Shown one piece after another: positions 1 to 64,000 of a stretch of DNA of 64,000 nt. Positions within the stretch are counted from its first letter, which is position 1; each line of letters starts with the position of its first letter. Both the position numbers and the translations under genes were made by a program. Under the pieces are notes generated by a model. It was not told the origin of the DNA. It saw nothing but the letters and a program-made list of their open reading frames with translations, and made no database searches. Source of the DNA: an uncultured Tateyamaria sp. (GTDB lineage Bacteria > Pseudomonadota > Alphaproteobacteria > Rhodobacterales > Rhodobacteraceae); NCBI RefSeq assembly GCF_947503385.1, contig NZ_CANNDO010000005.1, positions 1-64,000 of the forward strand, in the 5' to 3' direction.

Positions 1-74
1 GAGCCAAACAGCTCCGGATCGCGGTCGGCCAGCGACCCAGTGAAAAATCCGTCAGTGCGGTGCGGCGCGTTCAT
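1..74 (-). CDS. glyA: Serine hydroxymethyltransferase, N-terminal fragment (runs off left edge)
   Basis: Only the first 24 or so codons lie in the window, read leftward from the ATG at 74. The peptide begins MNAPHRTDGFFTGSLADRDP, which fits the N-terminus of Rhodobacterales serine hydroxymethyltransferase (a GFF...L..RDPE.FG pattern just before the catalytic PLP domain). The enzyme interconverts serine and glycine while charging tetrahydrofolate with a one-carbon unit in the cytoplasm. A GAGGAG ribosome-binding site (complement of 81-86) lies 6-7 bases upstream of the start. The gene is divergent from nadK, and 75-254 is their shared promoter region. The call rests on a short stretch, so it is likely but not certain. 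Confidence 0.65.
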   Translation of the reverse strand, partial: MNAPHRTDGFFTGSLADRDPELFG

Positions 75-254
75 GGAAGTCTCCTCGTGACATGAGTCGG
101 TTCAATTTGCGGTTTCCTATCGGAAACGCGGCCATCTCGCAAAGGATGTAACCCGACCAAACGCCACCCGCCAGCGACAAAGCGCGCGCACACGCTGGTA
201 AGGGACGAAAAGATATGGTTCTTTCGGCGTCAAACGCGCGCTAAAGGAAACCTC

Positions 255-1016
255 ATGCCGCTCAAGATCGCCTTTGCCGCCAGCCGCGCGGATGTGGCGC
301 AGGCCGCGCGGACCGCGCTGGTACACCGCTTTGGCGACGCCGCTCTGGATCAGGCAGATGTGATCGTGGCGCTTGGCGGCGACGGGTTCATGCTGCAAAC
401 CCTGCACGGCACGCAGGATCTTGAGGCTCCGGTCTACGGTATGAACCGTGGCACCATCGGCTTTCTGATGAACGAATATGGCGAGGATGATCTGGTCGAA
501 CGGCTCGAAGCCGCCGAACTGGCCGAGATTAACCCGCTGCGCATGACCGCATGGGATGTCGAGGGCAACAGTCACGCGGCCCTCGCTATTAACGAGGTGT
601 CACTGCTGCGTGCGGGGCCGCAGGCGGCCAAGCTGCGCATCACCGTCGATGACCGGTTGCGGATGGACGAACTTGTGTGCGACGGCGCGCTGGTGTCAAC
701 GCCTGCGGGGTCGACGGCCTACAACTACTCCGCGCACGGGCCGGTCCTGCCCATCGGGTCTGATGTGCTGGCCCTGACAGCGGTCGCTGCGTTCCGGCCC
801 CGTCGCTGGCGCGGCGCATTGCTGCCCAAAACGGCGCGCGTGCGTTTCGATGTGCTTGAGGTCGACAAGCGCCCCGTGATGGCCGAGGCGGATTCGCGCT
901 CCTTTCGCGAGGTCGCGGCCGTTGAAATCGTCTCGGAACCCGCGGTGGTGCACCGCATCCTGTTCGATCCCGGCCATGGCCTCGAAGAGCGGCTGATCTC
1001 GGAACAGTTCACGTGA
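255..1016 (+). CDS. nadK: NAD kinase
   Basis: This cytoplasmic enzyme phosphorylates NAD to NADP. The 253-residue protein carries the diagnostic GGDG motif at residues 41-44 (ALGGDGFML), the NE dinucleotide at 113-114 (INEVSLLR) and the conserved [15 protein letters not shown] loop starting near residue 149, which binds NAD. Its length fits the short proteobacterial ATP-dependent form. AAAGGA about 8 bases before the ATG supports the start. The stop overlaps the GTG start of the next gene (GTGA), so the two are probably translationally coupled. Nothing essential appears to be missing. Confidence 0.95.
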
Positions 1017-2194
1017 ACTTGCGGGATCCGGTGCCGCGCACGCTGTGCACCGATTGCGGTGTATCGCGCATGGCCGATCCGTCGGCGTGCGGCACGGCGT
1101 GCCAGTTCATCAAACCGGACTATCCCGGCATGGAGCGCACCGTCCACGGACGCACGCGCGGGATGGGGGATGAGCTGTTTTTTGGCCCGGTTGAGGCGAT
1201 GCACTGCGCGCGCCTGAAATCCCCGGCGGACGGCGCGCAATGGACGGGCATCACGACGGCACTGGCGGCGAACCTGTTGGCGCAGGGGACGGTGGACGCG
1301 GTCCTCACCATGGTGCCCGATGCCAAGGACCGCTGGAAACCCCGGCCCGCACTGATCACCGACCCCGCCGATATGGCCCGCGCGCGCGGGATGCGCATGG
1401 GCTACGCCCCCCTTCTGGCCTTGCTCGAAGAGGCTCAGACACAGGGTTACACCCGTCTCGCCGTCATCGGCATTCCCTGCCAGATTTATGCGTTGCGCAA
1501 ACTCGAGGCATCATTGGGTCTGGCGCGGCTCTATGTGATCGGCACGCCCTGTTCGGACAACACCACCACCGAGAATTTCCACCGCTTCCTTGCCTTGCTG
1601 GACGACGACCCGGACAGCATCACCTATCTGGAATTCCGCGCAGATTATCGCGTCGAACTGCGCTACGCAGATGGACGCCAGCGGCTGATCCCCTTCCTCA
1701 ACCTGCCGATTTCGGACCTGCCACCCGATTTCTTTCCACTCACCTGCCGCACCTGCGTCGACTATACCAATGCGCTGGCCGACATCACGGTGGGCTACAT
1801 GGCGGGCGAGGGGGACCAATGGCTTTTGGTGCGCAACGCCCGCGGGGCGGAGATGCTGGCGGGGCTTGGTGACCGAATTGAGTTGAAACCTGTTGGCACG
1901 GGCGGCAAGCGCGGCGCGGCTGTCAAAGGGTTTATCGCCAATACCGAACGTGCCGCCGGTGGCCTGCCATTGCGCCGTATGCCCGACTGGGTGCGCCCGA
2001 TTGTCAGTTGGCTGCAACCCCGCACCGGCCCCCGCGGGCTCGAATTCGCCCGCGCCCGACTGGAGATGAAGGCCGCCGAAACCATCCTGCATCTACGCCA
2101 TGCCATGCCCGCCAAGATGAAAAACATGATCCCTGATCACGTCTGGAAGATCGCGGAACCCTACGGTCTTGCGCCCAAAGACGGCGACAGATGA
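1013..2194 (+). CDS. FrhB-family iron-sulfur flavoprotein (coenzyme F420 hydrogenase/dehydrogenase beta subunit-like)
   Basis: This 393-residue protein has the N-terminal Cys cluster of the FrhB/FdhB family (C12, C15, C26, C30), then [19 protein letters not shown] and [10 protein letters not shown] motifs that supply more cluster-binding cysteines. The family holds FAD and [4Fe-4S] clusters and passes electrons between a deazaflavin or ferredoxin and a substrate. Alphaproteobacteria do not normally make F420, so a ferredoxin-linked reductase is more likely. The divinyl-(proto)chlorophyllide reductase BciB belongs to the same fold, but no pigment genes are nearby, so that role is not claimed. 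The GTG start at 1013 overlaps nadK. A second start further in is possible but would remove the first cysteines. Confidence 0.75.
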
Positions 2195-2200
2195 CCATAT

Positions 2201-2254
2201 CTTCTTCTCTTTGAAAATACTCCGGGGAGCCCGAAGGGCGGGGGCAGCGCCCCC
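2201..2254 (-). repeat. Intergenic repeat family, copy 1 (hairpin + GGAGTATTTT + purine tail)
   Basis: Read on the minus strand this is a GGGGGC/GCCCCC hairpin followed by CCGGAGTATTTTCAAAGAGAAGAAG. It fills the space between two convergent genes and lies just 3' of the Sco gene, so the hairpin can act as its terminator. Related copies occur at 5101, 15603, 33101, 33309, 41737, 54148 and 56107. Confidence 0.7.
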
Positions 2255-2260
2255 TCGACA

Positions 2261-2824
2261 TCAGCCGTCCTGCGCAGGTTCAAGATAGGTGGCGGCGATG
2301 TGCACGGCCTGATCCACATCCAGAATTGGCGGCAACAGCGTCAGCAAAGCCCCGTCGCCGTCCAGCAGGTGGATAAAGCTGCCGTGGGAATAGACCCAGC
2401 CATATTCCGGGTCCTCAAACAGGGGCTCCACCTCGACGCGGAACGCATCATAGGCGACCTGCAAGTCTTCCTGTGGCCCGGTCAGCCCGATGAACGCGGC
2501 GTGGTGCACCGCCAGCGGCGCGCCCATCGTTTCCACCTGATCCTGATCCGGGGCAACGGTGATCATCACCGGCGTGACGTCCATACCATCTTGGGCCAAC
2601 GCATCCACCATCTGCCCCATCAGCGGCAGCGCCGCCGAGCAGATGTTCAGACAGTTGGCATATCCAAAAAACAGCAGTTGCGCCTTGCCCTCTGGATCAG
2701 CCTCGGTCCGGGCTGCGCCATATTGGTCTGTCAGCGCGTATGACCCGCCAATATCAACGGGAAAGGGGCTTTGCCCCGCCGCCGGCAAGGCGGCGAGGCA
2801 CAGAACAACACTCAATGCGCGCAT
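2261..2824 (-). CDS. SCO1/SenC/PrrC-family copper chaperone, secreted
   Basis: The 187-residue thioredoxin-fold protein has an N-terminal signal peptide (MRALSVVLCLAALPAAG), the CX3C copper motif C58-LNI-C62 and the downstream conserved histidine in YSHGS (H147). Those three are the known Cu ligands of Sco proteins, which deliver copper to the CuA site of cytochrome oxidase or keep its thiols reduced in the periplasm. The spacing LFFGYANCLNICSAALPLM matches the family. It is last of three genes read leftward (3857 to 2261), four bases after its neighbour. The other two encode secreted Cys-containing proteins, suggesting joint work on a periplasmic metal or heme centre. Confidence 0.85.
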   Translation of the reverse strand: MRALSVVLCLAALPAAGQSPFPVDIGGSYALTDQYGAARTEADPEGKAQLLFFGYANCLNICSAALPLMGQMVDALAQDGMDVTPVMITVAPDQDQVETMGAPLAVHHAAFIGLTGPQEDLQVAYDAFRVEVEPLFEDPEYGWVYSHGSFIHLLDGDGALLTLLPPILDVDQAVHIAATYLEPAQDG

Positions 2825-2827
2825 GGC

Positions 2828-3394
2828 TCAGAAATTCTCCGCAATGAACGCTTCATCGATCTCAAGGCCGAGGCCGAGATACCCTTCGGTTGCGATGATC
2901 TCTTTGATCGACGGATCGCGGCGGAACCACGGGCCCTTGCCTTTTGCTTCGGGGTGCTCTTTGGCCCAGACCTTAGTCCACGTGTTCGCCTTGATCTTGT
3001 CGGTCTCACCGGGCGGTACGATGGATTGCACCAGATAGACGTTGCGCGCGCCAAGGTCCGGATCGTCCAGCATCAGCCCATCCACGGTGATCACCTGATT
3101 GCAGTAGGGCTGCAACTCGACCGCAGCGCCGGTAAAGGCGGGCTGGCTGTTTTTCATGGCGAGGATCAGGACGTCGTCCGCCGTGCGCAACAGGCCCATC
3201 TGGCGTTTGCCCGCACCGCAGTCGGCAGGACAGTCGCCGGTGAATTCACATACGAGATCGACGACCTTGGCCTCGAACTTGGCGGGGATTTCGGCATAGA
3301 GGTTCCAGCTGCGCGCCTGGGACCCTTCGGAGAAATCCTGCGCGGCCAGCGGTGTGGCGAGCAGGGCAATTGCGGCTGTCAGATGTTTCAACAT
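2828..3394 (-). CDS. Secreted protein of unknown function with Cys cluster
   Basis: The 188-residue protein starts MLKHLTAAIALLATPLAAQ, a signal peptide with an AxA-type cleavage site, so the mature form is periplasmic. The ATG at 3394 is chosen because GAGGTG precedes it and the signal peptide follows at once; the longer frame upstream overlaps the neighbouring gene. Cysteines at 49, 55 and 59 (CEFTGDCPADCG) plus a later PYCNQ suggest disulfides or a metal site. I do not recognise the family. Its position between a Sco copper chaperone and another secreted Cys protein, with gaps of 4 and 10 bases, argues for one operon and a shared role in periplasmic copper or cytochrome maturation (inference). 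Confidence 0.6.
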   Translation of the reverse strand: MLKHLTAAIALLATPLAAQDFSEGSQARSWNLYAEIPAKFEAKVVDLVCEFTGDCPADCGAGKRQMGLLRTADDVLILAMKNSQPAFTGAAVELQPYCNQVITVDGLMLDDPDLGARNVYLVQSIVPPGETDKIKANTWTKVWAKEHPEAKGKGPWFRRDPSIKEIIATEGYLGLGLEIDEAFIAENF

Positions 3395-3404
3395 GTGCGG
3401 CACC

Positions 3405-3857
3405 TCACTTGTTCGGATCAGGGATCGAGAAGCCGGGCACATTGCCATAGTCCTCGTGGTTCTTGTTGGTGATGTCGAGGTCGGACACGACGTCAGACAC
3501 CACGATGTAGCGCAGACCGTCCCGCTCATAGAGCATTCCGTCCGCCTCGACCGTGTGCGCCGCCATCCTCAGCAACGTGTCACCGCCGGCTGTCTGCGTA
3601 TCGTCACCGACCTTGAGCACCATGTAGACGGTGCCGTCCTCTGCCAGCAGGCCCACCGGGATGCCGCCAGCGCTGCACCAAAGCGCGCACGTATGGTGCG
3701 CAGAGCCCACCACGGCGTCGGGTCCCCCCATCACGCCGGAATAGTAACACCAGGTGTCGATGATCTCGCCCGAGACCTGAATGCGCGTGCCTTCGGCGGC
3801 AAGGCCGGGACTGGACAGGGCGAGCCCGGCAAGGAGTGAAAGGGTGAAGTGTCGCAT
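3405..3857 (-). CDS. Secreted Cys/His protein of unknown function (WCYYSG...HHTCALWC)
   Basis: The 150-residue protein begins MRHFTLSLLAGLALSSPGLAAEG, a clear signal peptide. The ATG at 3857 is preferred over one at 3875 because AAGGA lies about 7 bases upstream. The mature part is beta-rich with a striking motif: C37 in DTWCYYSG, then AHHTCALWC with H54, H55, C57 and C61, then GGIPVGLL. Such a Cys/His set looks like a metal or heme site, but I cannot name the family. It is the first gene of the three-gene secreted operon with the Sco protein, so a role in copper or cytochrome assembly is the best guess. Confidence 0.6.
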   Translation of the reverse strand: MRHFTLSLLAGLALSSPGLAAEGTRIQVSGEIIDTWCYYSGVMGGPDAVVGSAHHTCALWCSAGGIPVGLLAEDGTVYMVLKVGDDTQTAGGDTLLRMAAHTVEADGMLYERDGLRYIVVSDVVSDLDITNKNHEDYGNVPGFSIPDPNK

Positions 3858-4046
3858 CGGCAGGTCCTTGTTCATGCTGTCGTGACGTCACTCTATGCAC
3901 GCGCATCACGTTCGTCCAAATCACATTATTGGGCAGCCCGCTTGCAGCGTTCTTCTGCCGACTTGGCGGGGCGACATGACCGTGGTATTTTACACGTCAA
4001 AACAAGGGCCAACCGCCCGCCCGAGCAGAGGCCACGGCAGCAGCGC

Positions 4047-5060
4047 ATGACGGCACTCAACAAATACGACCGGCTGGAGGCCACGGGTCTGTGGCGTGCC
4101 ACTCCAGATGGACAGCGCCGCGAGGTGGTGGTGTCCATCGGTGACGCGACGCTGGTCATTTCCGATCTCAACGACCGGGCGCTGACCCACTGGTCGCTGG
4201 CTGCGGTGGAACGTGGCCCGATGGTTGGTGGGGGCGCTGTGTTCCATCCGGATGGCGATCCGGACGAAACGCTTGAGTTGAGCCCGGAAAACGCCGAGAT
4301 GATCGACGCGATCGAGACGCTTCGTCTGGCCGTGGCCCGCGCCCGCCCCCGTCCGGGGCGGTTGCGTTGGCTGGGCGCTGCGGTGTCGGTCAGTGCGGTG
4401 GCGGCACTGGCGTTCTTGTGGCTGCCCGGCGCGCTGGTGGATCATGCGGTGCGTGTGGTGCCTCCGGTTAAGGAGGTCGAGATCGGCAACGCGCTGCTGG
4501 CGCGCATCGAACGGGTGTCCGGCCCGCCCTGCGCAACGGCCGAAGCGCGGCCCGCGCTGGCCGCTCTTGCAGGTCGTACCGGCGCCGCGCGCGTTGTGAT
4601 CCTGCCCGGCGGAGTGCGCGAGGCGCTGGCCCTGCCCGGCGGAACAGTTGCCTTGAACCGGGCGCTGGTCGAAGATTTCGAAGCCCCGGAAGTTGCAGCG
4701 GGCTATGTGCTGGCCGAACTTGAGCGTGCCGGTGGCGCACCCCCGCTTCGCGCGGTGCTGGAACATGCGGGGACACCGGCCACGGCGACACTTTTGACCA
4801 CGGGAACGCTGCCGCCATCGTCGCTCGACGCTTTTGCCGAGGATCAATTGGCCAACCCGGCGCCGCCGCCTGCGCCTTCGGACCTGATTGCGGCCTTTGC
4901 TGCCGCATCGATCCATTCGACGGCCTATGCGCGTGCCCGCGATATCTCAGGAGAAGAAACGCTGGCCCTGATCGAGGCGAACCCAATGGCCGGGGCAGAG
5001 GCAGTGCCGATCATGCCGGACCGGGACTGGTTGCAACTGCAGGCGATCTGCGACGGTTGA
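4047..5060 (+). CDS. Membrane protein resembling M48 metallopeptidase but lacking HExxH
   Basis: The 337-residue protein starts MTALNKYDRLEATG. The ATG at 4047 follows GAGG and is the first start after which the frame looks protein-like. Residues 1-95 form a small beta domain, then one membrane segment at about 112-135 (LGAAVSVSAVAALAFLWLPGALV). The C-terminal half reads VVILPGG...ALALPGGTVALNRALVE...VAAGYVLAELERA. This follows the M48/HtpX-like pattern NAFALPGG...GLLE...LAAVLAHELGH, but where the zinc motif HELxH is expected (about residues 221-228) it has AELERA. On that reading it is a pseudoprotease. The alignment is by eye, so the family is tentative. It is divergent from the Sco operon. 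Confidence 0.5.
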   Translation: MTALNKYDRLEATGLWRATPDGQRREVVVSIGDATLVISDLNDRALTHWSLAAVERGPMVGGGAVFHPDGDPDETLELSPENAEMIDAIETLRLAVARARPRPGRLRWLGAAVSVSAVAALAFLWLPGALVDHAVRVVPPVKEVEIGNALLARIERVSGPPCATAEARPALAALAGRTGAARVVILPGGVREALALPGGTVALNRALVEDFEAPEVAAGYVLAELERAGGAPPLRAVLEHAGTPATATLLTTGTLPPSSLDAFAEDQLANPAPPPAPSDLIAAFAAASIHSTAYARARDISGEETLALIEANPMAGAEAVPIMPDRDWLQLQAICDG

Positions 5061-5100
5061 TCTGTTGCTGGCGGGTGTTTGCCGCTTTGGCCGGGTGTGG

Positions 5101-5158
5101 GAGGGGGGCCAGCCCCCCGGCTTCGCCTCCCCCCGGAGTATTTTCTAAAGAGAAGAAA
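5101..5158 (+). repeat. Intergenic repeat family, copy 2
   Basis: A GGGGGGC/GCCCCCC hairpin (5103-5118) is followed by CCCCCCGGAGTATTTTCTAAAGAGAAGAA. It sits 40 bases after a plus-strand gene, in the orientation hairpin first, tail second, as expected of a 3' terminator element. A second palindrome (CCCGGCTTCGCCTCCCCC) lies between the two parts. Confidence 0.7.
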
Positions 5159-5436
5159 TAGGACGTGTTTGCACGCGTGCTGAAGCGGAGGGTTTGATGC
5201 CAGGCGTGGCCGCGATGCGCGTTTCTGTCGGGGGTGGGATGACCGGCGACTGTGCGTCCTGGCCTTCCAGTCTCACGGTGATGATCCGGTGAAACCTGTG
5301 GCGGTCGGGGCATTGCACCTTGTCCAGATTTTGCGCGTCAGTGCTGGCGCTCTTGGCGCCGGGCGGTGGGTTCCGCAGTGCTGACATGCGGATTTTGTGC
5401 TAATGTGCAGGCCAAAGCATAGCAGGGGGACGGACC
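5159..5436. other. Gene-free stretch before methyltransferase
   Basis: Together with the repeat just before it, this makes a 376-base gap. I see no conserved reading frame on either strand; the short frames present look like out-of-frame noise. The last 15-20 bases contain AGGGGGA, which serves as ribosome-binding site for the gene starting at 5437. The promoter for that gene presumably lies here, but no convincing -35/-10 pair stands out. Confidence 0.4.
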
Positions 5437-6210
5437 GTGACGCGTGATCATGTTTTGATCAATCGCTCGGTTTGGGAGGCTGACGCGGTCAACTGGGAAG
5501 ATGTTGGTGCGCGGCTCTGGGCGCTTGAGACGCCTGAATGGGGGAACTGGGGGCATCCGGATCACGGGTTGCAGTTGTTGCCGCGCGATATGGTGGGGCA
5601 GGATGCGATAGAGCTTGGATGTGGCACCGGATACGTGTCCGGTTGGATGGCACGTCGCGGGGCGCGTGTGACGGCAATTGACCTATCGCCACAGCAATTG
5701 GCGACAGCCCGGCGGTTGGCCAAAGTACACAACGCCGACATTGCCTTTGTCGAAGGCAATGCGGAACAAACGGGCCTGCCCGCCGCGTCCTTTGACTTTG
5801 CCATATCCGAATATGGTGCATCGATCTGGTGTCGGCCCGAGGTATGGCTGCGCGAAGCATGGCGATTGCTGCGGCCGGGCGGACGGCTTGTGTTTCTGGG
5901 CAACCATCCCTTGTCACTGGTTTGCTCGCCCCCTGACGGATCGCCCTGTGACCGCACATTGCACCGTCCTTACCGCAATATGTGGGGCGCTGACTGGACC
6001 GACGTCACATTCGAGCCAAGCGGCGTATGCTTTAACCTGACCCTATCCGGATGGATGTCCCTGTTCGACCAAATCGGGTTTGCCGTCCGAAGATACGACG
6101 AGGTTTACGCCCCCGACGGGGCAGAGGGTGTGCGCGGTGCGGTGCCTGCGACATGGGCCAAGGAGTACCCTGTCGAACAGGTTTGGCATCTGGAAAAACA
6201 GACCGCGTGA
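5437..6210 (+). CDS. Class I SAM-dependent methyltransferase
   Basis: The 257-residue cytoplasmic protein has the Rossmann methyltransferase motif I (AIELGCGTGYVSGWMA, GCGTG at 61-65). It also has the acidic loop at the end of strand beta2 (VTAIDLSPQQLATARRLA), motif II (GNAEQTGLPAASFDFAISEYG) and a post-motif LLRPGGRLVFLGN. It belongs to the UbiE/Methyltransf_11 group, which use S-adenosylmethionine on small molecules; the substrate cannot be told. GTG is the start, with AGGGGGA 8 bases upstream. It stands alone and converges on prpE. Confidence 0.8.
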   Translation: MTRDHVLINRSVWEADAVNWEDVGARLWALETPEWGNWGHPDHGLQLLPRDMVGQDAIELGCGTGYVSGWMARRGARVTAIDLSPQQLATARRLAKVHNADIAFVEGNAEQTGLPAASFDFAISEYGASIWCRPEVWLREAWRLLRPGGRLVFLGNHPLSLVCSPPDGSPCDRTLHRPYRNMWGADWTDVTFEPSGVCFNLTLSGWMSLFDQIGFAVRRYDEVYAPDGAEGVRGAVPATWAKEYPVEQVWHLEKQTA

Positions 6211-6287
6211 GATCGGCGGAGCCGCGCGTCCCACGGTCGGGATTCATGTCGTTGGGTACCCCCGCTGGCAGCCTGCCTAACCGCCTG

Positions 6288-8180
6288 TCAGCCTTTTGCG
6301 TAGCCAATGGTTTGGAGGGCCTCCTTGATCTCGTCGAGGATGGCGGGGTCGTCGATGGTGGCGGGCATTTTGAAATCCTGATTGTCTGCGATCTTGACCA
6401 CTGTGGCGCGCAGGATCTTGCCCGAGCGGGTCTTGGGCAACCTGTCGACCACGATGGCCTGTTTGAATGCGGCCACGGGGCCGATCTGGTCGCGGACGCG
6501 TTTGACACACTCGCCGACGATCTCGTCATGCGGGCGGTTAACGCCGGTGGTCAGGCACAGAAGGCCCACAGGCGATTGCCCCTTGAGCTGGTCACTGACG
6601 CCCACCACGGCGCATTCCGCCACATCCGGGTGCCCGGCGAGGACCTCTTCCATGGCGCCTGTGGACAGTCGGTGGCCCGCCACATTGATCACATCATCGG
6701 TGCGCGCCATGATATAGAGGTAGCCGTCTTCGTCCATCATGCCCGCATCGCCGGTTTCGTAGTAGCCGGGGAATGTGGTGAGATAGCTTTTGGCAAACCG
6801 ATCTTCGGCGTTCCACAGCGTCGGCAGAGTGCCGGGGGGCAGGGGCAGCTTGATCGCGATCCCGCCCAGTTCGCCTGCCGCCACGGGGTGCCCCGCCTCG
6901 TCAAGGATTTTCACGTCATAGCCAGGCATGGGCACAGTGGGTGAGCCAATTTTCACCGGCAGCGCTTCGAGACCTGCGGGGTTGCCCGCGATGGTGTAGC
7001 CGGTTTCGGTCTGCCACCAGTGGTCATAGACCGGCACGCCAAGGATATCCTGCGCCCATTCGATTGTGTCGGGATCGGCCCGTTCACCAGCGAGGTAAAG
7101 GGCGCGCAGTCCGGAGAGGTCGTATTTCTGCCGCTCAAGCCCCTTGGGGTCTTCGCGTTTGACCGCGCGGATGGCGGTGGGGGCGGTGAAAAAGCTTTTG
7201 ACGTTATGATCGGCAATCACGCGCCAGAAGGTGCCAGCGTCGGGGGTGCCGACGGGCTTGCCTTCGAACACAACGGTTGTGTTGCCATGGATCAGCGGCG
7301 CGTAGCAGATATAGCTGTGACCCACGACCCAGCCCACGTCCGATGCGGCCCAGAACACCTCACCCGGTTCCACCTGATAGATGTTCTTCATCGTCCAGTT
7401 CAGCGCCACGAGATGGCCCGCGGTGGGGCGCACGACGCCTTTGGGCGCGCCCGTGGTGCCGGAGGTGTAGAGAATATAGGCAGGGTGATCGCCGTTGACC
7501 GGGACGCATGGCGCAGGATCAATGCCCTGCTGACAGGCGTACCAATCGATATCGCGCCCCTCGATCAGCTCTGCGGGTTCCTGTTCGCGCTGCAGGATGA
7601 TGCAGACGTCTGGCTTGGCAGTGGAAAGGTTGATCGCCTCATCCAGCAGCGGCTTGTATTTGACCACGCGGCCCGGTTCCAGCCCGCAGGAGGCGGCGAT
7701 GATGGCCTTGGGCGCGCAATCGTCGATGCGCACAGCCAGTTCGTTGGCGGCGAATCCGCCGAACACGACCGAATGGATAGCGCCGATACGCGCACAGGCC
7801 AGCATCGCCTCCAATGCTTCGGGCACCATCGGCATGTAGATGATAACGCGGTCGCCCATGGTGACGCCCTGCGCTGTCAGTGCCCCGGCCAATGTGGCGA
7901 CGCGGGTCTGCAATTCGGCATATGTGATGCGGCTGACGGAGCCGGTGATCGGGCTGTCGTAGATGATGGCCAACTGATCACCGCGGCCTGCTTCGACATG
8001 GCGGTCGACGGCGTTGTAGCACGTGTTCACCTTGGCATCGGCGAACCAGTCATAGAGATTTTCGCCGCGCTGGGTCAGAGCCTTGGACGGTGGGGTATCC
8101 CAGTCTATCGCTTGGGCGGCGGTCATCCACCAACCTTCCGGGTCTGTTTTCCAGTTGTCGTATTCGGCGCGGTATCCCAT
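6288..8180 (-). CDS. prpE: Propionyl-CoA synthetase
   Basis: This 630-residue AMP-forming ligase converts propionate, ATP and CoA to propionyl-CoA. It starts MGYRAEYDNWKTDPEGWW; GAGGAGGAA sits 4-5 bases before this ATG, so the eight extra upstream codons are not used. The A3 core motif YTSGTTGAPKGVV, the ARTDDVINVAGHRLSTG hinge and the C-terminal PKTRSGKILRATV with the adenylating lysine are all intact. The WWMTAAQAIDWDTPPSKAL N-terminus is typical of PrpE rather than acetyl-CoA synthetase. Roseobacters make propionate and acrylate-derived propionyl units from DMSP, so a role there or in general propionate use is plausible. It is monocistronic. Confidence 0.92.
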   Translation of the reverse strand: MGYRAEYDNWKTDPEGWWMTAAQAIDWDTPPSKALTQRGENLYDWFADAKVNTCYNAVDRHVEAGRGDQLAIIYDSPITGSVSRITYAELQTRVATLAGALTAQGVTMGDRVIIYMPMVPEALEAMLACARIGAIHSVVFGGFAANELAVRIDDCAPKAIIAASCGLEPGRVVKYKPLLDEAINLSTAKPDVCIILQREQEPAELIEGRDIDWYACQQGIDPAPCVPVNGDHPAYILYTSGTTGAPKGVVRPTAGHLVALNWTMKNIYQVEPGEVFWAASDVGWVVGHSYICYAPLIHGNTTVVFEGKPVGTPDAGTFWRVIADHNVKSFFTAPTAIRAVKREDPKGLERQKYDLSGLRALYLAGERADPDTIEWAQDILGVPVYDHWWQTETGYTIAGNPAGLEALPVKIGSPTVPMPGYDVKILDEAGHPVAAGELGGIAIKLPLPPGTLPTLWNAEDRFAKSYLTTFPGYYETGDAGMMDEDGYLYIMARTDDVINVAGHRLSTGAMEEVLAGHPDVAECAVVGVSDQLKGQSPVGLLCLTTGVNRPHDEIVGECVKRVRDQIGPVAAFKQAIVVDRLPKTRSGKILRATVVKIADNQDFKMPATIDDPAILDEIKEALQTIGYAKG

Positions 8181-8296
8181 GGTATTCCTCCTCGTCCCTC
8201 GCACACAGCCCTATGCGCAGCAAAAGGGATGTGACAAGTCTGTTAGCGGCAGACCTGCGCAACCGCGCCGATTTTACGCAGTTTGAGGAGGTTGGG

Positions 8297-8677
8297 ATGA
8301 GAACGAAACTGACATGGACTGTGATTGCTGCGCTGGTGATGGTCGCTGCATGTGATGCGCCTGCGCCGGAGGTTGACGGCTTGCGTGGTCCGGCGCTGGA
8401 GGCGCGGTTGACGAACCAAAGGATCACGTTGAGCGCCCCGAATACGTCGCGCAAGGTGACCATAGATCTGCGCGCAGGCGGCGTCGGCACAGCGACATTG
8501 GCGCAGCGCCAAAGCATTTTTTGGACTGTGGAGGAGGATCGGCTGTGCGTCGGTCGCACGCAGAGCAATCTGGACTGCGCGCGCACAGCCATTGCGGGAA
8601 ACCGGATCACCGTGCGTTTTGCGCGTGGGAACGCTGGAGGGTCGGAAGAATTGTCCGGAACGCTGTCGCCCCTGTAA
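8297..8677 (+). CDS. Small lipoprotein of unknown function
   Basis: The 126-residue protein begins MRTKLTWTVIAALVMVAACDAP, a lipoprotein signal with lipobox VAAC and lipidated C19. A strong GAGGAGG lies 6 bases before the ATG at 8297. The mature part is small and beta-rich with two further cysteines (DRLCVGRTQSNLDCART). I do not recognise the domain. It is divergent from prpE and converges on another short lipoprotein gene that shares a similar layout (lipobox, basic beta strands, C...C pair), so the two may be distant relatives. Confidence 0.7.
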   Translation: MRTKLTWTVIAALVMVAACDAPAPEVDGLRGPALEARLTNQRITLSAPNTSRKVTIDLRAGGVGTATLAQRQSIFWTVEEDRLCVGRTQSNLDCARTAIAGNRITVRFARGNAGGSEELSGTLSPL

Positions 8678-8689
8678 CGGCTGCGTCTG

Positions 8690-8947
8690 TTACCGCCCGC
8701 GCGGCCGGGTGAAGATGTCGGACAGCGCAACTTCGCAGTCGCGGATGTCGCCGGGGATGCAACTGACCCGTTCGGCACCGACATAGATGGTCATGCGTTG
8801 GTAGGTCCGGCCGTCATCTGTCTGGAAGGTGCGGGTGACGGTGCGATATGTGTCGCCGCGCAAGGTGATGCTGCCCGGCTCCTCATTCGTGGTGGTGGCG
8901 CAGGCGGTCACAGAGACGAGGGCGGCGATACACAGCAGTCGGATCAT
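8690..8947 (-). CDS. Small lipoprotein of unknown function
   Basis: The 85-residue protein begins MIRLLCIAALVSVTACATTT with lipobox VTAC and lipidated C16. The mature 70 residues contain YQRMTIYVGAERVSCIPGDIRDCEVAL, with two cysteines likely to pair. The gene ends 12 bases from the convergent lipoprotein gene. GGAGG lies upstream of the ATG (complement near 8952). No family is recognised; export to the periplasm or outer membrane is the only supported statement. Confidence 0.65.
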   Translation of the reverse strand: MIRLLCIAALVSVTACATTTNEEPGSITLRGDTYRTVTRTFQTDDGRTYQRMTIYVGAERVSCIPGDIRDCEVALSDIFTRPRGR

Positions 8948-9079
8948 GGGGGCCTCCGGGCCAAGCTACGGTTGCCATTATAAATAGGGCGGATCGCGCC
9001 GCGTGACAGGGCCATCACGACCGTTTTCCAAGATGGGAAACGGGCTGGTAAACCTGCCGGTATCGGCGGCGCGCGGCAA

Positions 9080-11353
9080 TCAGCCGTAGTGCGTGACGGG
9101 TGTACCGGCCACCGCGGACATGTTCAGCAGCCCCCGCGCCGTGATGGACGGCGTTACAATGTGCGCGCGGTTGCCCAGACCCATCAGGATGGGGCCAACC
9201 TCTAGCCCGCCGCCTTTCATCTTGAGGATGTTGCGCACGCCAGAGGCCGCGTCGGCATGGGCAAACACAAGCACATTTGCAGGCCCTTCCATGCGGTTGC
9301 CGGGCATCAGCCGGGCACGCAGGTCGGGATCAAGTGCGGTATCCACGTTCATCTCCCCCTCGTAGCAATAGTCCGCTTCCGCTTCGTCGAGGATCCGCAT
9401 TGCGGCGCGCAGCCGTTCGCCCGAGCCATAATCCTGCGTGCCGAACTGCGACTGTGAACACAGTGCAATGTTCGGTTCCCGGCCAAAGCGGCGTACGTGG
9501 CGGGCCGCGCCTTGCACGATTTCCGCCAGCTCCTGTGGCGAAGGGGTCGTGTGGACATGGGTGTCGGCGATAAACAACGGCCCGTCTTCGAGGATCATCA
9601 GGCTGAGCGCGCCCACAGGGTGCAGCCCGTCGCGCCCCAGTACCTGCGTGACGTAGTTCAGATGCCAGCGATGTTCGCCGAATGTGCCGCAGATCAGGCT
9701 GTCAGCTTCGTTCCGGTGCACCATCACGGCACCGATGGCGGTGGTGTTGGTGCGCATGATCGCACGCGCAAGGTCCGGGGTGACGCCGCGACGGCACATC
9801 AGGTCGTGATAGGTGCCCCAGTAGTCGCGGTAACGCGGGTCGTTTTCGGGGTTCACGAGATCAACATTGTCGCCAAGGCGCAGGGTCAGCCCGTCACGAG
9901 CGATGCGGGTTTCGATCACTTCGGGCCGTCCGATCAGGATCGGGCGTTCGGTGGTCTCTTCAATCATCGCTTGGGCTGCGCGCAACACGCGCTCATCCTC
10001 GCCTTCGGCAAAGACGATGCGACGGGATTCGGCCTTGGCCGCCTCGAACACGGGTCGCATCAGCAGGGCGGATTTGAAGACCGAACTGTCCAGCTTGCGC
10101 TTGTAGGCCTCAAGGTCGTCTATGGGCCGCGTGGCCACGCCCGTGTCCATCGCCGCCTTGGCCACAGCGGAGCTGACAATGCTCACCAGTCGCGGATCAA
10201 AGGGTTTGGGGATCAGGTAATCGGCCCCGAAGGTGAGCTGTTCACCCTGATAGGCGGCGGCGGCCTCGGCGCTTGTGGTGGCACGGGCCAGCGCTGCGAT
10301 GCCGTCGATACAGGCAAGCTGCATCTCGTCATTGATGGTGGTCGCGCCCACGTCCAGCGCCCCACGGAAGATGAACGGAAAACACAGTACGTTGTTGACT
10401 TGATTTGGAAAATCGCTGCGACCCGTGGCAATGATCGCATCCGGCGCGACGGCACGGGCATCATCGGGGAGAATTTCCGGCGTTGGATTGGCGAGGGCAA
10501 AGATGATTGGCCTGCCCGCCATTTTTTGCACATGTTCCGGCTTCAGGACGCCGGGACCGGACAGCCCGAGGAACAGGTCGGCCCCGTCGATCACATCATC
10601 GAGTGTGCGTTTGTCGGTGGCTTGCGCAAAGGCGGCCTTGGCCGGGTTCATGTCGACCTCGCGACCCTCATAGACCAGCCCGTGAATGTCGCACAGCCAG
10701 ACGTTTTCGCGCTTGACCCCCATCTTGAGCAGCATGTTGAGGCAGGCGATGCCCGCCGCGCCGCCACCTGTCGACACGATCTTGATGTCAGCAAACGACT
10801 TGCCCGCCACGTGCAACGCATTTGTTGCTGCCGCGCCCACGACGATGGCGGTGCCGTGCTGATCATCGTGGAATACCGGGATGTTCATGCGCTCGCGGCA
10901 GATACGCTCGACGGTAAAGCAATCGGGGGCTTTGATGTCTTCGAGGTTGATGGCCCCAAAGGTCGGTTCCAGCGCGCAAACAATCTCGGCAAGTTTTTCC
11001 GGGTCGGTTTCGTCGACTTCGATGTCGAAACAGTCGATGGAGGCAAATTTCTTGAACAGGACCGCCTTGCCCTCCATCACCGGTTTGGAGGCGAGCGCGC
11101 CGATATTGCCGAGACCCAGAACCGCAGTGCCGTTGGAGACGACCGCCACCAGATTGCCGCGCGCGGTGTAGCGGGCGGCATCCGCCGGGTTTGCCTTGAT
11201 CTCGATACATGCTTCGGCGACGCCGGGCGAATAGGCACGGGCCAGATCGCGCCCGGTGGCCATGGGTTTGGTCGCGCGTATCTCAAGCTTTCCGGGTTTG
11301 GGATGTTCGTGATACTCAAGCGCGGCCTCGCGCAGGCTGGGTAAATCAGTCAT
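9080..11353 (-). CDS. maeB: NADP-dependent malic enzyme with C-terminal phosphotransacetylase-like domain
   Basis: The 757-residue protein oxidatively decarboxylates malate to pyruvate, giving NADPH, in the cytoplasm. Residues 1 to about 430 are the malic enzyme ([36 protein letters not shown] for the nucleotide). Residues about 430-757 are a phosphotransacetylase-like domain ([16 protein letters not shown]...). That two-domain form is the MaeB type of proteobacteria, where the second domain is regulatory (acetyl-CoA sensing) rather than catalytic. AAGGT precedes the ATG. An imperfect hairpin at about 9021-9042 follows the stop. The gene is monocistronic. Confidence 0.93.
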
Positions 11354-11558
11354 GGGTTACCTTATTCGAGCGTATTCCAAAAATTTGGTTTAGCGTTAAA
11401 CTATTTTCCGGCGCGCGACAATTGACGTTTGGTCACGGGGGGGCGTGATCCGGGTGCGCGCGTGCCGCGCACGCCATTTATTCAAAGCCTCTGTCCCCGG
11501 CCCGGATTGCATCCGCGCCGTGCACAGAGTTTATTTGCCGGGATGAAGGGGGATCGTC

Positions 11559-12662
11559 ATGTCTGAACTGCGGGCCGAAGTTGTGCTGCCAAGCGCGGCG
11601 CTCGGGGACGATATTGGGTTTTTCACCAAAGTGCTGGGGATGCGGATGGACATGATCTACCCCGCTGACGATCCGCGTGTGGCTGTGTTCTCGGGGCATG
11701 GCATCACCGTGCGGCTGGACACGGGCGCAGCGGGAGGCCCCGGTGCCTTGCGCATTTTGGCAGATGATCCGGACGGGTTTGCGGAAGGCGCGCGCGCGCT
11801 GACATCGCCCGGAGGCACAAGGGTCGAGATCGACGACGTGTCGACGCCCCTTCATGCGCCGGAAACGATCCACAGTTTTGTGGTGCGTCGGCTGGCCGAT
11901 CAGGCGCCTTGGGTCATTGGCCGGGCCGGAATGCACTACCGCGATCTGATCCCAGACCGTCTGGGCGGGTCCATCATCGCCAGCCATATCCGCATCCCCG
12001 ATGGCGGGCCTGTGCCCGATATGGTGCATTACCACACGGTCGGATTTCAGCTGATCTTTTGTTACCGGGGCTGGGTGGACCTTGTTTACGAGGATCAGGG
12101 AGAGCCGTTCCGGCTGCACGCAGGATGTTGTGTGATCCAGCCGCCCGAAATCCGGCACCGCGTGTTGTATGCCAGTGACAATATCGAGGTGATCGAGATT
12201 GGCGTGCCTGCGGAACATATCACCACGATCGACCACGAAATGACGTTGCCGAACGGTCCGGCAAACCCGGACAGGCGATTTCAGGGGCAACGCTTTGTGC
12301 ATCACAGGGAAGAGGATGCGGTCTGGCACCCGTTCCGTGTGCCGGGCTTCGATGCGCGCGATACCGGCATTGCGGAGGGCACCAACGGTGTGGCGGGTGT
12401 GCAAGTGGTGCGCGGTGCACGCGGCGACGCGGTATGGACGCGCCATAAGGCCGACATTCTCTTTACCTTTGTGATGGAGGGCCGGATGGTGTTGGAGGGG
12501 GAAGGGCGCGCGCCCTTTGCTCTTGAGGCGGGGGATGCCTTTGTTATTCCTCCGGGTGACGCGGTGCGGTATGGCGACCCATCGGACGATCTGGAGTTGC
12601 TCGAAGTGGCGTTGCCGGGTGTGTTTGCGACAGAGGTGGTCGCGGTGAAAGAGGGGGTCTGA
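11559..12662 (+). CDS. Glyoxalase-like plus double cupin protein
   Basis: The 367-residue protein combines an N-terminal vicinal-oxygen-chelate (glyoxalase-like) region at about 1-90 (VVLPSAALGDDIGFFTKVLGMRMDMIYP) with two cupin domains. The first cupin (about 125-225) shows HYHTVGFQLIFCYRGWVDLVYED and IQPPEIRHRVL; the second (about 265-360) shows ADILFTFVMEGRMVLEG and GDAFVIPPGD. The histidines fit a metal site in cupin one, while the second cupin looks poorer in ligands. The reaction is unknown. It ends one base before the cytidine deaminase start and so heads the nucleoside-salvage operon, which suggests a substrate linked to nucleosides or deoxyribose (inference). Confidence 0.7.
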   Translation: MSELRAEVVLPSAALGDDIGFFTKVLGMRMDMIYPADDPRVAVFSGHGITVRLDTGAAGGPGALRILADDPDGFAEGARALTSPGGTRVEIDDVSTPLHAPETIHSFVVRRLADQAPWVIGRAGMHYRDLIPDRLGGSIIASHIRIPDGGPVPDMVHYHTVGFQLIFCYRGWVDLVYEDQGEPFRLHAGCCVIQPPEIRHRVLYASDNIEVIEIGVPAEHITTIDHEMTLPNGPANPDRRFQGQRFVHHREEDAVWHPFRVPGFDARDTGIAEGTNGVAGVQVVRGARGDAVWTRHKADILFTFVMEGRMVLEGEGRAPFALEAGDAFVIPPGDAVRYGDPSDDLELLEVALPGVFATEVVAVKEGV

Positions 12663-12663
12663 G

Positions 12664-13065
12664 ATGGCGCAAGGGTTGCGAGAAGCGGCATTGGCGGTGC
12701 GGGAGCAGGCACATGCGCCCTATTCCGCGTTCAAAGTGGGCGCGGCAGTGCGCACCACGTCCGGTTCGGTGTTTGCCGGCTGCAACGTGGAAAATGTTGC
12801 CTATCCGCAAGGCACCTGTGCCGAGGCCGGCGCGATTGCAGCTATGGTCGCGGCAGGTGAACGTGAGATCGCAGAGGTCTATGTCGTGGCAGGCAGTCCA
12901 GTGCCGGTGACACCGTGCGGCGGGTGCCGCCAAAAGCTTGCCGAGTTCGCGGGTCCGGACGTCGAGGTGGTCATGGCCACGGTCGACGGGATCGAAGCTC
13001 GCATGACCATCGGCGCGTTGCTGCCCGGTGCGTTCACGCCCGCACATATGGACGGCGCGTCGTGA
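12664..13065 (+). CDS. cdd: Cytidine deaminase
   Basis: The 133-residue enzyme deaminates cytidine and deoxycytidine to uridine forms. It has the zinc motifs C52-A-E54 and PCGGC with C85 and C88, and the substrate loop AGCNVENVAYPQGTCAEAGAIAA. Its length matches the homotetrameric short form. It lies between the cupin gene and deoA and overlaps deoA by four bases (GTGA), so the operon converts cytidine to uridine forms, then to base and pentose phosphate. Confidence 0.94.
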   Translation: MAQGLREAALAVREQAHAPYSAFKVGAAVRTTSGSVFAGCNVENVAYPQGTCAEAGAIAAMVAAGEREIAEVYVVAGSPVPVTPCGGCRQKLAEFAGPDVEVVMATVDGIEARMTIGALLPGAFTPAHMDGAS

Positions 13066-14369
13066 GTTCGGCGCGCGCGATCATTGCCAAGCTGCGCCAA
13101 CGGCAGACCCCCAGCCGGGAAGAACTGGCATGGTTCGCCACGGGGCTTGCCGACGGGACGGTGACGGATGCGCAGGCCGGTGCCTTTGCCATGGCTGTGT
13201 GTCTCAACGGGCTGGGCGATGTGGGGCGTGTGGCGCTGACCATTGCGATGCGCGACAGCGGGCAGGTGTTGCAGTGGCCGGATTCCGGTCCGGTGCTCGA
13301 CAAGCATTCCACCGGTGGCGTTGGTGATTGCGTCAGCCTTGTGCTGGCCCCTGCGCTGGCCGCCTGTGGGGCCGTGGTGCCCATGGTGTCGGGCCGCGGG
13401 CTCGGCCACACCGGCGGCACGCTCGACAAGCTTGAGGCGATCCCCGGCGTGTCCACACAAGCCGACGAGGCGCGGTTTCGTGACATCGTCGGCAAGGTCG
13501 GTTGCGCCATCGTTGGCGCGTCCGCTCAGGTCGCCCCGGCGGACCGTCGGCTATATGCGGTGCGGGATGTGACATCGACGGTCGAAAGCCTCGACCTCAT
13601 CACGGCGTCGATCCTGTCCAAGAAGCTGGCGGCGGGTCTTGATGCGCTGGTGCTGGACGTGAAGGTTGGATCGGGCGCATTCATGAAAGACACAGATGCT
13701 GCACGGGGGCTGGCCAACGCGCTGGTGACAACGGCCAACGCAGCCGGGTGCAAGACCACTGCACTGATAACGGATATGAGCCAGCCGGTTGCCCCCGCGC
13801 TTGGCAATGCGGTCGAGGTGGCCGAGGCGCTGCGCGTTCTAACCGGTCAGACGCGCGGCGCGTTGGTCGAGATTTCGGCAGTGCTGGGCGGCATATTGCT
13901 GAACAATGCAGGCCTTGTGGACGACGTGCAGGCCGGGGCGGATGCGATCGTTGCGGCGATCACTGATGGGCGTGCCGCCGATCGATTTGGCGCGATGATT
14001 GCCGCAATGGGTGGCCCGGTGCATTTCGTGGACAACTGGGCGCGCTTCCTGCCCGAAGCGACGGTGATCCGGGAGGTGGCGGCGCCACATGCTGGCTATG
14101 TCTCCGCGATGGATGGCGAGGCTTTGGGCATGGCCGTGGTCGCCATGGGCGGTGGACGCACTGTCGAGACGGACACTATCAATCCCGCCGTGGGCTTTTC
14201 TGGCGTGGCACGGCTGGGCACTCGGATGGAGCGGGGGCAGCCACTGGCAGTGATCCATGCGGCCCGCCCGCTTGACGCGGACCGGGCCGAAGCGGCCTTG
14301 CGCGCGGCGATATCCCTGACGCCAGAGGCATCTGCGGTGCCGGGGCTGATTTCGGAACGGATCGGCTGA
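13062..14369 (+). CDS. deoA: Thymidine phosphorylase
   Basis: The 435-residue enzyme splits thymidine or deoxyuridine with phosphate to the base and 2-deoxyribose 1-phosphate. The nucleoside-phosphorylase family signature is intact: DKHSTGGVGDCVSLVLAPALAACG, SGRGLGHTGGTLDKLEAIPG and SILSKKLAAGLDALVLDVKVGSGAFM. The GTG at 13062 is chosen because it gives the normal length and overlaps the cdd stop; the long in-frame stretch upstream lies inside cdd and does not look like the family. The stop overlaps deoB by one base (TGATG). Confidence 0.94.
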   Translation: MSSARAIIAKLRQRQTPSREELAWFATGLADGTVTDAQAGAFAMAVCLNGLGDVGRVALTIAMRDSGQVLQWPDSGPVLDKHSTGGVGDCVSLVLAPALAACGAVVPMVSGRGLGHTGGTLDKLEAIPGVSTQADEARFRDIVGKVGCAIVGASAQVAPADRRLYAVRDVTSTVESLDLITASILSKKLAAGLDALVLDVKVGSGAFMKDTDAARGLANALVTTANAAGCKTTALITDMSQPVAPALGNAVEVAEALRVLTGQTRGALVEISAVLGGILLNNAGLVDDVQAGADAIVAAITDGRAADRFGAMIAAMGGPVHFVDNWARFLPEATVIREVAAPHAGYVSAMDGEALGMAVVAMGGGRTVETDTINPAVGFSGVARLGTRMERGQPLAVIHAARPLDADRAEAALRAAISLTPEASAVPGLISERIG

Positions 14370-15538
14370 TGCCACGCGCGCTCCTTGTCGTGATGGATTC
14401 TGTCGGCATTGGCGGTGCGCCGGATGCCGGTGACTATTTCAACGGGGATGTGCCCGACACAGGCGCCAATACGGTGGGTCATATTGCCGAGGCTTGCGCC
14501 GCTGGACAGGCGGATGCGGGGCGCAGCGGACCGCTGCATGTGCCGCATCTGGCACAGTTGGGATTGTGGGATGCAGTGGCGCTGGCGGCAGGCGATGAGC
14601 CGGCACCCGGCCCATATGGCGCTGCCACCGAACTGTCCCGGGGCAAGGACACGCCGTCCGGCCATTGGGAACTGGCCGGGGTGCCGGTGCCGTGGGACTG
14701 GCACCATTTTCCTGACACACAGCCCTGTTTCCCGCACGAGATTGTGCGGCATGTATGCGATGCGGCAGGTGTGGATGGGATATTGGGCAATTGCCATGCC
14801 TCTGGCACAGCCATCATCGCCAAGCACGGTGCCACACATATCGAGAGCGGTTGGCCCATCTGCTACACCTCTGCCGACAGTGTATTCCAGATCGCAGCGC
14901 ATGAAGCAGATTTTGGCCTGGATCGGCTGTTGGATCTGTGTGCGGCGATTGCGCCCGCCTTGCACGAGATGCGTGTGGGGCGTGTGATTGCGCGGCCTTT
15001 CGTGGGCGTGCCCGGCGCATTCGAGCGAACGCAGAACCGCAAGGATTTTGCCATCGCACCGCCTGCACCTGTGTTGAGCGAATGGGTGCAGGAAACAGGT
15101 GCGCGCGTATACGGTGTGGGCAAGGTGGGAGACATCTTTTCCGGACGCGGGTTTGATGCGGTGCGCAAGGGAACGGATGCGGTGTTGATGGATCACCTGT
15201 TTGATCTGGTTGAGACCGCGGAGGACGGGGCGCTGGTCTTTGCCAATTTCGTGGAGTTCGACAGCCTTTATGGGCATCGCCGTGACATAGCGGGCTACGC
15301 GCGGCATCTGGAATGGTTCGACGCGCGGCTTGGGACACTGTTGCAGCGCTTGCGTGCCGATGATTTGCTGGTGTTAACGGCGGATCACGGCAATGATCCG
15401 AGTTGGGTTGGCACGGATCACACCCGCGAACGGGTGCCGGTGCTGACGGCTGGCTATGATGGGCCGCCGCTGGGGCATATGGGATTTGTCGACGTCGCGG
15501 CGCTGGTCGCGCGGCATCTGGGCGTTGTGCCGAAATGA
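14369..15538 (+). CDS. deoB: Phosphopentomutase
   Basis: The 389-residue enzyme turns (deoxy)ribose 1-phosphate into the 5-phosphate. It belongs to the alkaline-phosphatase superfamily: the N-terminal [15 protein letters not shown] carries metal ligand D10, followed by [14 protein letters not shown] with the phosphorylated Thr. The C-terminal [23 protein letters not shown] holds the remaining metal ligands. The start overlaps the deoA stop. Acting after deoA, it feeds deoxyribose 5-phosphate to an aldolase, which is not in this window. Confidence 0.94.
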
Positions 15539-15602
15539 GCGCCTGCGGCGCACGCGATTTTGTTTTGCTCGGGCCGCAAGGGCCCCGCTCGCCACGGTGG
15601 CA

Positions 15603-15650
15603 TTGGGGGCGCTGCCCCCAAACCCCCGTGGTATTTCTGGTCAGAAGAAG
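15603..15650 (+). repeat. Intergenic repeat family, copy 3 (supplies upp ribosome-binding site)
   Basis: TTGGGGGCGCTGCCCCCAA forms the hairpin, then CCCCCGTGGTATTTCTGGTCAGAAGAAG gives the diverged tail. It lies between deoB and upp. The purine tail runs straight into GGAACAGG, 4 bases before the upp ATG, so the repeat end appears to have been used as, or to overlap, the upp ribosome-binding site. Confidence 0.6.
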
Positions 15651-15659
15651 GAACAGGAC

Positions 15660-16292
15660 ATGTCTGAACATTTGACCGTGGTGGATCATCCGTTGGTGCA
15701 GCACAAACTCACGATCATGCGGGATCAGGAGACGCCGACGGCAGTGTTCCGTCAGCTACTGCGCGAGATCAGCCAGCTCTTGGCCTATGAGGTCACGCGG
15801 GGTCTGGATATGACGACCAAGCGTATCCGCACACCCATGGCCGAGATGGATGCGCCGACACTCGCGGGCAAAAAGCTTGCGCTGATTTCGATCCTGCGCG
15901 CAGGCAATGGTCTGCTGGATGGTGTGCTGGAGTTGATCCCTTCGGCGCGTGTGGGGTTTGTTGGTTTGTACCGCGACGAAGAGACTTTGCAGCCCGTGCA
16001 GTATTACTTCAAAGTGCCCGAAGCACTGGACGACCGGGTTGTGATTGCGGTTGATCCGATGCTGGCCACGGGCAATTCCTCTGCTGCGGCGATTGACCTG
16101 CTCAAGGGCGCAGGTGCCACGAACATCCGGTTCCTGTGCCTGCTTGCGGCGCCGGAGGGAATCGCACGGATGAAAGAGGCCCATCCGGACGTGCCGATCG
16201 TCACTGCGGCTGTAGATGAACGGCTGAACGAGGTGGGATACATCGTTCCGGGTCTTGGAGACGCCGGAGATCGTATGTTTGGCACCAAATAG
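15660..16292 (+). CDS. upp: Uracil phosphoribosyltransferase
   Basis: The 210-residue enzyme makes UMP from uracil and PRPP, completing the salvage path begun by cdd and deoA. It starts [21 protein letters not shown] at 15660 after AGGAACAGG. The PRPP-binding loop [23 protein letters not shown] and the C-terminal uracil-binding [17 protein letters not shown] are intact. Repeat copy 3 lies between it and deoB, so it may be transcribed separately or with partial read-through. Confidence 0.95.
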
Positions 16293-16357
16293 CGCTCATC
16301 GGCGCTTTACTCAGAGATGGTGTTGAGGCATCGTCCCTCCCATATCTTGTGGGGGAT

Positions 16358-17767
16358 ATGATGAGCGTTACAAGAATTGTTGCCCTGATTGCAACGATGG
16401 CGGGTGTTTCGGCCGGATCGTTGCACGCCCAGTCCAACCAGTTGCCGGCGGAGTTTCCGCCCGCCTCATTCAAAAGCACGCAATATGTGGACAGCAAGGG
16501 CTGCGTTTTCATTCGGGCAGGCATTGATGGGAACACCACATGGGTGCCGCGCGTGAACCGTCAGCGGCGGCAGGTTTGCGGGCAGACACCATCGTTGTCG
16601 AGCACCCAGATCGCAGCGGCCCGTCCTGAACAGCCAGCGGCGGAAGCGCCAGTGCAGATTACTGTTGAAGCGCCTGCGGAGACCGCACCGGCGCCAGCAC
16701 CAGCCCCGGCACGCACGCAGACCACCCGTCAGCCGAACGTGACAGCAGCGGCGCCGGTGCGCCGCCCAACGGCTCCCGTCGCTGCTGCGCCGCGCAAGGC
16801 GCCAGCGCCAGTCGTCCGGGCCGCACCAAAGCCCGCCGCGGCGCCGGAGCCCCGTGTGGTAACCGCGACGAAACCGCCCGTACCGGCACCTGCGCCTGTT
16901 GCGACACAACGCACCGTAGCGGTGCAACCGGCGTGTCGTGGCGGCAATGCGGTCAGCCAGCGTTACATCAATTCCGGCACGGATTACCCCGTGCGCTGTG
17001 GTCCACAGGCTACCTATCCCACGGCAGGTACCGTGACCCGCGGCACGCAAGCTACGGCGCCTGTGGTCGCCGGTGGCTTTGCCGGACAGACGCAGGTCAC
17101 AACAAATACACGTGTGTTGCCGCGTCAGGTCTATGACCGCCGGTTGCAGGAGCGCGGTGCGGATCAAATTCCCGAAGGGTATCGCCCCGTCTGGACCGAT
17201 GATCGGCTGAACCCACGCCGGGCAGAGCAAAGCCTTGGTGGAATTGCGCAAAGCCGGTTGGTCTGGACCAGCACGGTGCCGCGCCGTCTGGTGGATCAGG
17301 TCACGGGCGCGGATGTGACGGCCAAGGTGGCGCTGGTCTATCCTTATACGGACGTGGCGACGCAGACGCGCGATCTGGGCACCGTGACGCTGGTGCGCCG
17401 CGATGGACAATTGCTTAAACGGATCAAGCGGAACCGCACCAAGGCCCGCACCGCAACAGCCACACCCAAGCCCAAGACCAAGGCGGTCACGCCCGCTCCG
17501 GCCCAGCCTGCCGCCGTGGCGCGTGCGCCTCAGGCTGCGGCCAAGGGCAAATATGTGCAGGTCGGCACGTTTGCTGTGGCGTCCAATGCGCAAAACACGG
17601 CGCAGCGGCTGGTACGTGCCGGTGTGCCCGCCCGGATCGGGACGCTGACGCGCCGCGGCAAGAGCTACAAGGTGGTGTTGGCCGGTCCCTTCGCCACGCG
17701 TGGCGGGCTTGACAACGGGCTTAAGGCGGCGCGTTCCATGGGGTTTGCCGACGCCTTTGTGCGGTAG
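16358..17767 (+). CDS. Secreted Pro/Ala-rich SPOR-domain protein
   Basis: The roughly 470-residue protein has a signal peptide (MMSVTRIVALIATMAGVSAGSLHAQ), a short Cys-containing region (KGCVFIRAG...RRQVCGQ), then a long Pro/Ala/Thr-rich low-complexity stretch (about 85-190). A middle Cys-containing domain and a C-terminal SPOR domain (about 395-470: GKYVQVGTFAVASNAQNTAQRLVRAG...YKVVLAGPFATRGG) follow. SPOR domains bind denuded glycan at the division septum, so this protein probably acts at the cell wall in the periplasm. Two adjacent ATGs (16358, 16361) and a GTG at 16349 are possible starts; GGGGGA favours an ATG. Confidence 0.8.
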   Translation: MMSVTRIVALIATMAGVSAGSLHAQSNQLPAEFPPASFKSTQYVDSKGCVFIRAGIDGNTTWVPRVNRQRRQVCGQTPSLSSTQIAAARPEQPAAEAPVQITVEAPAETAPAPAPAPARTQTTRQPNVTAAAPVRRPTAPVAAAPRKAPAPVVRAAPKPAAAPEPRVVTATKPPVPAPAPVATQRTVAVQPACRGGNAVSQRYINSGTDYPVRCGPQATYPTAGTVTRGTQATAPVVAGGFAGQTQVTTNTRVLPRQVYDRRLQERGADQIPEGYRPVWTDDRLNPRRAEQSLGGIAQSRLVWTSTVPRRLVDQVTGADVTAKVALVYPYTDVATQTRDLGTVTLVRRDGQLLKRIKRNRTKARTATATPKPKTKAVTPAPAQPAAVARAPQAAAKGKYVQVGTFAVASNAQNTAQRLVRAGVPARIGTLTRRGKSYKVVLAGPFATRGGLDNGLKAARSMGFADAFVR

Positions 17768-17781
17768 CGAGATGTGTTGGC

Positions 17782-17800
17782 CCGGGGGCGCGGCCCCCGG
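17782..17800. terminator. GC hairpin between convergent genes
   Basis: CCGGGGGC (17782-17789) and GCCCCCGG (17793-17800) form an 8-bp stem with a 3-base loop. It lies 15 bases after the SPOR gene and 27 bases before the end of the convergent ligase gene. There is no T-run, so it is a likely but unproven bidirectional terminator. It resembles the hairpin half of the dispersed repeat, without its tail. Confidence 0.5.
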
Positions 17801-17827
17801 CCTGTCACCGTGGCGGTCCCATCGGGA

Positions 17828-19447
17828 TCAGAGTGTTTTGGCCAATTTGCGTAGCTCGAATTTTTGTATTTTTCCGGTCGAGGTTTTGGGCAATTCCTGA
17901 AACACGACCTGTTTGGGTGCTTTGAACCCGGCGAGGGTCTCGCGGGAGAAGGCGATGAGATCCGCCTCTGACGGCTGGGTGCCCGGCTTCAATTCCACAA
18001 ACGCGCAGGGCACTTCGCCCCATTTGTCGTCGGGCTTTGCGACCACAGCGGCAAGATTAACGTCGGGGTGTGCCATGAGCACGCCTTCGACTTCGACCGA
18101 AGAGATGTTTTCGCCCCCAGAAATGATGATGTCCTTAGCGCGGTCCGCGATCTGGATGTAGCCGTCCGGATGCTGGACGGCGATGTCACCGGAATGGAAG
18201 TAACCGCCTGCAAACGCGTCCGCAGTGGCCTCCGGGTTCTTGAGATAACCTTTCATGACCGAATTGCCGCGGATCATGATCTCGCCTTGGGTCGTGGCGT
18301 CCATGTGCACCTGAGTCATGTCGGCGTCCATCACGGTGATGTCTTCCATCATGGGAAAGGCGACGCCTTGGCGCGCTTTGATGGCGGCCTTGTCCTCGAC
18401 GCTGTCCCATTCACGCTTCCACAGGCATTCTGTCACGTGGCCGTAGGTTTCGGTCAGGCCGTAGACTTGCGTTACATTGAACCCGAGGGCTTCGATCTTG
18501 GCGAGGGTGGCAGGGGCGGGCGGCGCGCCCGCGGTAAACACCTCGACCGTGTGGGCAAAGTCGCGCCGGTCCACCGCGTCTGCGTTGACGATCATGTTGA
18601 GCACGATTGGCGCGCCGCCGAAATGGGTGACGCCTTCGTCTGCGATGGCATTGTAGATGGCCGATGCCGTGATGTCGCGGCAGCAGACCAGCGTGCCGCC
18701 GATCAGCGGCATCATCCACGTGTGGTTCCATCCGTTGCAGTGAAAGAGCGGCACGATGGCCATGAACACCGGATGCAACACCATGCGCCAGCTGACTACG
18801 GTGCCCATAGTCATCAGGTAGGACCCGCGGTGGTGTGCCACCACGCCCTTGGGCCGTCCGGTGGTGCCGGAGGTGTAGTTGAGCGACAGGCTTTCCCATT
18901 CGTCCTCGGGCATGATCCAGTCAAAGACCGGGTCAGCGCGCGCCAGCACGTCCTCATACTCGGGGTACTTGCCCGACGCGGGAAAGCCTGCGGCGGCATC
19001 CGGCACTTCGACGATTTGCGGGGCGGGGCCGTCCATTGCGGCAATCGCCGCCTCGGCAAGGGGCAGGAACTGGGTGTCAACGAGCACCACCTTGGCCTCG
19101 CCGTGATCAAAGATATAGGCGACCGTATCCACGTCGAGGCGCATGTTGATCGTGTTCAGGACCGCACCGCAGGCGGGCACGCCGAAATGCGCCTCGGCCT
19201 GTGCGGGCAGATTGGGGATCAGGGTGGCGACCACGTCGCCGGGGGCCACGCCCATGGCCGCCATTGCAGAGGCGAGGCGCGTACACCGGTCGTGATACTG
19301 GGCATATGTGACGCGGTGTGCGCCGTAGACCACGGCGGTGTGGTCGGCAAAGACATGGGCGGCCCGGCGCAGATGCGACAGTGGCGTCAGCGGTACGTAA
19401 TTCGCGGGCGTCTTGCCGAGGCCCGTTTCATCTGCCATCCAACCCAT
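17828..19447 (-). CDS. Acyl-CoA synthetase, DmdB-like (3-methylmercaptopropionyl-CoA ligase family)
   Basis: The 539-residue AMP-forming ligase activates a short acyl acid with ATP and CoA. It has LNYTSGTTGRPKGVVAHHRG (P-loop), VTQVYGLTETYGHVTEC, the GYIQIADRAKDIIISGGENISSVEVE hinge and the C-terminal PKTSTGKIQKFELRK with the adenylating lysine. Start, length and FHCNGWNHTWMMP resemble the DmdB clade that ligates CoA to methylmercaptopropionate during DMSP breakdown, but paralogues act on other C3-C6 acids, so the substrate is not settled. GGGGAGGA precedes the ATG at 19447. The gene is divergent from an EamA transporter gene. Confidence 0.8.
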   Translation of the reverse strand: MGWMADETGLGKTPANYVPLTPLSHLRRAAHVFADHTAVVYGAHRVTYAQYHDRCTRLASAMAAMGVAPGDVVATLIPNLPAQAEAHFGVPACGAVLNTINMRLDVDTVAYIFDHGEAKVVLVDTQFLPLAEAAIAAMDGPAPQIVEVPDAAAGFPASGKYPEYEDVLARADPVFDWIMPEDEWESLSLNYTSGTTGRPKGVVAHHRGSYLMTMGTVVSWRMVLHPVFMAIVPLFHCNGWNHTWMMPLIGGTLVCCRDITASAIYNAIADEGVTHFGGAPIVLNMIVNADAVDRRDFAHTVEVFTAGAPPAPATLAKIEALGFNVTQVYGLTETYGHVTECLWKREWDSVEDKAAIKARQGVAFPMMEDITVMDADMTQVHMDATTQGEIMIRGNSVMKGYLKNPEATADAFAGGYFHSGDIAVQHPDGYIQIADRAKDIIISGGENISSVEVEGVLMAHPDVNLAAVVAKPDDKWGEVPCAFVELKPGTQPSEADLIAFSRETLAGFKAPKQVVFQELPKTSTGKIQKFELRKLAKTL

Positions 19448-19523
19448 ATCGGTCCTCCCCATTCGGTACAGCGCAGCGACGTTGCGCAGTTATGGCGAGG
19501 GGCGCAAGCAATGGAAAGACCCG

Positions 19524-20456
19524 ATGACCGCCAAGCAGACACATCGCCCCACAGCCGCCGCGCTGAACATGGTAGGTGCGATGTGCGTGATCGGAGCCAT
19601 AGATATATATGTTGCGGTGATCGCGCAGACCCTTTCCGTCTGGCAGTTTCTGATTGTGCGGCTGGCACTGGCCGCTCCGATTGTGCTGGCGCTGTCCGCC
19701 ATGGGCTTTGGCACCGTGCGGCCACGCCGTGTGCGCGCCGTCGCGGTCCGGTCTGTTCTGATCGCAACAGGCATGTTCTGCTATTTTGGCGCTTTGGCCT
19801 TTATGCCGATTGCAATTGCTCTGGCAGGGCTTTTTACCTCGCCGATCTTTGTGCTGTTGCTGACCGCGTTTGTCTTACGCCAACGTATCGGGCCGTGGAG
19901 CATCATTGCGGTCGCTGTCGGGTTTGCTGGCATTCTCGTGGTGCTTGGCCCGTCGGGTGGCAGTCTGGGCTGGGTGGCCATTCTGCCGGTTCTGGGGGGC
20001 GTTCTGTACGCGTCTGGTGTCGTGGCGACCCGCGCGCTGTGCGAAGGGGAAAGCACGCTGACGCTGCTCTTGGGCATTTTCGTGGCCCAAGGCATGTTGG
20101 GCAGTATCGTCCTTGCCCTGATCACGGTGTCGGGCATGGAGGCGGGGCAGGGCGGTATGGCCTTTCTGACCCGCGGCTGGGTCTGGCCCATCGGGGCGGC
20201 GTGGCCCTATCTGCTGTTACAGGTCTTTGGCTCGGTTCTGGGCGTGGGACTTTTGAACCGGGCTTATCAGTTGGGTGAGGCGAGCCATGTGGCGGTGTTC
20301 GAGTATTCGGTGATGATCTTTGGTCCGTTCTTTGGTTGGTGGCTGTTGGGTCAGGCGGTCACATGGGTGCAAGGGGCGGGCATTGTGTTGATTGTTCTGG
20401 CCGGTGTGATCATCGCCCTGCGCAGCCGTGACGCGCCCGCCGAGGTGGTTCCGTGA
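19524..20456 (+). CDS. EamA/DMT-superfamily membrane transporter
   Basis: The 310-residue protein has about ten hydrophobic segments arranged as two EamA halves. These include IAVAVGFAGILVVLGP at the end of the first half and GAGIVLIVLAGVIIALRSRD at the C-terminus, the usual place for the LxGVxLI signature. Members export or exchange metabolites across the inner membrane; the substrate is unknown. The start MTAKQTHRPTAAALNM at 19524 has GGAAAG upstream. The stop overlaps the GTG of the sulfotransferase gene by four bases, so the two are coupled. Confidence 0.8.
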   Translation: MTAKQTHRPTAAALNMVGAMCVIGAIDIYVAVIAQTLSVWQFLIVRLALAAPIVLALSAMGFGTVRPRRVRAVAVRSVLIATGMFCYFGALAFMPIAIALAGLFTSPIFVLLLTAFVLRQRIGPWSIIAVAVGFAGILVVLGPSGGSLGWVAILPVLGGVLYASGVVATRALCEGESTLTLLLGIFVAQGMLGSIVLALITVSGMEAGQGGMAFLTRGWVWPIGAAWPYLLLQVFGSVLGVGLLNRAYQLGEASHVAVFEYSVMIFGPFFGWWLLGQAVTWVQGAGIVLIVLAGVIIALRSRDAPAEVVP

Positions 20457-21118
20457 TTTTGTCGCCCGGTCGCAATTATGTCTTTGTCCATGCGCCCAAG
20501 ACCGGGGGGACCGCGCTTGCACTGGCGCTCGAAGGCCGCGCGATGAAGGACGACATCATGCTGGGCGACACACCCAAAGCGCGCAAGCGGCGCCGCAGGG
20601 TGCAAGGCGTTAAAACGCGCGGGCGACTTTGGAAACACGCGACCCTTGCCGATATTGACGGGCTGGTGCCCACGCTTGATGGGCTCTTTGCCTTTACGCT
20701 TGTGCGCAACCCGTGGGACCGGATGGTCAGCTATTATCACTGGTTGCGGGATCAGGATTTCGACCATCCCGCCGTGGCGCTGGCACAGCAGATGAACTTT
20801 CAAGACTTTGCGCAGGCCCCGCATGTGCGCGCCTCGATGCAGGCAAGCCCCGCGCGGCACTATATGACCGATGCACGCGGCGTGGAACGCTGCGACGCCT
20901 ATATCCGGCTCGAAGCGTTTGCGCAGGACGCAGCGCCCCTGTGGGACCATTTGGGTTTCGAATTGGCGCTGCCCCGCGCCAATGCCTCGGACCGTGATGC
21001 AGATTATCGCAGCTATTACACGGACGCCGCGCGTGCCGCTGTCGCCGAAGACTGCGCCGAGGATATCGAGAGATTCGGCTACACGTTCGACGAAGGTGCA
21101 AATTCTACCCTTGGTTAA
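20453..21118 (+). CDS. Sulfotransferase family 2-like protein
   Basis: The 221-residue protein has the PAPS-binding 5'-phosphosulfate loop HAPKTGGT (PKTGGT at 15-20) and the 3'-phosphate motif TLVRNPWDRMVSYYHWL (RNPWDR at 85-90). It therefore likely transfers sulfate from PAPS to a hydroxyl of a carbohydrate or other small molecule. The GTG start overlaps the EamA transporter stop (GTGA). Pairing of a sulfotransferase with an exporter suggests production and release of a sulfated product, which is inference. Confidence 0.8.
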   Translation: MILSPGRNYVFVHAPKTGGTALALALEGRAMKDDIMLGDTPKARKRRRRVQGVKTRGRLWKHATLADIDGLVPTLDGLFAFTLVRNPWDRMVSYYHWLRDQDFDHPAVALAQQMNFQDFAQAPHVRASMQASPARHYMTDARGVERCDAYIRLEAFAQDAAPLWDHLGFELALPRANASDRDADYRSYYTDAARAAVAEDCAEDIERFGYTFDEGANSTLG

Positions 21119-21315
21119 CACGAGGGGCGATTTTGCCGCTTTTTCGCGAACAATCCTGACCTACGGCCTCGCATTGTCACCGCGAGGCGAAACAATGCCT
21201 CATTCATGCCCAGATCAAGTCCCGTCTCCGCCCCGAGAATCACGCCAATTGGACCCATCGAATGCAACCGGCGCCGCTGCCAAAATCTGGCGCCGACACT
21301 CTGGGGAAGAGAACA

Positions 21316-21963
21316 ATGTTTGGATGGAAGAAGGATAACGCGCCGCGCCGAATGCCTGAACTGTCGGGCGCTGTGGACGGAAGCATTTTTGCATCGCGTG
21401 GGTTGATCGCCGGCACACGTATCGGGACATCCATGGGATGGCGCACGGTCGAAGCGTTGGCCCCGGGCGACATGGTCCTGACATTCGACAATGGATTGCA
21501 GCCGCTCGTCGAAGTGCGCCGCGAAACCTACTGGATTTCTGACGTGACGATGGGCGACACCGCGATGGTGATTGTGCCTGCCGGGGCTATGGGCAACGTT
21601 GCGGATGTGGCCCTGTTGCCTGACCAAGGCGTTCTGATCGAAAGCGAAGCGGCCTGCGACGTCCATGGTGACCCGTTCGCCGTGCTGCGCGCCAAGGCTC
21701 TCGAAGGGTTCCGCGGCATCACCCGCGTGTCACCGCAGCCGCAGATGCAGGTCATCACGCTCGTCTTTGCGAGTGACGAAGTGGTCTACGCCGAAGGGGG
21801 CATCCTGCTGCACTGCCCCCGCGCGACAGTCCGGCTTGAGGATTTTGGCCATGCAGTGGCCAGCTACGAAGTGATTGCAGACACCGCAGCCGCATTTTTG
21901 GTGGAATGCATGGCCGTCGAGGCCCGTGGCGGAGCGATTGTGCCGGACCACATGGCGGCCTGA
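21316..21963 (+). CDS. Hint-domain protein
   Basis: The 215-residue protein matches the Hint (hedgehog/intein) fold found in many Rhodobacterales proteins: GLIAGTRIGTSMGWRTVEALAPGDMVLTFDNG, VPAGAMGNVADVALLPDQGVLIES and VVYAEGGILLHCP. It lacks the catalytic Cys or Ser at the first Hint position, having Thr in IAGTRIGT, and there is no obvious extein. Autoprocessing is therefore doubtful. GGGGAAGAG lies before the ATG at 21316. Other Hint proteins of the group carry RTX repeats; this one is a bare domain with a basic head (MFGWKKDNAPRR). The role is unknown. Confidence 0.7.
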   Translation: MFGWKKDNAPRRMPELSGAVDGSIFASRGLIAGTRIGTSMGWRTVEALAPGDMVLTFDNGLQPLVEVRRETYWISDVTMGDTAMVIVPAGAMGNVADVALLPDQGVLIESEAACDVHGDPFAVLRAKALEGFRGITRVSPQPQMQVITLVFASDEVVYAEGGILLHCPRATVRLEDFGHAVASYEVIADTAAAFLVECMAVEARGGAIVPDHMAA

Positions 21964-22012
21964 CAGCCGCTCGTGATTGGCGTTCCAACTGGAGGGGGGC
22001 GCCTCAACTGCT

Positions 22013-22077
22013 CTGCACCCGGCTGCCGGTGACCCCGGCGCTTCGGCCCCCAACACCGAAGCAGTCGCCGGGTGCAG
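22013..22077. terminator. Nested inverted repeats between convergent genes
   Basis: An outer perfect 11-bp inverted repeat, CTGCACCCGGC (22013-22023) and GCCGGGTGCAG (22067-22077), encloses an inner 7-bp one, GCTTCGG (22040-22046) and CCGAAGC (22056-22062). The structure lies between the Hint gene and the convergent NmrA-like gene. A bidirectional terminator is the simplest reading. No U-tract follows. Confidence 0.5.
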
Positions 22078-22125
22078 GGACGTTCTGAGCTATGCGTCCG
22101 GCGGGTGACGGCTGACGCGATCGCG

Positions 22126-23226
22126 TCAAGCAGGGCGGCGGTCCAGCCCGGGTGCCGGGACGTGCAAAGCGACCCATTCCTCGTTGTCCTGACAGAACGC
22201 GGGCCGTGTGATTTGCACATAGTCGCGGTCGCGCGCCACACGCGCGAGGTCCAGAGCGGGCGTGACAAGGATCTTGAGAAAGCTCAACATGGCCCCGAGA
22301 CGTCGCAAAGGGCTGGGCGCAAGCTCCGGCTGCGCAGCCACATACCGCCGAACGATCGTTTCAAAGTCTTCTGGTGGCTGTCCGCCCACCGTTTCGACAT
22401 CGTCGGTTGGTGCGTTGATGGCAAAGCTGCCCCGCCTGTATTCGTCCGCGTAAATGGCAAGCTGAGACACCGCCGCCTCGGAGTAGTTGGATGGTGGGTT
22501 CGCTCGCAGGGCCTTGGTCATCATCCGTTCCGAGACGTTCATATAGCGGACCTTGCGTCCCAAGGCGCGGCCCATCGTGGCGGCAATGTCGTCTGGCGAA
22601 AGAAGGCCCGGACCCGTGGGCCGATACCGTCTGCCCGCGTGCGTCTTTGGGTCCATCAAGGCAGCGACTGCAACCCGTGCGATGTCTTCGTTCGACGGTG
22701 GCGCGTTGCGTTTAACGTCTCCGGGGCCAAGGGGCATCGTGAACAGACCCAGATGGGCCGCAGACGCCAGCAGCATCAGGTAGTTGTCCGCAAACCACCC
22801 CGGATCAATGTGTGTGGTCGTCATATGTGGTGCCTGTCGCAGCAGGCGGTCAGCAAGGTATACCTCGCGTGTGAACAGCGACGGATGGTCTGCCGCCGTC
22901 AGCCATTGGCCAAGAATGACGGTGTGTTCCAGTTGCACCTCGCTGGCGGCGACTGCGAACACTGCACTAAAGTGAAGCCCGTTTGGCGCCGTCGGTGCGC
23001 AATGGTAGGCACGTGTCATCCCGGCCATAGCGCGGCGCATGTCGCCAAGGTCATACTGATCCCCGACAAACACGTCCGCTCCGGCGGTTTCCAACTGTTC
23101 TGCGCGGACATCGACGCGCCGCACAAAGGCGCGGACAGCAAAACCTTGTTCCAAGAGTTGTAGGGCGACCGGCAAACCGGTTTTGCCGGCTGCGCTGGTG
23201 ACGAGGATTTTGAGGGGTGAGGTCAT
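22126..23226 (-). CDS. NmrA-like NAD(P)-binding protein (atypical SDR)
   Basis: The 366-residue protein begins MTSPLKILVTSAAGKTGLPVALQLLEQG, a Rossmann nucleotide-binding start in the TxAxGxxG style of NmrA/HSCARG-type atypical SDRs. It continues with the usual VRRVDVRAEQLETAGADVFVGD and YHCAPTAPNG segments. Such proteins sense NADP(H) or reduce quinones and small carbonyls. The ATG at 23226 is chosen since it begins the fold exactly; upstream codons lie in the operator region. A typical YxxxK motif is absent, consistent with the atypical class. It is divergent from a TetR gene that probably represses it. Confidence 0.75.
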   Translation of the reverse strand: MTSPLKILVTSAAGKTGLPVALQLLEQGFAVRAFVRRVDVRAEQLETAGADVFVGDQYDLGDMRRAMAGMTRAYHCAPTAPNGLHFSAVFAVAASEVQLEHTVILGQWLTAADHPSLFTREVYLADRLLRQAPHMTTTHIDPGWFADNYLMLLASAAHLGLFTMPLGPGDVKRNAPPSNEDIARVAVAALMDPKTHAGRRYRPTGPGLLSPDDIAATMGRALGRKVRYMNVSERMMTKALRANPPSNYSEAAVSQLAIYADEYRRGSFAINAPTDDVETVGGQPPEDFETIVRRYVAAQPELAPSPLRRLGAMLSFLKILVTPALDLARVARDRDYVQITRPAFCQDNEEWVALHVPAPGLDRRPA

Positions 23227-23239
23227 GGCTTGCCTTTTG

Positions 23240-23283
23240 GATGATGATTGTAATCCAAAATTAAAGATGATAACCATAATCCA
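23240..23283. promoter_or_regulatory. Two direct repeats GATGAT-N5-TAATCCA, probable TetR operators
   Basis: GATGAT-N5-TAATCCA occurs at 23240-23257 and again at 23266-23283, 26 bases apart, in the 89-base gap between divergent NmrA-like and TetR genes. Each repeat is itself a loose palindrome. The stretch is AT-rich compared with its surroundings. Position and duplication fit a TetR site controlling both genes. Confidence 0.5.
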
Positions 23284-23315
23284 GATTGTCAACCCATGCT
23301 CACGAGACGCCGCCC

Positions 23316-23870
23316 ATGCCCAGATTGTCCGAAGCCGAGAAACGCAAATCCCACGCCCGAATTCTGGATGCGGCGGCGGATTTGTTCCGTGAACGCGGGA
23401 TCGAGACGACTTCCGTATCCGAGGTTATGCAAGCCGCGGGCATGACCCATGGCGGGTTCTATCGCCATTTCAAAGGCAAGGAGGCGCTGGTGGCCGCAGG
23501 GTTCGAACGGGCGGTCGACACGGTCGTGGCAGATATGGAGCAGCCCGAGACCGACGCCGCAAAAGGCGCGGCGCGAGACACCTATATCGACACATATCTG
23601 TCGATGGGCCACGTGAACGATCGGCGCCATGGATGCCCTATGGCGGCTCTTGGGTCGGAATTGAGCAGGGCATCGGGAGAACCGCACGCTAGGGCTGCGG
23701 ACGCCGTTGAACGTGTATCCGCACTGCTGCGCACCGAAGAGGCGGACGACATGTCAGACGCGCGGCTTGCACTTTTGGTAGGGGCGGTGACGCTGGCCCG
23801 GCTCACCGATGATGATGCGCGCGCCGCTGACATTCTTGCTGCGGCCAGAACGGCGATAGCGCGATTTTAG
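23316..23870 (+). CDS. TetR/AcrR-family transcriptional repressor
   Basis: The 184-residue regulator has an N-terminal TetR helix-turn-helix (ILDAAADLFRERGIETTSVSEVMQAAGMTHGGFYRHFKGKEALVAAGF). It has a C-terminal ligand domain with AxxRHGCPMAALGSEL, as in the group that controls divergent oxidoreductase genes. The ATG at 23316 is preferred; a TTG at 23286 would add ten residues. It likely represses itself and the NmrA-like gene through the repeats at 23240-23283. The effector is unknown. Confidence 0.88.
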   Translation: MPRLSEAEKRKSHARILDAAADLFRERGIETTSVSEVMQAAGMTHGGFYRHFKGKEALVAAGFERAVDTVVADMEQPETDAAKGAARDTYIDTYLSMGHVNDRRHGCPMAALGSELSRASGEPHARAADAVERVSALLRTEEADDMSDARLALLVGAVTLARLTDDDARAADILAAARTAIARF

Positions 23871-24505
23871 GCAAGCCAAGCCAGCACGCTGTTCGTGAGG
23901 GTCGCATCGCACCCCTTCTGCGGCCAATTCGCCACCAGTTGGCCCACATGTGATCGTTTCAAAATTGAGTGATACGCGTGCAGCCGCAACGATGGAAATC
24001 GTCAACGCTTGCGCCGGAGCGAAAAGGACCGTCTGCAAATGGAGGACTTTTCCGCCGCATATTGTTGGCCGACTCACGAAAGATAGAACTCGGCCAATCA
24101 TCGCGTCACAAGATTGCGTTCAAATTTCGAAGTTGAATATTCGGAACCTGCAAACGACCGCTAAAGACAAAAACCGATGCACGACCATCGAGTATCGTGG
24201 AGCAACACTAAAGTTGTCTGTCTGGTATCCGGCAGATCAATTGCCGCCATGTTAGTAAGCCTGGCGAAGGCGCCGTGATCGCCCAACAACCAAGCTCGAG
24301 TTTTACGTAGCCGCCCGATCGGAAGACATTCAGAAAAGAAAGGATTGGACGGGCTGGCTGCGCTCGTCCTCAACGAGTTCGAACTCAATCGCGTTTCGAT
24401 GCGCCACTATTCCACTTTTTTTTGGACAGGGCTGCATGTCCCCAAAGGTGTTGAGGTCAGCCTCCAAGCCCGGGCCAGCTCTCCGTGTCTTTTGACACTA
24501 CTCCA
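23871..24505. other. Gene-free stretch left of the GntR/protease patch
   Basis: These 635 bases hold no reading frame I can support. Composition is more AT-rich than most of the window, especially 23940-24260 and around 24410-24425 (an eight-T run in 24412-24425). Short frames on both strands (about 100 residues plus strand from 23950, 75 residues minus strand to 24388) have no recognisable domain or ribosome-binding site. It may be decayed DNA at an insertion edge. Confidence 0.4.
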
Positions 24506-25159
24506 TTAGAACTGGCGAATGCCCGTCTTTCTCAAAATCTCGACCAATTCTAAGCTCGCGCGCTCGCGGTGCGCTGAAAAAACCCGAAAGCTCTCTGTTC
24601 CATCGCCAGATTTGATCGCTTCGAGGATCTGTCGCTGTTCTTGGGTTGATTGGGCAGGAAGTTCCCGCATCCTCAAGGTGACCATTCTGGCGCGATGCGC
24701 CTGATCTAGCAATTCAGACAGAAATCGCTGCAATCGACCGTTGTCCAAGAGCTTCAGCAGAGTCATGTGGAATTCATCATCTGCTTGGGCCCAGGCTGCC
24801 AAATCCCCTGTCGCAAGAGCCTCTTCCATATCGACAACAGCTTTTTCCAGCGGAGCGAGGTCCTCGGCTGAAGGGTTTCGCTGCGCGAGCACGCGGGCGA
24901 TGTTTGGTTCTATGAACGAAAGAATTTGATAGATTTCTTCGAGGTCTTCCACCGCAAGGGGCAGAACCCGTGCGCCTCGACGTGGGATCAACTCGATGAA
25001 CCCTTCGCCCTCCAAGCGCACCAAAGCCTCACGAATCGTCGATCGGCTGACCCCATACTTCTTCGCCAACTCAGGTTCGGGCGCTTGATAGCCCGGCGGT
25101 AAATCGCCGAGGCGAATGCCAGTTTTTAGCTCTTCATAGACCTCTGCGGCTCTGCTCAT
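24506..25159 (-). CDS. GntR-family regulator with FCD ligand domain
   Basis: The 217-residue protein has an N-terminal winged helix (VYEELKTGIRLGDLPPGYQAPEPELAKKYGVSRSTIREALVRLEGEGFIELIPRRGARV) and an all-helical FCD domain (about 75-200). In the FCD domain D127/H131-like residues in ADDEFHMTLL and the later HRER histidine fit its usual metal or carboxylate site. FadR-type members respond to organic acids. It is divergent from the RTX protease, and the perfect palindrome AATGTCGACATT in the shared 219-base gap fits its tGT-N-ACa recognition pattern. Auto-control and control of the protease are both plausible. Confidence 0.88.
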   Translation of the reverse strand: MSRAAEVYEELKTGIRLGDLPPGYQAPEPELAKKYGVSRSTIREALVRLEGEGFIELIPRRGARVLPLAVEDLEEIYQILSFIEPNIARVLAQRNPSAEDLAPLEKAVVDMEEALATGDLAAWAQADDEFHMTLLKLLDNGRLQRFLSELLDQAHRARMVTLRMRELPAQSTQEQRQILEAIKSGDGTESFRVFSAHRERASLELVEILRKTGIRQF

Positions 25160-25279
25160 GTTTTTTTACCCATCAGTTTCAGCATGTTAAGGTCAATCCT
25201 TGCTCTGCGTGCGCGTTTGAGACCTTCCAATCAGGCCAACAACAAAATCGTTACTTTACAGACATTATTTGCATCATTT

Positions 25280-25291
25280 AATGTCGACATT
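25280..25291. promoter_or_regulatory. Palindrome AATGTCGACATT, candidate GntR operator
   Basis: A perfect 12-bp palindrome between the divergent GntR (start 25159) and protease (start 25379) genes. FadR-subfamily GntR proteins typically bind tGTnnACa-type palindromes, which this matches. The surrounding 25180-25290 is AT-rich and probably carries both promoters. Confidence 0.5.
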
Positions 25292-25378
25292 GTTGTAGGC
25301 AAATGGCGTCGCCCCACACCATAAAAGCTTTTGGCCCGCAATCAACGACGAATTGGCGATTTATAAGGACGATGACAC

Positions 25379-27961
25379 ATGCAACCCAACTCAGTGATCA
25401 GTGAAGAAGACTTCAGCCGCGGCGGTAATGGCTGGAGCATTAACCGCCCCGAGGCCAGCACCGACGGTGATGTCTATATCGGTCGGTTTACAACCGACAT
25501 CGTGGAGAAGACCTATGATCTGCCCGCAGATGTCAGTGGCGGGATTACGATCTCATTCGACTTCCTCGAAATCGACAGCTGGGACGGTGAGAGCTTTCTG
25601 GTCTACATCAACGGCCAGGAAATCGAAATTGGCTCTTTCAACTGGCAGACTGACGAAGCGGCAGCCACGTTCGAGACAGATAACGGCATCATCGTGGAAC
25701 GGTCCGCTGCCACCGAGATCGAGGGCTACGGCGATCAGAACAATTTTTGGTCGTTCAACGACAGCGCCCATGCGGTGACGATCTTTGTGCCGGACCCCGG
25801 ACCGACGCTGACCTTGGGCTTTTCCTCGACCCTCGACCAGGACGTCCTGAACGAGAGCTTTGGCATCGACAACATCTTGATCTCGACGGTTGCCGACGCG
25901 AATACCGGGACGCCGGCTCAGCCTGACACCGGGACGCCAGCCGAGCCCGACACCGAAACGCCGTCTGAAACCACGACGGTGATCAGTGAAGAAGACTTCA
26001 GCCGCGGCGGTAATGGCTGGAGCATCAACCGCCCCGAGGCCAGCACCGACGGTGATGTCTATATCGGTCGGTTTACAACCGACATCGTGGAGAAGACCTA
26101 TGATCTGCCCGCAGATGTCAGTGGCGGGATTACGATCTCATTCGACTTCCTCGAAATCGACAGCTGGGACGGTGAGAGCTTTCTGGTCTACATCAACGGC
26201 CAGGAAATCGAAATTGGCTCTTTCAACTGGCAGACTGACGAAGCGGCAGCCACGTTCGAGACAGATAACGGCATCATCGTGGAACGGTCCGCTGCCACCG
26301 AGATCGAGGGCTACGGCGATCAGAACAATTTTTGGTCGTTCAACGACAGCGCCCATGCGGTGACGATCTTTGTGCCGGACCCCGGGCCGACGCTGACCTT
26401 GGGCTTTTCCTCGACCCTCGACCAGGACGTCCTGAACGAGAGCTTTGGCATCGACAACATCTTGATCTCGACGGTTGTGGACCCCAACGGGACAACAGAC
26501 CCTGAGCCGGAAGCGCCTCCTCTTCCAACGGCGACATTCGAATACACGACGCCGGAAGAGGCATTGCAGGCGATGTATCCAGATATGCCCAGTGTCTCGC
26601 TTCAGGAGGTTGTCGACAGCATCACTCAAAGTCGGGAGTGGACAGGCGGCGAGATCACCTTCTCTTTTCCTACGGAAGAATCTGACGACTACATCGGCAA
26701 TGGTCGCGAAGGAACGCTGCATGGTTTTGGTCTCGCTCAGCAAGCCGTGTCACGAGACGTCATGGCGCATTTTGACGAGATCATCGGCTTTGATGTTGTC
26801 GATCTGGGGGATAGCGTCGAAGCCGACATCCGCTTCTACAACTCGACGCTGCAACTCGGCGTATTCGGGGGCGGTCTGCCCGGTGACGGAATAGCCGGAG
26901 ATATGTGGGCTTACGGGCCACAAATCGGCGACCCGAACCACGACACCAGATGGTCTGGCGCACATCCTGGCGACGGTACGGTTGGTATTATGATCCACGA
27001 AGTTGGTCACACCATGGGCCTGCTGCACACAGACTTCCTTCCTCTTGAGGAAGGCGACGACGTGAGCTTCCCTAATCTGTCCGCCTACCTTCAGGGCAGT
27101 GATGCCTACAGTGTCATGAGCTACTGGAGCTATGATTTTGTAGGCCTGCAAAGTGACTCACCAAGCCCTGGCACCTTGATGCTGGCTGACATTGCGGCTC
27201 TGCATCAGATTTACGGCGCCAACATGGAAACGCGGACAGAGGACACGACCTACGGGTTCAACGCCACGACGGATCAAGAGGTGTACGACTACGACGCGAT
27301 GCTGGCCAATCACGGCAACACCGCCGCCTTCACAATCTGGGACGCCGGAGGCAATGACACCTTGGATATGTCCGGCTTCAGCGAGGGCAGCTTTATCAGC
27401 CTGATCGACGGCACCTTTTCCAGCACAGGCGGGTTCGACATGAATGTTGCCATTGCGCAGGGTGCTACAATCGAAAACGCAATCGGCGGGTCGGGCGACG
27501 ACCAGCTTATTGGCAACGAAGTCAACAACGTGATGGTTGGCAACGATGGAAACGACCTCATCATTGGAGCCGGTGGCAGCGACGTCCTCAGGGGCGGAAG
27601 TGGCGACGACCATTTGTCAGGAGGCGACGGTGCCGATTTGATGGTGGGTGGTGCCGGTGATGACATCCTGTCCGGCGGTGCCGGTGCGGACGTGTTTTCC
27701 TTTGTCGGTGGGTCAGGCGTGGACGTGATCACGGACTGGGATGCGTCCGAGGACGAGATGGTCTTCACGGACACTGGCATATCATCGTACGACGAAATCC
27801 AGTTCGTCAGCGCGAGCGCGGGTGATGTTGTCGGTGGCTACACCCTGACACAAGACGCCGTCTACTTTGCTCACGGTGCTGGCCCAGATCCGGACCTGGT
27901 CATTCTTCTCGAAACAACAATGGCCGGCCTGAGCAACCCTGAGGACTTCAGCTTTGGTTGA
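25379..27961 (+). CDS. Secreted M10 (serralysin-like) metalloprotease with RTX repeats and duplicated N-terminal domain
   Basis: The 860-residue protein has no signal peptide, as expected for type I secretion. Residues 6-171 and 201-366 are the same beta-rich domain, repeated almost without change and joined by a Thr/Pro/Asp-rich linker (about 172-200). The catalytic zinc motif HEVGHTMGLLH is at 540-550 (H540, E541, H544, H550) and the Met-turn SVMSYWSY at M580. RTX calcium repeats of the GGxGxD type follow at 703-770, then a C-terminal secretion region ending DFSFG. The enzyme should be exported by a type I ABC system, not encoded nearby, and fold in calcium outside the cell. The duplicated domain may bind carbohydrate or surface; that is inference. 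Confidence 0.88.
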   Translation: MQPNSVISEEDFSRGGNGWSINRPEASTDGDVYIGRFTTDIVEKTYDLPADVSGGITISFDFLEIDSWDGESFLVYINGQEIEIGSFNWQTDEAAATFETDNGIIVERSAATEIEGYGDQNNFWSFNDSAHAVTIFVPDPGPTLTLGFSSTLDQDVLNESFGIDNILISTVADANTGTPAQPDTGTPAEPDTETPSETTTVISEEDFSRGGNGWSINRPEASTDGDVYIGRFTTDIVEKTYDLPADVSGGITISFDFLEIDSWDGESFLVYINGQEIEIGSFNWQTDEAAATFETDNGIIVERSAATEIEGYGDQNNFWSFNDSAHAVTIFVPDPGPTLTLGFSSTLDQDVLNESFGIDNILISTVVDPNGTTDPEPEAPPLPTATFEYTTPEEALQAMYPDMPSVSLQEVVDSITQSREWTGGEITFSFPTEESDDYIGNGREGTLHGFGLAQQAVSRDVMAHFDEIIGFDVVDLGDSVEADIRFYNSTLQLGVFGGGLPGDGIAGDMWAYGPQIGDPNHDTRWSGAHPGDGTVGIMIHEVGHTMGLLHTDFLPLEEGDDVSFPNLSAYLQGSDAYSVMSYWSYDFVGLQSDSPSPGTLMLADIAALHQIYGANMETRTEDTTYGFNATTDQEVYDYDAMLANHGNTAAFTIWDAGGNDTLDMSGFSEGSFISLIDGTFSSTGGFDMNVAIAQGATIENAIGGSGDDQLIGNEVNNVMVGNDGNDLIIGAGGSDVLRGGSGDDHLSGGDGADLMVGGAGDDILSGGAGADVFSFVGGSGVDVITDWDASEDEMVFTDTGISSYDEIQFVSASAGDVVGGYTLTQDAVYFAHGAGPDPDLVILLETTMAGLSNPEDFSFG
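25394..25892 (+). repeat. Tandem 499-bp duplication, copy A (within the protease gene)
   Basis: Copy A pairs with 25979-26477 at an offset of 585 bases (195 codons). By direct comparison only two bases differ (25441 t versus 26026 c; 25801 a versus 26386 g). The changes are silent. Such identity points to a very recent duplication or gene conversion. Confidence 0.95.
25979..26477 (+). repeat. Tandem 499-bp duplication, copy B (within the protease gene)
   Basis: This is the second copy of the 25394-25892 unit. It keeps the reading frame and encodes residues 201-366, after an 86-base linker region coding for a Thr/Pro-rich spacer. Confidence 0.95.
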
Positions 27962-27978
27962 CGCTGAGCGATAAGATC

Positions 27979-28030
27979 AAGAAGACATCCAAGAAAACCG
28001 CCCCTCAGCGCGCCTCTCGGATGTCTTCTT
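27979..28030 (+). terminator. Inverted repeat after protease gene
   Basis: AAGAAGACATCC (27979-27990) and GGATGTCTTCTT (28019-28030) form a perfect 12-bp inverted repeat with a 28-base loop, 18 bases after the protease stop. The right arm ends in TT followed by TGTGG, so a weak T-run exists. It is a likely 3' end or mRNA-stabilising stem. Confidence 0.5.
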
Positions 28031-28558
28031 TGTGGTTCTGTCGGAAAGTCCTTGGCTATCAGAAAAACGGCTCATTCTGGACAAAACAAATCAGCGGGGG
28101 CCGCCAAACTGCTTGAGTACTGAGATGTCCATTTGGCGAAATCTGCCCTTACGGAACAAGTACATGGCTTAGACTGTCGCTCACTTAGCAGCCCCTGACC
28201 GGGGGCTTTGGCCACATAGCCCGCTTGGTGAGGCGACGATCCTTCTCGATAACACTTTTGAGGTATTTGGACCCATCGGCGTTGACGTCAGACACGACAA
28301 AGCTTGTTTGCGCTGCGAGGGTCAGCAGCTGTAACACTTGGACCATTTGTTGAGCGTCCGCTTGGGCCGGAACTACACAAGTGGGCGTTCCCGTGTCAGC
28401 ACGCAGCGTCAATGCAGACCCCGGTCTACAGTTCTAGAAGGTCCTGACTATGGGGCCGGATGCAACGCTAACCGTTTTTCCTTTTCTCCTGACACAGATC
28501 TTGCCAAGCGTTGAACGGCAGCCGTGTTTTTTGACCATGATCGGCAAGTGCCCGACAT
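28031..28558. other. Gene-free stretch right of the protease
   Basis: Roughly 530 bases without a supported gene. A minus-strand frame of 75 codons (28412-28185) lacks a convincing ribosome-binding site and any known domain, so it is not called. CCCCTGACCGGGGG near 28191 is a small hairpin. With 23871-24505 it brackets the GntR/protease pair in non-coding DNA. Confidence 0.35.
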
Positions 28559-28588
28559 GAAAAAGCCCCGCCGGAGCGGGGCCTTTTG
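28559..28588 (-). terminator. Rho-independent terminator of the fad operon
   Basis: On the minus strand GGCCCCGC-TCCG-GCGGGGC is followed by TTTTTC. It is about 30 bases after the stop of the 28620-30818 gene. A strong GC stem plus T-run makes this the clearest intrinsic terminator in the window. Confidence 0.85.
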
Positions 28589-28619
28589 AATCGCGTGCAT
28601 ATATCTGACGTCGTGCGAA

Positions 28620-30818
28620 TTACGCAGCCTTGGCGTCCTTGGGGCCAAAGCGACCGTAGAAGGATTGGCCTTTTTCTGCCATTTCGCGCAAGAGGGCGGG
28701 GCATTTGAACCGTTCGCCAAACTTGGCCTCAAGCTGATCGCACCGTTCGGCAGCGTAGGGCGCCCCGATGATATCAAGCCACGACAGAGGACCACCGGAC
28801 CACGGCGCAAAGCCCCAGCCAAGGATCGCGCCCACGTCGCCTTCGCGAATGTCCATCAACACGCCTTCTTCGAGCGCGCGAACGGCCTCCAGCACTTGGG
28901 AAAACAGAAGGCGGTGCTGCACTTCGGTCAATTCCGGTTGATCGTCCATCAACGGATAGCGGTCGTGCACGCCGCGCCAGATGCCCTGACGTTTGCCCTG
29001 CTCGTTGTAGTCATAGAACCCTGCGTTGGCCTTGCGGCCCATGCGGCCCAGCTCTTCCATCCAGAAGATCAGGTCGTCGCTGGGGCTGTCGGGATAATCG
29101 TCGCCCATAGCGGCCTTGGTCGCGCGGGCGATTTTCGCGCCCAGATCAATGGCCGTCTCATCCGTGAGTTGCAGCGGACCAAGGGGCATACCGACCATCT
29201 TGGCGGCGTTTTCGATCAAAGCGGGTTCGACCCCTTCTGTGACCATCCGCGTCCCCTCGTTAATGTAGGGGATGATGCAGCGGTTGGCATAGAAAAAGCG
29301 TGCGTCGTTGACCACGATGGGCGTCTTGCGGATCTGGCGCACGTAATCGAGGGCCTTGGCCACGGCCCGGTCGCCGGTATTGGCACCCTTGATGATCTCG
29401 ACCAATAGCATTTTCTCGACGGGCGAGAAGAAGTGGATGCCGATGAACTGATCCTGGTTCTTCGAGGCCTTTGCCAGTTCGGAGATCGGCAGGGTCGAAG
29501 TGTTGGAGGCAAAGATGCAATCGTCGGGGATGATCGCCTCGACCTTTTGGGTGATCTCGGCCTTGACTTTGGGGTCCTCGAACACGGCTTCGATGATCAG
29601 GTCGCAGCCCTTGAGCGCGTCCAGATCAGGTGTGGCGGTGATGCGGGACAGCAGTGCTGCGCCCTTTTCCTGCGTGGTCTTGCCACGTTTGATGCCGCCT
29701 TCGACGTATTTCTCGGAGTAGTTCTTGCCCCGATCCGCGCTTTCCTGATCGCGGTCGATCAAGACCACCTCAATGCCTGCCTGCGCTGACACCAGCGCGA
29801 TACCTGCACCCATGAGGCCCGCGCCCAGCACGCCCAGTTTCTTGACCCGTTGATCCGGCACACCTTCGGGACGCACGGCGCCCTTTTCCAGTGCTTCCTT
29901 GTTCAGGAAGAGCGACCGGATCATGGCGCCCGACGAGGGGTTCATCAGCACATTGGTGAACCAGCGCGCCTCGATCTTCAGCGCGGTGTCGAACGGCACC
30001 AGCGCGCCCTCATAAACGGCGCTCAGCAGCGCCTTGGCGGCGGGATAGACCCCTTGGGTTTTGCCGTTGACCATGGCCGACGCGCCCACAAACGTCATGA
30101 AGCCTGCGGGGTGGTATGGGGCACCGCCGGGCATCTTGTAGCCCTTGGCATCCCAAGGTTTCAGGATGTCGGCGTCCGTGGCGTTCAGCACCCATTCGCG
30201 TGCGGCTGCGACGGGGTCGGCGACGACTTCATCGACCAGCTTGCCTTTGGCCTTGTCGGGGCTGACCATCTTGCCTTCCAGCAGGAACGGCGACGCTTCC
30301 ATCGCACCCAGCTTGCGCGCCAGACGGGTTGTGCCACCAGCACCTGGGAAGATGCCAACCAGGATTTCGGGCAGGCCGACCTTGGCCTTGGGGTTGTCGG
30401 CCATAAAGATCCGGTGGGTCGCCAGCGGCAGCTCAAGACCGATGCCAGCGGCGGTGCCGGGCAAGGCGGCGGCAATGGGCTTGCCGCCCTTGTTGGTCTT
30501 GGGATCCATGCCCGCGCGCTCGATCTTGCGCAGCAGGCCGTGCATTTTCATTGTGCCTTCAAAGAGGCCTTTGGCCGGGTTGTCGCCCGCCTCTTCTTTC
30601 ATCTTGGCCAGCAAGTTCAGGTCCATGCCGCCTGCAAAGCTGTCCTTGCCGGACGTAATCACGATGCCTTTGACAGCCTCGTCGGCCAACGCGTCATCGA
30701 TGCAGTCGTTGAGCTGTTCCAGCCCTTCGAAAGACATGACGTTCATGGTCTTGCCCTCGACGTCCCACGTGATCGTGGCAATGCCCTCGGCGTCTTTGGT
30801 GAGTGTGAAATCTGTCAT
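28620..30818 (-). CDS. fadJ: 3-hydroxyacyl-CoA dehydrogenase / enoyl-CoA hydratase (FadB/FadJ-type)
   Basis: The 732-residue bifunctional enzyme carries out the middle two steps of beta-oxidation. Residues 1 to about 190 are the crotonase domain (SGKDSFAGGMDLNLLAKM; GTAAGIGLELPLATHRIF oxyanion region). From about 330, KKLGVLGAGLMGAGIALVSAQAG begins the NAD-binding dehydrogenase domain with GIHFFSPVEKMLLVEI catalytic motif and two C-terminal helical domains. It forms an operon with the thiolase gene and a small gene between them (ATGA overlap), and ends at a strong terminator. fadJ and fadB forms are hard to separate; the pairing with a separate thiolase fits either. Confidence 0.9.
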   Translation of the reverse strand: MTDFTLTKDAEGIATITWDVEGKTMNVMSFEGLEQLNDCIDDALADEAVKGIVITSGKDSFAGGMDLNLLAKMKEEAGDNPAKGLFEGTMKMHGLLRKIERAGMDPKTNKGGKPIAAALPGTAAGIGLELPLATHRIFMADNPKAKVGLPEILVGIFPGAGGTTRLARKLGAMEASPFLLEGKMVSPDKAKGKLVDEVVADPVAAAREWVLNATDADILKPWDAKGYKMPGGAPYHPAGFMTFVGASAMVNGKTQGVYPAAKALLSAVYEGALVPFDTALKIEARWFTNVLMNPSSGAMIRSLFLNKEALEKGAVRPEGVPDQRVKKLGVLGAGLMGAGIALVSAQAGIEVVLIDRDQESADRGKNYSEKYVEGGIKRGKTTQEKGAALLSRITATPDLDALKGCDLIIEAVFEDPKVKAEITQKVEAIIPDDCIFASNTSTLPISELAKASKNQDQFIGIHFFSPVEKMLLVEIIKGANTGDRAVAKALDYVRQIRKTPIVVNDARFFYANRCIIPYINEGTRMVTEGVEPALIENAAKMVGMPLGPLQLTDETAIDLGAKIARATKAAMGDDYPDSPSDDLIFWMEELGRMGRKANAGFYDYNEQGKRQGIWRGVHDRYPLMDDQPELTEVQHRLLFSQVLEAVRALEEGVLMDIREGDVGAILGWGFAPWSGGPLSWLDIIGAPYAAERCDQLEAKFGERFKCPALLREMAEKGQSFYGRFGPKDAKAA

Positions 30819-31135
30819 CTCTGGGGTCTCCTTGGGGTCGGACGCGCGGTGTCCTGGCCGTGCTCTTCGATGTGAGCTTTGATCTGGGCCAGTATCTCTT
30901 CGGGCGTGCCGGGATCGATGCGGATATGTTTGTGGTAGTCGAACCGCTGGCGGTCCATAGCGCTGCCCGGGTCGAGGTGCAGTTTGAACACAAGGTCCGG
31001 GCTTTGCGTGTAAAGGCGCATGAGCGCCCCATCATAGGCGGTCACCAGTTTCAGCGCGGGCAGTGCCCCGGCCTGAGCCAGAGCGTACACTGCGGGAAAC
31101 GGGTGATCGTCGCCGATGGGATGCTTGTGGGCCAT
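30815..31135 (-). CDS. Small conserved-looking protein between thiolase and FadB-type genes
   Basis: The 106-residue soluble protein reads MAHKHPIGDDHPFPAVYALAQAGALPALKLVTAYDGALMRLYTQSPDLVFKLHLDPGSAMDRQRFDYHKHIRIDP and ends in a basic Arg/Pro tail. No enzymatic motif is recognised. Its start shares a base with the thiolase stop and its stop overlaps the next start (ATGA), so it is almost certainly co-translated with the beta-oxidation pair. It may be an assembly or regulatory partner of the complex (inference). Confidence 0.7.
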   Translation of the reverse strand: MAHKHPIGDDHPFPAVYALAQAGALPALKLVTAYDGALMRLYTQSPDLVFKLHLDPGSAMDRQRFDYHKHIRIDPGTPEEILAQIKAHIEEHGQDTARPTPRRPQR

Positions 31136-32346
31136 CAGACGCGTTCGATGATTGTGGCGGCACCCATGCCGGAGGCGACACAGAGCGTGGCAAGGCCAAC
31201 CTCCTTGTCGGATCGCTCCAGCTCATCGACCAGCGTGCCGAGGATCATGGCACCGGTCGCACCCAGCGGGTGACCCATCGCAATGGCCCCTCCGTTCACG
31301 TTGACTTTGCCGTGGTCCACGTCAAACGCCTGCATGAACCGCAACACGACAGAGGCAAAAGCCTCGTTCACCTCAAAGAGGTCAATGTCTCCGATGTTCA
31401 TGCCGTGATCCGCAAGGATCTTGTGTGTCACGGGCACGGGGCCGGTCAGGTTGATGGTGGGATCGGTGCCGATCTTGGCAGTGGCGCGGATGCGGGCGCG
31501 GGGCTTGATGCCCAGCTTTTCGCCCAGCTCCTTATTGCCGATGAGAACGGCGGCGGCCCCGTCAACGATGCCGGACGAATTGCCCGCGTGGTGCACGTGG
31601 TTGATCCGCTCAAGATGCGGGTATTTCATCAATGCGACCTTGTCGAAGCCGGGCATGACCTTGCCCATCGCCTCGAAGGCAGGGTTGAGCGCGCCGAGGC
31701 TCTGCATATCGGTTTGCGGGCGCATATATTCGTCGTGATCAAGGATCGGCAGGCCGTTCTGGTCGCGCACCGTGATGACGGACTTTTCGAACCGCTTGTC
31801 GTCCCACGCCGCCTTGGCGCGGCGCTGGCTTTCAACGGAGTATTGGTCAACGTCATCGCGGGAGAAGCCGTATTCTGTGGCGATCAGGTCTGCGCCGATG
31901 CCCTGTGGGGCAAAATAGCTCTCCATCGCAATCGACGGATCGGCTGCAATCGCGGCTCCGTCAGAGCCCATTGCCACACGGCCCATCATCTCGACCCCGC
32001 CCGCGATATAGCCGTCGCCAGCCCCACCGCGGACTTGGTTTGCGGCGATGTTCACGGCTTCCAGCCCGCTTGCACAGAACCGGTTGATCGCTATGCCCGG
32101 AATCGCTTCGTCGAGATCCGAGGCCAGTACGGCGGTGCGTGCAAGGTTGCCGCCCTGTTCCATGACCTGCGTGACATTGCCCCAGATCACATCTTCGACG
32201 GCGTGACCGTCGATGTTGTTACGTTCCTTGAGCGCGTTCAGGGTCAAGGCGCTGAGGCGCAGCGCCGTCACTTCGTGCAGGGCGCCGTCCTTGCGGCCTT
32301 TGCCGCGCGGCGTGCGCAGGGCGTCGTAAATATAGGCTTCGGTCAT
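31135..32346 (-). CDS. fadA: Acetyl-CoA acyltransferase (thiolase)
   Basis: The 403-residue thiolase cleaves 3-ketoacyl-CoA to acetyl-CoA and a shortened acyl-CoA. It has the nucleophile loop INRFCASGLEAVNIA, the NGGAIAMGHPLGATGA histidine motif and the C-terminal LCVASGMGAATIIERV with the second catalytic cysteine. The ATG at 32346 starts MTEAYIYDALRTPRGKGRKDG after AAAGGACG; the 12 upstream codons are not used. It heads the fadA-small gene-fadJ operon, downstream of a TetR-type palindrome at 32394-32409. Confidence 0.92.
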   Translation of the reverse strand: MTEAYIYDALRTPRGKGRKDGALHEVTALRLSALTLNALKERNNIDGHAVEDVIWGNVTQVMEQGGNLARTAVLASDLDEAIPGIAINRFCASGLEAVNIAANQVRGGAGDGYIAGGVEMMGRVAMGSDGAAIAADPSIAMESYFAPQGIGADLIATEYGFSRDDVDQYSVESQRRAKAAWDDKRFEKSVITVRDQNGLPILDHDEYMRPQTDMQSLGALNPAFEAMGKVMPGFDKVALMKYPHLERINHVHHAGNSSGIVDGAAAVLIGNKELGEKLGIKPRARIRATAKIGTDPTINLTGPVPVTHKILADHGMNIGDIDLFEVNEAFASVVLRFMQAFDVDHGKVNVNGGAIAMGHPLGATGAMILGTLVDELERSDKEVGLATLCVASGMGAATIIERV

Positions 32347-32393
32347 CGGGTTCGTCCTTTTGCCTTGTGCGTGTCGTTGCATATCAAGTGGGA

Positions 32394-32409
32394 TAGACCG
32401 AGCGGTCTA
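32394..32409. promoter_or_regulatory. Perfect palindrome TAGACCGAGCGGTCTA upstream of fadA
   Basis: The 16-bp site TAGACCG-AG-CGGTCTA lies 48 bases upstream of the thiolase ATG. Sites of the form AGACCG-N2-CGGTCT are typical of TetR-family regulators of acyl-CoA metabolism. No TetR gene is adjacent, so the regulator would act from elsewhere. Confidence 0.6.
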
Positions 32410-32442
32410 ATCAAGGGTGACGTTGCGGCGTTTTAGGTAAAC

Positions 32443-33075
32443 TTACGCCCGATCCGCAGGGGAGCCGGGCATGAGGTCATAGGGCGCTTTCCAGCCGGGG
32501 GTCTCGGACAGGTTCGTGAGCCAGCGATCGATGTTTGGCCAATCCGCACGGTCAAAGCCGAACGGTTCAGGGTAATAGAGATAGCCGCAGCAGCTCAGGT
32601 CCGCGTTGGTCAGACTGTCCCCGACAATCCAGTCGCGCCCATCCAGATGCGCGTTCAGCACGGTATAGGCCCCCTTGAGGCGACCCTGATTGAACGCGAT
32701 CACCTCCTGTGGCCGCTTCTCCTCCGGCAGAAAATTCATCAGAAACCGCGTGACGCCACACATCGAACTGAGCTTGTGGTTGTCCCAAAGTATCCAGCGC
32801 AGCACCTCATAGCGATCATCGCTCGTGCCGCCGAATTTGCCGGATTTGTCGCTGATATACTGCTGGATGACGCCCGACTGGCTGATGCGTTTGTCACCAT
32901 CAATCAGCAACGGCGCTTCACCCATGGGGTTAAGGGCGCGGTACGCATCCGTACGTGCGGCACCATTGAAGAAATCAACAAAGACCGGCTCCCAAGGAAG
33001 ACCTGACAACTCAAGCGCGAGCGCCGCCTTATAGGAATTTCCGCTTTCGCCAAAGCAGTGCAGTTTCAATGTCAT
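32443..33075 (-). CDS. Glutathione S-transferase family protein
   Basis: The 210-residue protein has an N-terminal thioredoxin-like GST domain (MTLKLHCFGESGNSYKAALALELSGLPWEPVFVDFFNG...NPMGEAPLLIDGDKRISQSGVIQQYI). The cis-Pro and the E/S-Q-S glutathione gamma-glutamyl site are present, and an all-helical C-terminal domain follows. S/C at the active site is FGESGNSYK. GGGAGGAG lies before the ATG at 33075. The substrate is unknown. It sits between two acyl-CoA operons but is separated from fadA by the TetR palindrome and from its upstream neighbour by repeat elements. Confidence 0.85.
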   Translation of the reverse strand: MTLKLHCFGESGNSYKAALALELSGLPWEPVFVDFFNGAARTDAYRALNPMGEAPLLIDGDKRISQSGVIQQYISDKSGKFGGTSDDRYEVLRWILWDNHKLSSMCGVTRFLMNFLPEEKRPQEVIAFNQGRLKGAYTVLNAHLDGRDWIVGDSLTNADLSCCGYLYYPEPFGFDRADWPNIDRWLTNLSETPGWKAPYDLMPGSPADRA

Positions 33076-33100
33076 TTTAGCTCCTCCCAGCCTGAGTGAC

Positions 33101-33143
33101 CGGCGGCGACCGCCGTCTTTTGAGTATTTGGAAAGAGAAGAAG
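33101..33143 (+). repeat. Intergenic repeat family, copy 4
   Basis: CGGCGGCGACCGCCG hairpin (33101-33115) followed by TCTTTTGAGTATTTGGAAAGAGAAGAAG. It lies in the promoter region of the divergently placed GST gene rather than after a plus-strand gene, an exception to the usual 3' location. Confidence 0.65.
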
Positions 33144-33308
33144 CACATGACACTCTCCCACTTTCAGACGTTGTTAACCAGAATCGTGGCCTCTTTTGCG
33201 AGCGGTACAGGCTGGAGAGCCGATGACCGCAAGAGGAGAAGCCCCAACGTCCCGCCTCACAGGGTCAATCCCGATTTCGGGCCGGACGGAGGGGTGGACC
33301 TTCCCCTG

Positions 33309-33347
33309 CTTCTTTTCTTTAAAAATACTCCCGCCGGAGGCTCCCAT
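33309..33347 (-). repeat. Intergenic repeat family, copy 5
   Basis: Read on the minus strand, GGGAGCCTCCGGCGGGAGTATTTTTAAAGAAAAGAAG. It is 30-68 bases after the acyl-CoA dehydrogenase stop at 33377, hairpin first, the usual placement. Copies 4 and 5 face each other within the 301-base gap 33076-33376. Nothing else is seen there. Confidence 0.65.
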
Positions 33348-33376
33348 CCTTATCAATTGCACAGGTGCCAGACGCA

Positions 33377-34534
33377 TCAGAGCGCGCGCGCAATAAGCTC
33401 TTTCATGATCTCGTTTGTGCCGCCGTAGATGCGTTGCACCCGTGCGTCTGTCCACATGCCCCCAATGTCGTAGTCCTGCGTGAAACCATAACCGCCATGC
33501 AGTTGCAGGCATTCGTCCAGCACCCACGCTTGCGTGTCTGTGGTCCAATATTTGCACATCGCGGCCTTGTCGACTGTCAGTTCTCCGCGGATGTGCTCGG
33601 CCATGCATTCGTCGAAGAATGACCGACAGACCATCGTTCGTGTCTTTGCCTCAGCCAGTTTAAAGCGGGTGTTTTGGAATTGCATGAGGTTGCCACCGAA
33701 GGCTTCGCGCTCTTTGCAATACGCAATCGTACGTTCAACGGCGCCTTCCATGGCGCCAACGGCGGCGCAGGCAATTACCAGTCGCTCTTGGGGCAACTGC
33801 TGCATCAGCTGATAAAAGCCTTGTCCTTCTGCGCCACCGAGGATGTTTTCGGGGGCGATCTCTACATTGTCAAAGAACAGTTCGGAGGTGTCCGAGGCGT
33901 GCATTCCGATCTTGTCGAGATTGCGTCCACGCTCAAACCCTTCGGCCCCGTCGGTTTCGACCACCACCAGCGATATGCCCTTGGAGCCAAGGGACGGGTC
34001 CGTTTTCGCCGCCACAACAATGAGGTTGGCGTGTTGGCCGTTGGTGATGAAAGTCTTGGACCCTGTCAGCCTGTAAGCGTTGCCGTCCTTGATCGCGCGG
34101 GTTTTAATCGCCTGAACATCCGATCCGGTGGAAGGTTCGGTCATCGCGAGGGCCCCCACCAGTTCGCCGGTACACAGTTTGGGCAGCCAGCGTGCCTTTT
34201 GGTCGTCGGTGCCATAGGCAAGCACGTAATGCGCAACGATCCCTGAGTGAATACCATGACCCCAAGACGCGAGGTTTGCCCGCGCAGCTTCGATCAGAAT
34301 CGCGGCTTCGTGTCCGAAGTCGCCGCCCGCGCCACCAAACGCTTCGGGGATCGAAGGGCAGAGCAGTCCAAGTTCACCGGCTTGCGCCCAAGTGCTCCGG
34401 TCCATTTCCCCCTGCTTGCGCCACCGGTCGAAATGCGGCGACCATTCATTGGTGATGAACTGAGCCGTCATGTCGGCGATCATGGCGTGTTCATCGGTCA
34501 TCCATTGCGATGTGCCGTTGGCCATATCTTTCAT
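33377..34534 (-). CDS. Acyl-CoA dehydrogenase
   Basis: The 385-residue FAD enzyme introduces a 2,3 double bond into acyl-CoA. Typical motifs are present: [19 protein letters not shown] (FAD/substrate), [45 protein letters not shown] with the usual adenine-binding GGTNEI. The residue at the catalytic Glu position of short/medium-chain enzymes is not clear by eye. AGGA precedes the ATG at 34534; a second ATG three codons in is possible. It is the last gene of a leftward operon starting at the MerR gene (37245). Confidence 0.9.
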
Positions 34535-34559
34535 GCTATATCCTCCCCAAATGAGCCGC

Positions 34560-34772
34560 TCAGCGCTTGCGCGCTTCCAGCTCGGAATTGAACAGCCGCA
34601 GGCGGGCCGCCAGGTTTTCTTCGTTCATCACACTGTCGAAATTCTCGAACAGAAACGACAGGGCCTCGCCCTCGTCAAGGCCGGCTTCGGCGGCAAACCG
34701 CTTGAGCCGGCGGTAGCCGTCCTCGGTCATGGCGATGGGCAGGCGGCGGGTCAGGCGAAAGCGTTTGGGCAT
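34560..34772 (-). CDS. Small basic protein of unknown function
   Basis: The 70-residue protein starts [71 protein letters not shown] strand-helix-helix layout with basic head ([20 protein letters not shown]) resembles a ribbon-helix-helix DNA-binding domain (CopG/Arc-like), which is plausible but unproven. Its ATG is two bases after the upstream gene's stop, and the acyl-CoA dehydrogenase starts 26 bases after its own. If it is RHH, it may tune this operon. Confidence 0.6.
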
Positions 34773-34773
34773 C

Positions 34774-35016
34774 TTACATCCGTTTCTTGATCTGGCCTGC
34801 ACCGATGCTGACCGCCAATGTGAGCCCTGCAAAGATCAGGTAAGGCCGCACAAGCCCCGCAAAATCGGGAGGTTCTGCGCCGGATTGCACGTCGCTGGCA
34901 ATGACACCGTACCCGGCCCGCACCAGAAGCAGGATGAAGGCGATTCCGCCTGCAACTTCGACAAAACCCAGCAGTGCCTTCACGCGCAGTCCCCCAAATG
35001 GCGTTTGGTGGGCCAT
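34774..35016 (-). CDS. Small membrane protein of unknown function
   Basis: The 80-residue protein has two hydrophobic segments (VKALLGFVEVAGGIAFILLLVRAG and LVRPYLIFAGLTLAVSIGAG) and a short basic tail QIKKRM. It is probably an inner-membrane protein. It lies 20 bases after the DmdC-like gene and two bases before the small basic protein gene, so it belongs to the same operon. No family is recognised. Confidence 0.6.
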   Translation of the reverse strand: MAHQTPFGGLRVKALLGFVEVAGGIAFILLLVRAGYGVIASDVQSGAEPPDFAGLVRPYLIFAGLTLAVSIGAGQIKKRM

Positions 35017-35035
35017 TGCGGCCCACCCGCACAGC

Positions 35036-36817
35036 TTAGAAGTTTGCGGCTTCCAGCGCCATCACCGGCTCCGCGCCAGACTGGATGCGCGTCAGGTGTA
35101 GTGCGGTGGCAGGCAGTTGCCGCGCCATGTAGTAGCGCCCGGTGGCCAGCTTGGTCTCGTAGAACTCGGGGTCCGACGTGCCCGCACCCAGCGCCGTTTT
35201 GGCAGCCTTGCCCATACGCGCCCACATCAGGCCAAGGCAGACATGGCCAAACATATGCATAAAGTCATACGAGCCGCTCAGCGCGTTGTTCGGGTTCGTC
35301 ATGCCGTTCTGCATGAAATACATGCCAGCGGCCTGCAGGTCCTTGGACGCTGCTTTCAGCGGATCGAGGAAATCCTTGTCGAACGCTTCGTCCTGACCAG
35401 CGTTCTCCTTGATGAAGGATTTAACCAGATCAAAGAAAGCCATCACGTGCTTGCCACCGTCCTGCGCCAGTTTGCGGCCCACAAGGTCCAGCGCCTGCAC
35501 GCCATTCGCCCCTTCGTAGATCATCGCGATGCGGGCGTCGCGGGTGTATTGCGACATGCCCCATTCTTCGATGTAGCCGTGACCGCCATAGACCTGCTGC
35601 GCCTTGATCGTCATGTCGTAGCCGACATCAGTCAGAAAGCCTTTGATGATAGGTGTCAGCAGCGACACAATGCCATCGGCGTCCTTGTCCCCCGCCCGGT
35701 GCGCGGCGTCGATCATGGTGGCGCCCCACAGGATGAAGGCGCGCGCGCCTTCGGCAAAGCTCTTCTGCTCCATCAGCGAGCGGCGGATGTCGGGGTGCAC
35801 GATCAACGGGTCGGCCGGACCTTCGGGGTTTTTCGCGCCGGTTACGTCGCGGCCCTGTAGCCGGTCCTTGGCGTAGTCCAGCGCGTTCTGATAGGCAACC
35901 TCGGCCTGGGACAAACCTTGCATCCCCACGCCCAGACGCGCCTCGTTCATCATGGTGAACATCGCGCGCATACCTTTGTGCTCTTCTCCGATGAGGTAGC
36001 CTGTGGCCTCGTCATAGTTCATCACGCAGGTGGAGTTGCCGTGAATGCCCATCTTTTCTTCGATATTGCCGACGGCAACGCCGTTGCGGGCACCAAGCGA
36101 GCCGTCTTCGTTCACGTGGAACTTGGGCACGATAAAGAGCGACACACCTTTGATCCCCTCGGGGCCACCGACGATCTTGGCCAGCACGAGGTGGATGATG
36201 TTGTCGGCCATGTCGTGTTCACCGGCGGAGATAAAGATCTTCTGGCCGGAGATTTTGTAGCTGCCGTCGTCTTGCGGTTCGGCCTTGGTGCGCATCAGGC
36301 CCAAATCGGTGCCACAATGCGGTTCGGTCAGGTTCATGGTGCCGGTCCATTCACAGGACACCATTTTGGGCAGGTAGGTTTCTTTCTGCTCCTGAGATCC
36401 GTGCGCGAGGATGGCAGAGGCCGCACCGTGGGTCAGGCCCTGATACATGGTGAAAGCCATGTTCGCGGACGAAAACATTTCGCCCACGGCGGTGCCCATG
36501 ACATAGGGCATGTTCTGGCCGCCGAATTCCTCGGGCATATCCAGACCGGGCCAGCCGCCTTCCTTGACCTGCTCGAACGCGTCCTTAAAGCCGGTGGGGG
36601 TGTAGACCACGCCGTTTTCCAACCGGCAGCCTTCCTTGTCACCCACTACGTTTAGCGGGGCGAGCACTTCGGAGGTCAGCTTGCCCGCCTCATCAAGAAT
36701 GGCAGAGGTGAAATCAGCCTCAAGCTCGTCATAGCCCGGAATACCAGAGCCGGTGACGTTCAGCATTTCGTGCAGGATGAACTGCATATCTTTGGTGGGG
36801 GGGGTATAGCTGGGCAT
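35036..36817 (-). CDS. Acyl-CoA dehydrogenase of the large DmdC-like type
   Basis: The 593-residue enzyme is the long acyl-CoA dehydrogenase form with an extra C-terminal domain and an N-terminal [21 protein letters not shown]. Core motifs are [81 protein letters not shown], with Glu of YEGANG as the likely catalytic base. The DmdC enzymes that oxidise methylmercaptopropionyl-CoA in roseobacters are of this type, but paralogues use other short acyl-CoAs. The DmdD hydratase gene is not beside it. It is the second gene of the MerR-led operon. Confidence 0.85.
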
Positions 36818-36843
36818 GGTCTCTCTCCCTGTAGCGCGGCTGC

Positions 36844-37245
36844 TTACTCAGCGGCCTTTTTCGTCTGATTCATCGAGGCGATCATTTTCTCGCCCCACTT
36901 CAACTGATTTTCGAGATCGGTGATGGCCTCGTTCAACTCATCGCGCTGACGCACCATGTCGGCCAGCCGGTCCTTGGCGATCTCGTAAGTTCGGGTGAAT
37001 TGCGTCTGCTGCTGGTCGCCCATGTGGTACAGATCCAGCAACTGGCGGATTTCCTCGAGGCTAAAGCCAAAGCGTTTACCGCGCAGGATCAGCTTGAGCC
37101 GCGCCCGGTCGCGCCGGGTGAACAGCCGCTTTTGCCCGTTCCGCACGGGGAACAGCAACTCCTTGGCCTCGTAAAAGCGCAGTGTCCGCGGCGTGACATC
37201 AAAGGCGTCACACATCTCGCGGATGGTCATCGTTTTCTCACTCAT
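36844..37245 (-). CDS. MerR-family regulator (LiuR-like)
   Basis: The 133-residue regulator has the MerR winged helix [68 protein letters not shown] and a coiled-coil C-terminus without the metal-binding cysteines. It therefore belongs to the group that controls branched-chain and short acyl-CoA catabolism. It leads the operon with two acyl-CoA dehydrogenases and likely autoregulates through the sites at 37318-37336 and 37351-37375. A paralogue is at 38996-39367. Confidence 0.9.
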
Positions 37246-37317
37246 CGGATCACTCGCTTATCCTGTTACGGCGATGACATGGCCATAGGATCGCACGGAT
37301 GCAACAGGATCGTAACG

Positions 37318-37336
37318 TTGACGTAAATCAACGTAA
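37318..37336. promoter_or_regulatory. TTGACGTAAATCAACGTAA, candidate MerR/LiuR box
   Basis: The half-sites TTGACGT and AACGTAA are near-inverted around a 5-base centre, as in boxes recognised by LiuR-type MerR proteins (TTnACGT-type arms). It is 73 bases upstream of the MerR start. A wider exact inverted repeat, ACGTTGA (37315) and TCAACGT (37328), overlaps it. Confidence 0.55.
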
Positions 37337-37350
37337 CGTCATTTTGCGCG

Positions 37351-37375
37351 TTGACGTGATTGCGGCTCACGTCAA
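37351..37375. promoter_or_regulatory. TTGACGTG-N9-CACGTCAA inverted repeat
   Basis: A perfect 8-bp inverted repeat with a 9-base spacer, 17 bases from the first box. The arms share TTGACGT with it. It may be a second binding site of the same regulator, or serve the divergent stress-protein gene at 37525. Confidence 0.5.
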
Positions 37376-37524
37376 GCAATATGTTGCGCACACTGACGGG
37401 CGGGTGGGGACTGTGGTCGGACCGCCAGAGCACCGTTTCGGGGGCCAAACGCCGTTGATACATGTCAAGGCGGCGCAGGTCCGCAGCTGCTAGACTTTTG
37501 AGGCAGCCAAATGGAGGGCCTGTT

Positions 37525-37971
37525 ATGTTCAAGAGAATTGTCGTGGGTGTTGACGGATCACAGATGTCGGACAACGCCATGGCCATCGCCTGCGATCTGG
37601 CGCAGAAATACGACAGTGCCCTTTATCTGGTGCATACGCCACAGCCGCACACGGTCGCGTTCGCGATGGGGGCTGTCGCGGGGTATCACGCCGTAACAAC
37701 TATGCCCGATCACAAAGAAGTCGTCGAGGCTGCCAACAAGATCACCCAGCACGCAGCGGCAATCGCTGCACAGCATGGTTGCGACGTGACCGATATCCGT
37801 ACGGATCAAGGTGAACCTGCCGCGCAGATCATTGCCTGTGCCGAGGATGTTGGCGCCGATTTGATCGTAACAGGGCGCCGGGGCCTTGGCAGTATCGGGG
37901 CGCTTGTACAGGGCAGCACCAGCCAACGGGTCAATCATCTGGCCACCTGCGCAACGCTGTCGGTGATCTAG
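37525..37971 (+). CDS. Universal stress protein (UspA family)
   Basis: The 148-residue cytoplasmic protein starts MFKRIVVGVDGSQMSDNAMAIACDLAQKY and ends with the nucleotide-binding G-2X-G-9X-G-S/T pattern (VTGRRGLGSIGALVQGSTSQRVNHL). The ATP-binding subtype is therefore likely. GGAGGG lies 8 bases before the ATG. Its stop codon shares bases with the convergent next gene (CTAG, 37968-37971). Confidence 0.88.
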   Translation: MFKRIVVGVDGSQMSDNAMAIACDLAQKYDSALYLVHTPQPHTVAFAMGAVAGYHAVTTMPDHKEVVEAANKITQHAAAIAAQHGCDVTDIRTDQGEPAAQIIACAEDVGADLIVTGRRGLGSIGALVQGSTSQRVNHLATCATLSVI

Positions 37972-38834
37972 TTTTCTGGCCTCTGGGGTTGCAGCGCAAG
38001 GTCCAGCGCGTATCGGTCGACGGCGGCCGCCCAATCGGGTGACTGCTGCAACCGGGTCAGCGCGTCTTGGACATATGCGTGCACCGGTGCCAGTTCTGGT
38101 TGGAACAAAATGTGACGCTGATAGCTTGAATGCGGCGTGCCGGAAAAATGCACCGCTTCGCCAAGTTCATGCTTTTGCACGAAATACCGCGCTGCGGATT
38201 GGGCGACGATCGCGACTTCGCCGCGGCCACTGGCGATAAAACGCACCAGCGCATCCTCTGCATTGACGTCGATACGTTCCACGCTGCCCGTCTCGATCAT
38301 ACCGTCCACACCCGGATATCTGTGCCCTGTGACACCGACAAGCATCCGCCCATCCAGTGACCCCGGGCCATCATATTGAAACGACACCTCGGTGGGCGAA
38401 ATAACGTCGTTCTGGTCATTGAGAACCGGGGCTGACCACAGAAAACGCGTTCTGTCGCTGTCGCCAAACCATGCAGGGTTCGCCCACAGCACCATGCCGG
38501 GTGCCCCATCCGCAATCCTGTTGTTGAGCCGCTTGCGCGGCATAACAACGACGTTGAATTGGTACTTGCCGTCCGACATCGCGGTGAGCATGTCGGCCAG
38601 TTCAAAACTGATGCCTTCGCGCAGATCCTCGTTCACGACATATGGCGGAAAATTGTGGTAGACCCACATGGGCACATCTTCGGCGGCGGCCTTGCCATGG
38701 GTCACCAGCGAGGCGCAAAGCGCCAGCACGATTGCCGCAATGTGCCTACCGAACAGATTTTTGCAAAGACGTCTGATAATCGTGACCTCCGCGGTCAGTG
38801 CTCGCGCCAAACATAAACCAAAGGGCCTGCCCAA
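37968..38834 (-). CDS. Periplasmic solute-binding protein, family 3-like
   Basis: The protein has a hydrophobic signal (HIAAIVLALCASLVTHGKAAAED) then a type II binding-protein fold (MWVYHNFPPYVVNEDLREGISFELADML...VMPRKRLNNRI...GEVAIVAQSAARYFVQKHEL), as in family 3 amino-acid-binding proteins. There are no permease genes nearby, so it may be an orphan sensor protein. The frame has no ATG near its start: TTG codons occur at 38834 and 38810. The best ribosome-binding site (GGAGG, near 38788) instead precedes an ATT at 38780, which would give a normal-length signal peptide. The coordinates use the outermost start; the true start is uncertain. Confidence 0.65.
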   Translation of the reverse strand: MGRPFGLCLARALTAEVTIIRRLCKNLFGRHIAAIVLALCASLVTHGKAAAEDVPMWVYHNFPPYVVNEDLREGISFELADMLTAMSDGKYQFNVVVMPRKRLNNRIADGAPGMVLWANPAWFGDSDRTRFLWSAPVLNDQNDVISPTEVSFQYDGPGSLDGRMLVGVTGHRYPGVDGMIETGSVERIDVNAEDALVRFIASGRGEVAIVAQSAARYFVQKHELGEAVHFSGTPHSSYQRHILFQPELAPVHAYVQDALTRLQQSPDWAAAVDRYALDLALQPQRPEN

Positions 38835-38995
38835 ACGGGCCTGTAGCCATGCGGCATCTATAATATGATCTGGTTAAACGGTATTGAACATCTACCGTCT
38901 TCAATGTCGAATAATCCTCTGTATTTGCACTGTTTACTCCGTACTTTCTTAAGCACGTTTTCCAATGCCGGACGTCCCGGCAAAAGGATAGCGTT

Positions 38996-39367
38996 TCATC
39001 CATCGAGTTCCGTGGCGACGCTGTCGCGCAGACCCTGCAATTCGTCGCGCGCCTCATCCAGTTGGCGGCGCTGTTCGTCCAGTTCCTTGAGCTGACCATC
39101 TGCCAGTTCGACCCACGCGCGCATCTGCGCTTCGGTCCCTTCGTGTTCGTAGATCAGCAACCACTGCCGGATGTCTTCGAGTTGAAAGCCGAATTTGCGC
39201 CCGCGCAGGATCAGCTTCATCCGTGCGCATTCGCGCGGACCGTAAAAACGTGACCTGCCTTCGCGGTCAGGTTGCAGCAACTCGATATATTCATAGTAGC
39301 GCAGCGTGCGGGGCGTTACGTCGAATTCAGCGCACATCTGCTTAAAGCTCAAACGGTCGTCAGCCAT
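38996..39367 (-). CDS. MerR-family regulator, paralogue of the 36844-37245 protein
   Basis: The 123-residue protein repeats the layout of the first Mer[73 protein letters not shown], then an amphipathic coiled coil. It lacks metal-binding cysteines. The ATG at 39367 is supported by GAGAGAG upstream. It is divergent from the thioesterase/MATE operon starting at 39483 and may regulate it (inference). Confidence 0.9.
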   Translation of the reverse strand: MADDRLSFKQMCAEFDVTPRTLRYYEYIELLQPDREGRSRFYGPRECARMKLILRGRKFGFQLEDIRQWLLIYEHEGTEAQMRAWVELADGQLKELDEQRRQLDEARDELQGLRDSVATELDG

Positions 39368-39482
39368 TGTGATCTCTCTCCCTGTGTCGGAGCCTATGCG
39401 GCGGGGCGGTCCCGTGCAACTGGTGCTTGCCGCTGTGGACTGCGCACCACATAACTGTGCGCAAACGTGGAAAGGTTTCGCC

Positions 39483-39905
39483 ATGGCCGATCAGATCGAG
39501 CTTGCCCGCAAATTCATCGAGGCGATCCCGCATTCGCGCGATCTGGGCATGGAGTTGCGGGCGATGGGCGATGGTGAAGCCACGATTGCGATGCCCTATG
39601 ACGCGCGGCTGGTGGGTGACCCGGAAACGGGGGTGATCTCTGGCGGTGCGGTGTCGGCGCTGATGGACACATGCTGCGGTGCCGCCGTTATGTGCCACCC
39701 GAAAAACGGGGGAGGTACTGCGACGCTGGATTTGCGGATTGACTACATGCGCGCGGCCACGCCGGGGCAAGGATTGACGACAACCGCGACGTGCTATCAC
39801 GTGACGCGGTCGGTGGCTTTTGTGCGCGCCACGGCCTGGGACGAGGACGCCGACAACCCGGTGGCCACCGCCACAGGTGCCTTTACGGTGGAGGGCGTGC
39901 GATGA
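39483..39905 (+). CDS. PaaI-type hotdog thioesterase
   Basis: The 140-residue protein is a single hotdog domain: MPYDARLVGDPETGVISGGAVSALMDTCCGAAVMC...TLDLRIDYMRAATPGQGLTTTATCYHVTRSVAFVRATAWD. The GG-A-N-type loop GVISGGAVSALMDT holds the active-site Asp. Such enzymes hydrolyse acyl- or phenylacetyl-CoA. GGAAAGG precedes the ATG at 39483. The stop overlaps the next start (ATGA), and that gene is also a hotdog thioesterase. Confidence 0.85.
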   Translation: MADQIELARKFIEAIPHSRDLGMELRAMGDGEATIAMPYDARLVGDPETGVISGGAVSALMDTCCGAAVMCHPKNGGGTATLDLRIDYMRAATPGQGLTTTATCYHVTRSVAFVRATAWDEDADNPVATATGAFTVEGVR

Positions 39906-40402
39906 AGCGGCCCGAACCGGTACAGGTGGTCAAACAGCGGCGCGATGCAGCATTGCAGGCACTGGTCGGCGGGGTGCCGTATATCCAGTATCTTGGCCTG
40001 CGCTTTGACCGGCGTGGCGATGAACTGACAGGCATCCTGCCTTTTGACGAAAAGCTGATCGGCAACCCGCTGCTGCCTGCATTGCATGGCGGGGTTACGG
40101 CGGCGTTTCTGGAACAGACGGCAATCATCACGCTCAGTTGGGCCTATCTGTGGGAAGACATCGAAAGCGGCGCGCTGGATTTTGATCCCGCTGGCGCGGC
40201 ACCATTGCCGCGCCTGCCCAAGACGGTGGATTTTTCGGTTGATTATCTGCGGTCGGGCCTGCCGCGTGATGCCTATGCGCGGGCGCGTGTGAACCGGGCC
40301 GGGCGACGGTATGCCAGCGTGCATGTGGAGGCGTGGCAAGACAATCGCGGCAAGCTGTTTGCGCAAGGCACGGGGCATTTCGTGATGCCGCAGCGCCGGT
40401 GA
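39902..40402 (+). CDS. Second PaaI-type hotdog thioesterase
   Basis: The 166-residue protein has the same fold: QYLGLRFDRRGDELTGILPFDEKLIGNPLLPALHGGVTAAFLEQTAIITL...KTVDFSVDYLRSGLPRDAYARARVNRAGRRYASVHVEAWQ. The catalytic loop here is ALHGGVTAAFLEQT, with Glu in place of the first protein's Asp. A heterodimer with the upstream protein is possible because they are translationally coupled (ATGA). The stop overlaps the MATE start (GTGA). Confidence 0.85.
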   Translation: MKRPEPVQVVKQRRDAALQALVGGVPYIQYLGLRFDRRGDELTGILPFDEKLIGNPLLPALHGGVTAAFLEQTAIITLSWAYLWEDIESGALDFDPAGAAPLPRLPKTVDFSVDYLRSGLPRDAYARARVNRAGRRYASVHVEAWQDNRGKLFAQGTGHFVMPQRR

Positions 40403-41733
40403 GTACGGCGCCCGCGCCCGAGGCGGTGCCTGCACCGTTGACACATCGGCGGGTGCTGAAAATCGCGCTGCCCATCGTGCTGTCCAATGCAACTGTTCCG
40501 TTGCTGGGCGCGGTGGACGTGGGCGTTGTGGGCCAGATCGGTGAGGCCGCACCTATCGCGGCGGTGGGGATTGGGGCGATCCTTCTGACAACGGTGTACT
40601 GGATTTTCGGCTTTCTGCGGATGGGTACGGTCGGCCTTGTGGGGCAGGCGGCGGGTGCGGGTGACAACGACGAGGTGAGCGCGTGGTTGACCCGTGCGCT
40701 GATGGTGGCGGGGGTGTCGGGCGTGGCGCTGATCGCGCTGCAAGGGCCGATCTTTGCCTTTGGACTGTGGACCTTTACCGCAAGCGACGAGGCCGAAGCG
40801 CTGGCGCGCACCTACCTGACCATCCGTATCTGGAGTGCGCCTGCGGCCATTGCCGTCTATGCGCTGACCGGCTGGCTGGTCGCGATGGAGCGGACGGGCG
40901 GCGTGTTCTGGGTGCAATTGCTGATGAACGGGCTGAACATCGCGTTGAGTTTTACCTTTGTCGTGTGGCTGGGCTGGGGTGTGGCGGGTGTGGCGATTGC
41001 CACTGTGATCGCCGAAGTGGTCGGGGCGGCATTGGGCCTGTGGTTCTGCCTTGGGGCGTTCAAACGGCCCGCGTGGCGCGATTGGCCGCGTATCTTTGAC
41101 CGGGCCAAGCTGATCCGAATGGCACTGTTGAACACCGACATCCTGATCCGGTCGGCGATGCTGATGGTCATCTTTTACAGCTTCACCATGCTTGGTTCGC
41201 GGTTTGGCGATGAGACGCTCGCGGCCAACGAGGTGTTGATCCAGTTCATGTACATCACGGCCTACGCGATGGATGGGTTCGCCTTTGCCGCTGAAACGCT
41301 GATCGCGCGCGCCTATGGTCGTGGTGATCCGGGCCGGGTGCGCCGGTCGGCCCGTCTGACGGGGTTTTGGGGGCTTGTGGTCTGCTGCCTGATGGCCGCC
41401 GGGTTCTGGCTGGCGGGACCGTGGCTGATTGACCTGATGGCCAAGGATGGGGGCGTGCAGCAGGAGGCGCGCACATATCTTCTTTGGATGGTGGCCGCCC
41501 CGCTGATTGGCTGCGCGGCATGGATGCTGGACGGCATTTTCATCGGTGCGGCCCGTGGGCGGGACATGCGCAACATGATGGCGGTGTCGTTCGTGTTGTA
41601 CTGGATCGCGGTTTGGGTCCTGTTGCCGGTCTTCGGCAATCACGGGCTTTGGGCGGCGCTGCTGATTTCATTTGCCGCCCGGGGGGTGACGCTGGGGCTG
41701 CGCTATCCGGCCTTGGAGCGGGCGGCGGCCTGA
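40399..41733 (+). CDS. MATE-family multidrug/metabolite exporter
   Basis: The 444-residue membrane protein has about 12 hydrophobic segments and MATE hallmarks (PIVLSNATVPLLGAVDVGVVGQIGEAAPIAAVGIGAILLTTVYWIFGFLRMGTVGLVGQAAGAGD, and MDGFAFAAETLIARAYGRGDP in the second half). It exports cationic compounds or metabolites with Na+ or H+. The GTG at 40399 overlaps the thioesterase stop, so the three genes form one coupled operon. That suggests export linked to thioester hydrolysis (inference). Confidence 0.88.
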   Translation: MSTAPAPEAVPAPLTHRRVLKIALPIVLSNATVPLLGAVDVGVVGQIGEAAPIAAVGIGAILLTTVYWIFGFLRMGTVGLVGQAAGAGDNDEVSAWLTRALMVAGVSGVALIALQGPIFAFGLWTFTASDEAEALARTYLTIRIWSAPAAIAVYALTGWLVAMERTGGVFWVQLLMNGLNIALSFTFVVWLGWGVAGVAIATVIAEVVGAALGLWFCLGAFKRPAWRDWPRIFDRAKLIRMALLNTDILIRSAMLMVIFYSFTMLGSRFGDETLAANEVLIQFMYITAYAMDGFAFAAETLIARAYGRGDPGRVRRSARLTGFWGLVVCCLMAAGFWLAGPWLIDLMAKDGGVQQEARTYLLWMVAAPLIGCAAWMLDGIFIGAARGRDMRNMMAVSFVLYWIAVWVLLPVFGNHGLWAALLISFAARGVTLGLRYPALERAAA

Positions 41734-41736
41734 GGA

Positions 41737-41783
41737 CTGGGGCGCTGCCCCAGACCCCGGAGTATTTGTCAAAGAGAAGAAGA
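41737..41783 (+). repeat. Intergenic repeat family, copy 6
   Basis: CTGGGGCGCTGCCCCAG hairpin, then ACCCCGGAGTATTTGTCAAAGAGAAGAAG. It starts 3 bases after the MATE stop and ends 5 bases before the convergent pyrD stop, so it fills the whole spacer. This is one of the cleanest copies. Confidence 0.75.
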
Positions 41784-41788
41784 CAGGA

Positions 41789-42823
41789 TCATCGGGCGTC
41801 GCGGCCAACGGCGTCGGACACGTTGGCATATCCGTCATGGGCCAGAAGCGTATCAAGCCCTTGGGCGATATCCGCAGCGAGACTGAGGCCTCCGTAGACA
41901 AGGCCGGTATAAAGCTGGACCGCGCAGGCACCCGCCTTGATCTTGGCATAGGCCTGATCCGCAGTGGCGATACCGCCCACGCCAATGAGCGGGACAGCGG
42001 TGAGCCGGTGCAATTTCGCAAGCACCTGAGTTGATTTGTCAAAGAGCGGCTGTCCGGACAGACCGCCTTTTTCATTGGCGTGCCTGCTGGCGAGGCCATG
42101 ACGGTCCAGCGTGGTGTTGGTGGCAATGATGGCCGCGATCCGCGCATCTTCGGCGACCTTCGCGATATCGGCGAGGTCTTGATCAGTGAGGTCCGGTGCG
42201 ATCTTGAGAAAAACGGGCACAGTGCCGCGCATCTGCATCACACCATCCAGCAGCGCTGCGAGCGCCATCGGCCCTTGCAGGTCGCGCAGTTTTTCGGTGT
42301 TGGGGCTGGAGACGTTGACGGTCGCAAAATCGATATGCGGTGCGCAATGCTGCAACACGCGGGCAAAGTCTTCGGCCCGGTTGGCGCTGTCCTTGTTGGC
42401 ACCGAGGTTGAGGCCTACGGGCACGCCCTTGGGCCGCTGGGCGAGGCGGTGCGCAATCGCCTCCATCCCGTCATTGTTAAAACCAAAGCGGTTGATGGCT
42501 GCCCGGTCCTCGCTCAGGCGGAAGAGCCTTGGTTTGGGGTTGCCCGGTTGGGGCAGGGGGGTGGCGGCCCCGACCTCAATCCAGCCAAAGCCCGCGCGTG
42601 ACAGCGGCGCGATCGCGGTTGCGTTCTTGTCGAACCCGGCGGCAAGCCCCACCGGGTTGGGCAAATCGAGACCGGCCACGGATGTGCGCAGCCGATTGCT
42701 GGTCACCGGGCCGGGCTGGGCGGCGAGACCGGCATTCAGCGCCCGAAGCGCGACGCTGTGGGCCGTTTCGGGGTCAAGGTGGCGCAGGGCGCGCGTGCCG
42801 ATTTGTTCCAGCATTCGTTTCAT
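41789..42823 (-). CDS. pyrD: Dihydroorotate dehydrogenase (quinone), class 2
   Basis: The 344-residue membrane-associated flavoenzyme oxidises dihydroorotate to orotate in pyrimidine synthesis. It has the N-terminal helical membrane patch ([26 protein letters not shown]), [46 protein letters not shown] with the catalytic Ser, and [10 protein letters not shown] and [22 protein letters not shown] for FMN. The start at 42823 overlaps the DUF1330 gene's stop (ATGA), and GGAG lies upstream. Three genes form an operon read leftward from 43589. Confidence 0.94.
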
Positions 42824-43248
42824 GCAAAACGCTCTCCGCCCGATTGAGGCGCGCAGCGGATCAGCCGCGAGGTGCGCACAGCCGCTTGACGGTGGACAAC
42901 CGCGCGCTGGTAATCCGGGTCCGACACCATGGCGAGAAAGGCGTGCGCGGTTGGATAGCGCGCAATGAACATGGCATCCCAAGCCTCGTCCGCAGGCCCG
43001 ATCAGCGTCGCCTGATACCCGCCGCGCCACAGGATCGACCCGCCAACGCGGGCCAATACCGGGCCGGAGTGTTTGCCATAAAGCGCATAGGCCTGTGCAC
43101 CGGTCAGCCCGTCGCGGGCAAGCTCGTGATCACCGGGATAATTCGCCAGATCGTTGAAGGCGACGAGGTTCAGCATTTCGACAGGGTGGTCGCGGTCCAA
43201 CCCTTTGAACGCGTCAAACTGGGCGCGGGTCGGGTCGATATGGCTCAT
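42820..43248 (-). CDS. DUF1330-like protein
   Basis: The 142-residue protein has a ferredoxin-like alpha/beta-barrel layout seen in DUF1330 proteins ([13 protein letters not shown]...[27 protein letters not shown]...[36 protein letters not shown]). Function is unknown for the family. It overlaps pyrD downstream and the DUF952 gene upstream by four bases each. Confidence 0.75.
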
Positions 43249-43589
43249 GCGAAACCTGCGCCCGCCGGAAACTGATGCGTGCCGTCAACAACGGGCAGGG
43301 GTTGCGCCCAATGCACGTCCTCCAGCCGCATCTCACGATAGAGATGTGGAAAGAGCGCATCATCGCGCGACACCTCCCATTTCAGCGCATCGCCCAAACT
43401 GTCAGCCTCAACCGCGATCAGAAACAGATCGTCCTGACCGGCAAAATGCTTGGCCGCCGTCTCTGATGCCTGTGCGGCGGTGGAAAAGTGCACGTACCCG
43501 TCGGCCACGTCGATCGGAGCGCCCGGCGTTGTCCCGTTTTTGCGCAATGCGGCCCATTCGGGCGCACGGAAAATCTTGTAAATCAGCAT
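43245..43589 (-). CDS. DUF952 family protein
   Basis: The 114-residue protein matches DUF952 (MLIYKIFRAPEWAALRKNG...IDVADGYVHFSTAAQASETAAKHFAGQDDLFLIAVEADSLGDALKWEVSRDDALFPHLYREM). The family shares the ADP-ribosyltransferase-like/RES-type fold and has a conserved GYVHFST motif; its substrate is unknown. The ATG at 43589 is chosen as the first residue of the conserved domain. It heads the operon with DUF1330 and pyrD. Confidence 0.8.
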   Translation of the reverse strand: MLIYKIFRAPEWAALRKNGTTPGAPIDVADGYVHFSTAAQASETAAKHFAGQDDLFLIAVEADSLGDALKWEVSRDDALFPHLYREMRLEDVHWAQPLPVVDGTHQFPAGAGFA

Positions 43590-43730
43590 GGCGTCGTGAT
43601 GCCGATTGCCCACGCGCTGGTCAAGGGCGCGCTGTCACGGTTTTGTCGTCCGGTTTCCGTAAGGAACCTCTTTGACTCGTGACGCAGATTGTTGTCACGA
43701 TACTGGCATAACCAATAGGGGAGATACCAA

Positions 43731-45290
43731 ATGACCCGATTTCTGATGGGAACGGCTGCACTGGCATTGAGCGCTGGCATGGCGTCGGCAGAATACACGC
43801 TGCACATCCTGCACACCAACGACATGCACAGCCGGATCGAGTCGATCAACAAATACGATTCGACCTGCGACGCGGAAGGCGAAGCTGAGGGCAAATGCTT
43901 TGGCGGTGTCGCACGTGTGAAATCTGCCATCGACGCCAAGAAAGCGCAGTTGGACAACCAGAACGTTGTGGTGTTGGACGCGGGCGACCCGTTTCAGGGC
44001 TCGCTGTTCTACACCACGTATAAGGGCGCTGCCGAAGCCGAGTTCATGGAACAGATGGGCTATGATGCTATGGCCGTGGGCAACCACGAATTCGATGACG
44101 GCCCGCAGGGCCTGGCGGATTTCATCGAAAAAGTGAGCTTTCCGGTCATCTCGGGCAATCTCGATCTGTCTGGCGAAGCGACGCTTAACGGCAAGGTCGA
44201 AAACCACGTCGTGCTTGAGGTTGGCGGCAAGAAGATCGGCGTGATCTCGGCCCTAGCGACTGACACGGTCGAAACGTCCAGCCCGGGTCCGAATGTCGTC
44301 TTTCAGGACGAGATTGAGGCGCTGCAGGCGGATGTCGCCACGCTGCAAGGCGAGGGTGTCGATATCATCATCGCGCTGAACCACGTGGGTCTGTCCAAGG
44401 ATCTGGATATCGCGGAGGCGGTGGATGGCATCGACGTCGTAATTGGCGGGCACAGCCACACACTCATGTCAAACGACGATGACGGCACGCCTGCCTACCC
44501 GACGATGGTTGGCGATGCAGCGGTGGCACAGGCCTATGCCTATACCAAGTATCTCGGCCACCTGACCGTGACCTTTGACGACGCGGGCAATGTGACAGCG
44601 GCCTCGGGCGACCCGATGATCCTCGATGCTTCGGTCGAGCCAAACGCTGCGTTCATCGAACGCATCGCCGAGATGGGCGCGCCCATCGAAGAGATGAAGA
44701 CGCGAGTCGTCGCAGAAGCGGCAGAAGCCATCGAAGGCGACCGGTCGGTCTGCCGGGTGCAGGAATGCCCCATGGGGTCGCTTATTGCCGATGCCATGCT
44801 GGACCGGGTCAAGGATCAGGGGATCGAGATCGCCATCCAGAACGGCGGTGGTATCCGGGCCTCCATCGATTCCGGTGAGGTGACGATGGGCGAAGTGCTG
44901 ACCGTGCTGCCGTTCCAGAACACGCTGTCCACCTTCCAAGTGTCAGGTCAGACCATGATCGACGCGCTGGAAAACGGAGTGAGCCAGATCGAAGAGGTCA
45001 AGGGCCGGTTCCCGCAAGTGGCAGGGCTGACCTATGCCTTTGACGCGTCCAAGCCTGTGGGTGAACGGGTCAGCGACGTGATGGTGGGCGGCGCGCCCAT
45101 CGATCCGGCCAAGGTCTATGGTGTCGTGTCCAACAACTATGTGCGCAATGGCGGTGACGGCTACGGCATGTTCACAACCGCTGAAAATGCGTATGATTTC
45201 GGTCCCGACCTGGCAGATGTGCTGGCCGAATACCTGGCCGCTCAGGGGCCGTTCACGCCCTATACCGACGGTCGTATCACCGTGAAATAA
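43731..45290 (+). CDS. Secreted 5'-nucleotidase/2',3'-cyclic phosphodiesterase-type metallophosphatase
   Basis: The 519-residue protein has a signal peptide (MTRFLMGTAALALSAGMASAEYT) and the UshA/CpdB dimetal phosphatase motifs: ILHTNDMHSR (27-34), LDAGDPFQGSLF, GNHEFDDG and IGGHSHT. A C-terminal nucleotide-binding domain follows (QNGGGIRASIDSGEVTMGEVLTVLPFQNTL...VSNNYVRNGGDGYGMF). It cleaves nucleotides in the periplasm, releasing nucleoside and phosphate; the nucleosides could feed the cdd/deoA pathway. A CDAEGEAEGKCFGGVARV insert carries two extra cysteines. GGGGAGA precedes the ATG. Confidence 0.9.
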   Translation: MTRFLMGTAALALSAGMASAEYTLHILHTNDMHSRIESINKYDSTCDAEGEAEGKCFGGVARVKSAIDAKKAQLDNQNVVVLDAGDPFQGSLFYTTYKGAAEAEFMEQMGYDAMAVGNHEFDDGPQGLADFIEKVSFPVISGNLDLSGEATLNGKVENHVVLEVGGKKIGVISALATDTVETSSPGPNVVFQDEIEALQADVATLQGEGVDIIIALNHVGLSKDLDIAEAVDGIDVVIGGHSHTLMSNDDDGTPAYPTMVGDAAVAQAYAYTKYLGHLTVTFDDAGNVTAASGDPMILDASVEPNAAFIERIAEMGAPIEEMKTRVVAEAAEAIEGDRSVCRVQECPMGSLIADAMLDRVKDQGIEIAIQNGGGIRASIDSGEVTMGEVLTVLPFQNTLSTFQVSGQTMIDALENGVSQIEEVKGRFPQVAGLTYAFDASKPVGERVSDVMVGGAPIDPAKVYGVVSNNYVRNGGDGYGMFTTAENAYDFGPDLADVLAEYLAAQGPFTPYTDGRITVK

Positions 45291-45310
45291 GCGCTGTTGA
45301 GAAGCGTATG

Positions 45311-45338
45311 CGTAGGGCGGGCCTCGGCCCGCCTTACG
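45311..45338. terminator. GTAGGGCGGGC hairpin after nucleotidase gene
   Basis: GGCGGGCC (45316-45323) and GGCCCGCC (45326-45333) form an 8-bp stem with a 2-base loop, extended by CGTA/TACG pairing outside. It lies 21 bases after the stop, followed by TCGTTTTG. The GTAGGGCGGGC type of sequence recurs in many bacterial genomes. Confidence 0.65.
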
Positions 45339-45368
45339 TCGTTTTGGGCTTTGCGCTAGGGTCGCGTT

Positions 45369-46040
45369 ATGTGTGGACGATTTTCGGTGACATTGCCCAA
45401 TGATGCGATGGCGCAGCTGTTCAACGCGACGCCCGCGAATGACCTGCCCGATGTGCCCAATTACAATGTGTGCCCGACAAATGCGGTCCATGTGGTCCGG
45501 TCTAAAGACGGCACGCGGCACTTGGGTCCGATGCGTTGGGGGTTTCTGCCGCATTGGTATAAGGCCCCCAATGACGGTCCGTTGCTGATCAATGCACGCG
45601 CTGAAACGATTGCGGAAAAACCTGCATTCCGGGCGGCGTGCCGCGAACGGCGGGCTGTGATTGTGGCGTCGGGATTTTACGAATGGACGCGGGACGGGGA
45701 TGTGCGCTTGCCATGGTATATCACACGGTCAGATGGCGCGCCTCTGGCCTTTGCCGCCGTTTGGCAAAGCTGGGTGGCCAAGGGCGACGAAGGTGCGCGG
45801 ATGCGTACGGCGGCCATTGTCACGACGGCGGCCAACACGCCAATGTCGGCGATCCACCACCGGATGCCGGTGGTGCTTGAGCCCGAGGATGTCGGTCTGT
45901 GGCTGGGAGAGCAGGGCAAAGGGGCCGCGCGCCTGATGCGTGCAGCCCCGGATGATGCCTTGCAATGGCACCGTGTGTCGCGGGCGGTCAATTCAAACCG
46001 CGCCTCTGGTCCCGCGCTGATCGATCCGAACGACGATTAG
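45369..46040 (+). CDS. SRAP protein (YedK/HMCES family, abasic-site DNA-protein crosslink)
   Basis: The 223-residue protein starts MCGRFSV; after removal of Met, Cys2 forms a thiazolidine crosslink with abasic sites in single-stranded DNA. Other active-site residues are in place: N75 and E79 of INARAET, E105 of GFYEW and H163 of IHHRMPV. The family protects replication forks and shields abasic sites. The start at 45369 is fixed because Cys must be residue 2. AGGG about 7 bases before is a weak ribosome-binding site. The next gene converges from the other side, 10 bases on. Confidence 0.92.
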   Translation: MCGRFSVTLPNDAMAQLFNATPANDLPDVPNYNVCPTNAVHVVRSKDGTRHLGPMRWGFLPHWYKAPNDGPLLINARAETIAEKPAFRAACRERRAVIVASGFYEWTRDGDVRLPWYITRSDGAPLAFAAVWQSWVAKGDEGARMRTAAIVTTAANTPMSAIHHRMPVVLEPEDVGLWLGEQGKGAARLMRAAPDDALQWHRVSRAVNSNRASGPALIDPNDD

Positions 46041-46050
46041 CGCGCAGGGA

Positions 46051-46398
46051 TCAGTTTACCGGCGACGCGTCAAAGCTGATGTCGCCGGTCACAGCATAGG
46101 TGCCGTCGGAGTTGATCGCGTTCGCATTGTGGAAGGTGCGTTCAATCTCGGAATCGACGACCATGGAGTATTCCTCCTCCGCATCAAGCGGGCCGATGGT
46201 CCATGCCTCGTTTGCGGCGATGATCGTGTGCTCGTCACCCGAGATGTTGATGAATTTCACCGTGTCACCCGGGTTGAGATAGGTGGTTTCCGGGAAATAC
46301 GTGTCGGGCAGGATCAGGATATTGTGCTCCGCCGCCATCGCAGTTGTGGCAAAGATGAGAGCGGTCACGACCGTTCCGGTGAAAATTGCGCGCTTCAT
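46051..46398 (-). CDS. Secreted cupredoxin-like protein lacking the usual Cys ligand
   Basis: The 115-residue protein has a signal peptide (MKRAIFTGTVVTALIFATTAMAAEH) and the cupredoxin pattern (YLNPGDTVKFINISGDEHTIIAANEAWTIGPLDAEEEYSMVVD...RTFHNANAINSDGTYAVTGDISFD). Histidines at 25, 57 and 90 and a Met at 79 are present but no cysteine, so a normal blue-copper site is not possible. It may bind Cu(II) through its histidines or only serve as a structural fold. GGAGTG precedes the ATG at 46398, chosen because it begins the signal peptide. Confidence 0.7.
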   Translation of the reverse strand: MKRAIFTGTVVTALIFATTAMAAEHNILILPDTYFPETTYLNPGDTVKFINISGDEHTIIAANEAWTIGPLDAEEEYSMVVDSEIERTFHNANAINSDGTYAVTGDISFDASPVN

Positions 46399-46505
46399 GG
46401 CAGCACTCCTATATATCTTCAGCCCCACCCCTGAGACAGAATCATATGAGTGTCTTATGCCGGGCGATTTGGGCGGAAATGGGGCGGAAACGGGGCGCAG
46501 CCGCG

Positions 46506-46529
46506 ATGCTTTGCCTCAATGCAAAGCAT
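46506..46529. promoter_or_regulatory. ATGCTTTGC-N6-GCAAAGCAT inverted repeat upstream of gcdH
   Basis: A perfect 9-bp inverted repeat with a 6-base loop, 79 bases before the gcdH ATG and just past the divergent cupredoxin gene's start. It could be an operator for a GcdR-type (LysR) regulator, or an mRNA stem. Confidence 0.45.
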
Positions 46530-46608
46530 TGCGGGGGCATTGCACATTGCCGCCGGGCCGCTACCCTGCGCGCAAATGTGACTGCTGCCGCGCAAGGGGA
46601 CTGACGCC

Positions 46609-47832
46609 ATGAATGCCGAATCCAAGATCCTGAAGCCCAAAGACGCGCCTGATCTGGGCCATTTCGACTGGTCCGACCCGTTCCGCCTCGCAGCGCAGCT
46701 GACCGAGGACGAGCGGATGATCCAAGCCTCTGCCGCCGCCTACGCCAATGAAAAGCTCGCCCCGCGTGTCGTCGACGCGTTCGCGAATGAGACGACGGAC
46801 CCCGACATATTCCGGGAGATGGGCGATATGGGACTGCTCGCCGTGACCCTGCCCGAAGAGTATGGCGGTCTGGGCGGGTCCTATGTGGCCTACGGTCTCG
46901 TCGCCCGCGAGGTTGAGCGGATCGACAGCGGCTACCGGTCGATGATGTCGGTGCAGGCGAGCCTCGTGATCTATCCGATCTATGCCTACGGCTCCGAAGC
47001 GCAGCGGCGCAAATACTTGCCCAAGCTTGCCTCGGGTGAATGGATCGGCTGTTTCGGGCTGACCGAACCCGAAGCAGGATCGGACCCGGCGGGAATGAAG
47101 ACCACGGCGAAAAAGACCGATGATGGCTATGTGCTGAACGGCGCCAAAATGTGGATTTCAAACGCACCAATCGCGGACGTGTTCGTGGTTTGGGCCAAGT
47201 CCGAGGCCCATGGTGGCAAAATCCGCGGTTTCGTTCTGGAAAAGGGGATGGCCGGCCTGTCCGCGCCCAAGATCGAAGGCAAGCTGTCTTTGCGCGCCTC
47301 CATCACGGGCGAGATCGTGATGCAGGACGTGACAGTGGGCGAGGAAGCATTGCTGCCGGATGTCGAGGGTCTGAAGGGGCCGTTTGGCTGTCTGAACCGG
47401 GCGCGCTACGGCATCTCGTGGGGTGCGATGGGCGCGGCGGAGTTCTGCTGGCACGCAGCCCGGCAATACGGCCTCGACCGCAAGCAGTTTGGCAAGCCGC
47501 TGGCGCAGACGCAACTGTTCCAGAAAAAGCTGGCAGACATGCAGACGGAAATTGCGCTGGGCCTGCAAGCCTCCTTGCAGGTGGGACGCCTGATGGACGC
47601 AGCAGAGGCCGCCCCCGAGATGATTTCCATCGTCAAGCGCAACAATTGCGGCAAAGCGCTGGAGATCGCGCGCCATGCTCGTGACATGCACGGGGGCAAC
47701 GGAATTGACGGTGCGTACCAAGTGATGCGGCACCTGATGAACCTTGAGACGGTGAACACTTATGAGGGCACGCATGACGTTCACGCGCTGATTCTCGGGC
47801 GCGCGCAAACCGGCCTTCAGGCGTTTTTCTAG
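46609..47832 (+). CDS. gcdH: Glutaryl-CoA dehydrogenase
   Basis: The 407-residue FAD enzyme decarboxylates and oxidises glutaryl-CoA to crotonyl-CoA in lysine and tryptophan breakdown. Characteristic features are [70 protein letters not shown] (glutaryl carboxylate recognition), [16 protein letters not shown], and [20 protein letters not shown] with catalytic Glu E386. GGGG precedes the ATG. It ends just before a GTCGGAAACC/GGTTTCCGAC hairpin. It is monocistronic. Confidence 0.94.
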
Positions 47833-47844
47833 CGCGCAGGCTAT

Positions 47845-47869
47845 GTCGGAAACCGGCAAGGTTTCCGAC
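47845..47869 (+). terminator. GTCGGAAACC-N5-GGTTTCCGAC hairpin after gcdH
   Basis: Perfect 10-bp stem, 5-base loop, 12 bases after the gcdH stop. There is no T-run, but it is well placed to end gcdH transcription before the next operon promoter. Confidence 0.65.
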
Positions 47870-47979
47870 CAAGCATCGTCGCCCAACCCGGTGTGCACGT
47901 GGAACGGTTGCGCGAAGTGCCTGAAATCAAGGCGATTTCAAGTAGGCCAGATGCACAGCTAGGCGGCTTGACCGCAAAA

Positions 47980-47995
47980 TTGCACACGTGTGCAA
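47980..47995. promoter_or_regulatory. Perfect palindrome TTGCACACGTGTGCAA, candidate LacI operator
   Basis: A 16-bp perfect palindrome with a central CG, the usual form for LacI-family sites, 57 bases upstream of the first gene of the ABC/SnoaL cluster. TTGACC at 47968 (a -35-like hexamer) overlaps its left edge, so bound repressor would block the promoter. The LacI regulator of the cluster (59261-60280) is the natural candidate. Confidence 0.7.
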
Positions 47996-48052
47996 AAATG
48001 TCTTGCCTCAGCGGCAACCTCGCCCGTACCGTTAAGGGATCAGGGGGACGCC

Positions 48053-49099
48053 ATGGCCGAAATTCAGCTACGCAATATCAACAAGCGGTGGGGCAACTTC
48101 GTCGGGGTCGACAATTTCGACCTGACCATCGCCGATCAGGAATTCCTCGTTTTGCTGGGCCCGTCCGGTTGCGGCAAGACCACGACGATGCGGATGATTG
48201 CCGGTCTTGAGGACGCGACCGATGGCGATATCGTGATCGACGGTAAGCGGGTCAACGACCTCGACCCCAAGGACCGCGACGTGGCGATGGTGTTCCAGTC
48301 CTACGGTCTTTACCCGCACCTGAACGTCTACGAAAACATCCGTTTCCCGCTCAAGGTGCGCAAGGTTGATCCGGCCAGCCACGATGAACGTGTGCGCCGC
48401 GCCTCTGCCATGGTGGAACTGGACGAGTTTCTGCACCGTAAACCCGCCGAGTTGTCCGGTGGTCAGCGCCAGCGCGTGGCGCTTGCCCGTGCCATCGTGC
48501 GGGAGCCTAATGTGTTCCTGATGGATGAACCGCTGTCGAACCTTGATGCCAAACTGCGCGTCTCGACCCGCGCGCAGATCAAAAACCTCAGCCACGAGCT
48601 AAAGGTGACCACCGTCTATGTGACCCATGACCAGATCGAAGCGATGACGCTTGCCGACCGGGTTGTCGTCATGAAGCAGGGCAAGGTCCAGCAGGTGGGC
48701 ACGCCCACAGATATCTACGACCGGCCCGCCAACACATTTGTGGCCAGCTTTATCGGCTCTCCGGCGATGAACCTGATGGACGGCCAGATGCAGAGCGGTA
48801 CGTTCACGGGCGACAATGTTTCGATCTCCGGGCTTGAGGGGCCAGACGGTCCCGTCACTTTGGGTTTTCGTGCCGAAGACGCCGCCGTGGCCGACGCCGG
48901 TGGCCAGATCACCGCACCGATCTACACGATCGAGCTGTTGGGTGACGCCACCATGCTGACGGTGCGCGCTGGCGGCCAGTTGGTGTCGATCAAAGCCCAC
49001 AAGGAATACCGGGCCGAGATTGGCGACACCGTTTCGTTCACCGTTCCTGCGGGCATCTGCCACGCATTCTCATCCTCCTCCGGCGAACGTATCGCCTGA
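48053..49099 (+). CDS. ABC transporter ATP-binding protein (MalK/UgpC type)
   Basis: The 348-residue protein powers sugar-type uptake from the cytoplasmic face. It has Walker A GPSGCGKTT (36-44), Q-loop VFQSYGLYPHLNV, signature LSGGQRQRVALARA, Walker B NVFLMDEPLSNLDA and the H-switch VTHDQIEA. A C-terminal OB/TOBE domain (FRAEDAAVADAGGQITAPIYTIELLGDATMLTV) is typical of CUT1 importers, where one ATPase subunit serves two permeases. AGGGGGA precedes the ATG. It is the first gene after the palindrome and starts the cluster. Confidence 0.93.
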   Translation: MAEIQLRNINKRWGNFVGVDNFDLTIADQEFLVLLGPSGCGKTTTMRMIAGLEDATDGDIVIDGKRVNDLDPKDRDVAMVFQSYGLYPHLNVYENIRFPLKVRKVDPASHDERVRRASAMVELDEFLHRKPAELSGGQRQRVALARAIVREPNVFLMDEPLSNLDAKLRVSTRAQIKNLSHELKVTTVYVTHDQIEAMTLADRVVVMKQGKVQQVGTPTDIYDRPANTFVASFIGSPAMNLMDGQMQSGTFTGDNVSISGLEGPDGPVTLGFRAEDAAVADAGGQITAPIYTIELLGDATMLTVRAGGQLVSIKAHKEYRAEIGDTVSFTVPAGICHAFSSSSGERIA

Positions 49100-49133
49100 G
49101 GAACCGGCGGCCCTTGGGGGCTGCCCAATCCAA

Positions 49134-49162
49134 GCCAGTGCAGGCTTGCAAGATGCACTGGC
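49134..49162 (+). promoter_or_regulatory. GCCAGTGCA-N11-TGCACTGGC hairpin before the binding-protein gene
   Basis: Perfect 9-bp inverted repeat in the 88-base gap between the ATPase and binding-protein genes, 26 bases before the latter's start. Such stems often protect the message of highly expressed binding-protein genes within transporter operons. Confidence 0.5.
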
Positions 49163-49187
49163 ACCAAACGCAACAGGGAGTTTGCAA

Positions 49188-50408
49188 ATGTATCTGAAGA
49201 AACTGGCACTGGCGGGCGCGATCTCGCTCCTGGGCAGCACGGCTTTCGCCGCGTGTTCCTACGAAAACGACGTGCCGTTGAAATCGCTGAGCGCAGGTTT
49301 TGAGGCGTGGAAGGCTGTCACGGACGCCATGGCCGAATGTGGCAACTTCCAAGCTGAGCTGGATCAGGAATTCCGCACCAAGCAACCCGCCGCATTCGAG
49401 GCAAACCCCTCGCTCTATCATATCGGTGGGGTGTCTAACGGGACAATTACGCCGCTGCTGAATGCGGGCACCATCCGTCCGCTGGACGATCTGGTTGCAA
49501 AATATGGTGAGAACCTGACGCCGAACCAACTGATCCGCGTGGATGGCAAGATCATGGCCGTGGCGATGATGGTGAACACGCAGCACCTGATGTACCGCTC
49601 TGACATTCTTGCCGATCTGGGCATCGACACACCCACAACATGGGACGAGGTGTTTGCCGCCGCAGACAAGATCAAAGAGGCAGGCGTTGTCGATCACCCG
49701 ATCGGTGCAACGATGAAATCCGGCTGGAACCTGGCGCAGGAATTCGTGAACATGTACCCTGGTTTCGGCGGCACATTCTTTAACGATGACAACACCACAG
49801 CGGTGAATTCAGACGCGGGCATGAAAGCGCTTGCGACCATGAAAAAGACGCTGGAATACACCGATCCAGAGGTTCTGGTCAGCGACTCCACATACGTGCA
49901 GCAGCAGTTCCAGCAGGGCAAGATCGCCATGGCGAACCTGTGGGCCAGCCGTGCCGGCGCGATGAATGACGAGAACGAAAGCCAAGTGGTGGGCAAGGTT
50001 GCGATGTCCGCAGCGCCCGTCGCCATGGACGGCGGTGCACCGGCCACGACGTTGTGGTGGGACGGTATCGTGATCGCGTCGAACATCACCGACGCCGAGG
50101 CGGATGCCGCCTTCCGTCTGGCGATGGAAGGGCTCGACAAGGACATGGTGACAAGCGCCAACGAGGCGGCGATCTGGCTGGTGGATGGCTATGTGCCGGG
50201 CGATCTGGCCAAGGGTGCGATTGCAACCGCAACCGCCAACCCCGCGCCTCCGCCTTATCCGTCGACCACACAGATGGGTCTGTTGCACACGGCATTGGGC
50301 AACGAACTGCCTGCGTTCCTGACGGGCGAGCGTGATGCGGCGGCGACTTTGGTGGCCATCGACGAATCCTACACCACAGCCGCCAAAGAAGCTGGCGTGC
50401 TGGAGTAA
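49188..50408 (+). CDS. ABC transporter substrate-binding protein (family 1, CUT1)
   Basis: The 406-residue periplasmic protein has a signal peptide (MYLKKLALAGAISLLGSTAFAACS) and a MalE-like fold (IRPLDDLVAKYGE, PTTWDEVFAAADKIKEAGV, FQQGKIAMANLWASRAGAM, WWDGIVIASNITDAEADAAFRLAMEG). It captures the imported solute; the fold suggests a carbohydrate-like or polyol compound. The C-terminal half has an AAIWLVDGYVPGDLAKG stretch I do not know from classical MalE. GGGAG precedes the ATG. It is second in the cluster. Confidence 0.9.
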   Translation: MYLKKLALAGAISLLGSTAFAACSYENDVPLKSLSAGFEAWKAVTDAMAECGNFQAELDQEFRTKQPAAFEANPSLYHIGGVSNGTITPLLNAGTIRPLDDLVAKYGENLTPNQLIRVDGKIMAVAMMVNTQHLMYRSDILADLGIDTPTTWDEVFAAADKIKEAGVVDHPIGATMKSGWNLAQEFVNMYPGFGGTFFNDDNTTAVNSDAGMKALATMKKTLEYTDPEVLVSDSTYVQQQFQQGKIAMANLWASRAGAMNDENESQVVGKVAMSAAPVAMDGGAPATTLWWDGIVIASNITDAEADAAFRLAMEGLDKDMVTSANEAAIWLVDGYVPGDLAKGAIATATANPAPPPYPSTTQMGLLHTALGNELPAFLTGERDAAATLVAIDESYTTAAKEAGVLE

Positions 50409-50462
50409 ATCCAATCGGGCTGGCCGGGGCAGACCCGGCCAGCCCAACCAACCGGGGGACAG

Positions 50463-51968
50463 ATGCAATCGGAATTCGATCATATTGTGGTGGGCGGTGG
50501 CTCTGCCGGGTGCGCGGTGGCCGCGCGCCTTGCTGAACGACCGGGCGCATCCGTGCTTGTGATCGAAGCAGGCCCCAGTGACCGGGACATCCGGGTCAAG
50601 GTGCCGTTTGGATTGGTCAATCTGATGCGGTCTGACACCCGAAACTGGAAACGCGAAACGGTCGCCATGGCGTCTGTGGGGGGGCGCAAAGTTCCGGTGC
50701 CGCGTGGCAAGATGCTGGGTGGGTCCGGTTCAATCAATTCGATGGTCTGGTTCCGCGGCTGCCGCGCGGATTTCGACGCGTGGAATCTGCCCGGATGGGA
50801 CAGCGCGACGGTGTGGCGTGCATTCGACGCGGTAGAGGCGCGCATGACGCCCGCCCGGTTGCCACATCCGCATCCATTGTCCGAAACCTTTGGCCGTGTC
50901 TTTCCTGCCAATGATCCCGGCGCACCGCCATCGCCCGAACGGCAAAGTGCAGGCGTCTTTCACTGCAATATGCGGGATGCCGCGCGCTGGTCTGCCGCCG
51001 ACGGGTTCCTGCGCCCGTCCGGTGCCACTGTGTTGACCGGGGCCGAGGTTGCACAGGTGACCTTTGACGGCGCCCGCGCGACGGGTGTGCAATTGCGAGA
51101 CGGGCGCAGGCTTTGCGCCCGCGCAGGTGTCGTGTTGTCCGCAGGCAGCATAGAAAGCCCGATGATCCTGATGCGGTCGGGCATCGGTCCGGGCAATGAT
51201 CTGCGCGTGTCAGGCATCGACGTGCGCGTGGATGCCCCCCTTGTGGGCGCAAACTTGCATGACCACCCCGGCTTTGGCCTGCATTTCAAAGGGGCAGGGT
51301 CGGGCTACGGCCTGACACTGGCCCAACTGCCCGCTTGGGCGCTGTCACCGCTGCAATGGTTGCTGAACCGCTCCGGTCGGCTTAGTTCCAACACTGTCGA
51401 AGCTGGCGCATTCTACAGCGTGTCCGGGGATGATGCGCCCGACGTCCAGACCCATTTCCTGCCGTTCCTGATGGGCTGGCAAAGCCGCAGCATTATCTGG
51501 GGAGCGGGTTACTTTGCCGATGTGTGCCTGTGTCAGCCGCGGTCGCGCGGACAATTGCGTATCGGTCACGACCCCTACGCGCCGCTCATCGACCTGAACC
51601 TGTTCGGCGATGACCACGACCTTGACATGATGGTCAAGGGCGTCACACGCCTGCGCGAAATCCTCGCCACAGCCGATTTTGGAACCCGCCGTGCCCCCGA
51701 AGCCTTTCCGTGCGCGGCCACCACAGGCGACGCCCTGCGCAGCATTATCCGCGCCCGCGCAGGCACCGCTTACCACCCGGTGGGCACGCTCGCTCTGGGT
51801 GGTCCGCTGGATGAGAAGGGCGCCGTCACGGGCACGCAAAACCTCTGGGTTGCAGATGCCAGCGTCATGCCGCGCATCACCACCGCCAACACAAATGCCC
51901 CGTCGATAATGATCGGCTGGCAGATCGGCGGCCATGTGGCCGCCGCAGCAACAAGGAACGCAGCATGA
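50463..51968 (+). CDS. GMC-family FAD oxidoreductase
   Basis: The 501-residue flavoenzyme has the FAD start HIVVGGGSAGCAVAARLAERPG (11-16), GKMLGGSGSINSMVWFRG, VVLSAGSIESPMILMRSGIGPGNDL, and the catalytic histidine H438 in AYHPVGTLALGGPLD. The C-terminal NTNAPSIMIGWQIGGHVA closes the FAD site. Such enzymes oxidise alcohols (choline, sugars, polyols) and act in the cytoplasm. It sits between the binding-protein and first permease genes, overlapping the permease start (ATGA), so it is likely the first oxidation step for the imported compound. Confidence 0.9.
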   Translation: MQSEFDHIVVGGGSAGCAVAARLAERPGASVLVIEAGPSDRDIRVKVPFGLVNLMRSDTRNWKRETVAMASVGGRKVPVPRGKMLGGSGSINSMVWFRGCRADFDAWNLPGWDSATVWRAFDAVEARMTPARLPHPHPLSETFGRVFPANDPGAPPSPERQSAGVFHCNMRDAARWSAADGFLRPSGATVLTGAEVAQVTFDGARATGVQLRDGRRLCARAGVVLSAGSIESPMILMRSGIGPGNDLRVSGIDVRVDAPLVGANLHDHPGFGLHFKGAGSGYGLTLAQLPAWALSPLQWLLNRSGRLSSNTVEAGAFYSVSGDDAPDVQTHFLPFLMGWQSRSIIWGAGYFADVCLCQPRSRGQLRIGHDPYAPLIDLNLFGDDHDLDMMVKGVTRLREILATADFGTRRAPEAFPCAATTGDALRSIIRARAGTAYHPVGTLALGGPLDEKGAVTGTQNLWVADASVMPRITTANTNAPSIMIGWQIGGHVAAAATRNAA

Positions 51969-52993
51969 AGTTCAAGACCTTCTTCTGGTTCGTGGCCCCG
52001 TCGGTCTTTATGATGCTTCTATTCATCGCGGCCCCGCTGGTTTCGGTGTTCCTGCAAAGCTTCCAGATTACCCAGCCCGTCCTGCAACAGGTCGAGGTCG
52101 AAACCTGTACACCGGGTTTCCTCACACAGACCTGCACGACCGAACTCAAGACAATTCCCATCATAGACGAGGCAACGGGCAAGACGCTGACCACCACCGA
52201 ATGGGTCGGCCTGCAAAGCTATCGCAACGTGCTTCAGATGGACAAGGTCTGGGCCGCCATCGGCAGCGCCAACTTTGGCGATATCTGGCAGATCGATTTC
52301 TGGAAGGCGTTGCGGTTCACGCTGATGTTCACGTTGATCACGCTGCCGCTGGTCATTGGTGTGGGCCTCGCTATCGCACTTGCGGTGAACAACGCCGCCA
52401 AGTCCTTACGCGGCCCGGTCATTTTCATTTCGCTCCTGCCGTTCATCATCACGCCTGTGATCGGATCGCTGTCGATCTACTGGCTGTTTGTGGGAGACGG
52501 CATCCTGACGGCGGCGCTGGAACGCTGGACGGGGCAGGACATCGCGATGTTCGCCCAAGCCTGGACGATCGAGCTTTTGATGTATTTCTATCGCGTCTGG
52601 CATGTGGCCCCGTTCGCCTTTGTGATCTTCTACGCGGGCCTGCAAACCGTGAACATGGACACGCTGGAAAGCGCGATCATCGACGGCGCATCCCGGTTCG
52701 AGCGGCTGCGCTATGTGATCGTGCCGCACCTGATGCCGCTGATCATCTTTATCGCGCTCATTCACCTGATGGACTGTTACCGCGTGTTCGAAGAGATCGT
52801 GGGCTTCCGCAGTCAGGCGCACGTCATCTCGCTGCAATGGCTGACTTACGACTTCCTCGTACCGGATGATGCTGGCAATCGCGCGGTCAGCCGCGCCTCG
52901 GCCAGCGCTATGCTCACCATGATCGGTATCGTGATCCTGCTGATCCTGCCGCTGCGCCGCACATGGCGCGACCACAAGGGAGGGGCCCACTGA
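51965..52993 (+). CDS. ABC transporter permease (MalF type)
   Basis: The 342-residue membrane protein has six main segments and the EAA-loop (ESAIIDGASRFERLRYVIVPHLMPL). After the first segment comes a periplasmic stretch with four cysteines (VEVETCTPGFLTQTCTTELKTIP and neighbours) that is unusual in CUT1 permeases and may form a disulfide-held loop. It pairs with the next protein in the transmembrane channel. The stop overlaps the next start by one base (TGATG). Confidence 0.9.
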   Translation: MKFKTFFWFVAPSVFMMLLFIAAPLVSVFLQSFQITQPVLQQVEVETCTPGFLTQTCTTELKTIPIIDEATGKTLTTTEWVGLQSYRNVLQMDKVWAAIGSANFGDIWQIDFWKALRFTLMFTLITLPLVIGVGLAIALAVNNAAKSLRGPVIFISLLPFIITPVIGSLSIYWLFVGDGILTAALERWTGQDIAMFAQAWTIELLMYFYRVWHVAPFAFVIFYAGLQTVNMDTLESAIIDGASRFERLRYVIVPHLMPLIIFIALIHLMDCYRVFEEIVGFRSQAHVISLQWLTYDFLVPDDAGNRAVSRASASAMLTMIGIVILLILPLRRTWRDHKGGAH

Positions 52994-54144
52994 TGTCAAA
53001 GGCCACCGCACAGCCACTGTCGCTCAAGGTTGCATCCGGCGCGTTCCTCGCCTTCTGGTGCCTGCTCGCCGCTTTCCCGATCGTCTGGATCGCGGTGATG
53101 AGCTTCAAGTCACCCCGCGACGCGTTCGACGCCAACCCGCTCAATGTGATCCTCGGCCCCGTCACCCGTGCGACGGGCAACGGGTTGAGCGTGCCGGATA
53201 TCATCCTCGGTCTGGCGTTCCTGTTCTTTGCCATCCGCTGGGCGTTTACGGGACTGCCCAGATTGGTGGAACGTTTCACACCGCCAGGTCTGATCGTGGT
53301 GGGCTGGCTTGTGGGGGCCGCGGTTTACGGGATCGTGTTCGTGATCCTGTTCTTCGGCGTCTTGCCGCCAGTGTTCGATATCATCAACAGCATCCTTGGT
53401 CCGCTGGGGACACCTGTTCTTGGGCTCACAACCGAACATTACGTGGCCGTGTGGGGCGAGAACGAGTTCTACCGCAACTTCATGAACTCCATGATCGTGA
53501 CGGCAGGCGTGGTCACGATCTCACTGACGGTTGGTACACTGGCGGGCTACGGGCTGGCACGGTCCGGCTCGAACCTCGCCTTCTGGCTGCTGATCCTCGC
53601 GCTGATCTTTCGCGCGTTGCCGCACTCGGTGCTGGTGGCAGGCTACCTGCCGTGGTTCATCAATTCGGCGGAAATCCTGCGCCCCATATTTGGCGAACTC
53701 AGCCCGACACTCTACGGTCAACCCTGGGCGGTGATCGCGGTGCTGGTTTCGATCAACCAGCCCTTCACCATCTGGATGCTGCGCTCGTTCTTCCAGAACA
53801 TTCCCGCCGAACTGGACGAAGCCGCCCGTGTCGATGGCTGTTCGCATTTTCAGGCGTTCCGCCGCGTGATCATGCCGGTGATGTGGCCCGGTGTAATCAC
53901 CACGGGGCTGTTCAGCTTCCTGTTGGGTTACAACGACTTTCTTGTCACCTCGCTGCTGCTGGATGCGCAGAACCAGACGATGGTCCCGGCCATCGCGGGC
54001 TACTTTAACCGCGAAACCACCACCACGGATCAGGTCGAAGCCGTTGCCGCCGCCGTCTCCATCACCGCGCCGCTCTTCTTGCTGGTGATGGTCTTCCAGC
54101 GCCAGATCGTCTCCGGCCTGACGGCGGGTGCGGTCAAGGGGTGA
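52993..54144 (+). CDS. ABC transporter permease (MalG type) with extra membrane segments
   Basis: The 383-residue membrane protein is longer than a normal MalG (about 280-300). The MalG core is present: WIAVMSFKSPRDAF at the head, EFYRNFMNSMIVTAGVVTISLTVGTLAGYGLARS and the EAA loop DEAARVDGCSHFQAFRRVIMPVMWPGVI. Between the first segment and the core there are two or three additional hydrophobic stretches (IILGLAFLFFAIRWAFTG, LIVVGWLVGAAVYGIVFVILFF). The start at 52993 gives MSKATAQPLSLKVASG; the 10 extra upstream codons overlap the previous gene. It completes the importer. Confidence 0.88.
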   Translation: MSKATAQPLSLKVASGAFLAFWCLLAAFPIVWIAVMSFKSPRDAFDANPLNVILGPVTRATGNGLSVPDIILGLAFLFFAIRWAFTGLPRLVERFTPPGLIVVGWLVGAAVYGIVFVILFFGVLPPVFDIINSILGPLGTPVLGLTTEHYVAVWGENEFYRNFMNSMIVTAGVVTISLTVGTLAGYGLARSGSNLAFWLLILALIFRALPHSVLVAGYLPWFINSAEILRPIFGELSPTLYGQPWAVIAVLVSINQPFTIWMLRSFFQNIPAELDEAARVDGCSHFQAFRRVIMPVMWPGVITTGLFSFLLGYNDFLVTSLLLDAQNQTMVPAIAGYFNRETTTTDQVEAVAAAVSITAPLFLLVMVFQRQIVSGLTAGAVKG

Positions 54145-54147
54145 TGG

Positions 54148-54192
54148 TTTCTTCTGACTGAAAATACCACGGGGTCCGGGGCAGCGCCCCGG
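54148..54192 (-). repeat. Intergenic repeat family, copy 7
   Basis: Minus strand: CCGGGGCGCTGCCCCGG hairpin, ACCCCGTGGTATTTTCAGTCAGAAGAAA. It lies between the permease and SnoaL genes of the cluster, in the reverse of the usual orientation. The hairpin may partly separate the two operon halves. Confidence 0.65.
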
Positions 54193-54223
54193 TTCCGACA
54201 TCTGAACAAAGGATGCACGACAC

Positions 54224-54754
54224 ATGAAAGGTTCCCGCCCGGAACAAGCGGTCCTGACCCGCGCCACCGACATGTCCAAAACGGACGAGACCCGCGCGGT
54301 GATCGAGGGGATGGTGGATGGTCTCAACGACCACCGGATTGACGACATCGGCCAGTTCTTCGCCGAGACATTTCGCTGGATGGGGAACACCGGCTGTGGC
54401 ACCAAAAACGGGCTGCAAGAGTTTCAGGACAACTGGCAGCGCCCGTTTCAGGCCGCCTTTTCCGACAAAGTCTGCGTAGACGAAGCGCGGCTCTATATGG
54501 GGGAATGGGCCGCCGCTTTCGGCCGTCAAGAGGCCACGCATAGCGGTCAGTTCATGCAAGTGGCCCCCACCGGCAAGCGGATCGAGATCCGTTACATGGA
54601 TTTCTGGAAGGTGGAGGACGGGCGCATCACGGACAATTATGTGATGGTCGATTTCCCCCACGTTCTGGCCCAACTCGGCGTCGATGTATTCGACGGGATG
54701 GGCTGGGAAGCGTTTGACCGTGGCGTCCGGACCCCGCCGCGCCCCGACAATTGA
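54224..54754 (+). CDS. SnoaL/NTF2-like protein 1 (ester cyclase family)
   Basis: The 176-residue protein is one SnoaL-like cone domain: IEGMVDGLNDHRIDDIGQFFAETFRWMGNTGCGTKNGLQEFQDNWQRPFQAAFSD...RYMDFWKVEDGRITDNYVMVDFPHVLAQLGVDVFDGMG. SnoaL proteins catalyse aldol-type ring closure or related proton-transfer steps without cofactor, or bind small ligands. The closing NYVMVDFPHVLAQLGVD segment recurs in proteins 2 and 3 of the cluster. A second ATG at 54272 is possible. It lies nine bases before the HisD-like gene. Confidence 0.8.
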   Translation: MKGSRPEQAVLTRATDMSKTDETRAVIEGMVDGLNDHRIDDIGQFFAETFRWMGNTGCGTKNGLQEFQDNWQRPFQAAFSDKVCVDEARLYMGEWAAAFGRQEATHSGQFMQVAPTGKRIEIRYMDFWKVEDGRITDNYVMVDFPHVLAQLGVDVFDGMGWEAFDRGVRTPPRPDN

Positions 54755-54763
54755 GGTGAGACA

Positions 54764-56092
54764 ATGACGATTGAATATCTGAAGACCGCCAAGTCCGAGG
54801 CCGAACGGGCCGAAGACGACGCCAAGGTGCGCGCCGCCGTCGAGGCAACTTTGAGCGATATCGAGTCGCGCGGCGATGTGGCTGTCCGCGAATTGAGCGA
54901 AAAGTTCGACAAATACAGCCCCGACAGTTTCCGCCTGAGCCAAGGCGAGATCGACGCCCTGATCGCAGAACTGACCCCGCGCGAGCTGGAGGACATCAAG
55001 TTTGCGCAACAGCAGGTCCGTGACTTTGCCCAGGCGCAGCGGGACTCGATGCTCGACATCGAGGTTGAGACAATGCCCGGCGTTATTCTTGGTCACAAGA
55101 ACATCCCTGTGCAATCCGTGGGCTGCTATGTGCCCGGCGGCAAGTTTCCCATGGTGGCCTCGGCGCATATGTCCGTGGCCACGGCAAGCGTGGCGGGCGT
55201 GCCCCGGATCATTGCGGCAACCCCGCCCTGGCAGGGCAAGCCCAACCCTGCGGTGATCGCGGCGATGCATCTGGGCGGCGCGCATGAAATCTATGTGCTG
55301 GGCGGCATTCAGGCCGTGGGAGCCATGGCCATCGGGACCGAGACAATTGACCCCGTCCACATGCTGGTTGGTCCCGGCAACGCTTTTGTGGCGGAGGCCA
55401 AGCGCCAACTCTTCGGTCGCGTGGGCATCGACCTCTTTGCAGGGCCGACCGAGACGATGGTGATCGCGGACGAGACGGTGGATGCCGAAATGTGCGCCAC
55501 TGATTTGTTGGGACAGGCGGAACACGGATACAACTCGCCCGCCGTCCTGCTGACCAACTCGCGCAAACTGGCCGAGGAAACGCTGACCGAGATCGAGCGC
55601 ATCCTGAAAATCCTGCCCACCGCCGACACGGCGTCAAAATCGTGGGAGGACTACGGCGAGGTGATCCTGTGTGACACCTATGACGAGATGTTGCAGGTGG
55701 CAGATGATGTCGCCAGCGAGCACGTGCAGGTGATGACCGACCGCGATGACTGGTTCCTCGACAATATGACCTGCTACGGCGCGCTGTTCCTTGGACCCCG
55801 CACGAACGTGGCCAATGGCGACAAGGTGATCGGCACCAATCACACCCTGCCCACCAAAAAGGCGGGGCGCTATACGGGCGGTCTGTGGGTCGGCAAGTTC
55901 CTCAAGACCCATTCGTACCAGAAGGTCACAACAGACGAAGCGGCAGCAGAGATCGGCGCCTATGGCTCGCGCCTGTGTATGCTCGAAGGGTTCGTGGGCC
56001 ATGCCGAACAATGCAATCTGCGGGTCCGCCGATATGGCGGTGTGAACGTGCCTTATGGCGAGGGCGCACCAGCACGGGACGCGGCAGAGTAG
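54764..56092 (+). CDS. Histidinol dehydrogenase-like zinc dehydrogenase (HpsN-like)
   Basis: The 442-residue enzyme keeps every HisD active-site residue: zinc ligands Q251, H254 (GQAEHG), D353 (NGDK) and H413 (EGFVGHA), catalytic E319-H320 (SEHVQV) and E408. It starts [16 protein letters not shown] and has [32 protein letters not shown]. The context is catabolic and no his genes are near. HpsN-type paralogues, which oxidise dihydroxypropanesulfonate, share this style, but no sulfo-lyase or sulfolactate gene is here, so the substrate stays open. It probably performs a two-step NAD-linked oxidation of an alcohol to an acid. GAGGTGAG precedes the ATG. Confidence 0.85.
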
Positions 56093-56106
56093 GGGCCGCG
56101 TGCGGA

Positions 56107-56162
56107 GGGGGGCTTTGCCCCCCGGCTGCGCCTCCCCCAGGATTTTTTTGGACAGAGACAGG
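56107..56162 (+). repeat. Intergenic repeat family, copy 8 (diverged)
   Basis: GGGGGGCTTTGCCCCCC hairpin, then CCCCCAGGATTTTTTTGGACAGAGACAGG. The hairpin and spacer CGGCTGCGCCT match copy 2 closely; the tail is diverged. It lies between the HisD-like and SnoaL 2 genes of the cluster; the purine tail supplies GGGACA before the next start. Confidence 0.6.
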
Positions 56163-56174
56163 GACACAGATCGC

Positions 56175-57182
56175 GTGGGCGACACCAACCAGCGCAACAA
56201 ACAGACCGCTCTGACGCTTTGGGCGGCGCTGGATCGTGATCCGGGCGCGGCCTTGCCGATGCTGTCGGAACTGCGTCACTGGCAGGGGCCGGAACCTGTG
56301 GGTGTCCAGACATGTCCCGAAAGTGTCGTCGCACAGATGTTTGCGCCCCTGCGGGCTGCGATCCCTGACCTGAAACGGCAGATGCATATTTTTGTGGCTG
56401 GGCAGTCGGACGCGCTGAATGAGGGCGACGCCGATGGTGCGCACTGGGTGGCGGGCACCGGTTACTATACCGGGCTTGCGGTGGCAGAAGTTTTTGGCAT
56501 TCCCGTCACTGACGCCGATCTGCGCATTCGCTGGGGCGACTTTTTACGTTTTGACGCAGCGGGTCGGGTGACCCATGCGCAGACCATCTGGGATCTGGTG
56601 GATTGGTGCGACCAGATTGGCCACCCTGTTCTGCCCCGCCCGCGCGGGGCCATGCACGTCTACCCGGCGCCAACCGGGTTTGACGGAATACTGCGCGCTC
56701 CGCAGGACACACAAGAGACGGCAGAGACATTGCAACTGGGCCGGGCGTTCATCTTTGGCGGGCTCAACAGCTTTGACGAAAGCGACCTGTCGAGCATGGG
56801 CATGGCGCAATTCTTTCATCCCAATGTAAAGTGGTACGGGCCGGGCGGCATTGGCGCGTGCCTGTCGCTGGCAGAATTTGAAACATTCCATCAGAAACCA
56901 TGGCTGACAGCCTTTCCTGACCGCAAAGTCATGCATCTGGAGAGCCTCTTTGCCGAAGGGCGGATTTTGGCGGCCTCTGGCCCCATGGGCGTCATCGGGC
57001 ATCACAGCGGGCCCTACCTTGGGCACGCCGCCACTGGCGCACCGATTGAGGTGTCTGGGCTGGATTTCTGGTTGCGGGACGGCGGGCAATTCACCGAAAA
57101 CTGGGTTTTTGTCGACATGATCCACCTGTTCAAGCAGATGGGCGTGGACCTGCTTGGCCCGTTGAAGAGGCACGCGGCATGA
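56175..57182 (+). CDS. SnoaL/NTF2-like protein 2, double domain
   Basis: The 335-residue protein is made of two SnoaL-like halves (about 1-160 and 180-330). The second half reads FFHPNVKWYGPGGIGACLSLAEFETFHQKPWLTAFPDRKVMHLES...ENWVFVDMIHLFKQMGVDLL. The GTG at 56175 is selected because it follows the purine-rich AGGGACA and excludes the repeat; the long upstream frame runs through the repeat. It shares the WYGP-GIG, H-Q-P, PDR and NWV-VD-H-Q-GVD pattern with protein 3. The two are translationally coupled (ATGA), suggesting a heteromer. The reaction is unknown. Confidence 0.78.
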   Translation: MGDTNQRNKQTALTLWAALDRDPGAALPMLSELRHWQGPEPVGVQTCPESVVAQMFAPLRAAIPDLKRQMHIFVAGQSDALNEGDADGAHWVAGTGYYTGLAVAEVFGIPVTDADLRIRWGDFLRFDAAGRVTHAQTIWDLVDWCDQIGHPVLPRPRGAMHVYPAPTGFDGILRAPQDTQETAETLQLGRAFIFGGLNSFDESDLSSMGMAQFFHPNVKWYGPGGIGACLSLAEFETFHQKPWLTAFPDRKVMHLESLFAEGRILAASGPMGVIGHHSGPYLGHAATGAPIEVSGLDFWLRDGGQFTENWVFVDMIHLFKQMGVDLLGPLKRHAA

Positions 57183-58228
57183 CGGACGCCCCAAGCAGAC
57201 ACAAGGCCCTGCTGGCCCCGGTGCGGGCGGCGATGTACGACTTTGACCAAGGGGCGGTCCGTGACGCCCTTGCGGCGGTGTGCGCCCCTGAAATTGCCTT
57301 TCACCTGGCCTTTCCCTTTGGCACGATGCAGGGCGTTTCTGCATATCTCGACGCGGCCTATGCGCCGCTGCTTGCGGCCATTCCGGACCTTGAACGGCGT
57401 GATCACATCGTCATGGCGGGTCCCACACCCGAAGGCGCCGATTGGGTCGGATGCGGTGGTTACTACACCGGCACCTTCGTTGCACCATGGCTCGACATTC
57501 CGCCCACAGGGCACGTTGTGCACATGCGGTTTCACGAGTTCTATCGTTTTGAGAAAGATAAGATCACCGAAATGCAGGCGCTGTGGGACATTCCCGAGGT
57601 GATGATGCAGGCCGGTGCCTGGCCGATGGTGCCATCGTTGGGCCGGGAATGGCACGTGCCGGGGCCCGCCACCTGTGACGGGCTGGTGCCGGGGCCGTAC
57701 GATGCCGATCAGGGGCAGGCCACCTGCCAGCAGATCATCGACATGCTGACGCACATGAAGCGCCATCCCAGCCAAGGCGGGCCGGAGGTGATGGAGATGG
57801 AGCGGTTCTGGCATCCGCGGATGACGTGGTACGGGCCGTCGGGCATTGGCACGGGGCGCGGCATTCAAGGCTTTCGCGACTGGCACCAGATTCCGTTCCT
57901 GAACGCCATGCCTGACCGTGGCGCGTTTGTGGAGGATATCGTCTATCACTTCTTCGGGGATCGTGCCTATGCTGCGGTAACTGGGTGGCCAAATATGTAC
58001 CAGACGCTGACGCATGGCGGTTGGTTGGGATTGCCGCCGGTGGACAAAAAGATTGCCATGCGCAGTCTCGATTTCTGGCGGTTGGAGCGTGGATTGATAC
58101 GGGAGAACTGGGTGATGGTGGACCTGCTGCACATGTATGACCAACTGGGTGTCGATGTGCTGGCGCGGATGCGCGAATTCAACAAGGCGCGCGCCGGGTT
58201 TGATCCCGAGACGGGGCGTGCAGCATGA
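57179..58228 (+). CDS. SnoaL/NTF2-like protein 3, double domain
   Basis: The 349-residue paralogue of protein 2 has an N-terminal half (VCAPEIAFHLAFPFGTMQGVSAYLDAAYAPLLAAIPDLERR) and a C-terminal half (WHPRMTWYGPSGIGTGRGIQGFRDWHQIPFLNAMPDRGAFVEDI...LIRENWVMVDLLHMYDQLGVDVLARM). Both halves have the cone-shaped layout with H and D residues at the pocket positions. It overlaps SnoaL 2 and the SDR gene by four bases each. A joint role with the SDR on one substrate is likely. Confidence 0.8.
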   Translation: MTDAPSRHKALLAPVRAAMYDFDQGAVRDALAAVCAPEIAFHLAFPFGTMQGVSAYLDAAYAPLLAAIPDLERRDHIVMAGPTPEGADWVGCGGYYTGTFVAPWLDIPPTGHVVHMRFHEFYRFEKDKITEMQALWDIPEVMMQAGAWPMVPSLGREWHVPGPATCDGLVPGPYDADQGQATCQQIIDMLTHMKRHPSQGGPEVMEMERFWHPRMTWYGPSGIGTGRGIQGFRDWHQIPFLNAMPDRGAFVEDIVYHFFGDRAYAAVTGWPNMYQTLTHGGWLGLPPVDKKIAMRSLDFWRLERGLIRENWVMVDLLHMYDQLGVDVLARMREFNKARAGFDPETGRAA

Positions 58229-58986
58229 TGGATCTGCCTCGGACACCCACTCTGGATCTGACCGGCAAACGTGCGCTGGTCACGGGCGCATCATCCGGCA
58301 TCGGGCTGGGTTGCGCCGTGGCGCTGGCTGAGGCCGGGGCGCATGTGGTCTGCGCAGCGCGCCGCGTCGACGCGTTGACCCAAGCCGTCGCCGCGATGCA
58401 GGCCGAAGGATGGAGCGCCGAAGCCCTGCCACTGGATCAAACCGATCTGCCCGCGCTCAAGGCGGCCTTTGACGCGCCGTTCGAAATTGTGCTGAATTCC
58501 GCCGGGCTGGCCCGGCACGGCCCGGCTATCGACACGGCCCCCGCAGATTTCGACGCCGTGTTCGACATCAACCTGCGCAGCGCCTTTTTCCTGTCGACTT
58601 ACGCCGCAGCCGCGCTGACCGATGCGGGCAAGCCGGGGTCGATCATCCACATTTCAAGTCAGATGGGTCATGTGGGGGGCATCGACCGCAGCGTCTATTG
58701 CGCCACGAAACACGGGGTCGAAGGGATGGTCAAAGCCATGGCGATTGAATGGGGCAAGGCGGGCATCCGCATCAATACGATCTGCCCGACCTTTATCCGC
58801 ACCCCGCTGACAGCCCCCACATTCGACAACCCCGACCGGCTGGCGTGGATCATGGACAAGATCAAGCTGCCCCGTGTGGGCGAAGTCAGCGACATCATGG
58901 GCGCGGTACAATTCCTTGCCTCCGACGCGTCGGCAATGGTCACGGGCACGCATATGCTCATTGACGGTGGATGGACGGCGGACTGA
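58225..58986 (+). CDS. Short-chain dehydrogenase/reductase
   Basis: The 253-residue NAD(P)-dependent enzyme has cofactor motif VTGASSGIG (TGASSGIG at 20-27), NSAG in IVLNSAGLARHG, and the catalytic triad S145, Y158, K162 (ISSQMGHVGGIDRSVYCATKHG). FIRTPLTAP and GTHMLIDGGWTAD are typical C-terminal parts. It likely oxidises or reduces a secondary alcohol made in this pathway. It overlaps both neighbours (ATGA upstream, TGATG downstream). Confidence 0.92.
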   Translation: MMDLPRTPTLDLTGKRALVTGASSGIGLGCAVALAEAGAHVVCAARRVDALTQAVAAMQAEGWSAEALPLDQTDLPALKAAFDAPFEIVLNSAGLARHGPAIDTAPADFDAVFDINLRSAFFLSTYAAAALTDAGKPGSIIHISSQMGHVGGIDRSVYCATKHGVEGMVKAMAIEWGKAGIRINTICPTFIRTPLTAPTFDNPDRLAWIMDKIKLPRVGEVSDIMGAVQFLASDASAMVTGTHMLIDGGWTAD

Positions 58987-59261
58987 TGCGCGAACCCGCC
59001 GACATGTCGCATACCGACCTCGGACTGAGGCTCCCGCAAAGTGCCGGGGATGCTTGGAACGCAATGCAGGGCAATGTGCGCTTTGCGCGGCATCGCCAGT
59101 TGATTCAGATCTACCCGATCCAAGAGATCAAGGTGGTCGGCACGCATGACAGCGAGGGCGCATGGTCGATCACGCCCTATCCCGGAACAACCGGGTTTGG
59201 AGAGTTGGGGTTGATCGGGTGCAAGCATATCCATGACCGGCTTTGCGGGCGGGTGACCTGA
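58986..59261 (+). CDS. Small protein of unknown function in the SnoaL cluster
   Basis: The 91-residue protein reads MREPADMSHTDLGLRLPQSAGDAWNAMQGNVRFARHRQLIQIYPIQEIKVVGTHDSEGAWSITPYPGTTGFGELGLIGCKHIHDRLCGRVT. It has no signal peptide or membrane segment and no domain I know. The start shares one base with the SDR stop and the stop shares one with the LacI start. This double TGATG coupling makes it a real gene. Histidines and a cysteine near the end (GCKHIHDRLC) could bind metal. Confidence 0.65.
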   Translation: MREPADMSHTDLGLRLPQSAGDAWNAMQGNVRFARHRQLIQIYPIQEIKVVGTHDSEGAWSITPYPGTTGFGELGLIGCKHIHDRLCGRVT

Positions 59262-60280
59262 TGCCGGACAAGGTGACAGCGCTGGATGTGGCAGAGCGTG
59301 CCGGGGTATCGCGGTCCGCCGTGAGCCGCGTGTTCACGCCCGGTGCCTCCGTGTCCAAGCGGACCGCCGACAAGGTGCGGCAAGCGGCCACCGCTCTGGG
59401 CTACCGGCCCAATGTTTTGGCGCGCAGTCTGATCACCGGGCGCAGCCGCATCATCGGATTGTTGGTCGCCTATCTGGAGAACCATTTCTACCCCGAAGCG
59501 ATTGAGCGCATCAGCCGCCTTTTGCAGGAACAGGGCTATCACGTGCTGGTCTTTATGGCCTCGAACTCCGTCACCGAAGCAGATGAGGTGATGGAAGAGC
59601 TGCTCGATTATCAGGTCGACGGCATCATTGCGGCCAGCGTCGGCATGTCCAACGATCTGACGCAACGCTGCGAGGCGGCGGGCATTCCCATCGTACTGTT
59701 CAACCGCACCCAGGATGACGCGCGCCTATCTGCCGTGACCTCCGACAATTATGCGGGAGGGCGCAAGCTGGCCGAATTCCTCGTGGCGGGTGGGCACAGC
59801 CGCATTGCACATGTCGCAGGGTGGGAAGGCGCGTCGACCCAGCGAGACCGCGAGGCGGGGTTTCTGGCAGGGCTTGGTGATGCGGGGCAAACCCTTTATT
59901 CGCGGGGTGTCAGCGACTTTGACTTTGACAAAGCAAAATCCGTCGCGCGCGATATGTTTGCAGGTCCGGAGCGGCCCGACGCGGTGTTTTGTGCCAATGA
60001 CCACATGGCCTTTGCCGTGATGGATGTTCTGCGTTTTGAACTGGGCCTTGATGTGCCGGGGGACGTGTCCGTTGTCGGATATGACGACGTAACGCTTGCC
60101 GCCTGGCCGTCCTATGACCTCACAACCGTGCGCCAACCGGCTGGGCGTTTGGCAAAGGCTGCAATCGACATTCTGATGGACCGCCTTGCCGATCCACAAA
60201 CCGTTCCCCGCCGCGTCGCGCTTGATGGCCCGCTCATCCTGCGCGGCTCGGCCCGTATCCCCGAAGGATGGACCACATGA
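59261..60280 (+). CDS. LacI-family transcriptional regulator
   Basis: The 339-residue regulator has an N-terminal helix-turn-helix and hinge (VTALDVAERAGVSRSAVSRVFTPGASVSKRTADKVRQAATALGYRPNVLARSL) and a periplasmic-binding-type sensor domain (IIGLLVAYLENHFYPEAIERISRLLQEQG...DGIIAASVGMS...RPDAVFCANDHMAFAVMDVLRFELGLDVPGDVSVVGYDDV). It should bind the pathway inducer and release the palindrome at 47980-47995. It sits inside its own target operon and overlaps both neighbours, so expression should rise with induction. Confidence 0.92.
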   Translation: MPDKVTALDVAERAGVSRSAVSRVFTPGASVSKRTADKVRQAATALGYRPNVLARSLITGRSRIIGLLVAYLENHFYPEAIERISRLLQEQGYHVLVFMASNSVTEADEVMEELLDYQVDGIIAASVGMSNDLTQRCEAAGIPIVLFNRTQDDARLSAVTSDNYAGGRKLAEFLVAGGHSRIAHVAGWEGASTQRDREAGFLAGLGDAGQTLYSRGVSDFDFDKAKSVARDMFAGPERPDAVFCANDHMAFAVMDVLRFELGLDVPGDVSVVGYDDVTLAAWPSYDLTTVRQPAGRLAKAAIDILMDRLADPQTVPRRVALDGPLILRGSARIPEGWTT

Positions 60281-61260
60281 AGGGCTTTTCGAACCGTTGG
60301 GCTGACTTTCCCGATTACATCATCGGCATCACCAAGGAGATTTGGGAGGATCGCGGCATAGCGACCCTGCACCACTACTACAGCCCCGATATCGTCGTGC
60401 GGTCGCCCGGTTCCGTGGTGATCGGCAACGAAAAGGTCATCGGGGCCACCATGGCCACGCTGGCCGAATTTCCTGACCGGCAACTCTTGGGCGAGGACGT
60501 GATCTGGAGCGGGACACCGGAGGCGGGAATGCTGTCGTCGCACCGTATCCTCAGCACCGCCACCCACCTTGCCGATGGGGTCTATGGCCCCGCCAGCGGG
60601 AAAAAGCTGCAATACCGGATCATCGCCGACTGCCACGCGATCAACGATCAGATCAACGACGAATGGTTGATCCGGGATCAGACTGCCATCGTCCGGCAGA
60701 TCGGCTGGGACGCCAAGGCCTATGCCGCAGACCTGATTGCCCGCGAAGGCGGGCCGGAGGCTTGCGTGCGCCCCCTGACGCCCGCCACGGATCAGCCCGG
60801 CCCCTATTCGGGGCACGGCAACGACAACATTTGGGGCAAAACATACGCCAGCGTTTTGGAGCGGATTATGGGGGCCGACATGGCCGCCATCCCCACGGAA
60901 TACGACCGCGCTGTGCAATCCGAATATCCGGGGGGCGAAACGGGGCATGGCACCGGCCCGGTGGACCGGTTCTGGATGGGCTTGCGCGCGTCCTTTCCGG
61001 ACGCGACATTCACCATTGACCATCAGATTGGGCGCGAAGACCCGACCATGCCGCCCCGTGCCGCCATCCGCTGGAGCCTGCACGGCAAGCATGACGGCTG
61101 GGGCTATTTCGGCGCACCCACGGGGGCCGGCGTCTATGTGCTGGGGATCAGTCATGCCGAATTTGGCAGCCTCGGTGCCGCACCCGCCAAAATCCGCCGT
61201 GAATTCACGCTCTTCGACGAGACCGCGATCTGGAAACAGATTCTGTTGCAAACGGGGTAG
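60277..61260 (+). CDS. SnoaL/NTF2-like protein 4, double domain
   Basis: The 327-residue protein again looks like two NTF2-like halves: HHYYSPDIVVRSPGSVVIGNEKVIGATMATLAEFPDRQLLGEDVIW...CHAINDQINDEWLIRDQTAIVRQIGWDA, then WMGLRASFPDATFTIDHQIG...AIRWSLHGKHDGWGYFGAPTGAGVYVLGISHAEF...IRREFTLFDETAIWKQIL. It is more distant from proteins 1-3 and lacks their shared end motif. The start at 60277 overlaps the LacI stop (ATGA). Confidence 0.75.
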   Translation: MKGFSNRWADFPDYIIGITKEIWEDRGIATLHHYYSPDIVVRSPGSVVIGNEKVIGATMATLAEFPDRQLLGEDVIWSGTPEAGMLSSHRILSTATHLADGVYGPASGKKLQYRIIADCHAINDQINDEWLIRDQTAIVRQIGWDAKAYAADLIAREGGPEACVRPLTPATDQPGPYSGHGNDNIWGKTYASVLERIMGADMAAIPTEYDRAVQSEYPGGETGHGTGPVDRFWMGLRASFPDATFTIDHQIGREDPTMPPRAAIRWSLHGKHDGWGYFGAPTGAGVYVLGISHAEFGSLGAAPAKIRREFTLFDETAIWKQILLQTG

Positions 61261-61341
61261 AGCGCATCCTTGAATTGGAACCACTCAGTCCCCAACTCAG
61301 GACAGCCCGCAAGATGCGTGGGCGGCCAACGGGATTGATCC

Positions 61342-61956
61342 ATGCAACGCTATGACGACATCATGTTCACAGACGGGGTGAAGGCCCTGCAAGAGGCGGA
61401 CGGCAGCGCAGAGATGTATGCGCGCGGCTATGGCCCGCGCACGCGCCCGCTGAACGCGGACGACATCGCCTTTGTCACCAGCCGCACGTCCTTCTATCTT
61501 GGCTCGGTTTCCGAAACGGGCTGGCCCTACATTCAGCATCGCGGCGGACCTGCCGGGTTCCTCAAGGTGCTGGACGATCACACCGTTGCCTTTGCCAATT
61601 ACCGGGGCAACAAGCAGCACATTTCCGAAGGGAACATCAGGGCCGACGACCGTGTGTCGCTGTTCCTGATGGACTATGCTCGCAAAGCCCGGATGAAGAT
61701 GCAAGGCCGGGCACGGTTCGTGCAGGCCGCTGATGATCCGGCGCTGGCTGACCAACTGCCGGCGGATGGGCAGGGCCGCGTGGAACGGCTGGTCATCATC
61801 ACGCTGGAGGCGTTCGACTGGAATTGCCCGCAATTCATCACACCGCGTTTCGACGCAAGCGAGATCGCGCAGCTTGTCGGACCGGAGATGGACAAGCTGA
61901 ACGCCCGCATCGCCGAACTTGAGGCCGAGAACGCGCAGCTAAAGGGGCAGGGATGA
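61342..61956 (+). CDS. Pyridoxamine 5'-phosphate oxidase-like FMN protein
   Basis: The 204-residue protein has the FMN-binding split-barrel pattern (DDIAFVTSRTSFYLGSVSETGWPYIQHRGGPAGFLKVLDDHTVAFANYRGNKQHISEGNIRADDRVSLFLMDYARKARMKMQGRARF), as in the PPOX/Rv2074-type family. It ends in a short coiled coil (MDKLNARIAELEAENAQLKGQG), suggesting dimer or partner binding. The family does not have to make pyridoxal phosphate; many members reduce quinones or F420-like substrates. It overlaps the next gene by four bases. Confidence 0.82.
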   Translation: MQRYDDIMFTDGVKALQEADGSAEMYARGYGPRTRPLNADDIAFVTSRTSFYLGSVSETGWPYIQHRGGPAGFLKVLDDHTVAFANYRGNKQHISEGNIRADDRVSLFLMDYARKARMKMQGRARFVQAADDPALADQLPADGQGRVERLVIITLEAFDWNCPQFITPRFDASEIAQLVGPEMDKLNARIAELEAENAQLKGQG

Positions 61957-62489
61957 CCGACCTCTACCGCGCCGCTGAACGCCTGATGGGGATGCAGGAT
62001 GCCGACTGGCGGCGTCACGCAAACCCGCTCAGCGTCTGGTCGCGGTTCACCTGTCTGCCGCTCTTGGTGCTGGCGATCTATGCACGCACGTGGATCGGCT
62101 GGTGGGCCTTGCCCCTGTTTGTGCTGGCAGTGGCGTGGACGTGGTACAACCCACGTGCTTTTCCGCCGCCACGGAACTTTGGGACGTGGGCATCGCGCGC
62201 GACGCTTGGTGAACGGATTTTTCTGGCCCGCAAGACGTACGTCGTCGCGGCGCACCATGTGCGTGCCGCCAACGTACTGACATTGCTCAGCGCGTTGGGC
62301 GCGGTTCCACTTGTCTACGGGCTTGTCGTCCTGAACCCGTGGGCCACGCTGGCAGGCATCGTTGCCACGATCCTGCCAAAGGTCTGGTTCTGTGACCGCA
62401 TGGTCTGGATTCACGCCGAACTGACAGACACAACACCGGGCGACCCGCTGCCCGAACCCCTGTTGCCACCGGAAAGGACCCCGATATGA
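61953..62489 (+). CDS. DUF6653-like integral membrane protein
   Basis: The 178-residue protein has about four hydrophobic segments (FTCLPLLVLAIYARTWIGWWALPLFVLAVAWTWYNP; VLTLLSALGAVPLVYGLVVLNPWATLAGIVATILPKVWFCD) and a cytosolic head MTDLYRAAERLMGMQDADWRRHANPLSVWSR. It resembles DUF6653 membrane proteins, whose function is unknown. It is coupled by ATGA at both ends to the FMN and cupin genes, so it belongs to the cluster. Confidence 0.7.
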   Translation: MTDLYRAAERLMGMQDADWRRHANPLSVWSRFTCLPLLVLAIYARTWIGWWALPLFVLAVAWTWYNPRAFPPPRNFGTWASRATLGERIFLARKTYVVAAHHVRAANVLTLLSALGAVPLVYGLVVLNPWATLAGIVATILPKVWFCDRMVWIHAELTDTTPGDPLPEPLLPPERTPI

Positions 62490-63451
62490 CCCCCGCCGAA
62501 ATGGAGCCGCGCATCGTCAGATACGGCGAGCTCAAGCCCTGCAAGACTGCGTTCATCGACGCACACACGCCCGGCTCTGACCAGAAGGAAAACTTTACCA
62601 TCATCGGCGGTGGCGTGTCGGAAAGCCCGGACCAACATGTGCACATCTCGATCCCGCACGGGTTTAACATCGGCGCAGCCGGTCAGCAGCCAAAATGCCG
62701 CAACTCGCTGCACAGTCACCGCACGGCGGAGGTGTTCTTTGTTCTGTCAGGGCGTTGGCGGTTCTTTTGGGGGCGCTGGGGCGACGCGGGCGAGGTCGTG
62801 CTGGAAGAAGGCGACATCATCAACATTCCCACAGGCATTTTCCGCGGGTTCGAGAATGTGGGCACGGATTACGGGATGATTATGGCGATCCTTGGGGGGG
62901 ACGATGCCGGGGGCGGCGTGATCTGGGCACCGCAAGTGATCGAGGACGCCCGCGACCACGGTCTTACCCTCGGGGAAAATGGCAGTCTTTATGACAGCAA
63001 GCGGGGCGAAACCCTGCCCGTCGGGATAAAGCCCATGGCACCGCTTGGCGATGCGGACCTGCAAACCTTCCCCGAAATGACGCCAAGCGAGGTCGTGGGA
63101 TTTGGCGTGCGCCGCTATTGGGATATGGTGGCCTTGGCCAAGGATCGGCCCTGCAAGGTCATCGGAGAGACGGGGATCATCCGTGACAAACCCGGCTTCG
63201 AAGTTGATTTGCTTACCCGCTCCAGCGCAACATTGGATATGCACAGCCACGACAGACCATCCGTCCTGATGCCCATGCGCGGCCATTGGCGTGTCACATG
63301 GGACGGCGGTGAGACGACGCTTGCGCCCGGCGATACAATGAGCGTGCCCGAGGATTTGCCGCACAATGCAGTGCCGTCGATGACGGGTGAGGCATCGCTT
63401 TATCATATTGTCGGAACGGATGATCCCGCGGGGGCCACGTGGCGCGGCTGA
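62486..63451 (+). CDS. Bicupin protein
   Basis: The 321-residue protein has two cupin domains: SLHSHRTAEVFFVLSGRWRFFWGRWGDAGEVVLEEGDIINIPTGIFRGFEN (about 70-130) and LDMHSHDRPSVLMPMRGHWRVTWDGGETTLAPGDTMSVPEDLPHNAV (about 250-300). Each has HxH...E/H-type metal ligands. Bicupins include gentisate and other dioxygenases, oxalate decarboxylases and isomerases; this one may act on an acid produced by the HisD-like enzyme or open a ring. It starts by overlap with the DUF6653 gene. Confidence 0.82.
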   Translation: MTPAEMEPRIVRYGELKPCKTAFIDAHTPGSDQKENFTIIGGGVSESPDQHVHISIPHGFNIGAAGQQPKCRNSLHSHRTAEVFFVLSGRWRFFWGRWGDAGEVVLEEGDIINIPTGIFRGFENVGTDYGMIMAILGGDDAGGGVIWAPQVIEDARDHGLTLGENGSLYDSKRGETLPVGIKPMAPLGDADLQTFPEMTPSEVVGFGVRRYWDMVALAKDRPCKVIGETGIIRDKPGFEVDLLTRSSATLDMHSHDRPSVLMPMRGHWRVTWDGGETTLAPGDTMSVPEDLPHNAVPSMTGEASLYHIVGTDDPAGATWRG

Positions 63452-64000
63452 TTGCATGTCTTCTGGCCCTTTGGGCAAGCACGGCACAGGCACAGGCACA
63501 GGCGCAGGTCTGGCAAGCGCAAAGCGTGGACGGGGGGCATTTCGTCTTTCACACGGCGCGGGCCGGGGCGTCGGTTGACCTGATCTGCCTTGCGCCATCG
63601 CTCCAGCGCCGTCCGGCGGTGGAGGTCGAACAGCATGAAATTCGTCCGATGACGCCCGGCATGACCCGGCTCGAAATCGGAACCGACCGCGTTCCCGTTG
63701 GCAACGATGTGATCCGCGACGACGTGGTGCTGTGGTCGGATCAGACGGGCTACCGCCTGCCCACGATCACCTTCAATGAGCTTGATAGCATGTGGCAGGT
63801 CGACATCTCGGCCACGGACCCACTGTGGTCCGCACTGGCGCAGGCCCGTTCGATCATCCTTGCCCCCGGACAGCAACAAGCATGGCAATTGCCCGTTGCG
63901 GGCTTGGCCCCTGCGCTGTCGCAGGTGCAGAACGACTGCGCTGCGGCGTGGTCCGCGGCGCAATCGGCCCCCACAGCTGCACCGGGCACCGTGACCGTGC
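63439..64000 (+). CDS. Secreted protein, N-terminal part (runs off right edge)
   Basis: An open frame from the GTG at 63439 to the window end, 187 codons, overlaps the bicupin stop by 13 bases. It opens MARLIACLLALWASTAQAQAQAQVWQ, a signal peptide, after which come TARAGASVDLICLAPSLQRRPAVEVEQHEIRPM and VPVGNDVIRDDVVLWSDQTGYRLPTITFNELDSMWQVD. No domain is recognised. The first residues after cleavage are coded by an imperfect CAGGCA repeat (about 63483-63507). It could be the next gene of the cluster or a neighbour. Confidence 0.55.
   Translation, partial: MARLIACLLALWASTAQAQAQAQVWQAQSVDGGHFVFHTARAGASVDLICLAPSLQRRPAVEVEQHEIRPMTPGMTRLEIGTDRVPVGNDVIRDDVVLWSDQTGYRLPTITFNELDSMWQVDISATDPLWSALAQARSIILAPGQQQAWQLPVAGLAPALSQVQNDCAAAWSAAQSAPTAAPGTVTV

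Follow-up and report, generated by a model that had tools for sequence, protein, structure and literature searches.

A conserved LacI-controlled catabolic operon with tandem SnoaL proteins in an uncultured Tateyamaria, with mycosporine-like amino acids as a possible substrate

What compound is taken up and broken down by a fifteen-gene cluster in an uncultured Tateyamaria sp. of the family Rhodobacteraceae? The window analysed here, a 64,000-nucleotide stretch (positions 1 to 64,000 of contig NZ_CANNDO010000005.1), carries these genes between 48053 and 63451, all on the plus strand, with Pfam-confirmed domains that agree with those named in an earlier note on this DNA, and 3′ of a perfect LacI-type palindrome. 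The note also knew of no described pathway with such a gene set, and none was found in the literature searched, among the matches listed. In the annotated records examined, the genes bear no more specific labels than ester cyclase, histidinol dehydrogenase, cupin and the like.

The operator is a strandless, perfect 16-base palindrome, TTGCACACGTGTGCAA, at 47980-47995, 57 bases upstream of the ATPase ATG. It is the one exact match to TTGCANNCGNNTGCAA in the 64-kb window; with two mismatches tolerated there are three matches versus a chance expectation of 4.6, so only the exact match carries meaning. Of the 77 relatives with an ATPase gene and sufficient upstream DNA, 75 show the pattern no more than 200 bases ahead of their ATPase match, which bears out the LacI-type operator proposed earlier. 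The exact 16-mer occurs at one further genomic site, on contig C2, upstream of a fifth SnoaL gene of the tandem type (dSnoaLD), a distant member of the cluster’s predicted LacI regulon.

The cluster begins with a CUT1 importer ATPase of the UgpC/MalK type (48053-49099; Pfam ABC_tran and TOBE_2; start checked), a family 1 extracellular solute-binding protein (49188-50408; SBP_bac_1), a GMC oxidoreductase (50463-51968; GMC_oxred_N/C) and permeases A and B (51965-52993 and 52993-54144; both BPD_transp_1). Together with the LacI gene and the conserved upstream palindrome, the ATPase, the binding protein and the two permeases make up the expected parts of a LacI-controlled CUT1 importer. The single-domain SnoaL1 (54272-54754; SnoaL; 79/80 loci) and a HisD-like dehydrogenase (54764-56092; Histidinol_dh; 77/80) follow, then two tandem SnoaL proteins, dSnoaLA (56055-57182 from the first ATG; SnoaL; candidate starts ATG 56055, GTG 56100 and TTG 56115; 12/80) and dSnoaLB (57179-58228; two SnoaL stretches), an SDR oxidoreductase (58225-58986; adh_short_C2; 79/80), the LacI-family regulator (59261-60280; LacI and Peripla_BP_3; 78/80) and a third tandem SnoaL protein, dSnoaLC (60268-61260; SnoaL; 79/80). 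A PNPOx-type FMN protein (61342-61956; PNPOx_N, with an MSMEG_1061 family match below cut-off), a DUF6653 protein (61953-62489; 15/80) and a bicupin (62486-63451; two Cupin_2 stretches) complete the fifteen. The count of four SnoaL proteins is right, and as three of them are double there are seven SnoaL domains. Overlapping genes do occur, but to say that most overlap by 1-4 bases overstated the case: of the 14 junctions, six are overlaps of 1-4 bases and another six are gaps of 9 to 274 bases; LacI and dSnoaLC share 13 bases, and HisD and dSnoaLA share 38, provided the first ATG of dSnoaLA is used. Nor does the cluster end at 63451: an uncharacterised plus-strand open reading frame (contig 63439-64374, in the window as 63439-64000) separates the bicupin from a MetE-like gene at contig 64405-65520, just beyond the window end, and the distant regulon member lies on contig C2.

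Among the 80 nearest loci, to which the counts above refer, 74 have all 11 core genes (importer, SnoaL1, HisD-like, dSnoaLB, SDR, LacI, dSnoaLC and bicupin) in unchanged order; the relatives do not carry the genes apart. The GMC, dSnoaLA, PNPOx and DUF6653 genes are optional, and the GMC oxidase and FMN protein, both rightly listed for this genome, recur in only 11/80 and 25/80 loci. The usual set includes enzymes beyond the window: the MetE-like gene is present in 74/80 loci, and relatives’ loci also encode a hydrolase resembling lactonases and an aldolase of the RraA type, neither of which adjoins the cluster in the window’s own genome. A divergent amidohydrolase, nearest to fuconolactonase but below cut-off, is found in 17/80 loci, and the HisD-like gene is absent from three loci and from the stretch of genome G109 examined. 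Within the family, the bicupin is found in 80/198 genomes and the MetE-like marker in 80 of 197 sampled genera, with both in 74; the cluster lacks the MetE-like gene in the soil organisms Ensifer and Paracoccus alcaliphilus. This conservation supports a single LacI-controlled import-and-catabolism operon, predicted to be induced by its substrate.

The HisD-like enzyme is a whole-length Histidinol_dh domain (447.7 bits, residues 4-410 of 411) that exceeds the TIGR00069 cut-off (429.2 vs 243.8 bits), and its nearest solved relative is the sulfopropanediol 3-dehydrogenase HpsN (390 bits). Substrates of the HisD superfamily are alcohols with an OH or NH2 alongside. Residues D353 and K354, present in 82/82 HisD-like sequences, correspond to Asp352-Lys353 of the mobile zinc loop of HpsN. 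In HpsN (PMC11382572), a motif G-R-Y-A/S-H ends in the sulfonate-binding His126; the HisD-like enzyme reads G-K-F-P-M there, with Met replacing His in all 82 aligned sequences. Because the sulfonate-reading His is absent, DHPS is an unlikely substrate, and HpsN-type sulfonate oxidation is disfavoured even as the partial explanation once offered. The two systems share the HisD fold, the zinc-loop D-K and, by prediction, probably an NAD-dependent four-electron oxidation of CH2OH beside OH, whereas the cluster differs in lacking the sulfonate-reading motif, in its other neighbours and in its CUT1 importer.

The bicupin is a candidate ring-cleaving dioxygenase by conservation and fold. H76, H78 and E82 are invariant in 83/83 sequences, as is R120 at the position of the usual fourth metal ligand (His); in the C-terminal cupin, candidate ligands H253 and H255 occur in only 45/83. 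The predicted model (pLDDT 82.8) has the bicupin fold of cupin dioxygenases, matching quercetin 2,3-dioxygenase and salicylate 1,2-dioxygenase (TM normalised by query 0.43-0.53) and also oxalate decarboxylase and vicilins, which are seed storage proteins. The MetE-like protein has H243, C245, E277 and C343 in all 77 sequences, and by our reading these would correspond ligand by ligand to the zinc ligands H, C, E and C given for cobalamin-independent methionine synthase in PMC12478193. It passes the Pfam domain cut-off (56.1 vs 21) but falls outside the curated family (best NCBIfam score 87.4 vs 406 bits), and the RraA-like protein and the hydrolase are likewise far under the curated NCBIfam cut-offs of each named family matched. 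The hydrolase is nearest to 3-oxoadipate enol-lactonase models, and the RraA-like protein scores 28.5 of 304.5 bits against TIGR02798 and 29.4 of 179 against NF006731. HMG/CHA aldolases of the RraA family have an active-site motif Gly ... Arg-Asp, and a WGE...RD motif, aligned to 3noj, is conserved across 73 RraA-like sequences.

The SnoaL proteins form distinct tree clades maintained across lineages, dSnoaLA grouping separately with two relatives, and their NCBIfam matches are far under cut-offs; a Vibrio europaeus protein has none. The dSnoaLB model (pLDDT 84) has NTF2-fold matches, the top ones including two-domain epoxide hydrolases at a poor whole-length superposition (TM about 0.3-0.4), and many of its polar residues are invariant. 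A dSnoaLD clade (17 rows, 100/100 support) unites the operator-linked gene of the window’s genome with a Vibrio gene (52% identity), and in a Vibrio-like genus the dSnoaLD orthologue lies near a sodium symporter and an L-serine ammonia-lyase in 16/20 loci. Genomes of that genus have only 2-3 lyase matches apiece, and ten genomes without a dSnoaLD gene also have 1-5. The serine-lyase neighbourhood of V. pelagius proves little, because in one strain the lyase sits inside an apparent sarcosine operon and the stretch from a second strain lacks it. For Vibrio harveyi, removal of serine or threonine from mycosporine-like amino acids (MAAs) has been suggested. From the Vibrio link, one or more of the SnoaL proteins would seem to release an amino acid, and SnoaL enzymes might therefore come first in the pathway, as hydrolases; the idea of an oxidation followed by cofactor-free rearrangement would thus be right only in part.

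MAAs are UV sunscreens produced by algae and cyanobacteria. The dSnoaLD and serine-lyase neighbourhood, taken with the V. harveyi suggestion, is the key clue that the substrate could be an MAA (shinorine, porphyra-334 or mycosporine-glycine) or its core, 4-deoxygadusol, our best reading, though one that we put somewhat short of even. We infer each reaction in the following proposed order. The CUT1 importer would bring the compound in, and inducer binding would take the LacI protein off the operator. Tandem SnoaL enzymes would hydrolyse the vinylogous C-N bonds to give amino acids, the dSnoaLD type yielding serine or threonine; the MetE-like zinc protein would take off the O-methyl group, and the HisD-like enzyme would use two NAD+ in a four-electron oxidation that turns the CH2OH of the tertiary carbinol into COOH. 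The bicupin might then cleave the resulting cyclic reductone with O2, any lactone being opened by the lactonase-like hydrolase. After methyl removal and CH2OH oxidation, C2-C3 cleavage would give exactly 4-carboxy-4-hydroxy-2-oxoadipate, which the RraA-family aldolase, or elsewhere an HpaI-type one, could split to pyruvate and oxaloacetate.

Neighbourhoods in other genomes touch on this scheme. In G424 an HpaI/GarL-type aldolase adjoins HisD-like, bicupin and SnoaL genes, and in Halobellus an HpaI-type aldolase and homologues of syringate/vanillate O-demethylase and catechol 2,3-dioxygenase lie about 9-16 kb from the SnoaL set, the latter two past an IclR gene; these two could belong to a separate aromatic pathway. 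For the MAA reading we counted core conservation, co-occurrence of the bicupin and MetE-like genes, the conserved MetE-like residues, the hydrolase and RraA likenesses, the G424 and Halobellus neighbourhoods, and the dSnoaLD clade with its serine-lyase link. Counted against it were the sub-cut-off RraA, MetE-like and hydrolase scores, bicupin Arg120 and the non-dioxygenase fold matches, the sugar-type binding protein, the HisD-less loci, the lack of an adjoining RraA or hydrolase gene in the window’s genome, the MetE-less clusters of the soil Ensifer and P. alcaliphilus (MAAs being best known from other habitats), the V. pelagius lyase context, the Halobellus IclR separation, and the lyase matches in dSnoaLD-less genomes.

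The reaction types are better fixed by the gene content than the substrate is, and another marine algal metabolite, whether O- or N-methylated, bearing an amino acid or of the cyclitol type, could pass through the identical chemistry of C-N hydrolysis, demethylation, alcohol-to-acid oxidation, dioxygenation and retro-aldol cleavage. A paralogous, SnoaL-free cluster in the window’s genome, G739 and G563 has a different ABC importer with LacI, bicupin and RraA genes, joined by HisD and hydrolase genes in G739 and G563, so the lower module would serve more than one substrate. Against such a metabolite, the Vibrio report fits an MAA, and no further abundant marine compound is known to us in which serine, an O-methyl enone and a CH2OH carbinol come together; we regard such a metabolite as rather unlikely. 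A sugar, sugar-acid or polyol pathway, in which GMC, SDR and HisD enzymes oxidise, a lactonase opens the lactone, SnoaL proteins isomerise or dehydrate and an RraA-type aldolase gives pyruvate, would suit the CUT1 importer and LacI regulator, the binding protein (its PDB relatives, by name, are mostly sugar binders, plus sorbitol and sulfoquinovosyl-glycerol binders), the SDR, whose nearest models are those of KduD, and the fuconolactonase-like amidohydrolase. It leaves the conserved MetE-like gene, the bicupin and the serine ammonia-lyase beside the Vibrio-like SnoaL gene unexplained, and appears improbable.

NTF2-like folds are often non-catalytic, and the SnoaL proteins, for which there is no curated function, might be ligand-binding or scaffold components of a simple alcohol-oxidising operon. 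The invariant polar residues of dSnoaLB, the maintained clades, the fact that the Vibrio-like genus keeps a lone SnoaL gene together with a transporter and a deaminase, and the epoxide hydrolase matches, poorly superposed as these are, make this very improbable. Least credible of all is an HpsN-type pathway for dihydroxypropanesulfonate or a conjugate, to which the HpsN match and the sulfoquinovosyl-glycerol binder point, but for which the Met in place of His speaks otherwise, no sulfo-lyase being named among the neighbours in the annotated records examined.

Parts of the MAA scheme resemble known systems. The lower pathway of gallate/protocatechuate 4,5-cleavage uses the LigK/GalC CHA aldolase, and here too an RraA-family aldolase with the R-D motif, accompanied by a lactonase-like hydrolase, would have as its substrate 4-carboxy-4-hydroxy-2-oxoadipate, which MAA chemistry predicts as the product; however, the cluster core has no aromatic ring-cleavage genes and the RraA-like protein is far under family cut-offs. 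Sulfoquinovosyl-glycerol (Smo) and other LacI/CUT1 sugar operons share the importer type and LacI control, with SmoF among the binding-protein relatives, whereas this core has SnoaL, bicupin and MetE-like genes and no glycosidase or monooxygenase. Vanillate/syringate O-demethylation by LigM/DesA is folate-linked, and a homologue below cut-offs lies near the Halobellus SnoaL set, whereas the bacterial clusters carry the MetE-like protein in its place. Core-MetE homologues, whose functioning in aerobic marine bacteria is called questionable in PMC12478193, are likened to this protein by residue set, a catalytic domain of MetE type bearing H, C, E and C, but the gene in this case belongs with a catabolic operon.

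Whatever its substrate, the gene set, with its MetE-like marker in 80/197 sampled family genera, probably serves a common metabolite. More tentatively than the substrate itself, we suggest that it could be the main bacterial route of MAA mineralisation, in about two fifths of the sampled genera of the family and partly in Vibrio and others, in which tandem SnoaL proteins would represent a new hydrolase class acting on C-N bonds (vinylogous-amidine hydrolases), the MetE-like protein would be an O-demethylase that works without cobalamin, and the ring would be converted to pyruvate and oxaloacetate via 4-carboxy-4-hydroxy-2-oxoadipate. No described genes or genetic system for MAA breakdown were found in the literature searched, among the matches listed. 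Bacterial MAA-degrading activity is suggested in a review (PMC3083659), and if the substrate is an MAA, these would be genes for that activity. They would then tie the UV protection of algae to the cycling of carbon and nitrogen, offer a metagenome marker, show what some marine MetE-like proteins are used for, and place tandem SnoaL proteins in catabolism.

The fifteen genes that the earlier note grouped as a catabolic cluster were recovered by domain searches with the domains it named, all on the forward strand at 48053-63451. They encode a CUT1 importer (ATPase, binding protein and two permeases), a GMC oxidoreductase, a single-domain SnoaL protein (SnoaL1), a HisD-like dehydrogenase, an SDR, a LacI regulator, three two-domain SnoaL proteins (dSnoaLA, dSnoaLB and dSnoaLC), a PNPOx-type FMN protein, a DUF6653 protein and a bicupin; by its structural relatives, the binding protein is similar to sugar binders. 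A LacI-type operator had been proposed before the cluster, and the palindrome TTGCACACGTGTGCAA is indeed present at 47980-47995. Within the window, the pattern TTGCANNCGNNTGCAA is matched exactly at this site alone, and with two mismatches allowed its matches are no more frequent than chance predicts. The gap between the SDR and LacI genes holds a 96-codon frame without a Pfam match (58971-59261), and in relatives such as locus L010 the two genes abut, without this gap. Elsewhere in the window, the segment 24001-26000 has a G+C content of 0.535, compared with 0.57-0.65 in the rest, and is a possible foreign insert.

A search with dSnoaLB, at one genome per species, reported 380 relatives; the best 80 of these were examined, so their conservation gives an upper view, and more distant clusters are looser. 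Conserved synteny, the check put forward in the earlier note, is evident: eleven core genes – those for the ATPase, binding protein, two permeases, SnoaL1, HisD-like enzyme, dSnoaLB, SDR, LacI, dSnoaLC and bicupin – lie together on one strand in 74 of the best 80 loci, and those present on the cluster strand follow the same order in all 80. The six exceptions include a 7 kb contig (L086) and a locus with HisD and the bicupin elsewhere on the opposite strand (L048). Among the same best 80 of 380, the genes for GMC (11/80), dSnoaLA (12/80), PNPOx (25/80) and DUF6653 (15/80) are optional, and common neighbours are genes for a MetE-like protein (74/80), an RraA-family protein (68/80) and an alpha/beta hydrolase (41/80). 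The MetE-like gene lies 3′ of the bicupin gene, at most about 2.1 kb away, in 72 of the 73 of these loci that have both; the stretch between them varies in content among relatives and gave no signal.

The relatives include Tateyamaria, Roseobacter, Sulfitobacter, Ruegeria, Roseibium, Oricola, Paracoccus and Geminicoccaceae, among others. The set is plasmid-borne in Octadecabacter, Paracoccus alcaliphilus, Ruegeria and Ensifer (the Ensifer record being without annotation), and plasmids of Vibrio pelagius and Halobellus carry parts of it. The soil Ensifer and Paracoccus clusters are without the MetE-like gene, and a few clusters are without HisD. A plasmid of Phaeobacter inhibens DOK1-1 has a reduced copy (L133:7502-12459), in which an ATPase and one SnoaL gene are annotated, an unannotated dSnoaLB match lies between them, the remaining core genes are absent from the annotation, and IS3 transposases flank the region on both sides. 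A Phaeobacter piscinae plasmid (L130:5105-12963) carries LacI, SnoaL genes and a carbohydrate ABC importer beside a dSnoaLD-type gene, and its annotation over 25 kb includes no HisD, cupin or methionine synthase gene. HAD-type hydrolases, assigned by Pfam at L122:10898-11557 and L123:3363-4043 and by eye at L172:1344-1997, occur near SnoaL genes in three small genomes (1.6-2.1 Mb).

The operator is conserved as well, with a match to the pattern within 200 bases 5′ of the ATPase gene in 75 of the 77 relatives that have this gene and enough upstream DNA. The exact 16-mer occurs at two sites only in the window's genome, before the cluster and at 247193-247208 of another contig, C2; a looser pattern has five other exact matches in the genome, with differing inner bases. 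The C2 site is followed by a small lipoprotein-like gene and then by a fifth tandem SnoaL gene, dSnoaLD (locus L120:4194-5726, ATG near 4719). Genes of a broad dSnoaLD-like type are present in 55 of the best 80 of 380 loci, mostly divergent and directly before the ATPase gene, and in a tree of selected loci they split over at least two clades, with dSnoaLD in only one. Among 87 tandem SnoaL sequences placed in a tree, dSnoaLD groups with a Ruegeria gene and Vibrio genes in a fully supported clade of 17; its identity to the Vibrio europaeus protein is 52%, and that of dSnoaLB is 31%. (The dSnoaLB alignment made for structure held 31 sequences, including the window's, from 80 available relatives.)

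The neighbours of the Vibrio-type genes give a clue to what dSnoaLD may do. A genus that we take to be Vibrio, because its SnoaL proteins share 80-98% identity with that of the V. europaeus record, has a dSnoaLD-type gene in 40 of 148 genomes, and loci were examined in 20 of these 40, picked to spread over identity. An L-serine ammonia-lyase gene, firmly identified by TIGR00720 (655.4 bits, cut-off 345.1), is at most about 4 kb from the SnoaL gene in 16 of the 20. All 16 also have a sodium:solute symporter and an MFS gene, 14 have LacI and 12 a porin; the symporter/MFS intergenic region was searched for a shared operator and gave no common palindrome. One of the four loci without the lyase, in genome G771, retains a 49-residue remnant of it. 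Lyases are common, with 2-3 matches per genome in the 20 SnoaL-bearing genomes and 1-5 in 10 without the SnoaL gene, but by our estimate chance would seldom bring the two genes so close in 16 of 20 loci, given genomes of about 5 Mb. This closeness suggests that the dSnoaLD reaction releases serine.

Several other substrates were considered. HpsN-type sulfonate oxidation, offered in the earlier note as a partial explanation, draws on the HisD-like enzyme, whose best solved relative is the dihydroxypropanesulfonate (DHPS) dehydrogenase HpsN. The final residue of the HpsN motif G-R-Y-A/S-H binds the sulfonate (PMC11382572), whereas the motif here is G-K-F-P-M, with Met in all 82 HisD-like sequences. 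DHPS was rejected on this motif as an unlikely substrate, and sulfonate oxidation is disfavoured, since the sulfonate-binding residue is missing throughout. Like HpsN, all 82 sequences retain the zinc-loop D-K pair, and with the HpsN motif lost and this pair kept, the enzyme likely performs a four-electron oxidation of a CH2OH group next to an OH, in a substrate that lacks a sulfonate at that position. A link to sarcosine was given no weight, because the V. pelagius neighbours resemble an ordinary sarcosine operon, and sulfatase-like genes, recognised by eye in 2 of the 20 Vibrio-type loci and near the G161 locus, are too rare to be informative. For homarine, a literature search gave nothing tying it to SnoaL genes.

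The window's genome has its MetE-like gene shortly past the end of the window (contig 64405-65520), and a PF01717 search of that genome gave no other match; residues H243, C245, E277 and C343 of the MetE-like protein are conserved in 77 of 77 sequences. The bicupin's predicted model (pLDDT 83) matches the folds of quercetin 2,3-dioxygenase and salicylate 1,2-dioxygenase, and also of oxalate decarboxylase and vicilins. Its second cupin is poorly conserved; H76, H78 and E82 of the N-terminal cupin are present in 83 of 83 sequences, with Arg120 in place of the usual fourth ligand. (The bicupin alignment made for structure held 29 sequences, including the window's, from 77 available relatives.) Within the family, the bicupin is found in 80 of 198 genomes and the MetE-like gene in 80 of 197, with 74 genomes in both lists (Fisher p about 2e-40, assuming that genome G751, which carries both yet is off the MetE-like list, lies outside the 197). 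The hydrolase is closest to models of 3-oxoadipate enol-lactonase, and the RraA protein weakly resembles 4-carboxy-4-hydroxy-2-oxoadipate aldolases, both scoring well below cut-offs. A genome of the Vibrio-type genus (G424) has an HpaI/GarL-type aldolase alongside SnoaL, HisD-like, bicupin and SDR genes. In Halobellus, an HpaI-type aldolase and homologues of DesA/LigM-type O-demethylases and catechol 2,3-dioxygenase lie about 9-16 kb from the SnoaL genes, a hint rather than proof because an IclR gene intervenes. RraA-family and HpaI-type aldolases both release pyruvate, suggesting a pathway that ends in the retro-aldol cleavage of a 4-hydroxy-2-oxo acid.

A paralogous cluster without SnoaL genes, on contig C1 of the window's own genome (about 1020384-1027788; L171:10385-17789), has another CUT1-like ABC importer, LacI (54%), a bicupin (70% identical) and RraA, and this second cluster is also present in genomes G739 and G563, there with a HisD-like gene, hydrolase and RraA. 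Because such clusters combine HisD, bicupin, hydrolase and RraA, these look like a lower module, and the SnoaL and MetE-like proteins like an upper, decoration-removing one; the substrate of the second cluster probably shares the lower pathway.

To our knowledge, mycosporine-like amino acids (MAAs, such as shinorine, porphyra-334 and mycosporine-glycine) are the one abundant marine compound class that fits the whole predicted reaction set. The core of these compounds, 4-deoxygadusol, is a cyclohexenone that carries an O-methylated enol as well as a tertiary carbinol with a CH2OH group; shinorine bears glycine and serine. The fit lies in the combination of serine release with a protein that handles methyl groups, a dehydrogenase taking CH2OH to COOH, a bicupin resembling dioxygenases, a hydrolase resembling lactonases and an aldolase that yields pyruvate. 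As derived from the structures, the product of demethylation, CH2OH oxidation and dioxygenolytic opening of the reductone would match 4-carboxy-4-hydroxy-2-oxoadipate in every carbon, and an RraA-type aldolase would cleave this into pyruvate and oxaloacetate. A review (PMC3083659) mentions bacterial formation of 4-deoxygadusol and a suggestion that Vibrio harveyi converts shinorine and porphyra-334 to mycosporine-glycine by hydrolysing off their hydroxyamino acids. Genes for bacterial MAA breakdown were not found among the papers listed from the literature searched, which left out most subscription papers and all bioRxiv preprints. The cluster is almost certainly one conserved, LacI-controlled catabolic system, and we tentatively propose that its substrate may be of the MAA type.
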